From NCBI GenBank assembly GCA_022495995.1, contig JAFEMH010004913.1:1-64000 (forward strand): a stretch of DNA of 64,000 nt, given 5' to 3'. The translations under genes were made by a program, and so were the position numbers. The notes below the pieces were generated by a model. The model worked only from the letters and a program-made list of their open reading frames with translations, did no database searches and had not been told where the DNA came from. Positions within the stretch are counted from its first letter, which is position 1; each line of letters starts with the position of its first letter. Source of the stretch: Adenophora triphylla var. japonica. Lineage: Eukaryota; Streptophyta; Magnoliopsida; Asterales; Campanulaceae. This document shows positions 1-64,000 of the stretch, one piece after another.

Positions 1-546
1 AAAGTAGTTAAATAAACAAGGGAATAGTCTACAAACTTTACAAAGGAAAGAGAATTAAGTAATTTTACCCGCGCGGCTATACAGGATAGCGTACACCTCT
101 TTTGATATCGACTTGGGGGTGGGATAAAATCCCTCAAAATTATACCCATTGAATAAATCCCCAAACCATCTAGCGGGATCTCGACAACCACCATGTATAA
201 ACCTATAAGATATTAATTGAAAAACAATATATCAATATATATACAAATAAAAAAGACAATAATAAAATGTAAACATTACAATTAAATAATACTTGCAGCC
301 CTGCCACTGGGAGAGATAGATATTTCCATTTTTCCATCCTCATTAATAATTGCGTCTAAGTTAACCCGTCCAGGATGGTTCACTCATGGATCACTAGAGC
401 TTACATTACCTTATTCGCTCAAATCCTCATCACTACGTCCTGAACCGGACGTAGAGCCCCCTCCCTCCGGCCCTTGGAGAAACAAGACGATGGACAAAAC
501 CCGCAACCTTGCCTCTCTTTGAACGATTGCCACCTCGACTAGACAT
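1..546 (-). other. Possible exons of the CACTA transposon gene
   Basis: A minus-strand start at 546 opens a basic 37-codon frame beginning MSSRGGNRSKRGKVAGF and closing at 433. Further on, a candidate 90-nt intron (203-292, GT...AG with a T-rich 3' end) separates two stretches with coding-like composition. Basic, glycine-rich starts of this kind are common in plant CACTA accessory proteins, but I see no diagnostic transposase motif. The exon model is speculative and the gene continues off the window. Confidence 0.25.
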
Positions 547-560
547 ATCTAAACTAGTAT

Positions 561-566
561 ATTATA

Positions 567-607
<41 letters not shown>

Positions 608-694
608 TATTATTATTATTATTATTTTATTATAATTTATTTTATTTTTATTTATTTTGTTTTTATTTTTTATTTTTATTTTTTTTATTTTTTA

Positions 695-736
<42 letters not shown>

Positions 737-908
737 TATTATTATTATTATTATTTATTATTATTATTATTATTATATTATTTATTTTATTTTTTTATTT
801 ATTTTGTTTTTTTATTTTTTATTTTTATTTTTATTATTATTATTATATTTATTATTATTATTATTATATTTATTATTATTATTATTATATTTATTATTAT
901 TATTATTA

Positions 909-940
<32 letters not shown>

Positions 941-1030
941 TATTATTATTATTATTTTATTATTATTTATTTTCTTTTTTATTATTTTTTTTTTTATATA
1001 TTTTTTTTATTTATTTTTTATTTCATTTTT
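561..1030. repeat. (TTA)n / (TTTA)n microsatellite tract
   Basis: About 470 bp of almost pure T and A, mainly TTA units interrupted by TTTA and T-runs. The long plus-strand open frames here (poly Ile/Tyr/Leu/Phe) come from codon periodicity and are not genes. Confidence 0.95.
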
Positions 1031-1247
1031 TAGACATTCACCCCCTCACCGTCCCGATATGAATATCCAAGCCTACCAAACTCTTACATAAACCAACAAT
1101 CTAGACCATATTCAAACCTTTTGACACCTAAAAATGCAAATGAAACAACTAGCACATAGAAAAAGACTACATAATTAAACCCACATAGACCAGTTAATTA
1201 TTCAATCCAAGCCTACCAAACTCTTACATAAACCAACAATCTACACA

Positions 1248-1430
1248 CGGCCGCACACACTCACACTCACACGCGAGAACACACACACTCACAAAGACAC
1301 ACCAAACACACCCTGCGTAACACCCACACACACAACACACACGGCACAACAACAACACACGCACATGCAGGCAACATACTCACACACACGGACACATCAG
1401 GAACACCTTCTACACACACCAAAACACACA
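1248..1430. repeat. (CA)-rich low-complexity tract
   Basis: Irregular CACACA and ACACTC runs inside the CACTA element. No gene is supported; the minus-strand open frame is a Val/Cys-rich low-complexity artefact. A 28-nt segment just before it (1208-1235) repeats 1067-1094. Confidence 0.8.
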
Positions 1431-1596
1431 CCGCACTGTGATAACCCATTCTATAAGAGATCAAAGAAAACCTTGCAAACATAACAAAATTCAAGCACGT
1501 AGGTCACACATTATGATAGTACTTCAAATGTCATGACCAACAAAAAGATACGATTCAGAACTTACAGATTTAAATATAGCGGTTACATTAGAAAAA

Positions 1597-1911
1597 CTAG
1601 AACTTAACATTCGGATTTTTCATCAAAGAAGAAACATCTTCCACATTTCCCTCTAATGTAAGTTTCCAATCTCTGCTTTCAATTGTAACTTTTACTTCAT
1701 CCCTATCGGAAGAAGACGATCCTTCTTCGAAATTGACATCTTCAGAAAGTGCAAAAGCTGGAGGTGCAAATAGAGGCCTTTTTTTAATAGCCGCCTGGGC
1801 TGCATCAAGAGAATGAAATCCCTTGTACACAAAATTGGAGAAACCATTTACTTCTGCTTTACATGCATCCGGCTTGTGTAGATGCCCGGATGCGTCCGAC
1901 CAGCACAACAT
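1597..1911 (-). CDS. Small protein with a viroplasmin-type (Cauli_VI / RNase H N-terminal) domain
   Basis: This 104-residue frame opens near the start of the domain. Residues about 4-42 read WSDASGHLHKPDACKAEVNG followed by FSNFVYKGFHSLDAAQAAI. This matches the pattern of the small nucleic-acid-binding domain found at the N-terminus of eukaryotic RNase H1 and in caulimovirus inclusion-body proteins: a W or Y near the start, a central 'C-x-x-x-V-x-G-F', then 'YKGF-x-S-x-x-x-A-x-x-A'. The rest is acidic and serine-rich (residues about 55-75), then ends in a short hydrophilic tail. There is no RNase H catalytic part. It lies inside the CACTA element on the same strand as the element's promoter, so it is probably an exon of an element gene or a captured fragment. 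The true exon borders are not resolved. Confidence 0.5.
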   Translation of the reverse strand: MLCWSDASGHLHKPDACKAEVNGFSNFVYKGFHSLDAAQAAIKKRPLFAPPAFALSEDVNFEEGSSSSDRDEVKVTIESRDWKLTLEGNVEDVSSLMKNPNVKF

Positions 1912-2204
1912 AATAACAATATGCCATATGTTTCTATAAAAAAGAATGTGATTTGCTAATCAACTCTACATTATATAAGAGAATATTATTTGAATTTTTT
2001 ATTTTTAAAAAAAAGAGCATCGAAACCCTAATCGAACAAAACGCAAGGCAGCCTAAAATTCACAAAATATACCAAGACCAAAATCACAAGAACTCAGCCA
2101 TGAACAAAACTCAGAGACCTAAATCCAAAATCACAACATATGAGCTATGAAAACAGAAAATCAAATGAAAAATCAACGGTCAAAAAGGCATACTTTCGTA
2201 ATCA

Positions 2205-2600
2205 ATACTTGAGAGAGAGAAAGAGAGCTTACCGGCGTAGGAGACAACCGACGGCGAAGGCGGGTGCGGCAACGCAGAGCTAGGGCGGCTGCGAGAGAGA
2301 GAGAGAGAGAGAAAGCGAGTGAGAGAGAGAAATCGAGTGAGAGAGAGAAAGGGATTGAGAGAGAGAAAGAGAGCTTACCGGCCGGCGACGGAGACGGCAA
2401 CGGCGAACGACTTCCACGGCGGAGACGGCGTTTGTTCGCGAATTACTGATGAGAGAGAGAGAGAGTGAGAGGGAGAAATCGAGTGAGAGAGGAATTAAGC
2501 GATTGAGAAGAAACTTACCGTAGACGGCGACGGCAACGGCGGAGGCGATAGGTTTCCGTTCGCGAACTGGAGAGAGACAGGAGAGGGCGACGTAAAATGA
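2205..2600 (-). repeat. Triplicated GA-rich leader module of the CACTA element
   Basis: Three related modules of about 140-145 bp each hold a GAGA-rich tract, a CGACGG-rich tract and the sequence CTTACCG (at about 2229, 2374 and 2514). Read on the minus strand each gives CGGTAAG, a good 5' splice site. The region looks like a tandemly duplicated untranslated first exon with its donor. Plus-strand open frames across it are charged low-complexity artefacts. Confidence 0.5.
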
Positions 2601-2618
2601 AGAAATGGGATCTGTTAC

Positions 2619-2628
2619 ATTATATATA
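2619..2628 (-). promoter_or_regulatory. TATA box of the CACTA element
   Basis: On the minus strand CCTATATATAATG stands immediately inside the subterminal repeat array. It is followed by a GC-rich leader with splice-donor-like GGTAAG sites. Its place is that expected for the promoter of a CACTA gene read leftward. Confidence 0.5.
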
Positions 2629-2635
2629 GGGCGTG

Positions 2636-2871
2636 TTTACCGACGGATATGTCCGTCGGTAATACCGATGAGTCGATGTCCGTCGGCAATACCAATGAAT
2701 TACCGACGGACTTTTTAAATTACCGACGGACTACACGAAATTTTTTAAAAAAATAATTCCCGGTAAAATGAAATTAATTTCCGTCGGTAACTGGTTTTTT
2801 TCCGTCGGTATTACCGACGGACAAGGTCCGTCGGTAAATGTCCGTCGGTAAACACACTGTTTCTAGTAGTG
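2636..2871 (-). repeat. CACTA terminal inverted repeat and subterminal repeats
   Basis: Between about 2636 and 2850 the word TTACCGACGGA or its complement TCCGTCGGTAA, some copies degenerate, occurs about ten times in both orientations. The array ends at the CACTAC terminus at 2871. In En/Spm-type elements such subterminal arrays are the binding sites of the element's own DNA-binding protein, and they are needed for excision. That role is known for the family and only inferred here. Confidence 0.8.
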
Positions 2872-2914
2872 CCATAGCTGTCTGTTCATTTGCATATCAA
2901 ACAAGGGCCTTTCA
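2872..2914 (+). repeat. 3' end of the 5' LTR of element A
   Basis: These 43 bp match the end of the 3' LTR (about 15000-15042) and finish in CCTTTCA directly before the primer site. The rest of this LTR is separated by the CACTA insertion and lies outside the window. Confidence 0.85.
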
Positions 2915-2916
2915 AT

Positions 2917-2928
2917 TGGTATCAGAGC
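2917..2928 (+). promoter_or_regulatory. Primer-binding site of element A
   Basis: TGGTATCAGAGC, complementary to the 3' end of plant initiator methionine tRNA, two bases after the LTR end. It primes minus-strand cDNA in most plant copia elements. Confidence 0.9.
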
Positions 2929-2983
2929 GTGTCTTCACATTCAAAAGTCTAACAACTTGTGAAGGATTCTCTTCAAATCCACC

Positions 2984-5264
2984 ATGCCTCAACCAAGGAG
3001 AAATAATGAGAAAGACATCCCACACATTGATGACTGTTGATCTTTTGAGATTTATGCATCAAAAATAAAAACATACCTTGATGCAAACAGTATATGGAAC
3101 TGGTATGTTCTAAATAATGAAGTGTCCTACCCAACTCAAATAGATATCAATGGAGGAGCTAGTACGACGAAATCCCCAGAAGCATGGTGTGAATCTGAAA
3201 AGCAATTAATCAGTGCAAATCTAAAAGTCAAAAACATTCTTCAGAAGAGTGTAAATGACTCACTAGCACAAGAAATTGCTAAGGAACCAAATGCCAGATC
3301 AGCATGGGATCTCATTCAAACTAAATTCACTAAACACACCGGTGTCGGGACACTGAAAATTTGTATAACTTGCTTGAGGCAATTAGACAACTTCAAGTTC
3401 TATCCTGGAGAAAAAGTGAGTATTGTTCAACCAAGGTTTGAAAACCTTGTTAGATCTATTGCGACTCATGGAAAAACCTTTGAACGACAAGATCTACGCC
3501 TCAAGCATATATTCCAATCTTCCACAAGAATATGAAAAGGTAGCATTACCTATCGAGAGAAGGATCTTGAATGGAGCACAATGACAGTTGAACAGTATTT
3601 TGGAAAGCTTGAAGCTTATGAACTGGAAGGTATGATAAAAATTCAACCAGTTCCTACCATTTCACAAATTTTAGCTTTAACTGCTCAAGAATCTGCCCAC
3701 AAGCCAATCACTCACCAAGACATTGAGACCATTGTCAACAATGCCCTTCAAAAGATAAACATCAGATCCAAACAATCGGTCAAATGAGATCTCTCAAGAA
3801 GACATTCCAAGTCTCATATCCATGGTATCGAAATGCCATGAAATTTCAAAAGAAATCTTTTGACAAAAGGTACAATCCTTCCACATCTAATGCTCAACAA
3901 GACAACTTCAAGAAGACTGTTGATTGCTTTAACTGTGGAAAGCAAGGACATTACTCATCTGATTGTCCTAAACCAAGAAAACCTAGGGAAAATCAGACAG
4001 CTAAGAGATTGACCTACTCAAAAGAGATCATTCACAGTTCCAGTGCAAGCTGCTTCAATCGCTCCAAAAATAAAAATGACAAAAACAAGGAGCAAGTTAT
4101 GATAGCTGATTCATCAAAATTCAGTGATGAAGAATATGAGTCCAGTAATGACTCTGACAATGAAGGAGAGGAGGCCATGCTATGCTTTATAGCTGAAGAT
4201 GAGGAAGAGTCAGACAATGTGGAAGAAATGGAAGCACTTACTGCTGCAGAAGAACTAAAAGAGGTACATGATTTTAAATCTTTAAATATTGATGGTTTCA
4301 AACAATTAGTTTCCACTCTTTTAATTCAAACCAAGAAACAAAAAACAAGCTTTGCTTCACTGGTCAATGAGAACCTTTCCCAATCCTCAACCATTGACAC
4401 CCTCACAAAAACCAATTATGAGCTTGAGAAAGCCTGTCAAGGGCTAAGAGATCAATGCTTCATGCTTGAAAAACAAAACATGGATCGGCAGTGAGACATC
4501 CAGTACTCAAGAAAACTGTCAAAGACTCATAAATCTTGAAAAAGAGAATGATGCTCCTAAAAAGAAAATAGATTCATGGAACAAGTCAAGCAAAGCATTA
4601 TCCCTTTTCACCTACACCCAAAGACATCCTAGTGACAAAACGAGGGATTGGTGCGATAATCCTACACTAAAGATGTACACTCCTCCCATTTGGTGAAAGG
4701 ACCATTGAAAAATGGTTCTAGAAAACCTAAGCTACTGCGGCTATCAAACTCAAACCTATCTGTTCAAACCAAGGGAAAAGCAAAGGAAATCTTGTTTGGT
4801 CCTAGTCATTCAAACAAAGGACCAAGTAAAATTCAAGGAAGCAAGTATATTTGGGTTCAAAAAGGGGCCAATATACAGGAAGAAATTAAGCTGCAAAAAT
4901 GTGCTAGACAGCCAAGCCCTGACAGACACGAGGCACGATAGACAGCCAAGATCTTCCAAACAACAAAGAACCCCAAGGAAACAAAAATTCTATAACAAAC
5001 ATAGATACACCAAACAACAAAAACCTCAATGGCAATACTCAAATGGAAGAAGTCATGCAAATCAAAATGACTCCCCCAGATCATCCTATCCAAATACCTT
5101 TCAGTTTCAACCCCAATATAACAACCCAAACCACTTCTTCAATCCATCCCAATCCAGCTGTCCTTACTCCTTACATGATGCAAATCATGTCATATTACAA
5201 TACCCCAAACCAGTTCTTCAGAAAAAGATCAATGAACAAAGCTAGGGTACCAAAGAAAAACTAA
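2984..5264 (+). pseudogene. gag of element A (broken)
   Basis: The frame starts at ATG 2984 (MPQPRRNNEKD), as in element C and in the second leader copy at 15043. It meets a TGA at about 3038, where the second copy has GGA. The body carries a copia-type capsid region (3122-3535, including KICITCLRQLDNFKFYPGE) and a CCHC zinc knuckle CFNCGKQGHYSSDC at 3937-3978, which binds RNA. An acidic stretch and a coiled-coil-like region (about 4100-4490) follow, then a basic Gln/Ser-rich tail to about 5264. At least four frame changes or stops break it (about 3038, 3533, 3785 and 4494). Protein similarity to element C's gag continues through the breaks, so this is recent decay of a real gene. Confidence 0.85.
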
Positions 5265-5336
5265 TCCTTTGGACCCAAAAAAATAAATAGGGTACCATAA
5301 AATTTACTTTTACATTTTGCAGGTACCTAGGAAAGG

Positions 5337-6329
5337 ACTCGTATTTAGATAGTGGTTGTAGTAGACATATGACCTTCAATAAAGACTGGTTGCAACAATA
5401 TATCCCTAAAAATGGTCCAAATGTAACCTTTGGTGACAATTCCCAAGCTAAGGTCAAAGGATTCGGAAATCTTATTACTAAAGATATCATTTTTACAAAT
5501 GTGTCTTAGGTAGAGGGTCTCAAACACAATTTGATCGGCATTAGTCAAATGCTGTGATAAGGGATATCATGTTGTTTGCACTAAGGATCAATGTCTTGTT
5601 AAAGACAAAAGCAATAAAGTCATTACATTGACTGGATCAAGAAAAGGAAATCTCTACTTCTTAAACCTAGAGATTGTGGAATCCTCAAATGCTCACTTCT
5701 GCCTTTGTCTTTTAGTCAATCGATATGTCATGGCTATGGCACAAAAGATTGGCTCACCTTAACCATAAAACCATCTCCAAGCTTGCAAATTCAAATCTAG
5801 TCAGAGGTCTTCCAAAGATCCCATTCAAGAAGGACAAACTTTGCAAAGCATGCCAATGTGGGAAGCAAAAGAGATCTTCATTCAAGCCCAAGACCAGATT
5901 GGACACCTCAAGACCTATTGAACTACTTCATATGGATCTTTTTGGACCCATAAGAACTAGATCTTTAGGAGGAAAGTGATACTCCCTAGTTGTGGTTGAT
6001 GACTACACCAGATTCACTTGGATCATTCTTCTTGAATCCAAAAGTGACACCCTTAGCTGTCTAACAAAACTGTTCGATAAAATTCAAAATCAAAAAGGGA
6101 CATCCATCATCAAGATCAGATCTGATCATGGAAAGGAATTTGAGAACACGGGAGTAGAAGAATATTGTGGCTTGCAAAGGTATTGATCATAATTTTTCAG
6201 CCCCAAGAACACCCCAACAAAATGGTGTTCTTTGAAAGGAAAAACGAGGACAATTTGTGAGGCGGCAAGAACAATGATGTCGAACACAATCTCCCAAAGT
6301 ATTTTTGGGGTGAAGGCATCACTCTTGTT
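5337..6329 (+). pseudogene. Protease and integrase part of pol, element A (broken)
   Basis: The protease signature YLDSGCSRHMT is at about 5340. The GAG-pre-integrase zinc region (LWHKRLAHLNHKTISKLANS, then CKACQCGKQKRSS) spans about 5725-5880. The integrase core follows, with HMDLFGPIRTRSLGGK (first catalytic Asp) and IRSDHGKEFENT (second Asp). Stops at about 5507, 5549, 5977 and 6184 and a frameshift near 6225 (in the QQNGV region, before the catalytic Glu) disable it. Element C carries the same domain set with D, D and E in place. Confidence 0.85.
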
Positions 6330-8375
6330 GTGTATGTTCAAAATAAAACACTAATCAACAAATTCCATAAGAAGACTCCATATGAATTATGGAATGACAA
6401 AGTTCCTACCATTTCCTACTTTCACAGTTTTGGAAGTAGATGCTTCATCCACAATAATGGCAAGAACAATTTGGACAAATTTGACTCCAAAAGTGATGAA
6501 GGAATCTTTCTTGGGTATTCTAATACAAGCAAAGCCTATAGAGTTTACAACAAAAGAAGACTTGTAGTGGAAGAATCAATTCATGTTGACTTTGATGAAA
6601 ATAATGATCAAAGTGTGACTGAATTGTGTGATTTTGATGAAGTTTTAGGAAACCCAGATAATCTCCCTGAAGCATCTCCTATTCTTGATTCAACTGTACT
6701 CCATCATGAACAAGATTCATCAAATCTTCCATACATGGTACCAAGAAATTCATCTGACAGCTATCATGTGCAAGACAGTCATCATCTCTCTGACAGCCAT
6801 GAACCACTTCATTCTCATCATCAACCAATCCAGCCAACCAAGTCAATAGCAAACATTCCCACAACCAATCCAATTGATGAGGAAGAAAATACTCAATTAA
6901 ATGGTCATTCCTTGACTGACATCTCTCAAAATTCTTCCTTAGCTGACAGCCAACCCTTAGTAGCTGACCATCCAAATTCTTCAAGTTATCCATCTACTAG
7001 CCATCTTCCATCCCCATCCAATAATCCTCTTTCTCCTCCCAAAACCAATGCTGAATCCACCATTACTCACATCATTCCACCCAATAAAGATATTTTCATC
7101 AGTCTTCAAATTGACAAAACACCAGTTCCAGACAACATTCCTTTTATCATGAGTGCATTCATATCCCAATTGGAACCAAAGAAAATAAATGAAGCACTCC
7201 AAGATGCTGACTGGATAGAAGCTATGGAAGAAGAATTAGAACAATTTGAAAGGAACAAAGTATGGCAACTTGTTCCCAAACCAAGAAATCAAAGCATTAT
7301 TGGAACAAGGTGGGTTTTCAGAAATAAAATGAATGAGGAAGGGACTGTCATCAGAAACAAAGCCAGATTAGTAGCTCAAGGGTACAGGCAAGAAGAAGGC
7401 ATTAATTATGATGAAACATTTGCCCCTGTTGCCAGACTGGAAGCTATCAGACTATTCCTTGCTTTTGCATCTTCCAAAAAGATGAAAGTCTATCAAATGG
7501 ATGTCAAAAGTGCTTTTCTTAATGGAATATTAAAAGAAAAGGTCTATGTCTCACAACCCCCTGGCTTTGAGCACCCTAAGTTCCCTGACCATGTATTTAA
7601 GCTTGATAAAGCTCTATATGGACTCAAGCAAGCACCAAGGGCATGGTATGAAACCCTGTCAAAATTCTTACTTGGCAAAGGATTTACCAAAGGCCATATT
7701 GATAATACCCTGTTTATCAAGAAATATGGTGAAGATACCTTGCTCATTCAAGTCTATGTTGATGACATAATTTTTGGATCTTCAAAAGAGTCACTCTGCC
7801 TAGAATTTGGAAAAACCATGCAAGAACAATTTGAAATGAGCATGATTGGTGAGCTCACATTCTTCTTGGGACTTCAGGTGAAACAGTCCAGTGCAGGCAC
7901 ATTCATAAATCAGGCCAAATATACAAGAGACATGATCAAGAAATTTGACATGCAAAATGCCTCTCCTGCAAGAACTCCTCTCTCAACCACCACCAAACTT
8001 CATGATGACATTGATGGTCCAAGTGTTAATCAAACACTCTATAGAAGTTACATTGGATCCCTACTATATGTAACTGCTTCTAGGCCAGATATCATGTTCA
8101 GTGTGTGCCTGTGTGCAAGATTTCAAGCAAATCTAAAAGAATCACACATGGCAGCTGTCAAAAGGATTCTTAGGTATCTAAAGGGAACTCCAGATTATGG
8201 ATTATGGTATCCATGTGAAGCTCCTTTATTCCTAATTAGATTCACAGATTCAGACTATGCTGGATGCAATTTGGATAGAAAATCCACAAGTGGTAGCGTC
8301 GGTTTAAGGTTCAAGAATAATTTCTTGGTCCAGCAAGAAACAAACCTCAGTTGCTACATCCACAACAGAAGCTGA
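6330..8375 (+). CDS. Integrase C-terminal region, reverse transcriptase and start of RNase H, element A
   Basis: This 681-residue open frame is the best preserved part of A's pol. Residues 1-70 hold the integrase C-terminal region ([28 protein letters not shown]). Residues about 110-280 are a low-complexity linker with repeated Ser-Asp-Ser. The copia reverse transcriptase runs from about residue 300 to 560 ([20 protein letters not shown], then [12 protein letters not shown] with the catalytic Asp pair near residue 477). RNase H begins near residue 635 ([18 protein letters not shown]). The frame then shifts, and the last 20 or so residues are out of register with element C. The product would be part of a polyprotein cut by the element's own protease. 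Confidence 0.85.
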
Positions 8376-8379
8376 ATAT

Positions 8380-8727
8380 GTGGCTGCAGGACATTGTTGT
8401 TCTCAAATTTTATATCTCAAAAGTCAACTTCAAGACTTTGGAATTGTTGTAGACAATGTTCCTATTCTGTGTGACAACTCAAGCACCATTGCAATGGCTG
8501 AGAATCATGTTCAGCATTCAAAAACTAAACACATTGAAGTCAGACACCACTTTATTAGAGACCATGTTGAAAAAGGTCATATATGTCTTAATAAAATTGG
8601 AACAGAGGACAGTGTTGCTAATATTCTTACAAAAGCAATGGATTTTAAGAGCTATGCTTGGAATGATAAACTTGCCAAAATAAAAAGTCTTTTTTGCTTC
8701 ATTAACAAAAAGGGGGCATACAGATAG
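8380..8727 (+). pseudogene. RNase H C-terminal part of pol, element A
   Basis: After a frameshift around 8300-8375 the RNase H continues: AAGHCCSQILYLKSQL, VPILCDNSSTIAMAENHVQH, SKTKHIEVRHHFIRDHVEKG, then VANILTKAM. These are the usual closing motifs of copia RNase H, and element C has the same series. The copy ends with a short unrelated tail. Confidence 0.85.
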
Positions 8728-8915
8728 AGCAATGCTGTCACAAGTGAAGCCTGACAACTATCCCCTCAAAATATTCCTGATAGCCATCTACTGACAGCTA
8801 TCTATGCAAAAGACAAGGAAAAACAAAAAACATACATAAAACAACCCACAAAAACTTCCTTAAACACAAACAACATCCAGATCCAACTCCTCTTCAAATC
8901 TTCAAACCTTAGCTG

Positions 8916-9785
8916 TCAGACATTCCTAGGAAATGTCACAGTCTCTCCAGATCCACCACCTGCACTCATTCCTTCACATCTGGCCTCCTGAGTAGACTGC
9001 AAGGTCTGATGGTACCTTTGTAACCATACTGGATGCCTCTCAAGAAAGGGATCAATTGAAGTAACTGAGTACTGAAGAGAAGGACTAGCTCTTCTTGGCC
9101 ACCATTCTTCTACAACATCATAAGGTTGAAGCAAACCTTCCAGTCGTGTCACAAAGCTGAAATCCTCAGAATAAATACCATTTTCAACTCTAGACTCATC
9201 TCTCTCCACAACTGGAACTCTGACAGGGCTAAAACAACCTATAAACTGGTTGAACAGATGTGATATAGTTGAGGAAGGAGATACATGTACTCCAGCAAAG
9301 TTATCACCTCTACCCTCCAACAAACCAACCCCAGGAGAAAGTGAATCCCTGCTCACAGCTGTGTACTGCCTCTCAGGCTCAACCTTTTGCTTGACAGCTA
9401 AGCCCCTCTCAATGGCTGTCTGAGCCCTATCTTGCCCAACCAATTCTCCTAGTGTATAGACCCTCTCTGCCTTACCTTTTCCCTTGCTAGACTCACCCTG
9501 ATCAACCCTAATATTTTTCCCAAAAAGCCTTATCCCTTCTCCATCTCTACCATCAACCTTCTCTCTGACAGCTATCTCTTTGATACCATAATCCTGCTCT
9601 ACTCTCACCCTCTTATTTTTACCTTTGTCACTCACCACCCTTGAACCTTCAATCACATTGAAAGACACCCTTTCTCTCTCCCCTTCATCTCCCTCCAAAT
9701 CACCCTCATGACTTTTCTCAAAAACCAGTTGTTTAGCTGTGTGAGCCATTTTTTTGGGATTGAACTTTGAAGAAAATCTACCCAT
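8916..9785 (-). CDS. Antisense accessory ORF of element A (unknown function)
   Basis: An intact 289-codon frame on the strand opposite to gag-pol, starting at 9785. The N-terminal two thirds is charged and rich in Glu, Arg, Lys and Gly, with RVYTLGELVGQDR near residue 130. The C-terminal third has conserved blocks GDNFAGV, VEEWWPRRASPSLQ and IDPFLERHPVWLQRY. The same blocks recur in element C's antisense ORF (28127-29067 plus 36678-36729) despite clear DNA divergence, so the protein has been under selection. I see no signal peptide, membrane segment or known catalytic motif. Antisense ORFs between pol and the 3' LTR are known in some plant retrotransposon lineages, but I do not recognise this family. 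It faces away from the sense ORF at 10276. Confidence 0.75.
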   Translation of the reverse strand: MGRFSSKFNPKKMAHTAKQLVFEKSHEGDLEGDEGERERVSFNVIEGSRVVSDKGKNKRVRVEQDYGIKEIAVREKVDGRDGEGIRLFGKNIRVDQGESSKGKGKAERVYTLGELVGQDRAQTAIERGLAVKQKVEPERQYTAVSRDSLSPGVGLLEGRGDNFAGVHVSPSSTISHLFNQFIGCFSPVRVPVVERDESRVENGIYSEDFSFVTRLEGLLQPYDVVEEWWPRRASPSLQYSVTSIDPFLERHPVWLQRYHQTLQSTQEARCEGMSAGGGSGETVTFPRNV

Positions 9786-10275
9786 CTGTGTTTATAAAAC
9801 AAACTGAATGAGTTTCATCAAAAATTGTCATTGTTTTATAGACAAATTGATCCATAGCTATCTCAGACAGCCATCATCATTCAACTTAGACTTAACTGTC
9901 AAAATGTTTATATTCTCTGACAGCTAGGTTAAAGCAATTTTTTTTCGGTGATTTGATCGTGTTAATTGCTCACAAATATCACCTCCTTAGCCTTCTCGTT
10001 ATCTGCAATATTCTTGAAAAAGGGAATGTTCTTCCCATGTTTTGTGGGATTTAATGGCCTCAACGTGGGGAAGGGCAAAAATAACTGTTCATATGAACAG
10101 TTACTAAACTTTGAAATCCCCAATGCTCATTAAAACCCACTCTCCACTCATTATTTTCCTCACTCTCTTTTTTGAAACCAAAACTCCTGTTTCATTAACT
10201 CTCTGTTTGTAATCCGTTTCTTTCCCACACTAATCCACCATCAAATTTCTTCAACCCTAATTCATTCAACCATCC
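9786..10275. promoter_or_regulatory. Divergent intergenic region of element A with a central palindrome
   Basis: The 490 bp between the antisense ORF start (9785) and the sense ORF start (10276) hold no open frame. A perfect 22-bp palindrome (arm TAACTGTTCAT, centre 10092.5) occupies 10082-10103. Each arm begins with TAACTG, a known plant MYB core. Element C has a 20-bp version at the same place. The motif CTGACAGCYA also occurs here (9917). A shared two-way promoter is the simplest reading, but it is inference. Confidence 0.5.
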
Positions 10276-10989
10276 ATGGCAGAATCAAAAGCAAACTACC
10301 CAGATGCTCACAGCTACTTCATTAAACCTAGCTTTTATGATTCTGAAGTTGGGGCATTCATTAAAGAATTACTTGAAGTCAATGAACTGCTTGATTTCAT
10401 GGGAGCCAGACCACCAATTTATGAAGAATTATGTAGGGAGATTTACCTTGTGGGAAGGAGAAACAAGGAAGACAACTCAATAACTGCCACCATTGACAAT
10501 ACTGAGATAACCATTACTCAGGAATTAGTCAGTGAGGTCTATGATATCCCAAACAAATCAGATGCTGTGAAGAACATTTGGGATAGAGGGTCAGATAGAT
10601 TGAAGACTGTGTATGAAAAATTCCTTAGTGTTAAAGTCCCTGACTTCAAGAATGTACAGGACAAGGCAATGGTTAAAGACAAAACTGATATCTTCAAGTC
10701 AACCCTCATGGATGTGGTCAACAAGGCCATTGATGGCAAGCAATCTTCTTTTGACCAAATTGGAGCAAATGAATGGAAGCAGACGCTGAGCCTAATGACT
10801 AAAGACACAAACTGGTGCACAGTTCTACTCCACAACTTCCAGCTAGCAGCTTCAACCTCTTCTCTAAAATTCAAGAAACAAGATGGAAAAATGAATAACT
10901 TTAGATTCATGAGTGGAATACTAGAAGTTCTGATTCCCAAGCTCAATCCTCCACTACACAAGAAATGGGTGAAGACTGTAAAGCTGTGA
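10276..10989 (+). CDS. Sense accessory ORF of element A, N-terminal segment
   Basis: Starts MAESKANYPDAHSYFIKP; 237 codons to a TGA at 10987. The same frame continues after the stop into the segment at 11020, so the TGA is probably a mutation. Blocks FIKPSFYDSEVGAFIKELLE, PPIYEELCREIYLVG and NNFRFMSGILEVLIPKLNPP are shared with element C's ORF at 27626. The layout (FY, then a G-rich strand, then 'IT-x-x-x-V-x-x-x-Y-x-IP') resembles the plant transposon or env-like domains reported 3' of pol in SIRE elements. That assignment is by pattern only. No membrane segment or signal peptide is evident here. Confidence 0.7.
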   Translation: MAESKANYPDAHSYFIKPSFYDSEVGAFIKELLEVNELLDFMGARPPIYEELCREIYLVGRRNKEDNSITATIDNTEITITQELVSEVYDIPNKSDAVKNIWDRGSDRLKTVYEKFLSVKVPDFKNVQDKAMVKDKTDIFKSTLMDVVNKAIDGKQSSFDQIGANEWKQTLSLMTKDTNWCTVLLHNFQLAASTSSLKFKKQDGKMNNFRFMSGILEVLIPKLNPPLHKKWVKTVKL

Positions 10990-11019
10990 GAGACAAAGTG
11001 CTTCAATGACAGAACATTT

Positions 11020-12321
11020 GTGTTAAAACAAAAGAAAGGAGCTATAATGAGAGGTGGAGATGATGTGAGCACTAGAAGCGTTAATGAAACACAAGAAAAG
11101 ATGCAGGAAGAAAGAAGAAAGAAGATTGAACATTGGAAGGACTTGGTAGCATTGGCTACAAGTAGGAGAATAAAGAGGGGTGTACAATCCAATGTTAAGA
11201 AGACAGGGCTATTGAAAAAGACTGTGGTACCTCATGGTGATAAAAGCAAGAACAAGGCTGTTCAAGTGACAGACAGTGAAGGAACCTTGTCTGACAGCCA
11301 TGAAAAAGATGATGAAGAAAGGGGTGCTATTGACAGTCATAGGGATGACACCATGGGTCAAACTGATGCTGGTGATGCTGATATAGATCCTCAAGAGCTT
11401 CAGGCAGCTATTGACTTGTCCAAAATTCTGCATAAAGGCAAACAACCTCTGACAGCCATCCCTACCAGGCAGGTTATCACCAGATCCAAGGTACAATCTT
11501 TCTCATCCCTTCCCTCTAAATCCTTGCCTCAGAAAAGAAAGCCAGAAAAGAAAGCACCAAAACCCAAGAAAACCAAACTAAATACCCCTTCCCCTTCTCC
11601 AAATTCCACAACTATCAGTCCAATAGTTGACAATTCATCCACAACTAGCTCTGATCATCTGTCAGCTATAGAAGCAATCCTCAATCTCAATGAACCATTA
11701 AAAAAGCAACCTTTGAGGGGGAACACTGATGATAATATCCTCTTTGCCCAACCTCAACTGTCGGCCAAAATTTTGAGAGCCATTGATGCTATTGAGTTGG
11801 ATGGGAATCCCAATACTGAAAAAGCTACTCTCATATTTCTTGATGAAGTTCTAAGTAAAGAAGAGACAAAGATAGCCTTAGATGAACTCAGGTCTAGGTT
11901 CATGAAGAAAAATAGTGGACCAGGAGAGTCATCTAGCAATCCCAAGATGACAGCTATGGATGTAGATACTCAAACCATCCCTTCTATCCCTGAAACTGAG
12001 TCTGTGAGTGAACCTGCCCCAAATGTTGAAATTGATAGGGGGAATCTTGAAAAGACAACTAAGGTTATACAAAGTCTTAAGAAGATAGGAGTTGAAATTG
12101 ATCCCAATTTAGTTTCAAAGGGAGAAACAATCATGGATGCATGCAAGGGACTTGTATTTGATGGAACCCCAGACAATGAGGCAGCCCTTGAAACTATTCT
12201 TGAACAAAAATTGAACAAAGGAGAAGTCAGGGCAGCCTTAAACCTCCTAAAATCTCAATTTAGAGCTGATCTCCTCAAGCAAGGTCTTGGTCAATCCTCT
12301 AATTCAATCCCAAATTTTTGA
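11020..12321 (+). CDS. Sense accessory ORF of element A, middle segment
   Basis: 433 codons in the same frame as the segment before it. It begins with a Lys/Glu-rich likely coiled coil (ETQEKMQEERRKKIEHWKDL), as in element C (LKEKKAKEIQMWQRLVHM). A basic, nuclear-localisation-like stretch (KKAPKPKKTKL) and a Ser/Thr/Pro-rich linker follow. Two internally similar blocks then occur, ATLIFLDEVLSKEETKIALDELRSR and AALETILEQKLNKGEVRAALNLLKSQ, each a predicted helical pair. Element C retains one such block (MLPTALYYLRQMLPEDEVLIALDVIKS). Function unknown. Confidence 0.65.
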   Translation: MLKQKKGAIMRGGDDVSTRSVNETQEKMQEERRKKIEHWKDLVALATSRRIKRGVQSNVKKTGLLKKTVVPHGDKSKNKAVQVTDSEGTLSDSHEKDDEERGAIDSHRDDTMGQTDAGDADIDPQELQAAIDLSKILHKGKQPLTAIPTRQVITRSKVQSFSSLPSKSLPQKRKPEKKAPKPKKTKLNTPSPSPNSTTISPIVDNSSTTSSDHLSAIEAILNLNEPLKKQPLRGNTDDNILFAQPQLSAKILRAIDAIELDGNPNTEKATLIFLDEVLSKEETKIALDELRSRFMKKNSGPGESSSNPKMTAMDVDTQTIPSIPETESVSEPAPNVEIDRGNLEKTTKVIQSLKKIGVEIDPNLVSKGETIMDACKGLVFDGTPDNEAALETILEQKLNKGEVRAALNLLKSQFRADLLKQGLGQSSNSIPNF

Positions 12322-12367
12322 ACTCATATCTCTACTCCTCCCAAGCTAATTTCTCCAATCCCAAAAA

Positions 12368-13603
12368 TTGAAACTGTTGAAACCCCCCCCTCATAGTCCA
12401 ATCCTTGCTGGACAGGGCCAAAATATGTCTGAAAGTGAACCCATCCTTGACAGTCCTGACAGTCCTCCAAGCCATTCCATTCCTCCCACTCTAAATCAAG
12501 CCTATCTTCCCATGAAAGAACCTTGGATGCTTAGCTGTGGCATTGAGTTTTCTATCCCTTTCATCAAGGCAGCAAGGACAAAGTTAGCCCATGTGACTCA
12601 TATCCCAGAAATTGCAAATCCTTTCACTTATCCTAAACCCTGGGAGCTGTCAAGAAATGGTCTGATTTTGGTGGCAAGAAACCTTGCAAGATTGGTTTTC
12701 TTTGCCTATGAAGAGTGGAAAGTATCAAGGATCTCATCAACCTCAAATTTTGTTCACCAAATCCCATCCTTCCCAAAATTCATCACTCCCAACACACTTC
12801 TTGATTGGGAAATTCTCTTCAGTCAACTTCCCTCTCCATCACTCAATTCCTGCCTCTATATGCCAAATGGTCTAGTCTTCACCTTGTGCATTGAGCTTGC
12901 AAAATCATTTTTTCACTCACTGTTTGAACAAAAGTGTGCTCTTATGCTCTTGATAAGCAAAAAGGTCAAAATCTTTCTTCCAACCTTAAATCTAGGCATT
13001 GAGCCATATCTTTCACCTTCTATCTCTGTTGATCCCATAAATTTCAACTCTCCCAATGAAAACTCACTCTTCATGAGATTGATCTCTATTCCAGAGATCA
13101 AAAAGTTCAGAGAACCAATAACTGTCAGCCAAAACAGAGCCAATATTGTTATTGATGTCTCCTCAGACTCTGACAGTGATGATGATGATGATGATCCTTC
13201 AAGCCCAGATCAGGAATCTCCCATAAAAATTCCATCTCCTACCATTACCAACCCTCCTCAGCAATCTACTCAAAGTTCCCCTGAAGTTCAAGCACCAGTT
13301 CAAACACAACCAAGTCCATCCAATGTTCCCAAGAAAAGCAAGAAAACCAAGACCAAGAAGAAGCATTTGTGGGGCACAATGAGAATAAGAAATGATCAAA
13401 TGCCTCTTACAAGGTCTCAACTGAAAGCAAAGGAAGATGAGTTCTTCAAATATGATGAGAGGATGACTTGGGAATGGAACAATGAATTCTATTACAGAGG
13501 GGTTGAGCCAGATATGAGAAGAGAGCTGGAGGAAGAAAGAAATGAGCTCATATCAGCCAGGCAAGAAAGAGAAGAGTTCTATGATCAACTGGCAGATGAT
13601 TGA
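12368..13603 (+). CDS. Sense accessory ORF of element A, C-terminal segment
   Basis: The frame shifts at a run of eight C (about 12384-12391), so the three segments were probably one ORF of about 1,100 codons. Conserved blocks with element C: EIANPFTYPKPWELSRNGLI, FAYEEWKVSR, LDWEILFSQLPS, CLYMPNGLVFTLCIELAKSF and LWGTMRIRNDQMPLTRSQLK. A run of Asp/Ser follows residue 255. The tail is highly charged and likely coiled coil (RRELEEERNELISARQEREE). The stop at 13601-13603 is about 225 bp before the polypurine tract. Confidence 0.65.
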   Translation: MKLLKPPPHSPILAGQGQNMSESEPILDSPDSPPSHSIPPTLNQAYLPMKEPWMLSCGIEFSIPFIKAARTKLAHVTHIPEIANPFTYPKPWELSRNGLILVARNLARLVFFAYEEWKVSRISSTSNFVHQIPSFPKFITPNTLLDWEILFSQLPSPSLNSCLYMPNGLVFTLCIELAKSFFHSLFEQKCALMLLISKKVKIFLPTLNLGIEPYLSPSISVDPINFNSPNENSLFMRLISIPEIKKFREPITVSQNRANIVIDVSSDSDSDDDDDDPSSPDQESPIKIPSPTITNPPQQSTQSSPEVQAPVQTQPSPSNVPKKSKKTKTKKKHLWGTMRIRNDQMPLTRSQLKAKEDEFFKYDERMTWEWNNEFYYRGVEPDMRRELEEERNELISARQEREEFYDQLADD

Positions 13604-13829
13604 ATTGTATTACTGTGGAACATTTTTTTTGTGTTTGAAACAATCTGTTTTGTTTGTTTCAGTATTTATGGAGGTAATATGTGAACTTCTTTCATTTTGA
13701 GTTAATTCCAAGTATTTCAATCTTATTCAGATTACTTGTGAAATGTTGAGAATCCCTGAATTACTTCTTTCATTAACATCTTTCTTATCATTAACTGTGA
13801 AGTCATGTTCTAAATAGATCTTCCTTTAC

Positions 13830-13844
13830 CAAAAAGGGGGAAAT
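13830..13844 (+). promoter_or_regulatory. Polypurine tract of element A
   Basis: AAAAAGGGGGAAAT directly before the LTR start TGTTAGG. It primes plus-strand DNA synthesis. Element C has the same tract on the other strand at 24395-24411. Confidence 0.8.
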
Positions 13845-14351
13845 TGTTAGGACCTAACTTTGATCAATGTCATAGTTAGTTGGTTTTTATAAAGGAATAT
13901 ATAGAATAGGGTTTATATCAAAAGATGAAATCTGTCAGTAATGGTCCTTCACTCTGATAGCTGTGAGTCTGACAGTTATGATTCTACTTTATACATTGGT
14001 TACAATCAATCAATTACATGAATCATATTCCTTCTCTAAGCTATCAAGATCATCAAGTGAATCTCAATCCTTATTAAAGATCAATTCTGATAGCTAAGCC
14101 TTGGTATGATCTGACAGCTATGGCTTCAGTCCTTCAGACAGCCATTACTCTGTCTCATACTTTGATGCCAAAATCTCAACCAAGATGGATCCTGTATCTT
14201 CACAGCTATCAAGTTCACCTTTGAAGACCATTGAAGACCTTCTGGAAGCCTACAGCTCAATCCAGCTCATGAAGACCTGCAAGTGGACAAGTGGGGCCAA
14301 GACTCATTAATGAAGCTGCAACAGTCATATTCCAACGGCTACATTGAAGGC

Positions 14352-14358
14352 TATAAAT
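14352..14358 (+). promoter_or_regulatory. TATA box in the LTR of element A
   Basis: CTATAAATAGAAGAG lies in the expected U3 position. Transcription would start some 30 bp downstream, placing the hairpin array in the R/U5 part of the RNA. Confidence 0.7.
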
Positions 14359-14572
14359 AGAAGAGTTCAACCTCTGCACAATACACCCTTTTGAAAAACT
14401 CTCTTTTTCACAATCCAAAAAAACCTTTCCCTTACACCTTTACACACCTCCTGTAATCCAAACCTTAAACACCAATCCCTACCCTTCAAACACTGCTCCA
14501 AATCCAAACCTTCACCCTTCAACCCCTGTTTCTTCAACAATAAACCTTAGTTTGATAAGTTTATGATTGTAA

Positions 14573-14705
14573 ACATCTAAGACTGTACTTTAGATGTATT
14601 AGTTATTTTGTAAACACTCAAGACTGTACTTCGAGTGTATTTGTTTTGTAAATCTTGAGACTGTACTTCAAGTTGTAAAAACACTTAAGACTGTACTTTA
14701 AGTGT
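14573..14705 (+). repeat. Array of four stem-loops with a constant GACTGTACT loop
   Basis: Stem arms: ACATCTAA/TTAGATGT (14573-14597), ACACTCAA/TCGAGTGT (14614-14638), CTTGA/TCAAG (14654-14672) and ACACTTAA/TTAAGTGT (14681-14705). The loop GACTGTACT is constant while the arms change together, which points to selection on pairing. Element C's LTRs carry two such hairpins in the same region. Confidence 0.7.
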
Positions 14706-15042
14706 ATCCCTAGTTGACTGTACTAATTAGGAAGAGGAAGTTCAAGGAACTTGCCTAATCAATCTTTGTAATTCTTGTTGATTAAGATTATAATAAATTG
14801 ATCTCACTTGTCAGTTGACAGTGGGGGTGGATGTAGGAGGAGTGAACTCTGAACCACTTTAAATCTTGTTGTGTTATTACCTTTTCTGCAAACACATTCA
14901 CACACTTGCATTATTTCATTGTGTTCATTGTCCCATCATTATTTCAAGCCTTACTTATTCCGCTGCACAACTCAACAAATATCTGACAACTAAGATAAAC
15001 CATAGCTGTCTGTTCATTTGCATATCAAACAAGGGCCTTTCA

Positions 15043-15227
15043 ATTGGTATCAGAGCGTGTATTCACATTCAAAAGTCTAACAACTTGTGAAGGATTCTCT
15101 TCAAATCCACCATGCCTCAACCAAGGAGAAATAATGAGAAAGACATCCCACACATTGATGACTGTGGATCTTTTGAGATTTATGCATCAAAAATAAAAAC
15201 ATACCTTGATGCAAACAGTATATGGAA
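15043..15227 (+). mobile_element. Second 5' leader and gag start of the A family, truncated
   Basis: Directly after A's 3' LTR the sequence repeats A's leader: primer site TGGTATCAGAGC (15045-15056) and the gag start MPQPRRNNEKD. It is nearly identical to 2915-3099 and breaks off at about 15227. At the codon where A has a TGA stop (about 3038), this copy has GGA and stays open. The LTR at 13845-15042 therefore belongs to two internal regions. Confidence 0.85.
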
Positions 15228-15302
15228 AGCTCTTGTGAGAAGGTAAAAATCCTTTCTGATTTGCATAAAATTTTCTAGGTGTCAACTGTTTGACATGAGA
15301 AT

Positions 15303-15722
15303 ATGTCTTTCCTATTGGTGATGAAGTTTACAGATTTTTTATTGAAAGAAGTGGAAGTGAAAGAAGATCAGATCAAGATCTGGGCCAAAAAGGCAAGGGC
15401 GGAAGGTGGAAGAGCTGATCAAGCAAGTGCAAGAGCTGAGCAGGCGGAGAAAGAGTTAGTAAGCCTTACCACCAGGATGTTGAAAGTAGAGGAGGAGCAT
15501 ATCCAAGAGCTGCAAGAAGTGAAGGAGAAGTTCATGGCCGACGCCACCAAGGCAGTAATGGAGAGCAGGATCAACATGATCAAAGAATTTGAAGCCGGAA
15601 AACATAGTGCGTGGAGGATTGAGGATGAAGTGGCTATGTTGAATGTGTTCTTATATGAAGTTGTGGATGTTGGCGAGGTGAATTCTCATGATGTCAAGGA
15701 GATGGATCAGGGAGTAGCATGA
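15303..15722 (+). CDS. Orphan coiled-coil ORF fragment
   Basis: 139 codons starting at 15303, rich in Ala, Glu, Lys and Arg with heptad-like spacing (residues about 18-100, e.g. RADQASARAEQAEKELVSL). After a short break, 15723-15800 could add an acidic tail. It looks like the C-terminal coiled coil of one of the accessory proteins seen in plant gypsy elements or of a plant mobile-domain protein. No catalytic motif is visible. It starts shortly after the abrupt end of the second A leader, so it may be part of whatever element replaced that sequence. Confidence 0.35.
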   Translation: MSFLLVMKFTDFLLKEVEVKEDQIKIWAKKARAEGGRADQASARAEQAEKELVSLTTRMLKVEEEHIQELQEVKEKFMADATKAVMESRINMIKEFEAGKHSAWRIEDEVAMLNVFLYEVVDVGEVNSHDVKEMDQGVA

Positions 15723-15800
15723 GGAATGGATAAAGAGGAAGTCGGGACGTCCGTCGAGGAGGACGAAGGTAAGGAAACTGGTATTGTACTAGCAGCATGA

Positions 15801-16065
15801 AAAACAATTTAATTTTTACATTTTTTAAACAATGGTTATGTTTTATTTGGCCATTCCTTTATTGGCATGTGAATTTGGGTTTTGGAGTAGGGGGTTGCCC
15901 CTAAAACATCTTTATATTTGCATTTTTGTAAGTGGCTCATTAGATTCCAGACATTTGGCTTTTGATGGTGTTGGGTTGGTCCAACATCTTCGTTTTTTGG
16001 TTAACTTTTATCGCAATGATATCTTGGATGTTTGTATACCTTCGAGTATTTTTAGGTACGAGAGA
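15801..16065. other. Unassigned spacer
   Basis: Follows the orphan ORF. AT-rich, with no convincing gene or terminal repeat. Confidence 0.3.
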
Positions 16066-16280
16066 CAACACGTACGAGTGTTGAAACCAATAAGTATAGA
16101 TAACATGCAACGATGTTATAACCAAGTAGTAAAGATAACATCCAACGATGTTATAACCAAGTTGTATAGATAACATGCAGCGATGTCATAACCAAGTTGT
16201 GGGTGACATGTAGAAATGTCACCTTTCGGAGTCCTTAGGTAACATGTTAATGTTACAATCCTTAGTTCACATCTTGAACT
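16066..16280. repeat. Array of inverted repeats with a 35-bp period
   Basis: Seven inverted repeats. Six have centres at 16074.5, 16109.5, 16144.5, 16179.5, 16212.5 and 16247.5, so the spacing is 35, 35, 35, 33 and 35 bp. Four of them have ATAACAT, GTGACAT or GTAACAT arms facing ATGTTAT, ATGTCAC or ATGTTAC, and a fifth (16170-16189) has one changed base. The first has CAACAC/GTGTTG arms. A seventh (AGTTCA/TGAACT) is centred at 16272. Arm sequence drifts from copy to copy while pairing is largely kept. Confidence 0.75.
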
Positions 16281-16858
16281 TTAAAATAGCAGACGCAATT
16301 CCCCTAACAAGGTGAATTGAATTTGCTTTTTTAAATCAAGTGTGAAAAACATGCGCCTAGGCGATTACAATCATGGTTCCATAAGTACATTGTAAAATGC
16401 TCTTATGTATGAAGGGATCATGTACCTTATATTATCAAGAGATGTTTGTCCCTTCAAGGTGTCTGTCAAGTGACTTTCTAATGTCATTCATCCAATGCTC
16501 AGGGGTGTCCATCTTGCAACAAAAGAACATGTTAGGATTGGGTGTTAACTTAGCTAACACCGCTCTGATGCTTAAGCCAGTAGGGATTTTGATTAAATAA
16601 AAGGAATAATAAATTCGATGGAAATAGAAATTATTTTTAAGAAGAGATTCGTACCTAGGCATTAAAATTGCAATAAATCTTGACTTACGTGTAGTAATGT
16701 TTAAGATGTATCCCATGGTACCTTATAGGACAAAAAATGGTGCCACCTTGAGAGCCCTGGAAGGAAGATAGCTTGCCCCAGTTCAAACCAGTTGACCAGT
16801 AGATAGATTTTAACATCTTCATCCTTACATTTCTAGGGCGTCTTGAACCCTCTTCTGC
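16281..16858. other. Unassigned spacer before the element D pol remnant
   Basis: AT-rich. Perhaps the decayed continuation of element D's pol, but I see no reverse transcriptase motif in any frame. Confidence 0.3.
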
Positions 16859-17485
16859 CTAGATCACGCTTAATGAGTAGAACACGCTTTCATATCCTTT
16901 GTAACATTCCTTGGCAGCTTGCTGGTCTCCCTTCACCTTGATTACTCCCCAAGGCGTTGGCATCTTGATGCATTGATGATACGTAGATGGAACGGCTTTC
17001 ATGTTATGGATCCAAGGCCTTCCTAAGATGAAGTTATAAGAAGATGGGCAGTCGATCACGCAAACCCTTTCCATAGATTGCATTCCTTCTAAGTAGATGG
17101 GCAACTTGATTTCTCCAATTGTCTATTTGGTTTCCTCACTGAAACCTTCTAAAACGGAGGAGTTCCTCACGATCTCTGATAGGGGGATCATCGTTTCTTC
17201 TAAGATACTCTTCATGATGAGATTGACTGAACTACCGTTGTCAATTAAGATGCGCTTCACCTTGCAATTGGCAATCTGTAGGGTGATGACTAGACCATCA
17301 TGATGCGGATCCAAGACGTCTTCTTTATCATCATCATCGAATATAATTTGCTCTCCTGGCGAGTGATCTGGATGCCTAGTTGGCAGTTTCATCTTATCCT
17401 CCTTGGAATCCTTAGCATGACGTTTTATCACAGAATACGTGGTGCCACAAATGTCTGAACCACCTGTGATAAAATTGATCACCAT
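16859..17485 (-). pseudogene. Protease region of element D
   Basis: RILIDNGSSVNLIMKSILEE carries the D-N-G-S active-site variant of retroviral-type aspartic proteases. An in-frame stop at about 17120 separates it from YNFILGRPWIHNMKAVPSTY and KMPTPWGVIKVKGDQQAAKE, the conserved block that links protease to reverse transcriptase in Tat-type polyproteins. No reverse transcriptase follows. Confidence 0.8.
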
Positions 17486-17539
17486 AGTTGCAGGAGGAGG
17501 TGAAGATGAAGCGTCAGCTACGGCTTCCCTTGTTTCAGT

Positions 17540-18441
17540 TCATCCTTTTCTTTTCCCAAGCAAATCTTTGAGGAGGCCTTTTGAAAGTAAGTAGCTAATT
17601 TATTTTCTCAAGGCGATGCAATTGTCACTGGTATGGCCAAAATCTTCATGGTAAGCACACCATTTTGATTTGTCCTTCCAAGATGATGATCTATCAGCTA
17701 CTTTTGGTCATCTCGCCTTGCCACCTAAGTTGTCCATTGCATGTAGGAGTCCTGAAATGTCAACAGAAAAACAATAGTCACTAATCTTAGGATAAGTCGT
17801 ATCATCTTCATCATCATCTTCTTCTACAACATTAATTTTAGAAGGGTCGGTTTTAGAATAGGGTTTTCCCCTATTAGATCAATGATGGGACGAGTGTGCC
17901 TTCCGGTCATGATTTTCATATGTAGGCGTCTTCTTTGATGCCTTGCCATGAATCATCTCGTCTTCTTCCAGCCTGATGAAATGAACGGACCTCGTCCTGA
18001 CTTCTTCTAAGCTTCTAGATGGGAACATGACAAGATCTTGGTAGAATGGTGATTCTCTCTTTAGGCCCATCTTGAAAGCTTCTGTTGCAGTTGACACATC
18101 AATGTGAGGAATGCTTACAGCCTCCTTGTTGAACCTGAACACGATAAATTGTGTCGTAATCTGTTGATATGATTGGAAATCATCCGATTGGTATGTCACT
18201 GCCCGTCAATCTGGTCCTTCAACTATTGCATCATATTCGTCATGGCAGTTATAACTTCTAGAGAAATTCCCAGCAGCGTCATGGATGAAGATCCACCCGG
18301 GTTGAGCCCTTGGTTTTGCGACGTAACAACACCCGATCCAATATACGAATGCAAGCTGGACGCCATAGGCAAGCTTGACGTGTTGGTTCTTGCCCCAGTC
18401 GTAATGATGGGGGTAGACATTGCCGAAGTAGGATTGCTCAT
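17540..18441 (-). pseudogene. gag of element D (internally deleted)
   Basis: The frame opens at 18441 (MSNPTSAMSTPIITTGA), 33 nt after the primer site. The conserved capsid centre is missing: after about 70 codons the sequence jumps to ITTQFIVFRFNKEAVSIPHID and SIPHIDVSTATEAFKMGLKR, the end of a gypsy capsid domain. Further on is WCAYHEDFGHTSDNC (17618-17659), the histidine-containing zinc knuckle of Tat-type gag. Several stops interrupt it. Confidence 0.7.
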
Positions 18442-18473
18442 CTTGATTGGAATCTAAAAAACCAAAGTTCCCA

Positions 18474-18485
18474 TTGACGGCGCCA
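18474..18485 (-). promoter_or_regulatory. Primer-binding site of element D
   Basis: TGGCGCCGTCAA on the minus strand, three bases inside the LTR end. Sites beginning TGGCGCCG are common in plant gypsy elements. Confidence 0.7.
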
Positions 18486-18488
18486 AAT

Positions 18489-19136
18489 TGTTTTGGACAA
18501 ATTTCAACAATTAAATTTATCTTATCAAAGATTTTTGGGCACAAATGGAATATAATTCACAAGCTAAGATGAACACGAGGATGTGACGAGGAAAACCTTT
18601 AAACAAATGTTCGCTGGGAAAAATCTCGGGAGGCTTTAGGAAAAGCCTACCTAAACCAATAAAATATTATTGAATTAAGTAGCATGAGAGTACAAAGTGC
18701 AGTATGAGAGTAGGAGAGAGTGTGTAACGTGAATACATGTGCGTTCTAGAGGTAATATATATACATGAATGTAACTAAAAACAACAATTTGAATGCCATG
18801 CCGATATTTCGCCTAGAATCTCGCCATTTGTTGATGAGGATTAGCCGTTATCCCTTTGGTTGATAAATGGAGTTGTTATATTGTCGTTTGACCAAGTCCA
18901 AACGGTCATATGAGTAAAATATTTGTTCATAATTCTGTTCCTAAAAAATAGGGAATATACAACAAACAATTTCAAGGCGTTAGTTCAAGATGTAAGTCAA
19001 GGCGTTACCTCGAGGTGGATGACCAAGATGTAGAACATGTTGAGTGAAAAATTTAGGTTGAAACATCATCAAAACACAAAGGCGAGAAAAAAAGTATTGT
19101 AATCAGGTATAATAGGTTCAGAATGTGATGTCTACA
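18489..19136 (-). repeat. LTR of element D
   Basis: 648 bp beginning TGTAGACATC and ending in CCAAAACA on the minus strand. The TGTAGACA start is shared with element E, which fits a common Tat origin. No second copy is seen in the window. Confidence 0.7.
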
Positions 19137-19394
19137 ATGAGCCCCAAGGACTTGCCATTCAAAGGATTCATCATTGTTTCATAGAACTTGAGGTAAGTTT
19201 CACCCCTCAAACATTCATAAATGTAATCCTCTGGGACCTCATTCATTAGTTTAATAACTTAAATAGCAATGGCAACAAGAAATTCAACACAATTGCCATG
19301 CCCGACATGTAGAAGCCCTCAATCTCATATCCACTGTTGCTCCCCCTAGAACCTCCAATTTCATATAGTAACTCACCATTCCATATTACACTCT
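19137..19394 (-). mobile_element. 3' internal remnant of a second D-type element
   Basis: Directly outside the LTR, the minus-strand sequence ends in GTCCTTGGGGCTCAT, a polypurine-like tract of the kind that precedes a 3' LTR. A short open stretch before it (MNEVPEDYIYECLRGETYL) may be coding. This is best read as the 3' end of another copy sharing the LTR. Confidence 0.45.
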
Positions 19395-19680
19395 CACTAG
19401 TACAGATTTGAGCTTAGATAGCGAATTTTTTTTAAGCTTAGATAGCGCTTATAAGCGCTATCTAAGCTACCACTATGCAAGTTAGCATAACACTTATTAT
19501 GTGCTACATAAGCTCATGCACTTAGATAGCGCTTTTAAAAAGCGCTAACTAAGCACTTTTTTTATTTTCAAAAATCATCTTAGGTAGCGTTTTTTAAGTG
19601 CTATATAAGCAATTTTTTTACAAAAAGCAAGCTTAGATAGCGCTTAAAAAGCGCTATCTAAGGCCATTTTTCATTTTTTT
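19395..19680 (+). mobile_element. End of a second CACTA element
   Basis: CACTAGTACAGATTTGAGC at 19395 has the CACTA terminus. It is followed by about eight copies of AGCGCTATCTAAG or its complement in both orientations up to 19665, the normal subterminal design. The word differs from that of the CACTA element at the left edge, so this is another family. No matching right end was found; the element may be truncated. Confidence 0.65.
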
Positions 19681-21240
19681 TATTTTTTACTTTATTTTTA
19701 TTTTTTTTCCTGCACCTATTTCAAATTATATGAATTATAATCAAGAAATCAAATAAATAAAAATTAATATGAACTAAAAAACATTTTATTCAACAATAAC
19801 AATCAACCTTTCATTTATTAAACCAATAATAATTCTTACAATCATCCACAAGAGTTATAAACTAACTAGTCTAACACCCGTCGCACGACATGAAACTTTA
19901 ACAAAAAATTTAAACAAACCAAAGAATGTCGCAGTCTAATTAATGGGCATCAAGAATGAAAACTGCCAAAGATTAGCCATTTCAATACTTGGTGTCTGAT
20001 ACTGTTGAGCCATTCCAATACTTGGTGTCTGATACTTTTCAAAGTCTTATGCCACTTGATGTTCAATACTAGGCTTCCATGCTTGCAAAATCGACAGGTG
20101 ATAAAAACCAGAAATTTCATAAGCAAAGATTAATAGTTTCTGTCATTATAATCATCACAAAAAACAATAGTGATGGTATGAAAAAAATTATATAAAACAA
20201 AACTCACTTGTGATCCTCTAGCCTTAAAGGAGATGAAGATCGTAAATCATATATATAAGTATCTGGGAAAGAGCAACAATGAGTCTTTCATTCTGAAGTA
20301 GATATTGCTAAGGAAGATGCACTTGTAATATATCAGTAAATGGGTGACTGGATCTAAAGGCAATTAACAGAGAAATGATATAAAGTTGATAGGCCATAAC
20401 AAGCCATGTGAGTTGATGAAGACTTTTTCAAACTTGTAAACTCTTAGAACAAATTCCACAATTTTAGGGATATAGATACTTAAATCATTTACCAAGATTT
20501 AAAAGGATTTGATAAAGACTTTTTCAAACTTGCAAACTCTTAGGGTAAAAGACTTTCAAATTTTGAAAACTTAATAAACAAACCCGAAAATAAAGAATAA
20601 AAATACTATGGCACACACTAACGTGTTAAGGCAACGAGGGTAACACATAGGATAGCATAAATGATAAAAATTCCCTTATAAAAATGCTTTCATTCTCAGT
20701 CATTTGAGGCATAACAAGCTGAGCATAAAAAGCCTCTTCTTTTCAGGCATTTGAGGCATAACAAGCTAAGCATTTAAGGCATACTTTTTAAAATTCCTCT
20801 ACACTTTTTGTACAAGAAAGCATCTTATTAGCGAGCTCCGTGTCTGAGTTTTATTATATATAAGGAAGAAATAATCTTGTACCTTTCAAGTAGGGTACAC
20901 TGTAGTAGCGAGCTCCATATCCCTAATACTTAATTAGTACAAATCACAAAGTATCATTCCCCGTTGGCAAGAATACATCGTCGCAACTAACGCCGTGCTC
21001 CGAGTTACTAAGGAAATAGTATTAAAACATAATGCCATTTGCCTCTTAACATGCCAAACACTTAGTGACTTTGTCACTTTAAGTACAAGGAAGGGAATGT
21101 AATCAAACATGTTAACCTGGGTGTTATCCTACCATAACAAAAAGGTCAACATGTGCCACGGTAAGAACTAAGCTTACCAAATTAACAAAAAGACATATTT
21201 TTTTAAAATAAAAGAAAATAATAAGAAAAATTAATGAAAC
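19681..21240. other. Unassigned AT-rich region with small local duplications
   Basis: No coding motif was recognised. Local repeats: GACTTTTTCAAACTTG (about 20420 and 20517), and a segment with TTTGAGGCATAACAAGCT (about 20703 and 20749). The tract may include the rest of the CACTA element and an old LTR. GTAACAC-like words resembling those in element B's LTR occur near 20640 and 21130, so part of it may belong to B. Confidence 0.4.
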
Positions 21241-21270
21241 ATAATATACGACAAAATAATCCAGGAGTTT

Positions 21271-22131
21271 TTAATTGAAACAAAAACCAAGAGATTTTTT
21301 CAAACTAGAAAATCTCTCATGGTTAAAAACTTGAATCAAAAAATCATTTTTTAATTCATTAACAACCCTTTTAGATTCAAGTTTAGATACAAAACAAGAG
21401 TGATTTACCGTTACATATTTTACCATGTCTCGGTAATTTACCGGTTCCTTGTGTCTTGTTTGTATCCCATCGTTCAAATCCCCGATCACTTGGCTTATAT
21501 GATGATTCTTTTAAATTCTCAAAGGGGATCCCTTTTGAAGTAATGAACATTAGGTTTCTTCCCATTCAAAAATCTCATAGGGTGTCATTGTTGTACCAGG
21601 TCATAGAAAAACTCTATTAGAAATGTGACAAGTCGTGTTCAATGCTTCAGCCCAATACCTTTTCGAAATACTTTTGGGGAACATCATGAAACATGCCATT
21701 TTTAGCAAGATCCTATTTTTCTTTTCGGCCACCCAATTTTGTTGGAACATTTTAGAGGTCGAAAATTCATGGTGAATTCCCTTTTTCTCACAAAAAGTAA
21801 AAAAGGAAACATTATAAAATTCTTTTCACTGATTAGATCTTATACGAAAAATAGGTGAGCAAAACATATTTTTGATTTTGGAATGTAAGAATTTAAACTT
21901 ATCAAAAGTTTCAGATTTTTCTTTTAAAAAATAGATCCAAGTAAACCTAGAAAAATCATTCACAATGACATAAAAATACCTCTTACCTCCCATGCTATCT
22001 ACCACAATTGGACCCATCAAGTCCATGTGCAAAACTTGAAAACAATGTGTTGTTCCAAAGTGTTGCTCTTGGAGTTGGACAACACTTTGGGTAATACGGG
22101 TTTCCTTATATTTAAGGCAATCCACACACAC
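21271..22131 (-). pseudogene. Integrase of element B (broken)
   Basis: Starts in VCVDCLKYKETR (zinc Cys pair), then FQVLHMDLMGPIVVDSMGGK with the first catalytic Asp and DFSRFTWIYFLKEKSETFDK. A frame break follows at about 21826 near IFRIRSNQ, where the second Asp (usually RSDxG) has become Asn-Gln. Further left the sequence keeps recognisable integrase tail (GIPFENLKESSYK) with more breaks. Inactive. Confidence 0.75.
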
Positions 22132-22634
22132 ACAAATATATATTTAAAAATCAATTTGGGAATTCCTTTAAAAGCATCAAATCCAAAAAGTTTCTCCAAA
22201 TTTCTGTAATGGAGATGTCCCAATTTTTGATGCCACAAAAGTGTGTCATCAATTTTTGCCGAATGGCAAACTTGTCTATCTTCATCAAGATAACAATTGT
22301 CACTAGATCTTGTTCGTGTTATCACACAATTGTTAGTACAATCAAAGACTTCACAAGTATTTTTGTTGAATTTTACCTCTAAGTTGTCATCACAAAGTTG
22401 GCTAATACTAATTAAATTAGCTACAAGCCCATCTACATGCAAGCCATTCATTAAAGAAGGAAATCTAGAGACGTTAAGAGTTCCGTTACCAATTATGTTA
22501 CTCCTACTACCACCACCATAAGTTACACTACCACCTTGAATTGGTTCATAATCTTTTAAAAACATTTTTGTTCCCGTCATATGGCGTGAACAACCACTAT
22601 CAAAATACCATGAACCTTCCACATTTGTTTTCAA
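22017..22634 (-). CDS. Protease and GAG-pre-integrase region of element B
   Basis: 205 open codons. YFDSGCSRHMTGTKMFLKDY is the copia aspartic protease active site (D-S-G). VTYGGGSRSNIIGNGTLN and LVANLISISQLCD are conserved protease blocks. LLWHQKLGHLHYRNLEKLFG opens the GAG-pre-integrase domain. The sequence differs clearly from elements A and C (GTKMFLKDYEPI against FNKEWLQQSVP), so B is another lineage. Confidence 0.8.
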   Translation of the reverse strand: MKTNVEGSWYFDSGCSRHMTGTKMFLKDYEPIQGGSVTYGGGSRSNIIGNGTLNVSRFPSLMNGLHVDGLVANLISISQLCDDNLEVKFNKNTCEVFDCTNNCVITRTRSSDNCYLDEDRQVCHSAKIDDTLLWHQKLGHLHYRNLEKLFGFDAFKGIPKLIFKYIFVCVWIALNIRKPVLPKVLSNSKSNTLEQHIVFKFCTWT

Positions 22635-22669
22635 GGCTGTAAAAACAACATCACACCTCAGATTAGGCT

Positions 22670-23330
22670 TAGATTTCCCTGACTTCTTACTTGAATTTTT
22701 AACCTTCTGACTTTCTGTGTTATCTAGAGTAACACCTCAGGTAACACAACACAGAGGGACGGAACTATTTTTTCAAAAGAGTTTGACAACTTTTCTTAAC
22801 ATGTCCAGAGGTGTGACAATACTTGCACACTTTTTTTCTTGTCTGAGGTCTCATTAGGAGAAAAATGTTCAGTGTTAACTTGTTCTTTAATAAAACACAT
22901 TTTATCATCCTTATTAGCCAAAGTAGAAGTGATTTCTTTTAAAGACTCTTGGAAACGAATACCTTCCTTGGGAGGTTTACTCACACCAAGGATTTCATCC
23001 AACTTGGAAGACCCCGTGTTGAGCTTCTTGAATGTGGCGTCGGCTAAAGTTAGTTTGGCCTTGACTTTGGCCAACTCCGCATCTTTCTTGGTAAGTTGGA
23101 CCTCTATCTTAGTCACACCTTCTTTCAACTTCTGAACTTCATTTGTCAAGAATACCACATTTTTGTTCTCCTTCTTTCATTCTACAAGCAATTCCTCAAA
23201 GAGGTTCTTCAATCCAACTATGAGCTCATCCTTACTAAGCTCATCCTTTTGATCATCTTCACGTGAGCTTCCTGCATCCATGTTAGTTGAACCTATAAAA
23301 CAAACAACATTAAGAAAATTGAAATTGTTA
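22670..23330 (-). pseudogene. gag C-terminal half of element B
   Basis: Includes MDAGSSREDDQKDELSKDEL, a coiled coil with heptads (EVQKLKEGVTKIEVQLTKKD, residues 7 onward of the frame at 23158-22796), the block GSSKLDEILGVSKPPKEG common in copia gag proteins, and a zinc knuckle CKYCHTSGHVKKSC near 22800-22840. A stop breaks it at about 23178, a frame change follows near the knuckle, and more stops follow after 22790. Confidence 0.7.
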
Positions 23331-23331
23331 T

Positions 23332-24394
23332 TGAAAGGCCCTGTATACTTGATCAACAGATAGATGATCAGACAGTTAAGCTTTGGCAGCTAAGGTGAAT
23401 CTTAGCTGTCAGATATTAACTGATTTAAAAGATAGAGATAAATGTGCAGCGGAATAAATAATGGTGAAATAATGTAAAGACAAGTGATTAGTGTACGTGT
23501 GTGTGAGTAAGTGTGTGTTTGTGTGTGATAATACCAAATGACACAAGGGTTTAAAGTGGTTCAGAATTTACTCCTCCTATGTCCACTCTCACTGTCAATC
23601 TTGACACGTGAGTTCAATCCACTAAACTCTAGGTCACTTTAAGAGTTACAAGATTGATTAGGCAAGTTCCTTGAACTTCCTCTTCCTAATTAGTACAGTC
23701 AATTAGGGATTTGCTTGTTACGAAGCAAATTACACAATACACACTTAAAGTACAATCTTAAGTGGTTACAAGATTGTTTATACACTTAAAGTGTAGTCTC
23801 AAGTGTCTGAAGTTTGTTTTGATGATGGTTTGCAGGTTTGCAGGTATGCAAGGGTTTAAGAAGGGTTACAAAGGTTGTGGGTTAAAGGACAGGAGCTTCA
23901 GTAAATGAATGTGGGTAGAATAGTGTTTGCATTTAGTGCTTTGTTGACTGAACAAGTACATGCTGGAATTTGCAACCCAAGTTCAGGAAATCTTCAGGGA
24001 GATGACATGGCAATGTTTGTTGAGAGTTTTGAGAATGGCACATCTTTGTCATCACTTGAAATAGAACATTGCTGATGGCATTGAAGATCATAGCTGTCAG
24101 AGAGATGAGTTATCTGCTATTGAGGAATCTTAGTTGTCAGGCTTTGCTATTAGATCAAGATGAGTAGGGGACATGATTAGAGGAAGATGAAATGTAATGT
24201 TCTCTTTGTAATTAAATGTATTTGTATTATTGGATTGGTTTTATTAATCATTACTATCAGGTTGATTTATCAGAACTTGATAAGTCTTGGCTGTCTGATA
24301 CCAATTGAATGTATCTATGTTGTCTGATAACATTAGAAATGTTTCTTTGTCAAAACCATACATAACTATGTAGATACATAGTTAGGTCCTAACA
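23332..24394 (-). repeat. 3' LTR of element C
   Basis: 1063 bp, from TGTTAGGACC at 24394 to GGGCCTTTCA at 23332 on the minus strand. Compared with the 5' LTR it lacks 55 bp that hold the TATA box; the missing block is bounded by CAGT in the 5' LTR (43190-43193 and 43245-43248; junction at 23899-23902). Confidence 0.9.
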
Positions 24395-24411
24395 ATTTCC
24401 CCCTTTTTGGC
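24395..24411 (-). promoter_or_regulatory. Polypurine tract of element C
   Basis: On the minus strand CCAAAAAGGGGGAAATT directly precedes the LTR start. It is equivalent to 13830-13844 in element A. Confidence 0.8.
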
Positions 24412-24727
24412 AAAGTAATATATCTTATGAAGATATGACCTGCAAGATAACTAATGAATTGAATATACCCGTGAAGAGAAGATCAATCTTCTTGATTCAA
24501 CCATAAGTACAGAAACATAAAACATTATCCAAAACAAAACATGTTTAAGACAAGGAGTTCAAAAGGAGAAAATAAAAGACTTAGCCATTAGATTCTAGTC
24601 AGAATATTCTTCTCTTTCTTTTCTGGCTGCAAGGATGTGTGCTCTCTCAAATAACAGCTCCTTTCTCATTTTTTGTTCCACACCCCTGTAGCACATCTCA
24701 TTGTTCTATTCCCACCTCATCTCATTA

Positions 24728-27626
24728 TCATAGGTGAAGGCATGATCCTCTCTTGACTTGAGCACATAATTTGGTCATTGGTTCTTGATCATCTCTCAGC
24801 CTTAAGGGTCCCCATTTAGATGCTCTTTTTCCTCTTGAAATTTGATCTTTAGTACCTGAAAATAGGTTAGAGATGAAGGGATTTGATTGCATGAAGAAAG
24901 TTGGTTGAGCTGGATGGTGAGGAATTTCTGTAGTGACAAAGTGGACAGCTGAGGTTGTGGATGGTGGCACTTGCTTCACAGGTTCATCATCCTCTTCATC
25001 ACTGGATAGGATGACATTTGTAGCAGAACTAGAAGCTCTTTTTCCCAGGTTCACTACTTCCTCATCAGACTCATTGGACTTCCCTTTGGTAGTCTTCTTT
25101 TATGATTTAGCACCAACTGAGGCTTCTATCATGTGTCTCATCTTTGTGATCATAGCCCTTGTGAATTTTTTCATATCTGAGATAGTCACATGGTAGGGAG
25201 ACACATATGCTGAGGGATTGAATTTGGATGGGAGTTTTAGTTGTTGAGATCTGGTGTTTGGGGGAATGATGGGAGGTGGTTCAGGAATGGATGAGGGAAA
25301 CATAGCTGTCAGGTGAGACTTGGCAATGACAACCATGATTTTTGCTTGATGCTGCAGATCCTCCAATATATTTCTTTAGTCCGGTCAACACATAGGGCAT
25401 ACACCAAAGAGGAGGGCATGTAAATGCATTCATTAATGTTGCTTGACAAAAACTGAGAGAATATCACCTCCCAATCAATTATGGTTGATAAATCCATAAA
25501 ACCAGTGGGGCTGTATGAAAGAAGGATGAGGGGAGAGCTGCTCTATACTTCTTCCACTCTTCATAATCAAATATAATGAGGCCACTCCTATTTCTGGCAT
25601 GAATGATGATAGCATTTTTGGTCAACATCCAAGGATTTTCTAGGATGTTGGGATTGGCAATTTCAGGGAAATGGGTAATGCCTTTGAATCTTTGGTGGGC
25701 AATCATGACTGATTGAAAAGAGAAATCAATATCAAAGTCAAGGATCCAAGGTTTAAAAGGAGGGAGATGATCATTGTCAGAAGTTGGCTCAGTTTGCATT
25801 TGAGGTTCAGTAGGTTTGCTTGGCTTCATAGCCCTGTCTCTAGACTTGATTACATCTAAGGCAATTAAAACCTCATCTTCAGGTAGCATTTGCCTCAGAT
25901 AATAAAGGGCAGTAGGAAGCATTCCAATGGATCCTTCTAGGGTCAATCCTTCAGCAGCTTTTAGGATATGATCAGGAATGGGTGGTGATTGAGAAGGGTT
26001 GGATACAGGTGAGGATTGGGATTTGGAGTCCTTAGCTGTCTGATGAGGGGACAAGTGACTACTGTTCCCCATTAGCTGAAGGTCATCTCCTTCAGATTCA
26101 GAGATGTTCCCCCTCTCTTTATCAACACTAGGCTCATTAGAACTGAGTTTAGAGGCATTCGGGTTCAGGATTTCTTGTGCTACTAAAAGTTGTGGGGAGG
26201 TTGATTGTTCTTTAGGTGATGAATGGAGAGGTGTGTTTGGCCCTTTATTTTTGGTGAGGGGAGCATTCTTATCTGATTTTCTCTTCTTAGAGAAAGTTTT
26301 TACTAAGAGAGAAGGGTTAGTGATTACCTAAGTTAAAGTTTCAACTGGTTGAGAAACCTTGGCTGTTAGTTCTTGGGCAATCTTAGCTGTCCCAGAAGCT
26401 TGCCCTGTTTTAGCTGTCAGGTTCCTGGCTTCAGCCAATGATTTAGCAATGGCTCTCCTCATCTCTTCTTCACTGTCATTCTCTTGGCTTGCTTTATCTC
26501 CTCCATCAGACTCATCAATGTCTCTGAAGATGGGGTCAGAGTTGGTTTATTCACTGTCAGCAAACTTTTCTTCAACAATTTTCTTTCTTTTGTCAGCCAT
26601 TTGTACATCTTCATCTTGTACAATCTCTTCTTCAGAAACCTTCTTTCCTTTGCCTGTTTTCTTCTTCACAACTTTGGCTATCCTTTTTCCAGCTTTGCTA
26701 GCCTTTCTTTCTTGAGCTGATTCTTTAATGACAATTCCTTTGTCATGTTTTCTTTTTGACCTGTTATCATTTACCATGTGTACAAGTCTTTGCCACATTT
26801 GTATTTCTTTTGCTTTCTTCTCTTTCAACCTCATTGTAGTTTCTTCTAGGTTTCTAGATGCTTCATCATCAATTCCTACTCTTTTCTTTCCTTTCAATCT
26901 GAATGTGCTTAAGCTAAAGCTTCTTGTTTGCGAAAGATTGGTGGTTTCAAGCCACTGATGGTTAAGAGGGGGATTGAGCTTGGAAATTAGGTGGTGAAGG
27001 ATACCACTCATGAACCTGAAGTTGTTCATTCTTGAATTTTCCTTCTTGTATTTCCACATGGAAGGGAATGAGGCCAGTTAGAAGTTGTGTAAGAGGGCTA
27101 CACACTAATTTACATCCTTAGCTATCAGACTTAAGGCTTGCTTCCATTCATTTGGGCTAATCTGATCAAAAGAAGATTGCTTTCCATCAAAGCCTTTGAT
27201 AACAACATCCATCAAGGTTGATTTAAAGAGGTCTAGAGTGCCCTTTCCAATGGGCTTGTCCTGCATCAGTTGGTAGTTACAATTGGGCTGGTTGAAGAAT
27301 TTCTTATAAAACTATTCCAATCTGTTGCCTTTTCTATCCCAGATGTTGCTAAAGCTCCCAGCTTTAATTGGAATGTTGTAGATTTTTGACACAATAGCAG
27401 GAGTTAAAAGGATCTCAGTACCTTCAATATGTGCTCTAATGGCTCCACTTGATAATCTCTCACCTGTCAAGTAGATTTCTCTGCACAGGTTCTCATAAAT
27501 TGGAGGCTGTTCTTCCATCATTTTGCAAAGGTTGTTGGACTCAAGTAAAACTTGAATGAGGGCTCCTACTTCATGCTCGTAAAATTCAGGTTTGATGAAA
27601 TAGCCATGAGCTTCTCTATATGCCAT
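24728..27626 (-). pseudogene. Sense accessory ORF of element C (broken)
   Basis: Homologue of element A's 10276-13603. Start at 27626 (MAYREAHGYFIKPEFYEHEV). Conserved blocks in order: QPPIYENLCREIYLTGERLS; NNFRFMSGILHHLISKLNPP (about 27030); the Lys-rich coiled coil (26850-26550); EIANPNILENPWMLTKNAII (about 25650); FDYEEWKKYRAA; CIYMPSSLVYALCVDRTKEI (about 25400); and WGPLRLRDDQEPMTK (about 24800). At least six stops or frame changes separate them. Since C and A have different breaks, both descend from an intact gene. Confidence 0.75.
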
Positions 27627-28126
27627 TGCTGTCAGACAAAGTGTTAGGGTTCTTGAGAAAACAGAGTGATTTGGAAGAAGATTTTTGGAAGGTAGAGTAA
27701 GGATTGTAGGGGCTTGATTAGTTTCGAAAGATTATGGGTTAATGAAGTGAAAAGCTTGATTGGTTTAAAAGGCTAAGACAAGGGTAAGATAATGGTTATA
27801 AATTGCATTTAAGGAAATAACTGTTCATGAACAGTTAATTTTGTCCCCCACTTCCATTTTTATCATAACTCCCATAAAACATGGAAGTTAATTCCATACA
27901 CAAAGATGAATTTTCAGAGGTCCTGGGCGGTGGAAATAAATGATCTTGTGAGTGGCAAGTTCCAATAATCACGAATTGCAAGAACCAATATCATAGCTGT
28001 CAGACTTCTTAGGCAGCCAAGCCTAGTTTGAATGATTATTAGAACTAGATTGACTGAGAACATTTTGTCTATAAAAGTAAATGAATCAGATGAAAGTTTA
28101 TCAAGTTCATTTCATTCATAGAGTAA
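27627..28126. promoter_or_regulatory. Divergent intergenic region of element C with a central palindrome
   Basis: 500 bp between the sense ORF start (27626, leftward) and the antisense ORF start (28127, rightward). A perfect 20-bp palindrome built of TAACTGTTCA and its complement lies at 27818-27837. It is two bases shorter at the centre than element A's and at a comparable distance from both ORFs. CTGACAGCYA words occur in it (e.g. TAGCTGTCAG at 27995-28004). Confidence 0.5.
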
Positions 28127-29067
28127 ATGGGAAGGTTGGTTTCCATGTTTAGTCCAAGTAAAATGGGAAAAACTGCAAGGAAATTAGTGTTCAAAAGCCC
28201 AAGGCTAGTGGAGACTGAGGAAGAGAAATTTGAGAGAGAATTCTTATCTTATCAAATTCAAACTGATAATGCATTAGTGCAAGAGGTGGATCAAGTAATG
28301 AGTGATGGTCCAAGAAAAGAAGATGAGTTAAGAGAGAGAGAGATAAGAAAGGAGTATTGGGAGTAGGAGAAAATAGGATTGATAGAGGGTGAGAATAGAA
28401 GGTTAGAGAAAATGGCCAAGGAAAAAGGTAAGGCTAAGAGAGAATATGAGGATCAAGAAGGTCAGACAACTAAGATGAGGCTGTTTGAGAAAAGGTTTGA
28501 GGGTGAGTGTAGCCAATATGTTGTAGCTAGGGTTGAGAGAGTTTATACTCTAGGAGAGCTGGTTAATATTGACAGCAAAAGAGGGATTAAGGTTGACACA
28601 TCAATTGGTCAACCTGACTCCTTAGCTGTCAAGGAGTTCACAGCTGTGAGAAGGGATTCACTCTCCTTGAGTCATGCAGTTTTGGAGGGAATTGGAGATA
28701 ATTTTGCAGGAGTGCAGAGTTCTCCCTCAAAAGTTTACATGAGGCTATTCTCTCAATTTCTGAAGTGCTTAAGTCCAGCTGTAAAGGATGGGAAAGAGGA
28801 TGTTGGTCCTCATTCAAATCAGGCTTTTATTGCTTAGGAGAGTGCAAACACTTCAGGGACCTTTAGCTTCTTCTCTCCCTTGGGTGAGTTTCCTCCTTAT
28901 AATGCTGTTGAAGAATGGTGGCCTAGGAGGGTGTGTCCTTCTCTTCAGTTCTTAACAATAGCTATTGATCCTTTCATGGAAAGGCATCCTGTTTGGCTTG
29001 AGAGGTATGGAGACATCAGGGAGAATGTTTATGAGGCTCCTGATGTTGACTATCATGAGCATGGGTA
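28127..29067 (+). pseudogene. Antisense accessory ORF of element C, part before element E
   Basis: Starts MGRLVSMFSPSKMGKTARKL (A's homologue starts MGRFSSKFNPKKMAHTAKQL). In-frame stops at about 28366 and 28835 break it. Shared blocks: RVYTLGELVNIDSKRG, GDNFAGVQSSPSK, VEEWWPRRVCPSLQ and IDPFMERHPVWLERYGD. Element E was inserted at 29063-29067 (GGGTA). The frame resumes at 36678 and ends at about 36729, so the C-terminus was lost to the insertion. Confidence 0.75.
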
Positions 29068-30125
29068 TGTAGCGTTGTGAGAAGAATTTTATCTTTCGAG
29101 TCGCCACCTATATTATTCGTTTGGAAACATAGGAAAACCATTTTGAAAAGAGATTTGAGTTCGAGGCTTAGGTTATGGAATGGGTAGGTCAAGGAGCATC
29201 CATTTCACCCAATCCGGAGATCAGTCTTGCTAAAGAAAAGAGAGGTTTTCAATCTTTGCAATATATATATATAATTAAAGAAAACAAGCAAACCCTAATC
29301 AATTTCTTGATTAGGAATGTCGGATTGTATGCTTCGAGATCGCCTTCATCGATTGAAGGGACTCTAGGCCAATCCTTTTGATGGGATTACACCACTCTAA
29401 AAGCCAATAGAGAGAGATTGAGAAGAAGAGAGTAAAAGTATAGGAATTTACCTAGCGTTTAGGGAGTATTTGATTTAGAACGTGGTTCTAAGATGTCTTC
29501 TCGGTTGAGAAGTGATTTGGGCAGAGTTTTGACTCAATATGAGAGTCAAATCTTGATGCGGATAAAGTTTTGCCTCAATCCTTGATTCGGGTTTGGATGT
29601 TTGTCTATCAACAAGGTTGATAAACAAACTTTAGGTGATTTTAGGGAGGTTTTGTGAGTAATTTGAAGGAATCTTTCGTGGAGAGAAACCAACAAATTGT
29701 GTGTGTTGTGTGGAATTCTGGACCTCTGAAACAGTGGAAGTCACCAAGTATTTATAGGGGTTTAAGAGGTAGAGGTGGAGAGGTAAAACACTCCTAGGAA
29801 GCTTCCAGAACTCAAATTCTATTGGATGACCGGATGGGATAAGATTTTATCAAGAAAAGAGTTTGAAACGGAGAAGGGAAGTGATTCTGAACGTCCTGCC
29901 GAGGGGTTGTCTCGCGCGAGACATGTATGTCTCGTGCGAGACAACTAGTCTTTTGACCATTTTGCCCTCTTCAGTTATTCCGTTAGTCAGTTAGGTCCAA
30001 AACTAACGAGGTTAGTTAGAAACTTAACGAAACAAGATGAAACTGATATGCTTTCATCAAAACATAAAAGAGAGATGAAGAGTAGTGTAATCATGTAATT
30101 ATGAGTTCAGAATGGGGTGTCTACA
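29068..30125 (-). repeat. 3' LTR of element E
   Basis: 1058 bp; on the minus strand TGTAGACACC to ACGCTACA. TATA box TATAAATA at 29756-29749. Upstream of it is a pair of palindromes, GTCTCGCGCGAGAC (29909-29922) and GTCTCGTGCGAGAC (29929-29942), with centres 20 bp apart. Confidence 0.95.
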
Positions 30126-30444
30126 GAGCCCCTCGGCGACAAGACTTATGAAAGAAGTCATGTCGTCGATAGAAAGACATCATTCTGAACATTGGGATGG
30201 TCGTGCCGCACGGCTGCCTACTTATCTCTATGAGAGAATCAGACCAAACGTAGTTCGACTCCAAAACACTAAAAAGGCTATTTTAGGTATTTTGAAAAGC
30301 ATTTTTGAAAATCAAAGAGGGATTTTTTTTTGTAAAGGTAAAATCATACTAAGGAATCAAGGACTTGACCCAATTCTGATGATACCCGGTTTGTTGATGA
30401 AGTTGTTGAAGTGCGCCATCTGAGGTTACTGACGTAGCTTGTTG

Positions 30445-30880
30445 CTGCCGAGGTCACGGATTTTGTTGTCGTTGTTGAGGTTACGGATTTTGTTGTCGTT
30501 GCCGAGGTCACGGACTTTAAAGTTTGCTGCCATTACAGACTTTGAAGCTGTCGCCGAGGTCACGGACTTGAAGCTTGCTGCCATCACAGACTTTGAAGTT
30601 GTCTCCGAGGTCACGGACTTGAGGTTGCTGCCATCACAGACTTTGTTGATGTCGCCGAGGTCACAGACTTGAGGTTGCTGCCATCACAGACTTTGTTGAT
30701 GTCGCCGAGGTCACGGACTTGTGGTTGCTGCCATCACAGACTTTGTTGATGTCGCCGAGGTCACGGACTTGTGGTTGAAGCCATCACAGACTTTGTTGAT
30801 GTCGCCGAGGTCACGGACTTGAGGTTGCTGCCATCACAGACTTTGCTGGTGTCGCCGAGGTCACGGACTTGAAGTTGTCG
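30445..30880. repeat. 50-bp tandem repeats in the 3' region of element E
   Basis: About six good 50-bp units (core GAGGTCACGGACTTG...GCTGCCATCACAGACTT) from 30600 to 30880, preceded by shorter, degenerate units from about 30445. Tandem arrays between coding region and 3' LTR are known in Tat/Ogre elements and can seed satellite DNA. Confidence 0.9.
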
Positions 30881-32766
30881 GTTGAGATGAAGGTTCTGTC
30901 GGCCCCTGTAATGCAAGGATATATGCATGCTGGTCTCGGATAGACCCGAATGATTCTTACCTTCCTGTACCTGTCAGCACATAAAGATTCCAAGTAGATT
31001 TTTTCAAATTTTAGTTGTTTAACTGGACTCACGTGGTGGTGCTCACGTCTGTTCGTGTAAATGGCCGGTTGGTCATTTTGGTGGTGAGTTTATGTATGAG
31101 TATATGGTATATGGAAATGTAGGGACATGTGTATGGATTTGTATTTGAGATGGGTGAATTGTATGAGTGAACTTGTGTTTGACAAGTTGGGACCAAATCA
31201 GGTTTGTGCAGAATCTGTTGCTAGTCAGCGAGGCTGTACTGTTTCTTCATTGTTGTAGGATTTTGATGAGTGACCTTTTGTGAACACATCTAGGCTTGTT
31301 GAGAATATTCATTCTAACTTCTCCTTTGAATCGTTTCTCTAGGAGGCAAACGACTACAAATCTGTCGATTGTCGTAATGGCTTTATGTCCAAGGCCCTTT
31401 GGTGTCTCAAGCCCCAAGTTGCTTGCAAGTGGTAGATGACTTTGTGAACAGGCTTGTGAAGCTGTTCTCTTGATTTGAAGGTGATTGAAGAAGACTCTCC
31501 TTATTGATTTGATTTGAAGAAGATCGACTGACGCTCGATGAAGAAGGTTGAAGAATACTCTCCCTTTGACCTTTGATTTTTTTTTAGTGCGCACCCTGGT
31601 TTTTGCCTAGACCGCCCTTTTGGGTTTTCAATCTAGCGGGCATCTCTTTTGCGTCTTTTTTTTCATTTTTTTTTGAATAGTATGTAACTCGAAGAGAACT
31701 CAGAGGAGAGAATCTTATTGAGGAGAGAGAGAGATGAGATCTCAAGTTAGTTGAGGAGAGACGGACTCTATTTTTTGAAAGGTGATCCAAGATTGATTTT
31801 TTGGAGAAGTGTATTCTCTAATGATGAGAGTGAGAAGCAAAGAGGATAGCCCCTAATGCAGATTTGATTGTTTTGAAGAGTCGGAGTAGAGGTTGACTGG
31901 GGAAGAAAGGTTAGGAAGCCCCAGTTTTGATGCTTAGATTTTGAGAGTGTGTATGAGAGTGGCTAACAGGAAGCCCCCAGACTCAACGAGAAACGCCTCT
32001 TGGCTCAAAGATCTAGAAAAGTTATTCTACATTTTAATGAACAGTACATCATCTGGAAGTTTCTAAATAAGTTTGAGGAGAAAGCCAATCATTAGTATGA
32101 CTTAAGGGTAAACATTTTTCTTGGTACTGAAAGTCTTCTTCACTTGATGTAGGAGGATGTTGAGGAATCCTCTTTTCTTTTGTTGGTATCACTTGACTCC
32201 TTTTCTGTGTGGTAGAGTCCTTCATTCATTTGAATTTTCACCTTTTTTGTGGGGGTAATGAAAGCTTGAGAGTGTTTTTTTTTTGTACTCTCAAAGCTTT
32301 GAATTGAGTAGCCCCACTCTTCTTGGGATGAATGTTGATAGCAGTGCCTTTGGCTTCCTTCATTTGTTGACCTTTGACTTTTCAGTAGGGGTAATGTTTA
32401 GCCCTTAAGCTTCCTAAGGATAACTTTATTCTTAAACTCGCTTAGAAGTCTCTATTTTTGCGATGATTTAGGGAATGGAGGGTCCATTATTTTGCATGAA
32501 TTAAATGATAATTATGAGGTAGAACAACCTTAGGGAAAGTGTTTAGGAAAGAAAATTGACTTTAATTAATTGAGAAATTGAAACAGACTCGATAGTTTAG
32601 AAGACACAAACTAGAGGAGGTGAGAAGTACTAGAAAGACAGAACGACTCTTTGAGTTCATACTAGGAAATTTAAAACCTAATCTACTTCTATCAAAGGAG
32701 AAAGGGAGAGGATAGTTGTAGCCCCAAAGTGGTAAGTGTAGATTTCTTCTTGGAGCTTCATCTTCT
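30881..32766. other. Non-coding 3' region of element E
   Basis: Nearly 1.9 kb between gag and the tandem repeats (reading E from right to left). No pol motif in any frame; short open frames are not conserved-looking. It probably replaces the deleted pol. Confidence 0.6.
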
Positions 32767-34131
32767 TCATGGAGTACGAGGTAGAGGATTGGTGATGACG
32801 TTGGGACGTTCTAGATCTCCATTATCAAAGAGGTCTTGGATGATGTCCTTCAAGTGGTGGCAGGAGTTGGTGTCGTGGCCGGTGAAGTTGTGGTACTTGC
32901 AGAATAAGTGATGAGCATGATTAGGACCCATATCCTTCGGAGGACCACCTTCCCTTGGTTTGATCTTTTTATTCTGGACAAGCACATCGAAGAGTTCTTC
33001 TTGAGTGATTCCTTCAATTTTGTCATAGTGCCTATTTTTCTTTTCGGGAGGAGGGACAGCAGAATACTTGCTGGTGTTGGTGCGGTTGAATGCAATAGCG
33101 TTGACTGAAGCATCCTTACTTGTGGCGGGTTTGTTGTAGTGGAAGTTACTTTCCCTCTTTTTACTTTTGAGGAAATCGTCAACCCTAATTCCGGACTCGA
33201 GGAGTTCATTGAAACTAGGAAAGTAATTACCGGCAAGCTTCTCTTGAAATTCATCACGAATGCATTGGAGGAAGATGTGGATTTGCTCTTTGAGAGTAGG
33301 CCTTTCGACGATTTCAGTGAGTTTGAGTCTCCATCTTCTAGCAAATTCGGCAAAGGACTCATTGGCATTTTGTTTGGTTTGTTCAAGATCCCTCCTAGTA
33401 GGGCGGTAAGTGGAGTTGTCTTCAAACTGCCTTTGGAAGACTAAACATGCAGATGACCAATCAAGCCTTGTAGTCGTAGGAAGAGACATGTACCAATCCC
33501 TTGCAACACCCTCCAAAGTTTGAGAAAAGCATTGGGCTAAGATAGTGTTATCAACGCCCATTGGAAGCATGGCCCTAGTGTAGGTCTCAACATGAGCTCG
33601 AGGACAGGTAGTACCATTGAACTTGGCAATGTCGGGTGTCTTGTACTTGCGAGGAAACTTAGCGATGGATTGTTGAAGAGCATCGGGATCAAATAGAACG
33701 AATGACCCTTTTGAAGTGTCAAGAGTTGCAAGTTTCTTCTCGAGGTAGTTCTTAGTAACATGGTCACCAAGTTTAGTAGTTTCACCACTGCCTTCTTTCT
33801 TGGTTTTAGCACCCTTGGAGGTATGTTCCTCATCATCGGAGGAGGATGAGGAAGAGGAGGAATCGGATTCTTCCTTTTTCTTGCTTGACTTCTTGGCTTT
33901 TCTATTCACTTTGGTGTAGGATTCCTCTTCATCGGAGGAGGATTCCACTTTCTGCTTTTGTTTTCTGCCTTTCTTGACTTTCAACTCGTGGAGTTCTTTC
34001 ATGAGGGTGGTCATTTGGGCATTTTGCTCATCGATTTGCTTACTTTGTTCATCCAACCTAGTCATGGCTTCGATGAGTTGGGCCTTAGCGTCGTTGATAT
34101 AGGCCTCGGTGGTAGAAGGAGAAGCAGACAT
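32767..34131 (-). CDS. gag of element E
   Basis: 454 codons, intact. N-terminus: coiled coil (residues 8-55, RLDEQSKQIDEQNAQMTTLM), then a low-complexity Lys/Ser/Asp stretch (residues 56-115). The capsid domain spans about residues 155-300 (KFNGTTCPRAHVETYTRAML, GVARDWYMSLP, NESFAEFARRWRLKLTEI). The Tat-type knuckle is CKYHNFTGHDTNSCHHLKDI near residue 415. It is complete compared with other Tat gag proteins. The product would package the element RNA; pol must come from elsewhere. Confidence 0.9.
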   Translation of the reverse strand: MSASPSTTEAYINDAKAQLIEAMTRLDEQSKQIDEQNAQMTTLMKELHELKVKKGRKQKQKVESSSDEEESYTKVNRKAKKSSKKKEESDSSSSSSSSDDEEHTSKGAKTKKEGSGETTKLGDHVTKNYLEKKLATLDTSKGSFVLFDPDALQQSIAKFPRKYKTPDIAKFNGTTCPRAHVETYTRAMLPMGVDNTILAQCFSQTLEGVARDWYMSLPTTTRLDWSSACLVFQRQFEDNSTYRPTRRDLEQTKQNANESFAEFARRWRLKLTEIVERPTLKEQIHIFLQCIRDEFQEKLAGNYFPSFNELLESGIRVDDFLKSKKRESNFHYNKPATSKDASVNAIAFNRTNTSKYSAVPPPEKKNRHYDKIEGITQEELFDVLVQNKKIKPREGGPPKDMGPNHAHHLFCKYHNFTGHDTNSCHHLKDIIQDLFDNGDLERPNVITNPLPRTP

Positions 34132-34264
34132 CGTGGCGAAGAACCTAGACGTGTAGCAACCGTGTTAAACCATGATCGAGTCCCAACAAGTCGGCTGAAT
34201 AGGGTGAATGAAGGCTTTGAAGGTTTGAAGGTTTTGACCAAAACACGAAAAGACCGAACACTTA

Positions 34265-34296
34265 TCTCGTACGAGACAAGTAGTCTCGCGCGAGAC
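34265..34296. repeat. Palindrome pair in the leader of element E (gag-proximal)
   Basis: TCTCGTACGAGA (centre 34270.5) and GTCTCGCGCGAGAC (centre 34289.5), 19 bp apart, about 135-165 bp before the gag start. Same design as the pair in the LTR. Confidence 0.8.
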
Positions 34297-35428
34297 TTCA
34301 CCACGGAAAGTCACAATTTTCTGATTTTAATCCTAATTTTGGTCGGACGGAAAATCCGTTTTGGGGGTTCCTAACATTCAGAATCCAAACCTAAGGACCT
34401 AGGGATCAGAGTAATCTCAAGTAACATCAAGTTTTGTGCAATAATTTTGGTGAGAAATTTTTCTCTTTTTAGGGACAAATCCGAAGGGACAACCGTAGGG
34501 ACAATTCCGAAGCGACAATTTTTTGATTTCTTTTCCATGGATTATTGCACAAAACGATCTTGACAAGGGATTACAAGGACTCCAAGATCAAATCGACCGG
34601 TCACGGAGTGTCCTAAAAAGTCAATCTACATGATTATGTGGCGATGCAGGGCTGGAAGGCTAGGCTCCCCGCGATATGACAATCTAGATGGATTGAATAC
34701 GCGGAGTGGGATGATCCAACTTCGGAGAGACCGGCGACTAGGTGGTTACCGTCATCCGTCCTTAGTGTGGGTCCCGGGTTTATAGAGGGTATGTAGTGCA
34801 ATGACAGATATAGCATGAGTGCGCGTGTGTGAGAGTCGAATCTAGGTGATAGAGTAAAATAGAAAGTTTTATTTTTTGAAAACAAAAGGAAAACAAATAG
34901 TGGCCTCACCAAGTGGTTGCCTACGTTTCTCCCAAATTAGGAAGACTCAGGCCGTCGTAGTTCCACTTAAAGAGAGAGAGAAGGAATTAAATTAATTCAA
35001 ATTACAACTCCCGAATTCTCCGTGGATCGGACTTTAAATCAAAAAACCAATCGCACGCAGGTATATAGTTTAAGCAATTAAAATTATTCTACCCTGCAAA
35101 ATAAAATTAATACAAGCAAAATAGAAATAACATTTATTTTGAATTTTCCGGATTTTTTTTGAAAATTTTAGAAACTGTTTTTTGATTTTTCTTTTTTTTT
35201 TCTGGTCAAACCTGAAAGGATAGTAAACTAACCAAGTTTTTTTTTTGTTTTTAATGGATGTGGTCAAACTTAGATTGAAAGTCAACTGACCAAGGTAGGT
35301 TTGATTTTTTAAATTGATGCGGTCAAACTTTGACCAAAACAAATAAACAAACCCCCTTTTTTTTTCTTTATGTACTGCCGCCGCCAAAATGGGAACGGGA
35401 ACAGATTCATTTTTTTTAAAACCGTGTA

Positions 35429-35466
35429 CTAATCTCGCGCGAGATTAGTATATCTCGCGCGGGATA
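35429..35466. repeat. Palindrome pair in the leader of element E (primer-site-proximal)
   Basis: A 20-bp perfect palindrome (35429-35448; half CTAATCTCGC) and an imperfect one, TATCTCGCGCGGGATA (35451-35466). Centres are 20 bp apart. They lie about 140 bp downstream of the primer site in the element RNA. Confidence 0.8.
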
Positions 35467-35601
35467 AGTATTCGGACAGTTTTTTTTTTGAAAACAGTGT
35501 CAAAAAATTTCAAAAAATCCAGAAAAATCAGAATTTTTACAGAAAAATAAAAAGATTGATAATACTCAATTGTAAAGCAAGTCTAACCCTCTTAATTAAT
35601 T

Positions 35602-35620
35602 GTCCCCAGCAGAGTCGCCA
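35602..35620 (-). promoter_or_regulatory. Primer-binding site of element E
   Basis: TGGCGACTCTGCTGGGGAC on the minus strand, one base inside the LTR. This form is typical of Tat/Ogre elements and is usually matched to an arginine tRNA; I did not verify the tRNA. Confidence 0.8.
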
Positions 35621-35621
35621 C

Positions 35622-36677
35622 TGTAGCGTTGTGAGAAGAATTTTATCTTTTGAGTCGCCACCTATATTATTCGTTTGGAAACATAGGAAAACCATTTTGA
35701 AAAGAGATTTGAGTTCGGGGCTTAGGTTATGGAATGGGTAGGTCAAGGAGAATCCATTCCACCAAATTCGGAGATCGGTCTTGCTAAAGAAAAGAGAGGT
35801 TTTCAATCTTTACAATATATATATAATTAAAGAAAACAAGCAAACCCTAATCAATTTCTTGATTAGGAATGTCGGATTGTATGCTTCGAGATCGCCTTCA
35901 TCGATTGAAGGGACTCTAGGCCAATCCTTTTGATGGGATTACACCACTCTAAAAGCCAATAGAGATAGATTGAGAAGAAGAGAGTAAAAGTATAGGAATT
36001 TACCTAGCGTTTGGGGAGTTTTTGATTTAGAATGTGGTTCTAAGATGTCTTCTCGGTTGAGAAGTGATTTGGGCAGAGTTTAGACTCAATATGAGAGTCA
36101 AATCTTGATGTGGACAGAGTTTCGCCTCAATCCTTGATTCGGGTTTGGATGTTTGTCTATCAACAAGGTTGATAAACAAACTTTAGGTGATTTTAGGGAG
36201 GTTTTGTAAGTGATTTGAAGGAATCTTTCGTGGAGAGAAACCAACAAATTGTGTGTGTTGTGTGGAATTCTGGACCTCTAAAACAGTGAAAGTCACCAAG
36301 TATTTATAGGGGTTTAAGAGGTAGAGGTGGAGAGGTAAAACACTCCTAGGAAGCTTCCAGAACTCAAATTCTATTGAATGACCGGATGGGATAAGATTTT
36401 ATCAAGAAAAGAGTTTGAAACGGAGAAGGGAAGTGATTCTGCACGTCCTGCCGAGGGGTTGTCTCGCGCGAGACACGTATGTATCGTGCGAGACAACTAG
36501 TCTTTTGACCATTTTGCCCTCTTCAGTTATTTCGTTAGTCAGTTAGGTCCAAAACTAACGAGGTTAGTTAGAAACTTAACGAAACAAGACGAAACTGATA
36601 TGCTTTCATCAAAACATAAAAGAGAGATGAAGAGTAGTGTAATCATGTAATTATGAGTTCAGAATGGGGTGTCTACA
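35622..36677 (-). repeat. 5' LTR of element E
   Basis: 1056 bp, nearly identical to the left LTR. The palindrome pair is at 36461-36474 and 36481-36494, again 20 bp apart; the second has one changed base (GTATCG for GTCTCG). Confidence 0.95.
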
Positions 36678-36729
36678 GGGTATACATCAGAGGATTTCCT
36701 TGATCAGCCAAAGAATAGTCTAGGATGAG
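36678..36729 (+). pseudogene. C-terminal end of element C's antisense ORF, after element E
   Basis: Begins with the second GGGTA copy and continues the frame interrupted at 29067 for about 16 codons to a stop at about 36729. This is direct evidence that E interrupted a reading frame that was open here. Confidence 0.7.
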
Positions 36730-36964
36730 AAATCTTAGCTGTTAGAGCCTATATGAAGATCAGCTGAGAGGGAGAAGGAGGAAGGACTGTGAAGCTTTTG
36801 GTAATGTGAATTTATGGTTGTTTTTATGTTTGAATGATGAATTGGTTGGAAGGTGTTTGGTTTTTGTTTTTGTATGTTTTAGTTAAAAAGGATGGTTAGC
36901 TGTCAGATACCTTAATGTCGACAGCAATCATAGGTTGTTTTAATTTCAGTAATGAATAAACATT

Positions 36965-37396
36965 TTATTTTGGTAGATTTATCATTCTCAGCATTTCTCT
37001 TAGCATCTCAACTCTTTTCTCATCTATGGCCTTTGTTAGGATATCAGCCACATTGTCTTCAGTGCACACTTTGGAAAGGTTGATATTCCCTTTTTCAACA
37101 TGGTCCCTTATGAAGTGGTGCCTGACTTCAACGTGCTTGGTTTTAGAGTGTTGAACTGGATTTTCTATCATTGCAATGATGCTTGAGTTATCACAGAAAA
37201 TGGGTATGTTTGAAAGGTCCATCCCAAAGTCTTGAAGTTGACTTTTGAGATATAGGATTTGAGAACAGTAAAGGCCATCATCAATATATTCAGCCTCTGC
37301 TGTTGAAGTGGCTACTGAGGTTTGCTTCTTGCTTGACCAAGAAATTATTCTTGATCCAATAAATTGGCATCCACCACTTGTGGATTTCCTATCCAA
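36965..37396 (-). CDS. RNase H of element C
   Basis: 143 codons: MDRKSTSGGCQFIGSRIISW, TSVATSTAEAEYIDDGLYCS (catalytic Glu region), IPIFCDNSSIIAMIENPVQH, KHVEVRHHFIRDHVEKG and VADILTKAI. These are the full C-terminal motifs of copia RNase H. A frame break separates it from reverse transcriptase. Confidence 0.85.
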   Translation of the reverse strand: MDRKSTSGGCQFIGSRIISWSSKKQTSVATSTAEAEYIDDGLYCSQILYLKSQLQDFGMDLSNIPIFCDNSSIIAMIENPVQHSKTKHVEVRHHFIRDHVEKGNINLSKVCTEDNVADILTKAIDEKRVEMLREMLRMINLPK

Positions 37397-37681
37397 GTTG
37401 CATCCAGCATAATCTGAATTTGTGAATCAAATCAAAGAGAATGGAGATTCAGTGGGAAACCAAAGACCATAATCAGGAGTTCCTTTGAGATATCTCAGAA
37501 TTCTCTTGACAGCTGAGAGATGAGATTCCTTATGATTGGCTTGAAACCTTGCACATAGGCAAACACTGAACATGATGTCAGGTCTAGAGGCTGTTACATA
37601 TAGGAGAGATCCAATATAACTCCTATATAGTGTTTGATTGACACTCTGACCATCAGGATCAGCATGAAGCTTGGTTGTTGG

Positions 37682-38133
37682 TTATAAGGGGGTTCTAGCA
37701 GGTGAGGCAGTTTGCATATCAAACTTTTTGATCATATCCCTTGTATACTTGGCTTGGTTAATGAAGATTCCTTCCTTCATTTGTTTGATTTGAAGGCCTA
37801 GGAAGAAGGTAAGCTCACCAATCATACTCATTTCAAACTGGTTCTTCATGTTTTTCCCAAATTTTGTGCATAAGTCTTCATTTGATGATTCAAAGATAAT
37901 GTCATCCACATATACTTGGATGAGTAGCAAGTCTTCTCCATATTTCTTGATAAACAAAATATTGTCAATATGCCCCTTAGTGAATCCTTTTCCAAGGAGG
38001 TATTTTGATAGGGTGTCATACCAAGCTCTAGGGGTTTTTTTGAGGCCATACAAGGCTTTATCCAGTTTATACACATGGTCTGGGAACTTTGGATGCTCAA
38101 AACCAGGGGGTTGAGACACAAATACCTTCTCAT
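37682..38133 (-). pseudogene. Reverse transcriptase of element C, C-terminal part
   Basis: Carries [57 protein letters not shown] with the catalytic Asp pair, and FFLGLQIKQMKEGIFINQAK. A stop at about 38146 and a frame change near 38330 cut it from the N-terminal part. Decay continues between 37682 and 37396. Confidence 0.85.
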
Positions 38134-38335
38134 TTAGAACTCCATTTTAGAAGGCACTTTTGACATCCATTTGGAACACCTTCATTTTCTTGAATGAGGC
38201 AAAGGCAAGGAACAGTCTGATGGCTTCTAATCTTGCTATAGTGGCAAAAGTTTCATCATAGTCAATTCCCTCTTCTTGTCTATACCCTTGAGCAACCAGT
38301 CTAGCTTTTTTTTCTTACAACAATGCCCTCTTCAT

Positions 38336-40189
38336 TCATTTTTTTCTAAAAAACCATCTTGTTCCAATGACAGTTTGGTTTTTAGGTTTAGGAACAAGTT
38401 GCCAAACCTTGTTCCTTTCAAATTGTTCCAATTCATCTTCCATAGCTTCAATCCAATCAGGGTCTTGAAGGGCTTCATTTATTTTCTTGGGTTCTATTTG
38501 GGAGATGAAGGCACTCATTAATGAATCATAGACAGGCATATTTGGAAGAATGGTCATTTTATGAATGGGAAGGTCAATATAGATGTTGCTGTTAGGTGGA
38601 ATGATGTGGGTGATAGGTTCAGGTTGAGGAATAGAGTGATTGTTGTTGCAGCAAGGTTGGATATGGCTACTGTCAGAGATATTTTGTTGGCTCGATGAAG
38701 GTAAGCTGTCAAGGGCATCATAGCTGTTAGGTGCACCTTTGCTGTTGGTTTGAGAATCTTGGCTGTTAGATATAATGGGATTTATATTAATATCTTTGGG
38801 CACAATATAAGGAAGGGTAGGTGATTTTTCTTCAGGAGTGATGTTTGAGGAGTCATGCACAGGAGACACCTCAGGAATGTTGTCTGAGTTTCCAACAGCT
38901 TCATCAAAATCACATAATTCAGTGCAGGTTTGATCATTGTTTTCATCAAAGTCAACATGAATTGATTCTTCTACAACAAGTCTCCTTTTGTTGTATACTC
39001 TGTAGTCTTTGCTTGTATTAGAGTATCCTAGGAAGATGCCTTCATCACTTTTGGAATCAAATTTATCAAGGTTATTTTTGCCATTGTTGTGAATGAAGCA
39101 TCTTCTTCCAAATCCATGGAAATATGAGAAGGTTGGTGTTCTACCATTCCATAGCTCATAGGGAGTCTTGGTGTGATATTTGTTGATGAGAGTTTTGTTT
39201 TGGACATAGACAGTTGTGGTGACAGCTTCTCCCCAAAAGTATTTAGGTAAGTTGTTTTCTGACAGCATAGTTATGACTGTTTCGCAAATGGTTATGTTCT
39301 TTCTTTCTGCAACACCATTTTGTTGTGGTGTTCTTGGAGCTGAAAAGTTGTGCTCTATTCCTTTCTGATCACAGTATTCTTCAACACAAGTGTTCTCAAA
39401 TTCTTTACCATGGTCAGATCTAATTTTAATGATAGATAGACCCTTTTGGTTTTGAATTTTGTTGAACAATTTGACCAAGTGATCCAAGGTTTCCCTTTTG
39501 GATTCAAGAAGGATAATCCAAGTGAATCTAGTGTTGTCATCAACTACCACCAGTGAGTATATCTTTCCACCAAGAGATCTGGTTCTAATTGGTCCAAAAA
39601 GGTCCATGTGAAGAAGTTGCAGAGGCTTTATAGTATCCAATCTTGTCTTGGCTGAGAAGGAGGTTTTCTTTTGTTTTCCACATTGACAGGCCTTGCATAG
39701 CTTGTCTTTCTTGAAGGTGATTTTGGGAAGTCCTTTGTCTAGGTTGGAATTTTCTAATTTAGAGATGCTCTTGAGGTTGAGGTGAGCCAGTCTTTTGTGC
39801 CACAGCCATGATATATCAGACTGACTATAGGATAGCAGGCAGTGAGAATGGGAGGACTCCACAATCTCTAAGTTTAGACAGTAGAGATTTCCCTTTCTTG
39901 TTCCAGTGAGAATAACTTTGTGGTTGACATCTTTGACAGTGCAGTGATTCTTTGAGCATACAACATAATATCCCTTGTCACAGATTTGACTGATGCTAAT
40001 CAAATTGTGTTTGAGACCTTCTACATAAGACACATTAGTGAAAATGATGTATTTAGTAATAAGGTTTCCTGATCCTTTGACTTTGGCTTGAGAATTATCA
40101 CCAAAAGTTACATTTGGACCATTTTTAGGGACAGATTGTTGCAGCCATTCTTTGTTGAAGGTCATATGTCTGTTGCATCCACTATCCAA
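38336..40189 (-). CDS. Protease, integrase and start of reverse transcriptase, element C
   Basis: 617 codons. Protease DSGCNRHMT (residues 2-10). GAG-pre-integrase LWHKRLAHLN (about 129) with CKACQCGKQKK (about 165-175). Integrase catalytic triad: D196 (HMDLFGP), D259 (RSDHGKEF) and E295 (NGVAERKN), so the D-E spacing is the standard 35 residues. The integrase tail has TPYELWNGRTPTFSYFHGFG. A Ser/Asn/Pro-rich linker leads to the first block of reverse transcriptase ([20 protein letters not shown]). The frame closes at a frameshift around 38336. Integrase appears intact by motif. Confidence 0.9.
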   Translation of the reverse strand: MDSGCNRHMTFNKEWLQQSVPKNGPNVTFGDNSQAKVKGSGNLITKYIIFTNVSYVEGLKHNLISISQICDKGYYVVCSKNHCTVKDVNHKVILTGTRKGNLYCLNLEIVESSHSHCLLSYSQSDISWLWHKRLAHLNLKSISKLENSNLDKGLPKITFKKDKLCKACQCGKQKKTSFSAKTRLDTIKPLQLLHMDLFGPIRTRSLGGKIYSLVVVDDNTRFTWIILLESKRETLDHLVKLFNKIQNQKGLSIIKIRSDHGKEFENTCVEEYCDQKGIEHNFSAPRTPQQNGVAERKNITICETVITMLSENNLPKYFWGEAVTTTVYVQNKTLINKYHTKTPYELWNGRTPTFSYFHGFGRRCFIHNNGKNNLDKFDSKSDEGIFLGYSNTSKDYRVYNKRRLVVEESIHVDFDENNDQTCTELCDFDEAVGNSDNIPEVSPVHDSSNITPEEKSPTLPYIVPKDININPIISNSQDSQTNSKGAPNSYDALDSLPSSSQQNISDSSHIQPCCNNNHSIPQPEPITHIIPPNSNIYIDLPIHKMTILPNMPVYDSLMSAFISQIEPKKINEALQDPDWIEAMEDELEQFERNKVWQLVPKPKNQTVIGTRWFFRKK

Positions 40190-40489
40190 ATACCATATTC
40201 CTTTCCTAGGTTCCTATAAAACAAAAATAAAATTTATGGTACCCTTTTATTCTTTTTGGGTCCAAAGGATTAGATATTCTTTGGTACCCTAGCTTTGTTC
40301 ATTGCTCTCTTTCCAAAAAAACAGTTTAAGGTATTGTAATATCCCATGATTTGCATCATGTAGGGTGTGAGAGCAGTAGGTTGGGAATTGTTGAAGAAAT
40401 GGTTTGGAGAAAAGGATTGGTTGTGGTTATGGTGATACTGAGTCTGGCTATGAAAGTTGTTTGAATGTGATGATCTTGGTGAATTATTT

Positions 40490-42553
40490 TAGCTAGCATG
40501 ACTCTTTCCATTTGAGTACTGCCTATTGGGTTTTTGCTGTTTGGAGTATGTGTGATGGTTGTAGAATCTTTGCTGTCTAGGTGATCTATGTTGTTCACCA
40601 AATCTTTGCTGTCTAGGAAATCTTGGTTGTCCAGAAAATTTTTGTTGTCTAGTAGATTTTTGCTGTTTGTTCACCTTTTGCTCTTTGATTCCTTTTCTTG
40701 GCCAGATGTATTTGCTTTTGTTTGTTTGTTTTACTCCTTCTTTAGGTTGACTTGAACTTGCTTCATTGGTTTCATTGATTTCTTTTTGTTTCTTTGAGTC
40801 CTCTTTGGTTTGAATGGGATAAACATGTTGCTGGGCTTTGACATAGTTCATGCTTTCAAGAATCATCTTATCAATAGCCTTTTCATCAGTGGGAGGGATA
40901 TAGGTTTTCAAAGTGGGATTTTGAGCTCCAATCCCTGACTTGTCACTAGGGTGTCTCTGGTTGTAGCTAAACAATGACACAGCCTCTCCTGATTTGTTCC
41001 AGGAATAAATCTTCTTTTTAAGAGCTTCATTTTTCTTTTCAAGATTGATAGTGTTTTGGTTGTTTTCAAGAGATCTTGAATTCTCAGCTGTCAGCTCATA
41101 ATAAGTCTTTTCAAGCATAAGACATTGCTCTTTTAACCCTTGGTTGGCTCTCTCAATGTTTTCAATGGTTTTGTTTTGGGAAAGGTTGTCAGTGAGCAAT
41201 GAAGCAAAGCTAGTTTGGTGTCTCTTGATTTGAATTAAGAGAGTGCTAACTAATTGTTTAAATTCTTCAATATTTAAAGAGTTAAAATTGGGTACCTGTT
41301 TTAATTCTTCAGCAACAGCCAATGCTTCAAGATCTTCTTCACTATCTGATTCTTCATCATCTCCTTCCATTAGGCATATCATAGCCTCTTCTCCTTCATT
41401 GTCAGATTCACTGGAGTCAAATTCTTCATCACTGAATTTTGATGAGTCAGCAATCATTACTTGTTCTTAGTTTATCTCATTCTTCTTTTTGGAGCAGTTG
41501 TAGCTGTTGCATCTGGAGCTGTGAATGATTTCTTTTGAGTAGGTGAGTTTCTTAGCTGTCGGATTGTCCTTAGGTTTCTTTGGTTCAGGACATTCAGATG
41601 AATAGTGACCAAGTCTTCCACAGTTGAAGCATTCAATTTTCTTTTTGTGGTTCTCTTGATCAGAAGTGGATGGACTGTAGTTTCTCTCAAATGTCTTCTT
41701 ATGAGTTCTCATGGCATTTCTGACAGCCATGAATATGAGACTTGGTAGGTCTTCTTGTGAGATATGTTTGTTTGAGGGGTGGTTTACTTTCTGAAGGGAG
41801 ATGAGGACCATGGAGTCAATGTCTTGTTGAGTAATGGGTTAGTGAGGAGTTTCCTGGGCAGCCAAGGAAAGAGTTTGTGAGATAGAAGGAACAGGTTGAA
41901 TTTTTATCATTCCTTCTAGTTCATAGGCCTCAATCTTCCCAAAGTATTGCTCAACAGTCATGGTGCTCCATTCTGCACCTTCTCTTATAGGTAAGGATAC
42001 CTTCTCATATTCTTGGGGAAGATTGGAATATATTTTCAGGCATAGGTCTTGGTTTTCAAAGGTTTTTCCATGGTCAACAATGGATCTGACAAGGTCCTCA
42101 AACCTTGGTCTAGCAGCACTGACCTTTTCACCAGGGTAGAATTTAAAGTTGTCTAAGCTGCCTAAGCAAGTTATACAAATTTTGAGTTCTAACACTGGTG
42201 TGTTTGGTGAATTTGGTATGGATGAGTTCCTAGGCTGATTCTGCAGTTGGTTCTTTAGCAATCTCTTATGCTAGAGAGTCATTCACACTATTTTGATGGA
42301 TGTTTTTGACTTTAAGGTTAGCACTAATTACTTGCCTTTCATACTCAGTCCAGTTTTCTGGGGATTTCATTTTGCTGGCTCCACCATTTGAATCTGGTTG
42401 GATTGGATAGGTGACTTCATTTTCTAAAGCATACCAGTTCCAAATATTATTTGCATCAAGATATGTTTTTATTTTAGATGCATAAATTTCAAAAGATCCT
42501 CAATCATCAATGTGTGGAACGTCTTTCTCATTATTTCTTCTTGGTTGAGGCAT
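40490..42553 (-). pseudogene. gag of element C (broken)
   Basis: ATG at 42553 (MPQPRRNNEKD). Stops occur at about 42500, 42271 and 41839. Capsid block KICITCLGSLDNFKFYPGEK at about 42180; zinc knuckle CFNCGRLGHYSSECPEPKKP at about 41600. A 322-codon open part (41457-40489) has the acidic region, the likely coiled coil and a Gln/Arg-rich repetitive tail (SPRQQRFYNHHTYSKQQKPN). It is parallel to element A's gag. Confidence 0.85.
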
Positions 42554-42608
42554 GGTGGGTTGGAAGAGGATCATTCACAAGTTGTTAGACTTTTGGTGGT
42601 GAAGACAA

Positions 42609-42620
42609 GCTCTGATACCA
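42609..42620 (-). promoter_or_regulatory. Primer-binding site of element C
   Basis: TGGTATCAGAGC on the minus strand, two bases inside the LTR. Confidence 0.9.
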
Positions 42621-42622
42621 AT

Positions 42623-43726
42623 TGAAAGGCCCTGTATACTTGATCAACAGATAGATGATCAGACAGTTAAGCTTTGGCAGCTAAGGTGAATCTTAGTTAT
42701 CAGATATTAACTGATTTAAAAGATAGAGATAAATGTGCAGCGGAATAAATAATGGTGAAATAATGTAAAGACAAGTGATTAGTGTACGTGTGTGTGAGTG
42801 AGTGTGTGTTTCTGTGTGATAATACCAAATGACACAAGGGTTTAAAGTGGTTCAGAGTTTACTCCTCCTACGTCCACTCTAACTGTCAATCTTGACACGT
42901 GAGTTCAATCCACTAAACTCTAGGTCTCTTTAAGAGATACAAGATTGATTAGGCAAGTTCCTTGAACTTCCTCTTCCAAATTAGTACAGTCAATTAGGGA
43001 TTTGCTTGTTACGAAGAAAATTACTCAATACACACTTAAAGTACAGTCTTAAGTGGTTACAAGATTGTTTATACACTTGAAGTGCAGTCTCAAGTGTTTG
43101 AAGTTTGTTTTGATGATGGTTTGCAGGTTTGCAGGTATACAAGGGTGTAAGAAGGGTTGCAAAGGTTGTGGGTTAAAGGACAGGAGCTTCAGTCATGGAG
43201 TCTTCCTTTTATAAGCTGAGATATAGCCGTTGAAGGAGACAAGTCAGTAAATGAATGTGGGTGGAATAGTGTTTGCATTTAGTGCTTTGTTGTCTGGACA
43301 AGTACAGGCTGGAATTTGCAGTCCAAGTTCAGGAAATCTTCAGAGAGATGACATGGCAATGTTTGTTGAGAGTTTTGAGAATGGCACATCTTTGTCATCA
43401 CTTGAAATAGAACATTGCAGATGGCATTGAAGATCATAGCTGTCAGAGAGATGAGCTCTCTGCTGTTGAGGAATCTTAGATGTCAGGCTTAGTTATTAGA
43501 TCAAGATGAGTAGGGGACATGATTTGAGGAAGATGACATGTAATGATCTCTTTTTAATGAAATGCACTTGTATTATTGATCATTACTGTCAGGTTGATTT
43601 ATCAGAACTTGTTAAGTCTTGGCTGTCTGATACCAATTGAATGTATCTCTGCTGTCTGATAACATTAGACATGTTTCTTTGTCAAAACCACACATAACTA
43701 TGTAGATACATAGTTAGGTCCTAACA
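42623..43726 (-). repeat. 5' LTR of element C
   Basis: 1104 bp. On the minus strand a TATA box (GCTTATAAAAGG, 43218-43207) is present; the 3' LTR has lost it. Two hairpins with GACTGYAC loops and complementary arms (ACACTTGA/TTCAAGTGT at about 43072-43096; CACTTAA/TTAAGTG at about 43033-43055) match the array in element A. Confidence 0.9.
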
Positions 43727-43731
43727 GTTAT

Positions 43732-43876
43732 GCCTACTGGATGTGGTCTCATGTGTTATTCCAGACCAGGTAACACTCGAGATAACATTTTCAGTATCCG
43801 AGTCACAAACATTGATAAGCATAGTCGTTTGGTCTGAATATTCAGATTTGTTAGGATTTGCAGGATCAAAAGCCAT
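43732..43876 (-). pseudogene. gag N-terminus of element B
   Basis: Starts MAFDPANPNKSEYSDQTTML at 43876 and stays open up to the insertion point of C. The frame continues on the far side (from 23330 leftward). The usual capsid domain between this and the coiled coil is absent, so B's gag was already shortened before C landed. Confidence 0.65.
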
Positions 43877-43912
43877 GAAATGGACCAAGCACTTAGTATC
43901 TTCAAGTGACCG

Positions 43913-43924
43913 GCTCTGATACCA
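43913..43924 (-). promoter_or_regulatory. Primer-binding site of element B
   Basis: TGGTATCAGAGC on the minus strand, two bases from the LTR end. Confidence 0.9.
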
Positions 43925-43926
43925 AT

Positions 43927-44915
43927 TGAAATTGTCACGGACTAGACAACAAGTGATATCCAAGGTGATAACAGCACCAACGATAGCACTTGAGATAGCA
44001 CACACACACACACTCCGAAATAAAACAGCTTTAAAAGAGATTTGCAGCGGAATTAAAAGATACAAGAGTTAATTTTCTCATTTTATATAATTATATAATT
44101 TGAGGGTCGCTCAAAAGCCAAGACTTTATCTTCACTATATAAATGATTACAAAGCCGAAAGTTTCCTAACTCTATGACAAGTAGAAAAAGAATAGATCAA
44201 AACACAAACCCTATTCTACCCAAAACACAATCAAGTCCAAAGTACATGAGAGTGAAAAAAAAAGTATGGAAAAAAGGGCAAATGAAACCAAAGATATATT
44301 TTGTCTCTTGTGCAAGGAGTGTGAAAGATGTGTGTAATTGGTATATCTTCAAGTGTCCACACCTTGCCTATTTATAGTCTTCAAAAGTCTTGAAGGGTAC
44401 TTAAAATAACAACCTTAGGGCTGTCGTGGTCGTGTATGAAGAGTGGGGAGAATGGCCAAGCTTGCTCCTTACATTACAAGCATGACTTGGTCAATTTCCT
44501 TAATTGTAGCAACCATATGCTTGATGCCCATGTCCTAGCTTCACTCTCTTGTACTCCCATGCATTCTCAGCCTTGTACTTTTTAATAAACAGTAACCAAC
44601 CTTGAACTTAGTCTTCACCACGTTTTCCTTCAAAAACAACAAGGTAAGACTATGTCAAAGTTACACATAAATTCCCTATTTATGCGTAACTCTTCTCCAA
44701 CTTTATTCCTTGTTTCTAGCAAATAATCCAACCTTGTTATAACCTGAAATATGGACCAAAAAACATATACATCTTGCAAATAATATTTTACATTAGGATA
44801 TAAACAAATATGGAAAGAAATATACAACTATAAACAAAAATAGTCGGGTAACATATCGGGTAACATATTTCTGTCAGTGGTAACACCTGTGGTAACACCC
44901 CAATTTACACTAACA
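43927..44915 (-). repeat. 5' LTR of element B
   Basis: 989 bp, from TGTTAGTGTAAATTGG at 44915 to ACAATTTCA at 43927. TATA box TATAAATA at 44376-44369. Near the start of U3 the word GGTAACA occurs four times (44847, 44859, 44879, 44891). Related words also occur in B's gag region (about 22727 and 43775). Confidence 0.85.
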
Positions 44916-46950
44916 ATGTTGAAAACAGTTGTTTATATAATTTGGATTATTAGAATATAAATATTTATTTTTTGATAAATTGGTTTATAATTTCTATCTG
45001 GGAGTATCTCTCGAACTTTTTTAATTTCAGATCTAGAGTTTTTTCGGTCATTTTCGCCCTCAATTTTCAATAATTTGTCATTGATAGACAACTCTAGATC
45101 TTAGCGTGCGTACTTGAATTTAAAGATTCTATGAGTATTTTTGTACTATAGGCCTCAGAGGAATTGAAAAGTTGCCTTCCTTCTATGAACCTTAATGTTA
45201 GGCTAAGGGGCCTAATGGCAAAATGAAGATAGTAATAGATAGAGTCATGTGAAGGCTATAACTATGTACCATCAACGATAGCATATTCCTTTTAGAATAT
45301 TTTCGATGATGGTTATGATGGGAATGCAGATTACAAATTAGATCACAACATACCCAATATCACCCGATATATTGAGGCATTGCATAGTATGTTTAAAACA
45401 TAATAGGGTCATCATGAATTTCATACTATCACTTTTGAAGTTGTGTAAAGATGGAATAGGAGTGCTCGCCGATTTATCAATGATCATATAGTGTTGAGAG
45501 GAAAAACTGTGCATATCAAGTTAAAAGTGAAGCAACTAAAATAAAGAGTGATCGTTGAATGTTGAGAAATAATCAATATCGTCTAAGTATTTCATACCAA
45601 TTCAGAGATGAGCACATTGATAAAAGAATAATGTTTTTTTCTTTTAGTTATTATCTCCTTGGTTAGTCACAATCGTTGTAATCTAATTCTAGTCTATGGT
45701 TGCTCTAGTTTTTCTCTAATGTTATTGTGTTTTCCTAGATTCCATCTCTGTCTTATTTGCTTTCTAAGAAATTGAAAGCTATGATTTTGTTTGGATATTC
45801 TATAAATAATTCTTGTTATACTCATATCATATCATAAAAAACACAGGAAAATCATCAATTTTTAAAAGCCATAATGGATTATGGTGGTTGGACCAATAAG
45901 TATTTGAGAGAGAGAAGCCCACTAGGTGGCACATATCCCTAGATCTCAACTTATCTTGGTAAGGTAAGTCAATATCTTCCGATTTGTTCCCGACCAAGAG
46001 ACTTTTGAGAAAGACAATAAAATGGATTATATAAACACGTGTGGAGATGGGCTAAATGGAAGATGTGATATCCCTCATCCCACATTAAAAAGAGGTGGAT
46101 TTTGGTTGTGATATATAAGCCTCCACAATTTTACTACTAGGCACCAATAAGATTCATGAACTTTTAAATGGGTCTGTAGTAAGCCAAATGGACCCAAAAA
46201 TTAATGCTAAGTGAGCCGGTGCGTGGTTGTTATTTAGCGGACTCGATTTTCGGACTCAGGTCATCACGGAATAAGAAATATAAAATCTCTACATCGATGT
46301 TAAGTTACACAATATGATTCTTTACAACCAAATCAGTCAATAATCAATCATCTTTTATCCAAGATGTGTAATTTTATGGAGCTATTTACATTTTGTAATC
46401 AAGTCAATCGAGTTATATAAATTCTCATATATTACCATAACTAAGCATAAATCTTAATGCATATTCTCAAATATCCTATATGGTTGAATTATCACTTTCG
46501 CACAAGAAACCACATTAATTTAGATCATTGTACCTAGCCATCTACCCACAAAGGTAACATAAAGTGTTTTAGGTGACTGGTCTGATGAATCAAGTAAGAC
46601 TAACCATCATATGCTTAATTTGTCTTCTTGGGTACGTATATGAAACCATTAGATTCTATCAGAAAATCCTGATCGGAAAATCTATGAATCCTGCCTATAT
46701 TCTTTTAGAATAGAAAAGACTAAACTATTCTCAAGCAGCTGTCATAAGATAAATACCCTGAATATCTTCCCCGTCATCTTCACATGAGATTGTCAGATGA
46801 TTTCATTTGTAAACAAGTCAAAATAACAAAAGAAGTCTTTGAATGAGAACATCTTGACGAATTCTTTCGGTTATCCTTGTTGGAATAGAGACAAATGGGC
46901 TTGAAGACCAAGGCAAAGTGGAGAAAAAGGTGTTTGGCTGGAAAAGGGTT
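44916..46950. other. Unassigned spacer
   Basis: AT-rich and without a gene-like frame. Around 46070-46140 a CATCCCACATT...GATATATAAGCC segment resembles a widespread plant interspersed repeat and may mark the start of element H's LTR, but I could not fix the border. Confidence 0.4.
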
Positions 46951-47039
46951 TGGCACGGTCGTGCCATATAAAGAGAACAGCCGTGCAAAACAAATTTTTG
47001 GCAACAGCAGGTTCGACTCAGTTTGCACGGGCATGCAAA
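46951..47039. repeat. GC-rich palindrome cluster of element H
   Basis: TGGCACG..CGTGCCA (centre 46958.5), a decayed half site CCGTGCA (centre about 46980.5) and TTTGCACGGGCATGCAAA (centre 47030.5). The first step is 22 bp. The cluster lies about 105-195 bp upstream of the TATA box. The last palindrome resembles one in element G (61215-61230). Confidence 0.6.
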
Positions 47040-47420
47040 ATTTAGGCTCGCGGCCATGTTCAGCGGGCTGATTGGGTTGGGCCAGGAAAAATCACCTGAA
47101 TCGCTTCTCCTTTTATGCCTAGGTTTAGGTTTGACTTTTGTATCCTATATATAGCCAAGTGATATCCATAAACATATTGTAACATGATATTGTGAGATTA
47201 TTGAGATAATCTTGTCTTATTAGTGTCCCCAGTTGTACTTCTTGATTAGAAGGAACTGGGTAAACAATTTTTGTGGTATTGTGTATGTTCTTGTGCAATT
47301 TTATTTGTTATTTATTGTTCCTCTATTGCATGTGGGGCTATCATATTTGGTGTCATTTCCCAAAAACTGGTATCAGAGCTTTGGCTCTTAATCCAAGCCT
47401 AGGGTTATGTTGTTATAGAT

Positions 47421-48174
47421 ATGGAAGATCTTCTGAGGGCTTTGAAGGACGAAAATAAGGTGTTTATCAAAAAGATATACGAAACAGCTTATAACTTCTT
47501 GCGGACACAAATCGAGGATATGTTGTGGAACAAGAATATGTATCTGATCTTGGAAAATAAGACTACAAATAATGATGCGGAGATTGCTGAAATTGAGGAT
47601 GATGGAGGGCATGTCAACAATGAAACACATAAGTGAATTCAAATCTATTGCAATCTAGTTTTCTTCTATTAGTGTTACTCTCGATAACTAATTGAAAGCA
47701 TTAATCTTGTTATCATTTTTGAAATACAGTTGGGATACAACTTCAATATCAGTTAATGTATCAACAGGAAAGGCAAAGTTAAAGTTCAGTGATGTTGTGG
47801 ATGTGTTTCTGGGCAAAGAAATTTGTAGGAAAAGCAAAGGGAAAACATCGAGTCTTGCATTGGTGGTTGAGAAAAAGAGTAAGGTGGTTGAAAAATCAAA
47901 GACGATTAAGTGCCACAAGTATGGGAAGAGGGGGCATATTAGGAGGACTTGTCTAGAGGGGTCCATCGATGAGAGGAGATTGAATGTTGCGGAGGAGATC
48001 GCTAATGCATTAATATTAAGTGGGAATAGTCCGACTAATTCATGGGTTTTGGATTCAGTCGCTAGGTTTCATTCATTCACTAGTGCGGAAGGGATAGAGC
48101 TATATATCTCCGATGATTTTGGGTTGTTTATCTTAATCCGATCAAGATTGTGGGAAAGGGTGACGTTCGAGTAA
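47421..48174 (+). pseudogene. gag and protease start of element H
   Basis: ATG at 47421 (MEDLLRALKDENKVFIKKIY), broken near 47636. The second piece (47692-48174) holds the zinc knuckle CHKYGKRGHIRRTC, in which the second cysteine is tyrosine. SWVLDSVARFHSF follows, where the protease signature should be D-S-G. The central capsid is deleted. Not functional. Confidence 0.7.
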
Positions 48175-48228
48175 AAGGGAACGGATGAGACTGTGTTGGG
48201 GCTTCGTGATGTGTGACTTATTCTGGAT

Positions 48229-48501
48229 TTGAAGAGGAACTTAATTTCCATTGTGCAAATTAATAGGAAAGGTTGTGTGGTTGCCTTCGCTTGTCAGTCA
48301 TTGAGGGTTACCAAGGGAGCTAACTTGATAGATCGGGGTGGTATAGAGAAGATTTTGTACACCACATACAACATGGTCCAATTAAGGAAAGCAAGGTTAC
48401 ATTCCAATGGAGGACGGCGAGGCTGTGGTGATCGTCGAGTTGGGACAAATTCCATGAAACGGTATGTTAGGAAGAGTTTGATGGGCATTCAAGCCGACTG
48501 A
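48229..48501 (+). pseudogene. GAG-pre-integrase remnant of element H
   Basis: KRNLISIVQINRKGCVVAFA and SLRVTKGANLI are typical of the end of copia protease and the start of GAG-pre-integrase. The rest is out of frame and truncated. Confidence 0.6.
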
Positions 48502-49552
48502 AAGAGACAAGGGGGATTCAACGGCACCGGCATGGGAGTAGAACCTAGGAGAATTGTGCGAGGAGGATCACTCGAAGTGAAGACACAAGGAATTTACGTA
48601 AATAACCGGAACTTAATAAAACCTATGACACTCTTTATAACTAAAACAAATAATTTTTATCAATATACATGTCACTTTCTAACACAAATATTGTTATCAC
48701 TCTTTCTAACACTAACACCGGCACTAAAAGACACTGACACTCTTTAAAACTAGAACTAGTACTGAAAAATATTATCATTGTTTATTAAAAAGTGTTGGTT
48801 AATTACAAAAATGCCACCAAGCATTTTAAATGAAGTTCAAGTTAATTATAAAAATAAATATGCACGTTTTTAAAACTATATTTTACTACATGTTAGGAAA
48901 AACTAGTTTTTCTTAATACCTACTCTATGAGTTTTGGTATTTTTTTCTTGTAGGAATCAAATAGCCATTATTTTTGGGGAATCATAATCCCACCATGTTA
49001 GATAGGTTTATTTTACCCATTATCATAAACCAAAATTTACAGTTTCGTTATTGCAATAAACCGATGGAAGCCGCAAAATATACACTAAAGTGCGATAAGT
49101 GTGTGTGCTAGCTTTTCAACGGGGGACAGAGGTTCCATTATCATCCGGTATGGGTGTGTTCGGCCAGCGGATCATAAGCCCATCCTTTGGAAATCCTTCT
49201 GTTGGAAAATTTTACAAGAATAAAGGAAACAAATTGAACTCTTTAAAATTACACAATAACAATAAAATTAAATTGAACAATCTTCTTTATAGAAAATGAT
49301 CCGAGCCTTGTGTAGCACACAGTTTCTTTAAGACTCATTTATCTGCTCACCATAAGTTCTTGGGATTGCGTTGGACGTTCGTCTCCCAGAATAGACAGGA
49401 TAAATCAGACCTTACTTTGCACTTTTGATCTTCCGGCTAATTTACTTGAGATTGGACACTATCATCAACAAAAGTTATGCAAGGAGTCCAAAAAGAGAGA
49501 GATCAACAATATGCAACAAGGAATGATTGAGATTGTTAAAGGTTTGTCTAAC
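48502..49552. other. Unassigned spacer
   Basis: AT-rich. 49300-49550 has the look of LTR-derived sequence but no second copy is present. No gene seen. Confidence 0.4.
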
Positions 49553-49740
49553 TCGTTGCTATTAGGAATATAATATCATAATATTATATTCAAGTATATA
49601 TTGTTACAATGGGAGGAGGTAATCTCCTATAAGGTTTCTAGATCTATAGAATCTTCCTAATCTAATACAAGGATTGAGTTTCCTAAACTATATATAACAA
49701 TATATACTTGAATACAATATTATTATATTATATTCCTAAC
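49553..49740 (-). repeat. LTR of element J with an inverted end
   Basis: Reading from 49740, the first part matches the right LTR (up to CATTGTAA). Instead of the expected second half it then continues with an inverted copy of its own first 45 bp, giving near-perfect terminal inverted repeats (TTAGGAATATAATAT... at both ends). Confidence 0.7.
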
Positions 49741-49879
49741 ATGCTCCCGCAAGATGGACGATTCTTGGATAAGTCCAATCTTGAAGAAAGATGAGATGAA
49801 TCGGGGTTGATGTAGCGGGTGGAGACGGATGTGTTCCCGGATGTGGATGTTGCTGTAGGGTTTGTGACAGAAAAAAAGT

Positions 49880-50150
49880 GATCAGTACGTCCGTGGTTGG
49901 AGGCCAGTTTTGAACATGGCAACTCGGGTTGGTTGTGGGGCGGTTTGGGTTTTGCCATCTCAACCAAGGAAAGTTGTCCGTACGTCCGTGGTTGGAGGCC
50001 AGTTTTGAACATGGTAACTCGGTTTGGTTGTGGAACGGTTTAGATTTTGCCATCGCACCCAAGGAAAGTGGTCCGTACGTCCGTGTTGGAGGCCACTATT
50101 GAACATGGCAACTAGGGTTGATCGTGGGGCGGTTTTAGGATTTTGCCGCT
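49880..50150. repeat. Three 95-bp tandem repeats in element J
   Basis: Units share TACGTCCGTGGTTGGAGGCC and AACATGGCAACTCGG, with starts at about 49886, 49981 and 50076 (period 95). They lie between the LTRs. Open frames across them have no recognised domain. Confidence 0.85.
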
Positions 50151-50198
50151 AGGGTTTGGCGGAGAAGTCCTATTATGGATCTTATAGCTCTAATACAA

Positions 50199-50417
50199 TA
50201 TTAGAATAAAGGATGATAGACGAAATCAATTCATACAAGGTAGAGAGGAATAACAGTATATATAACAATATGAATGACTCAATTGATTATGTTGTTAGAG
50301 GTACATATTTATAGGATTACAATGGAAGGATGTAATCTCCTATAAGGTTTCCAGATCTATACAATCTTTCTAATCTATTACAATGATTGAGTTTTCTAAA
50401 CTATATATGACAATATA
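50199..50417 (-). repeat. Right LTR of element J, part left of element F
   Basis: Matches 49740-49553 from the F insertion point back to CATTGTAA, then continues with LTR sequence absent from the left unit. F was inserted at AATATA (50412-50417). Confidence 0.65.
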
Positions 50418-52932
<2,515 letters not shown>

Positions 52933-52934
52933 TT

Positions 52935-52946
52935 TGGTATCAGAGC
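52935..52946 (+). promoter_or_regulatory. Primer-binding site of element F
   Basis: TGGTATCAGAGC, two bases after the LTR end. Many chromoviruses use initiator methionine tRNA. Confidence 0.9.
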
Positions 52947-53042
52947 CTTAGGTTTAGAAAGTCTAGAGTGACAACGTGACCTAGGAGGGTAGTATGGATC
53001 GAGTGAGTAACGTTGAATGTTTTATGCAGGTATTCATTTGCT

Positions 53043-54107
53043 ATGGAAGGAGTTGAAGGTGATCCGACCGGACCTTTAGGCCGGGGAAATGTAAGAGAGG
53101 AGACCCAAGATATGTTCCAAGGAATATTAGAAGCGGCTATGAAGGCCATGCATGACCAGAGACAGCAAGGAGAGCAAGCAGCGCCCAGGGTGGGATTGAA
53201 TCAGTTCTTGAAGTTGAAACCTATCGGTTATGAGGGGGAGCCGGATGTGGAAAAGGAGGAAAGATGGATTGAGGCTATGGAAAAGATATTTGAGGTGCTG
53301 AGATGTACCGAGGATGAACAAGTCAGGTTTGCAGCTTACAAGTTTTCGGGTGCGGCTGAACATTGGTGGAGAACTCTAAAGGCAAGTTGGGACGAGGCCC
53401 ATGTTCCTTACACATGGGAGAATTTTGTAAGGAAATTCAAAGAACATTTTATTCCAACCGTGGATCAAGATAAGAAATAGATAGAGTTTCTTAATATGGA
53501 GCAGAATATGATGACCGTGGCTCAGTATGTGGCTAAGTTCACAGAGCTATCAAGGTATTGCACTCATTTGGTGGCGATCGAGGAGAGGAAGGCCATGAGG
53601 TTTGTTCGGGGTTTGAAGACTATGATTCGAACACCGTTAGTGGCTCACATGTTTCAAAGTTTTTAAGATGCTGTGGACCATGCATATCATGTAGAGCACG
53701 ACATTGAAGAACATAAGAGGAAAACGCAAGGGGTTAGTACGGGAAGGCAAGGAGGACAAGGTAGACCACAACAACAGGGTCGAGATAACCGAGGAGGGCA
53801 AGGATCAACATTTCAGTTTAGAGGGCAGCCGCAAGGTTATTCTGGTGTTCGAAGGCAGGGTGTTAATTCGGGGAATGCACCAAAGAAAGTTTTTACTTAT
53901 TGTCAGAAGGAGGGACACGTAGAGGAGTATTGTTGGAAGAGACTAGGGAAATGCTTGAATTGCGGACAGTTGGGACATTTTTAGAATGATTGCACCAAGC
54001 CAAAGAAGCCATCATCCTCGAGTGGCGTCGGGACTTCTCAAGGTCAAAAGATGGATTCTTCAGGAATGCCTAAGGTTCAGGGTTGGGTCTTCGTGGTGAA
54101 TCAATAA
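53043..54107 (+). pseudogene. gag of element F
   Basis: Start at 53043 (MEGVEGDPTGPLGRGNVREE); an upstream in-frame ATG at 53013 is less likely. Capsid: FAAYKFSGAAEHWWRTLKAS and FVRKFKEHFIPTV (53300-53460), continuing VAQYVAKFTELSRYCTHLVA. Two knuckles: a degenerate CQKEGHVEEYC and CLNCGQLGHF (about 53905 and 53955). The same frame runs on into pol, with stops at 53478, about 53664, 53982 and about 54105. Confidence 0.85.
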
Positions 54108-54158
54108 CAGGCGGCGGATTCCTCCAATGTCATCGGAGGTACTATTTCAATAGCAAGT

Positions 54159-55301
54159 ATGAGAGCACGCGCACTAATAGACCCTGGCTCATCTCATTCT
54201 TATGTGTCCATGCATTTTGCATTGAAATTTTCTGTTTCTGTGGAGTCTATGCCTTATGTGCTAGATGTGTCAACTCCGATGGGAGAGTGTTTGGTAACCG
54301 ATGAGGTGTTACATGCTTGTGATGTGCATATATGTGATCATGTGTTACCTGCTGATTTGGTATTGTTGCCTATGCATGATTTTGATGTCATTTTGGGTAT
54401 GGATTGGCTAAGCAAATATCATTCTTTAGTCGATTGTCATAAGAAGGTTGTTACCTTTTCAGTCCCGAATATGCCTAAGTTTGTTTTTAAGGCTATTCCT
54501 TCAGTTGGGACTATTCGTGTCATTTCTTATGTAAAAGCTAGGAAGTTATTGCTTCGGGGCTGTACGGGATTCTTAGCTAGTGTCCTTGATACTACTAAGG
54601 TGTTTCCTGAATTTGGTGAGGTACCGATAGTTAAGAAGTTTTCGGAGGTGTTCTCTTCTGAATATGTGATGCCTCCGGATAGAGAGATAGAGTTTGGAAT
54701 TGATTTGCTTCCTGGTACAACTCCAATATCCAAAACACCTTATAGAATGGCCCCAGTTGAATTGAAAGAATTGAAGGCTCAGTTGCAAGAGTTGCTTGAT
54801 CGGGGGTTCATCCGACCGAGTGTCTCGCCGTGGGGAGCTCCAGTGTTGTTTGTGAGGAAGAAAGATGGGTCGTTGAGACTTTGTATTGATTACCGGCAGT
54901 TGAATCAAGTAACAGTGAAGAACAAATACCCTCTACCTCATATTGATGACTTATTTGATCAATTACAAGGTGCGAAAGTCTTTTCTAAGATTGATTTGAG
55001 AAGCTGGTACCATCAGCTGAAAGTTCATCCTGAGGATGTTTCCAAGACAGCTTTTCGTACTTGGTATGGACATTTCGAATTCCTTGTTATGCCTTTTAAG
55101 TTAACGAATGCTCCAGCTATTTTCATAGATTTGATGAATTGGGTTTTCAAACCCTATCTTGATACTTTTGTTGTGGTGTTCATTGATGATATTTTGGTCT
55201 ATTCTAAGTCTCGGGAGGAGCATGAGAAACACTTGCGAATGGTTTTGACGGTGCTCCGGGAGAAACAGTTGTTTGCCAAATTTAGTAAATGTACGTTTTA
55301 G
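54159..55301 (+). CDS. Protease and reverse transcriptase of element F
   Basis: 380 codons. Protease [20 protein letters not shown] (residues 4-23) and [20 protein letters not shown] (about 75). Reverse transcriptase from about residue 180: [60 protein letters not shown] and [13 protein letters not shown] (catalytic Asp pair near residue 346). It ends at TAG 55299 where KCTFW is expected. The ATG used here is internal to the polyprotein. Confidence 0.9.
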
Positions 55302-55337
55302 CTTGATGAGGTTTCTTTCCTAGGCCATGTTGTCTCA

Positions 55338-56027
55338 ATGGGCGGATTTTCAGTTGATCCTTCCAAGATTGAAGCCGTGGTTAGTTGGAAAAGGCCGGAA
55401 TCAGTTACCGAGATTCAGAGTTTTCTGGGGTTAGCCGGGTATTATAGAAGATTCATAAAAGGGTTTTCAAAGATTGCTACTCCGTTGACTCAATTGACTC
55501 GGAAGAATATACCATTTGTGTGGAATGAGAAGTGTCAAGTGAGTTTCGAGGAATTGAAGGAGAGGTTGACATCGACACCTGTCCTTGATCTACCAAATAG
55601 GAATGATGGATTGGTGATATATTGTGATGCTTTGAAGGAAGGTTTGGGGTGTGCATTGATGCAAAATGGGAAAGTTATCACGTATGCCTCGTGGAAGTTG
55701 ACTTCTTGTGAGCAGAACTACCTGACACATGATATGGAGCTTGCAGCTATCGTCTTCGCCTTGCACAAATGGAAGCATTACCTTTACGGAGCAAAGTTTG
55801 AGATTTTCACGGATCACAAAAGTTTAAAGTACCTTTTCTCGCAAAAGGAGTTAAACAATAGGCATCGGAGATGGATGGAACTTTTAAAGGATTACGATTG
55901 TACTATTTCCTATCACCCGAGCAAAGACAACGTGGTGGCGGATGCTATCAGTAGAAAATCTTATGTCGCTTCATTGATGGTTCGGGAATGGAAAATGTTG
56001 GAGGATGCTCGAGATTGGTGTCCCTGA
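55338..56027 (+). CDS. RNase H part of element F pol
   Basis: Same frame as upstream. Connection region: [20 protein letters not shown]. RNase [21 protein letters not shown] (catalytic Asp near residue 95), [20 protein letters not shown] (Glu), [20 protein letters not shown] (Asp) and [11 protein letters not shown] (final Asp). All four acidic positions are visible. Stop TGA at 56025. Confidence 0.9.
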
Positions 56028-56066
56028 GAGTCGAGGCATGGAGCTATCTTTGCAAGTATTAGCGTC

Positions 56067-57506
56067 TTGCCAAGTTTGATTCAACAAATAAAGGAGGGTC
56101 AAAAGGGTGATTTAGAGTTGAAGAAAATTTTGGATCAGATCGTGGATGGAAAATTCAAGGAGTTCTCCCTTAGTCTCGAGGGAGTGTTGACATTTAGAGG
56201 CCGACTGTGTGTGCCAAATCTTGATGCGGTGAAGCGCCGAGTTCTAGATGAAGGCCATAAGTCTAAGTATACCACCCGGGAGTACGAAGATGTACCAAAA
56301 TTTGAAACAACATTTTTGGTGGAATAACATGAAGAGGGAAATAGCAGATTATGTATCAAAGTGTTTGACGTGTCAGCGAGTGAAAGCGAAACATCAAAGA
56401 CCCGCCGAGTTGCTTCAGCCGTTAGAGATTCCAGAATGGAAGTGGGAGCATATTACAATGGATTTTGTCACGGGATTTCCTCGTACGAGTAGGAAGCATG
56501 ACGCAGTTTGGGTGATCGTGGACAGATTGACGAAGTCCTACCTATCGACATTAGCTATTCAATGTAGAGGCTTGCAAAGTTATATATTCACGAGATAGTA
56601 AGATTGCATGGGGTTCCAGTTAGCATTGTGTTAGATCATGATCCTCGATTTACTTCCAGATTTTGGCAAGCGTCGCAAAAGGCTTTGGGGTCAGAGTTGA
56701 GATTCAGTACATCATTCCATCCTCAGACTGACGGCCAATCCGAGAGGACAATTCAGATTCTGGAAGATATGTTACGAGCTTGTTCAGTTTATTTCTTGGA
56801 TTCTTGGGACGTTCAATTGCCTCTTATTGAATTTTCTTACAACAATAGTTATCAATCGAGCATAGAGATGGCACCTTATGAAGCATTGTACGGGAGGAAG
56901 TGTAGGTCTCTGATTTGTTGGGATTAAGTTGGTGAAGCTAAGATTTAGGGTATTGATATGGTTCGGGATTCAGTTGAGAAAGTCAAGATTATTCGAAACC
57001 GATTGATTACGGGCCAGAGTAGACAGAAAAGCTATGCGGATCAGAGGAGACGAGACCTTGAGTTTCAGAATGGAGACCTTGTGTTCTTAAGAGTTTCACC
57101 TAATGTGGGGATTAAGAGGTACGGCAAGAAGGGTAAGTTAGCCCCGAGGTTCGTAGGTCCTTTTGAGATTTTAGAAAGAGTGGGAAACCTTGTGTATCGC
57201 CTTTCTTTACCTTCATCTCTTGGGAAAATGCATAGTGTGTTCCATGTTTCAATGCTTAGGAAGTATGTATATGATCTTTCACATGTATTGCCTAGGATTC
57301 CAGAGGATATAGAGCCGGACATGTCTAATGTAGAGCAGCCGGTTCAAGTTATTGATACCAAGGTTCAAGAACTGAGAAATAAGAGTATTCCTCTTGTGAG
57401 AGTTGTTTAGATGAACCATGATGTTGAAGAGTCTACTTGGGAGCTTCGGGAAGAGATGTAGCGGAAATACCCTTGGTTGTTTGATATTCGTGGTAAGTCA
57501 AGTTAA
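56067..57506 (+). pseudogene. Integrase and chromodomain-like tail of element F
   Basis: Zinc domain: CLTCQRVKAKHQ follows the HH part, across a frameshift near 56275. Core: ITMDFVTGFPRTSRKHDAVW (first Asp) and [20 protein letters not shown] (second Asp). The catalytic Glu is in [21 protein letters not shown] second frame change near 56550 restores frame. Stops at about 56925, 56947, 57408 and 57459. After RFVGPFEILERVGNLVYRLS the end reads IPLVRVV, stop, MNHDVEESTWELREEM, stop, RKYPWLF, which is the Tekay-type chromodomain-like tail. Confidence 0.85.
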
Positions 57507-57528
57507 AATTCGGGTCGAATTTTCTTTT

Positions 57529-57540
57529 AGGGGGAGTGAA
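57529..57540 (+). promoter_or_regulatory. Polypurine tract of element F
   Basis: AGGGGGAGTGAA directly before the LTR start TGTCACG. Confidence 0.85.
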
Positions 57541-59398
57541 TGTCACGACCCTAATCCTAGGTTCTATTTTGAGTCATGTTTAATTATATATTTAGAGTGC
57601 ATTTACTTCATTTATATGTTTTGCAATTATTTGGTAGCCATTATATGTTAGTTAGTATTTTATAATTTATATGATATTTTAAATATAGGAATAAAATAAA
57701 AATAATTATTTTATGTCTTCTTGAACATATTAGGAGTAGGTAGTTAAAATGGTAACTTTTTAAAATAAGTAGTAATTTATATTAATGCTCAAGGTGCTTA
57801 AGAGTAAGAGGTATAACCTCAAGGTTTTAGTTGTTGGAAGGGGTAAATAGGTGAAGGTGGTTAGGTGTAAGTATTGAGGATTATTCATGGGAATAATGGA
57901 GAAGCTTCATTTTAATCAAGACAATCTTCTCAGCTCATTCCATGGTTTCAAATTCCAAACCCTAACCTTCTCTACTTAAAAATCTTCAATTAATTCTAGA
58001 AAAATCCCTTCAAAGATCCGTTTGTTTCGAGGTGTTCGGGAGAAGAAGGAGCACATTTCCATTCGATCAAAGTTTTTAAGTTTTCATATTATTTTTCAAG
58101 TAAGTTATTATATTTTCTTGAATTTTATATTCATTTAGTGTTATAATTGATGGTATTGTGTTGTTTAGGTTTGCATGAGACTTTGGAAATTATTTTCTTG
58201 ATGTTAGGAATGGGAAAATTTGTTTTGGGATAACTTGGAAATGATTTTGTGTTGAAATGGTAAATGATTGGTTTTGGATTGAGTTGGAAATGTTTTGGTG
58301 TGTGTTGGAAGAGGAAAAGAATGGATTTGGCTAGGATGGAACCAAATTGTGGTCACTTTGGGATTGGTATAAATTGAATGTTGTTGTTTTAGTTGGAAAG
58401 ATTGGTATATGGAATTGGTAAAAGGCTGCTGATGTTTTCAGCAGCCTCTGTTCTGCATTCAGCATAGGGCACGAGTCGTGCCCTGTGGCACGAGCCGTGC
58501 CATGCCTGGGGGACTAGTTGTGCCATGTTGGACGACTGTATCAGACAGCACATAAAAGGGTCACGAGTCGTGCTCTGGGGCATGAGTTGTGCCCTGGCTA
58601 GTTTTGTGAACTTGTTTTCAAAGCTATGTATGTTCAATTTTATAACTTATCTTTCAACCAATGGAACACTACAATCAAAGTGCAATGTATGAACAAAAAA
58701 ATGATGTATTAACATTCCAATTTTGATAATTTGAAGATGTTTAAATGATTGGCTAAAGTAGGTTGGAACCATTGAACCTAACTTGGTTAATATCATTATA
58801 CCATTGTTGATACATCCTTGAATGACTATTATAAGTGTGTAGTCCTTATGTGTCGCACCTTATACATTGTTTAACATCTTTGTGATGTGTTTGATTAAGG
58901 TTCCCTACTTTGAAATCCTAAGTTCATTAACTTGGTTCAAGGATGGTATAGCCTTAGTGCTACTATTAACTGATACTTGTTATCATGTTGCTATCATTTT
59001 GATATGCTTTACTTGTATGGTTTCCTACTTTTGAATTATACATTGGTTGTTTAAGCAAGTAGTTCTTACTATGCTTATATTTGAAAGTCCATCTGGTACT
59101 TGTTTGTTGGGCAGTGTTATGGGATTATAATGGCACACGAGCCGAGTTTGTTATAATCCATACACTGGTTCCCTGTTTTCCCTGCCATTGGCCATGGTTT
59201 GGGAGTAGTGAACTAGCTCAAGGGAAGTATAGTTGCACTATTGGGTATGAATTTGTGTCATAGTCCCGCTTGTTGTTACTGTGATTGGGTTCCGGAACCG
59301 CTTCTTCATCTGATGTTGCTGCTTGGATCGTGATATCCTTTTGAGGGTGAAACCTTGGCTCAGTATCCTTCTAAGTGTTACATTATTACACTTATTTG

Positions 59399-59471
<73 letters not shown>

Positions 59472-59992
59472 TTGTTGTTATATGCTCCTTAATGTGATTG
59501 CATATCATCTTGTAGCATCTATAATAACTTGCTGAGATTTTTCTCACCCCGTCCTTTTATTGTTTTCTTAGATAGAGTCGAGCCAGGGGCTAGGGCACGT
59601 TGAGCACCGAGAGGGCACCTATTGGAGATTTTGTGGAGGAAGGTATTTGGTAAGGATACATTATGTAAATGTATAACCTTGGGTAGCATTCCGAGACTTG
59701 AACATGTTGTCTTTATTTTGAAACTTTTAAAGGCTTTGTAAATATTTTTCATTTGTAAACTAGGTTCCTTAGTTTGTAAATAAGTTAAGTGTGGTTTGTA
59801 AGTGGTGTGAGTTAGTTTTAAATGTTGAATGGTTTTACCTTTAATGGTATGTTAGAATAGTTTTCTTAATGTTAAGCAGGTTTTAAAAGTGATAATTTTT
59901 AGAAAGTACATTTTGAAAAAATTTCTTTATTTGGGGTCTTCAGAACGTGTCCAGACGTGGGGCCAAGTAGGCACTCAATTCGGAACGCGTCA
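57541..59992 (+). repeat. 3' LTR of element F
   Basis: 2452 bp. Palindrome pairs at the same places as in the 5' LTR (centres 58475/58494 and 58567/58586), again 19 bp apart, some arms decayed. Confidence 0.95.
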
Positions 59993-59998
59993 AATATA

Positions 59999-60041
59999 TA
60001 CTTGAATATAATATTAAGATATTATATTCCTAATAGTAGTG
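59999..60041 (-). repeat. End of element J's right LTR, right of element F
   Basis: TACTTGAATATAATATTAAG... continues the LTR broken at 50417 and matches 49698-49740. Confidence 0.7.
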
Positions 60042-60066
60042 GGTCTATAATTTTTTATTGAGTCCG

Positions 60067-60488
60067 TCTGGGGAGAAACGCGTTTCTCCGTCGCGTATGG
60101 AGAAATGGGACAACTTTTGTCGCGCGACATACTTAGCCAGTTTCTGGATATCCTTTCCAAAGCTTCTGGATATCCAGAACATTGAATATGGATATCCAGA
60201 AGCTTTGGAAAGGATATCCAGAAACCAAATATTTTTTCTGGATATCCTTTCCAAAGCTTCTGGATATCCAGAACATTGAATATGGATATCCAGAAGCTTT
60301 GGAAAGGATATCCAGAAACCAAATATTTTTTCTGGATATCCTTTCCAAAGCTTCTGGATATCCATATTTATTGTTCTGGATATCCAGAACTGATGAAAGT
60401 GATATCCAGTTGTTGTGGCTAAGTATGTCGCGCGACAAACGTTGCCCCGTTTCTCCATAAGCGACGGAGAAACGCGTTTCTCCCCAGA
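60067..60488. mobile_element. Element K: fold-back (MITE-like) element
   Basis: 422 bp with long terminal inverted repeats (about 65 bp) starting TCTGGGGAGAAACGCG. The interior has three units of period 94, each itself an inverted repeat built on GGATATCC. No coding capacity. No clear target duplication was seen, so the class (Mutator, hAT or other fold-back) is open. Confidence 0.8.
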
Positions 60489-60871
60489 TTTTAGCTTTTT
60501 TATAACTATTCAGAACTTGCAACTGACGACACTTACCCATTAAATTCGATAATAAACTAGATAGTAACAAGATTTTTCGTTATGGTATAATTTTCCATTA
60601 TGTGCATTCATTATTGGACATTTTTCATCATAATTTAATCCACATATGTTTGGAATGAATCAGGGTGTAAATTTAGAACTTGAACGCAAAATATCCCTTT
60701 ATGTTTGGAAAATATAAAAAACAACATATTGAGATCATAATAGGTTTAGGCGTTTCAATAGTTTTTACATTCCCATATCATTATATTGTTGCTCTTAAGG
60801 GCTCATTTTGTACATAGGAATGAAGCATTGGAATGTGTATGTCATTGCCATTTGTTTTGTTTATCAATTAT
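60489..60871. other. Unassigned spacer
   Basis: AT-rich; nothing recognised. Confidence 0.5.
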
Positions 60872-61101
60872 TGTTGGAAATGGGTAACGGAAAGTTAAGT
60901 TTGACTTAACGTTGACCTAGATTTCTAACGGAAGTTCGTTATGTGTTAACGAAACTAGTTACAAAATGTATTCTACATTTGTTGTAGATTATTAAACTCA
61001 TTTAATGTCTCAAAACCATTTAGGGTGAATGAGAATTAATGACAATGGTCTTTTGTAACTTAACGAGAGTTAATTAAAGGGTGTTTAGTTTTGTTTGATG
61101 T

Positions 61102-61292
61102 GCTCGGCCAAGCAAAGTCCTTGACTCGGCCGAGCAGAGCACAGAAATAGGCCAAAAGTCTCTGGACTAGCTTGCTCGGGCGAGGCACAAGTATGCTCGG
61201 CCGAGCAGTATGATTTGCACGGCCGTGCAAGTCTCTTGACTCGGCCGTGCAGCCTGGTGCTCGGCCGAGCGAGTTCCTTGACTCGGCCGAGC
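61102..61292. repeat. Palindrome cluster of element G with about 22-bp spacing
   Basis: Seven GCTCGGCCGAGC-type palindromes (one as GCACGGCCGTGC), plus one GGCC relic in phase. Centres: 61107.5, 61129.5, 61151.5 (relic), 61179.5, 61200.5, 61222.5, 61244.5, 61264.5 and 61286.5. Steps are 22, 22, 28, 21, 22, 22, 20 and 22 bp. Confidence 0.8.
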
Positions 61293-61367
61293 AGATCCTG
61301 AACAGGCACTATTTCAAACAGAAAGTTGTGTCTCTTCGTGGGAAAAGACACAAACCCCTTGGCTCTC

Positions 61368-61375
61368 TATATATA
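61368..61375 (+). promoter_or_regulatory. TATA box of element G
   Basis: CTCTATATATACCTCC, about 80 bp downstream of the last palindrome of the cluster. Confidence 0.65.
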
Positions 61376-61780
61376 CCTCCTCCTCCGAATTTCAATTAAC
61401 ATATACAGTATTTTGACCCTTCCTACCCTCTAGTAAGATAGATTAACATACCCAAATCATTGCATATTGTTGCATTAAATCCTTCAAAGTCCAAAGTTCC
61501 AAACATTGTGTTGTTCGCTAGAGTATTTGATTTGGAGTGCTCCTATCATTTACTTATAAGTCGTTTTATCTTACTAGAAGATTGCCATATAAACCGTAAG
61601 CACCTGTGCGGGGCAATAACTTCTTACGGAGATTGTATTAAATACAAGACTCGACTTGAATTCTTTTGTTTCCAATCTCCGTTATCTTTTTCTGTTAAGT
61701 TTCTAGTTAAGTTCTTGAGAAGCCTACACAATTGTCCAACAATCGTAAGAAGTTATTTACGCTTCTTCAAGATCTTCAAG

Positions 61781-62404
61781 ATGGCAAACGAGAAAGACTC
61801 CACAGAATCAAGTCAAGGGAATGTGACGCCTCCTTCTCAAGGTGACGCTACGTTCAACAATGTTACACCGTCTCACCCGGTTCATGGTAAGAAACCTCCT
61901 TCACGTACAACCTCAAGGGTTGCACCTCTTAATGCTCTCCCTCCGTCTCATGTGTTCGTACATGCGAAAAGACCAGGTATTCTTATCGGGATAAACTTTA
62001 AAAGGTGGCAACAGAAAATGTTGGTCTATTTGACAACATTAAAATTGGTGCATTTTCTTTGGGAATATCCACCATTGATATTCGACGAGGATGAATCCAA
62101 AGCAAAGAATGAATTGGATACTTGGAATCACATCGATTTCTTGTGTCGCAATTATATTCTTAATGGCTTGGATTACACACAATACAAGGTGTGTTGTGGC
62201 ATAAAGACCGCGAGAGAACTTTGGGACTTTCTCGAGATGCACAATACTATGTGTATTGTGACTAAAAGACCGCAAGTGAACTTGGTGGAAAGAAGTACCG
62301 GAAACAAGAGAAAGAAAACCGGGAAAGTGAAGAGGACCGCCAAGAAGGTCAAAGGTAGTTGTTTTAATTGCGGCAAACCCGGGCATATGGCTAGGGAATG
62401 TTGA
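61781..62404 (+). pseudogene. gag of element G (internally deleted)
   Basis: Starts MANEKDSTESSQGNVTPPSQ; the open frame upstream of it is leader sequence. The capsid start is visible (GINFKRWQQKMLVYLTTLKL, NHIDFLCRNYILNGLDYTQY, TARELWDFLEM), then the middle is missing. The frame jumps to a basic stretch and the zinc knuckle CFNCGKPGHMAREC, followed at once by TGA. The same frame continues another 33 codons, so the stop is probably a mutation. About 210 codons is short for copia gag. Confidence 0.8.
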
Positions 62405-62639
62405 CATCCTAGAATCAACAACCAAGATGGAAACCCTCTTCAAGCCAATGTGAATGAAGATAGAAATGTTCCATTGGACTTTGATCAACTTAGCCTAGGG
62501 GCATAAGATTGAATTGACCAAAAGTGGTTGTTGTGTTAGTAAAGGGTACCTTGTTGAAGGACTCCTTAAATTGTAATTGTTTATCCGCCTAAGTGCGAAG
62601 AATAAAATTTCAGATTTTATTTACTTGGTTTGAAGTGTT
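62405..62639 (+). pseudogene. End of gag and lost protease of element G
   Basis: The gag frame reads on after the TGA to about 62505. The protease (D-S-G-C) expected next is not recognisable. Confidence 0.4.
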
Positions 62640-63260
62640 CCAATTGTTATGGCGTGTTCATTTAGGTCGTGTAAATTTAAATTCTCTAAGTCGACGAGTT
62701 AATTTAAAATTACTACCTAAAATGAAATTTGATTCGCAAAATCAATTGTGATTTCTTTTGTAGAAATCAGTTCAAACCAGAAACAGTAAATAGATAGTTC
62801 TTTACTTCTATTAATGATTGCATTTGATAATGCAAAGTTCATCTTTTGGAAAAGTAAAAGTAAAACCTTAAAGTTTTGAGTAAACAATAAGGTTTGTGAT
62901 TCATCTTAATGAACAATTAAGAATTTCGTAGTGATAGAGGTGGTTAGTATGTAGTACCGTTTGAAAAATAATTGTTGGGACGCTGATACTTATTTATCAA
63001 ACGAATGCTTCTTACTCACTCAATCAATTGAATCACAGAAAAAAGGAAGATAGAACTTTTAAGGAGATGGTGAACTCCTTATTGATAAGTTCCGTCTTAT
63101 GTGGGTATACCTAGCAGAGGTAGAAATATCTAAACCTAAAGAGGTTAAGATAGGACCCAAAACCATGGATTACGTTTCCATTGGCAATGCGGTATTCTTC
63201 GAAACAAAGGATTGAAGAGACCAAGGTTGAAGAGACCTCACTTGAACATAGTTATGACTA
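62640..63260 (+). pseudogene. Decayed GAG-pre-integrase and integrase of element G
   Basis: Recognisable pieces: LWRVHLGRVNLNSLSRRVNL (about 62649-62725; H-x4-H type zinc start); RSDRGG, stop, YVVPFEK (about 62932), which holds the second catalytic Asp; KEMVNSLLISS (about 63060) after the Glu; and KEVKIGPKTMDYVSIGNA (about 63138). Stops are frequent in every frame. Confidence 0.65.
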
Positions 63261-63894
63261 TGTTGTCAGGAGATAACATGGTTATTACAATTTAATGACT
63301 CCACATAAAAGAAAATATTAAATATGAATTAGGACATTCATAAAATATTTGATATGTGGAGGTACACCTCAAGTGTGGGGGTACAAGCGAAATACATAAG
63401 TTCTATTGATATGAACTTCTAAGTATTAATAGAAACTGTTAAAATGTTAACAGTTAAAATAATGGATCATCATATATTTGTAAGATATTTAATGATAAAA
63501 ACTCCTAACGAAGTTGAAGTATTCGTAAGCTGTTTTATAAATACCTAAACTGTGGGGGTATTCGGCTAAAGTAGAAATACTTAAGCAAGACACGTTATAT
63601 TCTTTGAGAATATACTTCCTTGAAATGATAGGAAATGCATAAATTTTAATAAGAAAATTTATAGAAACTGTGGTGGTCTTCTTAATAAGAAGAAAAACCA
63701 AGATGTAGTTGGAGGACAAAAGTTACTAATTCTTTTGGTTCTAAATTTTCTAATATAGAAAAAATAAATTGAAACTGTTAAATAATTGGTAACAGTTAGT
63801 AGTGCATCCTATTCTATTTTGGAAGATGGTTGATCTTCCTATGCGAACCGTTGGGTTGTAAAACTAGATATGCCAAGGATGAAACCTTTAAATA
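63261..63894. other. Heavily decayed linker region of element G
   Basis: AT-rich, with repeated GTGGGGGTA and AACTGTTAA words; no frame is conserved. Confidence 0.4.
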
Positions 63895-64000
63895 TTAGAC
63901 TACAAACGGTCCATCTCAAGTGGAAGATGAAGGACCTAGACGTAGTAAAAGGGCAAGAGTGGAAAAGTCTTTTGGTCCTGATTTTCTATCATTTATGTTG
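63895..64000 (+). pseudogene. Integrase-RT linker of element G
   Basis: GPRRSKRARVEKSFGPDFLS is the standard basic segment that precedes copia reverse transcriptase. The reverse transcriptase itself would lie beyond the window. Confidence 0.65.

Follow-up and report, generated by a model that had tools for sequence, protein, structure and literature searches.

The closest described systems are the Sireviruses, the VANDALs, which are DNA transposons, and the antisense genes of Grande, RIRE2, Retand and PvRetro13, which are Ty3/gypsy elements. In the accessible text on Sireviruses, the RMs are short, family-specific and present in 8-32 copies per element, are located above the TATA box in the upper LTR and in the linker that precedes the ENV-like gene, are palindromic with a CGG-CCG core in 12 of 13 cases, and border CpG islands (Bousios et al. 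2010, PMC2829016). Excerpts on VANDALs describe words in non-coding tandem repeats to which VANC binding was demonstrated, namely YAGTATTAY for VANC21 and AGTTGTCC or AGTTGTAC for VANC6 (Hosaka et al. 2017, PMC5735166; Sasaki et al. 2023, PMC10398659). Antisense ORFs of plant LTR retrotransposons are placed between pol and the 3' LTR, are kept among copies and have a proposed regulatory role (Vicient and Casacuberta 2020, PMC7264820), Retand TRP28 being a case of an antisense additional ORF (PMC11963269). As far as the excerpts in the literature searched go, no function has been proven for the RMs, the ENV-like genes or the antisense genes that Sirevirus-like and other plant retrotransposons carry.

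The window, that is, the whole stretch of DNA analysed, comprises 64,000 nt of contig JAFEMH010004913.1 (GCA_022495995.1) from Adenophora triphylla var. japonica. It holds two diverged copies of one family, A and C, and the evidence on that family comes from these two copies in this one window; a further element, E, is inserted in C (Table 1). Copia-type gag and RT, integrase before RT, LTRs and a target-site repeat place A and C in Ty1/copia. Pfam domains found in A were Retrotran_gag_2, zf-CCHC and RVT_2, and the order in C was gag_pre-integrs, rve, SH3 and the start of RVT_2. The LTR/PBS junction, CA-ATTGG-TATCAGAGC, is exact in both and is the Sirevirus junction given in the text available (PMC2829016), while the terminal PPT of both, AGGGGGAA with AT/TG, is one letter off the Sirevirus AGGGGGAG. 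On the sense strand AGGGGGA occurs in A at 11716, 12037 and, terminally, 13835, and in C at 26108 and, terminally, 24398; the extra PPT copies within 0.5 kb of the 3' LTR that mark Sireviruses were found in neither. The palindromic CGG-CCG motif was absent among the most enriched words listed for A or C, and no C run was seen by eye in the LTR ends, where a C-rich integrase signal is described for 17 elements in the accessible part of Bousios et al. (2010, PMC2829016). Three sense ORFs, S1-S3, occupy the place of the Sirevirus ENV-like gene; none matched a Pfam family, and S1 and S3 had no relatives in a protein search whose candidates were limited to 0.55-1.75x the query length. The RT had no relative in a scan of viral contigs. 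Judged by their sequences, both copies are Ty1/copia elements of a Sirevirus-like kind, and they carry an orphan antisense gene that is conserved.

Table 1. Elements, regions and exact CTGACAGCYA words in the window (word counts in regions as stated)
Feature	Positions	Strand	Remarks
Element A, Ty1/copia	2872..15227	+	Permuted: LTR remnant, internal region, full 3' LTR, start of second internal region
Element C, same family as A	23332..43726	-	Flanked by GTTAT target repeats, split by E
Element E	29068-36678		Inserted in C
IN-RT linker of A	6701..7050	+	4 words at <=1 mismatch, 11.4 per kb
IN-RT linker of C	38620..38789	-	2 words, 11.8 per kb
Linker of A, pol to S1	8691..10275	+	Contains antisense ORF; 7 words at <=1 mismatch
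Antisense ORF	8916..9785	-	289 aa, conserved orphan protein
Broken counterpart of antisense ORF in C	28127..29038	+	35% identity
Four-word cluster	9853..9928	.	Two words with one and two with two mismatches; 68-132 bases before antisense ORF
S1	10276-10989	+	Sense ORF of A (S1-S3 span 10276..13603)
S2	11020-12321	+	Sense ORF of A
S3	12368-13603	+	Sense ORF of A
3' LTR of A	13845..15042	+	Words 13969, 14087, 14111, 14135 upstream of TATA-like box 14352
Words near end of A 3' LTR	14983; 15001		Sense; antisense
Exact word	6754..6763	+	
Exact word	6790..6799	+	In-place partner C 38769
Exact word	6943..6952	+	
Exact word	8791..8800	+	
Exact word, antisense	8910..8919	-	
Exact word	9565..9574	+	
Exact word	9917..9926	+	In-place partner C 27994..28003
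Exact word	11291..11300	+	
Exact word	11449..11458	+	In-place partner is a C word
Exact word, U3 of A	14111..14120	+	
Exact word, C 3' LTR	23403..23412	-	In-place partner A 14983
Exact word, C 3' LTR	24091..24100	-	In-place partner A 14135
Exact word	25303..25312	-	
Exact word	26411..26420	-	
Exact word	27994..28003	-	In-place partner A 9917
Exact word	36897..36906	-	
Exact word, in gag, antisense to C	41720..41729	+	
Exact word, C 5' LTR	43437..43446	-	

A sequence-only reading of this DNA had reported the word CTGACAGCYA ten times in A and eight times in C, with a chance expectation of about 0.1. All 18 exact copies were recovered (A 10, C 8, rest of the window 0), one of them at 27994 rather than 27995, and 100 dinucleotide shuffles gave a mean of 0.15 and a largest count of 2. 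The many one-mismatch forms it mentioned were also present, with 43 matches to CTGACAGCTA at <=1 mismatch in the window versus 2.73 expected. Its statement that the other elements lack the word held for exact copies and not for near-matches, as one of the 43 falls in E (30968), which is therefore not entirely free of them. CTGACAGCTA occurred 13 times in A and C, while the top count among 2000 letter-reordered words was 4, reached by a shifted piece of the motif itself. Chance as a full explanation is ruled out by the shuffles and the reordered words.

A profile gave a unit of 12-13 bases, CWGACAGCYAWGR, so that the true unit is longer than CTGACAGCYA. At <=1 mismatch the 12-base form, CWGACAGCYAWG, matched 50 times in the 25.1 kb of A and C versus 0.8 expected (19 sense and 6 antisense in A, 21 and 4 in the C pieces), these 50 being partly non-independent since C's two LTRs are mutual copies, a 228-base stretch is present twice in A and word-like units occur in two small tandem arrays. 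The remaining 38.9 kb of the window (E, 1-2871, 15228-23329 and 43730-64000) held 0 such matches. A profile trained on A, applied at threshold 11, recovered 14 sites in one C piece (0.92 expected per strand) and 19 in the other (0.57), with 0 across four control regions; one trained on C's 3' piece found 28 sites in A (1.36 expected per strand) and 2 in total over the four control regions. Other words are over-represented in E, but CCGAGGTCAC with its neighbours forms a tandem array (30448-30864), and the palindrome CTCGCGCGAG is found four times, once in each LTR and twice inside, so no comparable dispersed word was seen in E. A literature search did not find the word's spellings in print. 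As in the Sirevirus RMs, so far as the text available describes them, the word is short, family-specific within the window, repeated in the LTR above a TATA-like box and in the linker ahead of the ENV position, and carried by Ty1/copia elements with the same CA/ATTGG/TATCAGAGC junction; unlike those RMs it is non-palindromic, without CpG and sense-biased, and it also occurs in gag, the IN-RT linker and downstream ORFs.

The Ser-Asp-Ser and Leu-Thr-Ala-Ile translations proposed earlier are consistent with the ORF frames, and the accompanying argument that coding cannot explain the word was borne out by codon-aware shuffling. Across 14 ORFs there were 17 words at <=1 mismatch versus a mean of 1.9 and a largest count of 6 in 200 synonymous-codon shuffles, an excess indicating that the words are not produced by coding and ruling out coding constraint as a full explanation. 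Six of the 14 ORFs had no word at this threshold, three of the eight word-bearing ORFs were ordinary against their own shuffles (29-36 of 200 reached the observed count), and S1 had 0 words in A and two in C, all of which counts against a DNA recognition site. Tandem duplication as a full explanation was ruled out with Tandem Repeats Finder. It is quite improbable that the words are a functionless by-product, an early word having been spread by local duplication or slippage and inherited by both copies. Small arrays with word-like units do exist (units of 14 bases at 8777-8804 and of 18 bases at 40565-40666) and 18 or 24 bases separate some pairs, but most words are solitary and widely spaced, their flanks are mutually dissimilar beyond 12-13 bases, and they are over-represented inside ORFs and, in both copies, at places that A and C do not share.

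Of the 50 words, just one lies in integrase-core and RT-RNase H DNA (6.4 kb), and words are dense in the LTR and in the linkers between IN and RT and between pol and ENV. Words per kb in A and C were 11.4 and 11.8 in the IN-RT linker, 0 and 0 in RT-RH and 5.0 and 4.7 in the 3' LTR, and this agreement between the copies was counted for recognition at the DNA level. With two parts of the elements aligned separately, 12 of 41 A words (<=2 mismatches) were found at the aligned place in C versus a null of 0.4, and the other 29 were not, so that words have been both kept and replaced. Same-strand sharing in place amounted to 3/10 on the pol side and 9/31 on the 3' side (null means 0.07 and 0.37), values that 0 of 2000 shifts reached on either side. 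Identity between A and C was 121/144 in the words, a figure inflated by the choice of pairs, versus 296/517 in ungapped flanks.

The earlier proposal of a DNA or RNA recognition word is upheld as to recognition by the shuffles, the cross-copy profiles and the shared places, and DNA is favoured over RNA. If the words acted in sense RNA, they could serve, for example, as signals for packaging, export or translation, scattered along the transcript and recognised by Gag or by an RNA-binding protein of the host. This would fit their spread across the transcribed element with avoidance of conserved coding DNA, and also the sense bias, which exceeds composition and weighs against a DNA site, since a DNA site needs none: 40:10 sense to antisense (expected sense share 0.60, p 0.002) and, at <=2 mismatches, 62:22 (expected share 0.63, p 0.03), the sites not being fully independent in either count. 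However, antisense words are themselves enriched about 30-fold (10 versus 0.32 expected), 7 of the 10 have no sense word within 20 bases, and two have a counterpart at the aligned place in C when two mismatches are allowed. In predicted local RNA folds the 40 sense words were less unpaired than 180 random sites (unpaired fraction 0.42 versus 0.52, p 0.017). The antisense enrichment and the lack of exposure in predicted RNA favour recognition of double-stranded DNA, and we consider a role in sense RNA improbable, while the sense bias counts against that preference.

We suggest, with a probability of roughly 0.55, that CWGACAGCYAWG likely serves as a site in double-stranded DNA recognised by a sequence-specific binding protein, which would act along the whole element. 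Selection for protein binding would keep and re-create the words. Our confidence in DNA recognition is shared about equally between a binder encoded by the element and one supplied by the host. A host transcription factor, which we hold to be an unlikely explanation in its own right, would bind promoter or enhancer sites that the element had collected chiefly in U3, the internal ones being incidental. U3 does hold a cluster of words ahead of a TATA-like box, A and C have the word in common despite a 65% difference in their antisense proteins, and the core TGACAGCT is one form of the KN1-BLH site TGACAG(G/C)T in the accessible text of PMC3022553. Against this, TGACAGGT occurs once in A and C versus 22 times for TGACAGCT, while AGACAGCT (5), AGACAGCC (7) and TGACAGCC (5) are common, so the tolerance differs from that of KN1-BLH; compared with the site as given in that text, the variant with G hardly occurs and TGAC itself admits changes, and this profile disfavours a KNOX-BELL (KN1-BLH) site. 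A promoter would also have no need of the dense internal clusters in the gag-pol linkers, and comparable enrichment is absent elsewhere in the window. If a host factor does bind the word, the word would be informative about the timing and location of the element's expression.

For DNA recognition by the element's own protein, the candidate binder is the antisense-encoded 289-aa product, of which we are less sure than of selection for binding; the conservation of this product speaks for the reading and the lack of a recognisable DNA-binding domain against it. The protein had four relatives in a protein search (candidates limited to 0.55-1.75x the query length), no Pfam family and no known DNA-binding domain in Pfam and PDB sequence searches, and no relative in a scan of viral contigs; single-sequence structure predictions of S1 and of the antisense protein (mean pLDDT 43 and 31) were too poor for use. 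Like other antisense ORFs in the excerpts available, its gene lies between pol and the 3' LTR and is kept among copies. Unlike those of Grande, RIRE2, Retand and PvRetro13, which in the same excerpts encode other proteins, often TRP28, it belongs to a Ty1/copia element and its product has no Pfam family.

The antisense protein may bind the words in U3, those clustered ahead of its own start and the internal ones, and binding would sustain transcription of the element or hold off its silencing, in the way that VANC, which binds its word and removes methylation, acts for VANDAL transposons. On our analysis it is tentatively conceivable, though on the whole doubtful, that this Ty1/copia family possesses its own VANC-like system, in which an antisense-encoded protein binds a 12-base word spread by the element over its LTRs, its linkers and the less constrained stretches of its coding DNA, which so marks every copy for activation or relief from silencing. 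As far as VANDALs are described in the excerpts, the likeness consists in a short degenerate word enriched in one family (here, within the window) and an element with an accessory gene. The differences are that A and C are LTR retrotransposons, that their words are mostly dispersed and partly in ORFs (17 words, with just two small arrays holding word-like units), and that the binder is putative. Moreover, unlike VANC proteins and their targets, the antisense proteins of A and C are 35% identical and yet go with one common word, which weighs against the element's own protein as binder. Were the VANC-like reading true, the word would be a retrotransposon self-recognition tag, partly written into coding sequence, and if the antisense protein binds it, retrotransposons and DNA transposons would each have evolved sequence-specific self-protection on their own. 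The single word and the conserved antisense gene, seen in two copies, make a directly testable pair, the question being whether the protein binds the word. Within the cluster before the antisense ORF, the words at 9891 and 9917 are shared in place with those at 28021 and 28003 in C.

The window contains 18 exact copies of the word CTGACAGCYA, versus 0.15 in dinucleotide shuffles: ten are in A, a permuted Ty1/copia copy, and eight in C, a second copy of the same family that is split by element E. These counts bear out the sequence-only reading, whose coordinates were all right except one that was shifted by one base (27994), and exact copies are confined to A and C, with none in E, as it had claimed. 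Allowing up to one mismatch to CTGACAGCTA, the window holds 43 sites versus 2.73 expected, one of them inside E at 30968. When the letters of CTGACAGCTA were reordered in 2000 ways, no resulting word occurred more than four times, versus 13 for CTGACAGCTA itself. A profile built from the sites gave a longer unit, CWGACAGCYAWGR, and CWGACAGCYAWG at up to one mismatch was present 50 times in A and the two C pieces (40 sense and 10 antisense to the element) versus 0.8 expected under a first-order Markov model, these 50 words being partly non-independent (the C LTRs are mutual copies, 228 bases are present twice in A, and there are two small word-like tandem arrays). In the 38.9 kb of the window outside A and C, CWGACAGCYAWG occurred nowhere at up to one mismatch and five times at exactly two.

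A profile trained on A only, applied at threshold 11, recovered 14 sites from one C piece and 19 from the other, where 0.92 and 0.57 were expected per strand, and none from any of the four control regions; one trained on the 3' piece of C found 28 sites in A and 24 in the 5' piece of C (1.36 and 0.54 expected per strand), with two summed over the four control regions. That protein coding fails to explain the word, as had been proposed, was upheld by synonymous-codon shuffles of 14 ORFs of A and C, which hold 17 words (up to one mismatch) versus a mean of 1.9 and a largest value of 6 among 200 shuffles. The excess was due to A pol, A S2, C pol1 and the antisense ORFs of both copies; six of the 14 ORFs had no word at this threshold, and the single words of A gag2, C gag and C S2/3 were not unusual versus their own shuffles.

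Features of A and C, with word densities counted at up to one mismatch
Feature	Coordinates	Strand	Place	Words in A	Words in C
A	2872-15227	+			
C	23332-43726	-			
E	29068-36678		within C		
Antisense ORF	8916-9785	antisense	between pol and 3' LTR of A		
S1-S3	10276-13603	sense	between pol and 3' LTR of A, in the place of the ENV-like gene		
IN-RT linker				11.4 per kb (4 words)	11.8 per kb (2 words)
Pol-to-antisense spacer				8.9 per kb	7.1 per kb
3' LTR				5.0 per kb	4.7 per kb
RT-RH				0	0
Integrase core				0.7 per kb	0

Regional densities were alike in A and C (Table), the integrase core and RT-RH together holding a single word in their 6449 bases over both copies. S1 has no words in A and two in C, and at up to one mismatch none was seen in A's S3 or last spacer. 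The words of the A LTR are grouped in U3 between weaker TATA-like strings (13888, 13898) on the upstream side and the TATA-like box TATAAATA (14352) on the downstream side, and the sole TATA-like string of the C 3' LTR (23782) lies downstream of its U3 words. Four words (two with two mismatches) precede the antisense ORF by 68-132 bases, two of them sharing aligned places with C. From these densities and placements, the words appear mostly to occupy DNA free to vary, and we infer that two word clusters adjoin likely promoters. The LTRs of A (14567-14673, downstream of the TATA-like box) and C (43032-43110) also contain a 41-base tandem repeat whose cores resemble GACTGTACTT, which amounts to a second repeated word, GACTGTAC (five in A, three in C). 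In C gag, an 18-base tandem array (40565-40666) encodes PRQQRF-like repeats, and its unit, AGACAGCAAAGATT, resembles the word.

The halves of C were aligned separately to A (2904-8690 and 8900-15042), and within these spans a word was called shared if it lay on the same strand within three alignment columns, two mismatches allowed. In this comparison of two family copies, 3 of 10 A words in the pol-side alignment and 9 of 31 in the 3' alignment were shared in place, versus 0.07 and 0.37 under random shifts, none of 2000 of which reached the observed values. Overall identity was 0.76 and 0.57, respectively. Shared-word columns were identical at 121 of 144 positions versus 296 of 517 in ungapped flanks, the former figure being inflated by selection of pairs that are words in both copies and possibly by words attracting the alignment. 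The other 29 of the 41 A words had no counterpart at the aligned C place. Because 12 of 41 are shared, above the null, 29 are not, and densities are alike, some words seem to have been retained in the family and others acquired or lost, at a similar density throughout.

The word had been read as a DNA or RNA recognition signal, and of these the DNA side is favored. Antisense words by themselves are about 30 times expectation; seven of the ten lie more than 20 bases from the nearest sense word, and two are kept in place in C at two mismatches, although the ten include one word counted twice through a duplication in A and a pair of LTR copies in C. Local RNA folds left 40 words unpaired to a lesser degree than 180 random sites (0.42 versus 0.52, p 0.017). 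Running counter to this is the 40:10 sense bias: the A-rich sense strand would by itself give a sense share of 0.60, leaving an excess at p 0.002 (one mismatch) or p 0.03 (two) for sites that are not fully independent. Recognition of double-stranded DNA is thus the better reading, with the sense bias left without explanation.

By inference, the word is most likely a binding site. An attractive candidate binder would be the element's own antisense protein, a conserved accessory gene product in both copies with words standing ahead of its ORF, although A and C have the same word but proteins that are 65% different, and no DNA-binding domain was recognised in it. A host factor is also possible, since the KN1-BLH site, given as TGACAG(G/C)T in PMC3022553, is similar to the word core; however, TGACAGGT occurs once versus 22 times for TGACAGCT, unlike the G/C tolerance of that site, and changes inside TGAC are common among the words. 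The short family-specific word logic resembles that of VANC, the word-binding protein of VANDAL transposons, whose words sit in non-coding tandem repeats (PMC5735166, PMC10398659), whereas here the LTR, the linkers and coding DNA all hold the word. The repeated motifs of Sireviruses (PMC2829016) resemble it in being family-specific, in copy number and in lying mainly in the upper LTR and in the linker before ENV, but they are palindromic, nearly all with CGG-CCG, and are described for the LTR and linker with a few at the ENV start, while the word here is non-palindromic and also in coding DNA. Antisense genes between pol and the 3' LTR have been described for other plant LTR retrotransposons, with a regulatory role proposed (PMC7264820, PMC11963269). 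No copia element combining an orphan antisense gene with a non-palindromic word dispersed over LTR, linker and coding DNA turned up in the literature searches.

Both copies carry the copia gag, zinc knuckle, integrase and RT of Ty1/copia, and C is flanked on both sides by the 5-base target repeat GTTAT. Their LTR-PBS junction, CA-ATTGG-TATCAGAGC, matches exactly the Sirevirus junction in PMC2829016 and their PPT, AGGGGGAA with AT/TG, is one letter off that of Sireviruses, but A and C showed neither a cluster of extra PPTs nor CGG-CCG motifs nor a C-rich integrase signal, so on these sequence features we call them Sirevirus-like. The sequence of A opens with the last 43 or so bases of an LTR, continues past a complete 3' LTR and stops 185 bases inside a second internal region, its ends (2872-3099 and 15000-15227) overlapping by 228 bases at 99%; the left breakpoint coincides with an antisense copy of the word. 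Insertion of a one-LTR circle, or recombination between tandem copies, could have produced this permuted form.

The antisense protein had four database matches, from 64% identity down to 33% (Orobanche hederae), and no relative in Pfam or PDB. The C counterparts carry stops, with 35% identity for the antisense protein (E 5e-46), 56% for S1 and weaker similarity for S2 and S3. Between the A and C antisense frames, third codon positions are the most divergent (155 versus 101 and 95 over 260 codons). Inside this ORF, a relative of the word with the palindrome CACAGCTGTG is identical at 12 of 12 bases between A (9352-9363) and C (28639-28650).

Other repeats were seen in the window. E has a CpG-rich palindrome, CTCGCGCGAG, at 29911, 34285, 35434 and 36463 (one per LTR and two internal), and just inside its LTR, at 30448-30865, a tandem array of approximately 50-base units with CCGAGGTCAC. 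Direct repeats of 2.5 kb (50417-52932 and 57540-59992, 92%) are possibly LTRs of another element, and a palindromic 94-base tandem repeat at 60141-60422 is rich in CTGGATATCC and has long inverted arms.
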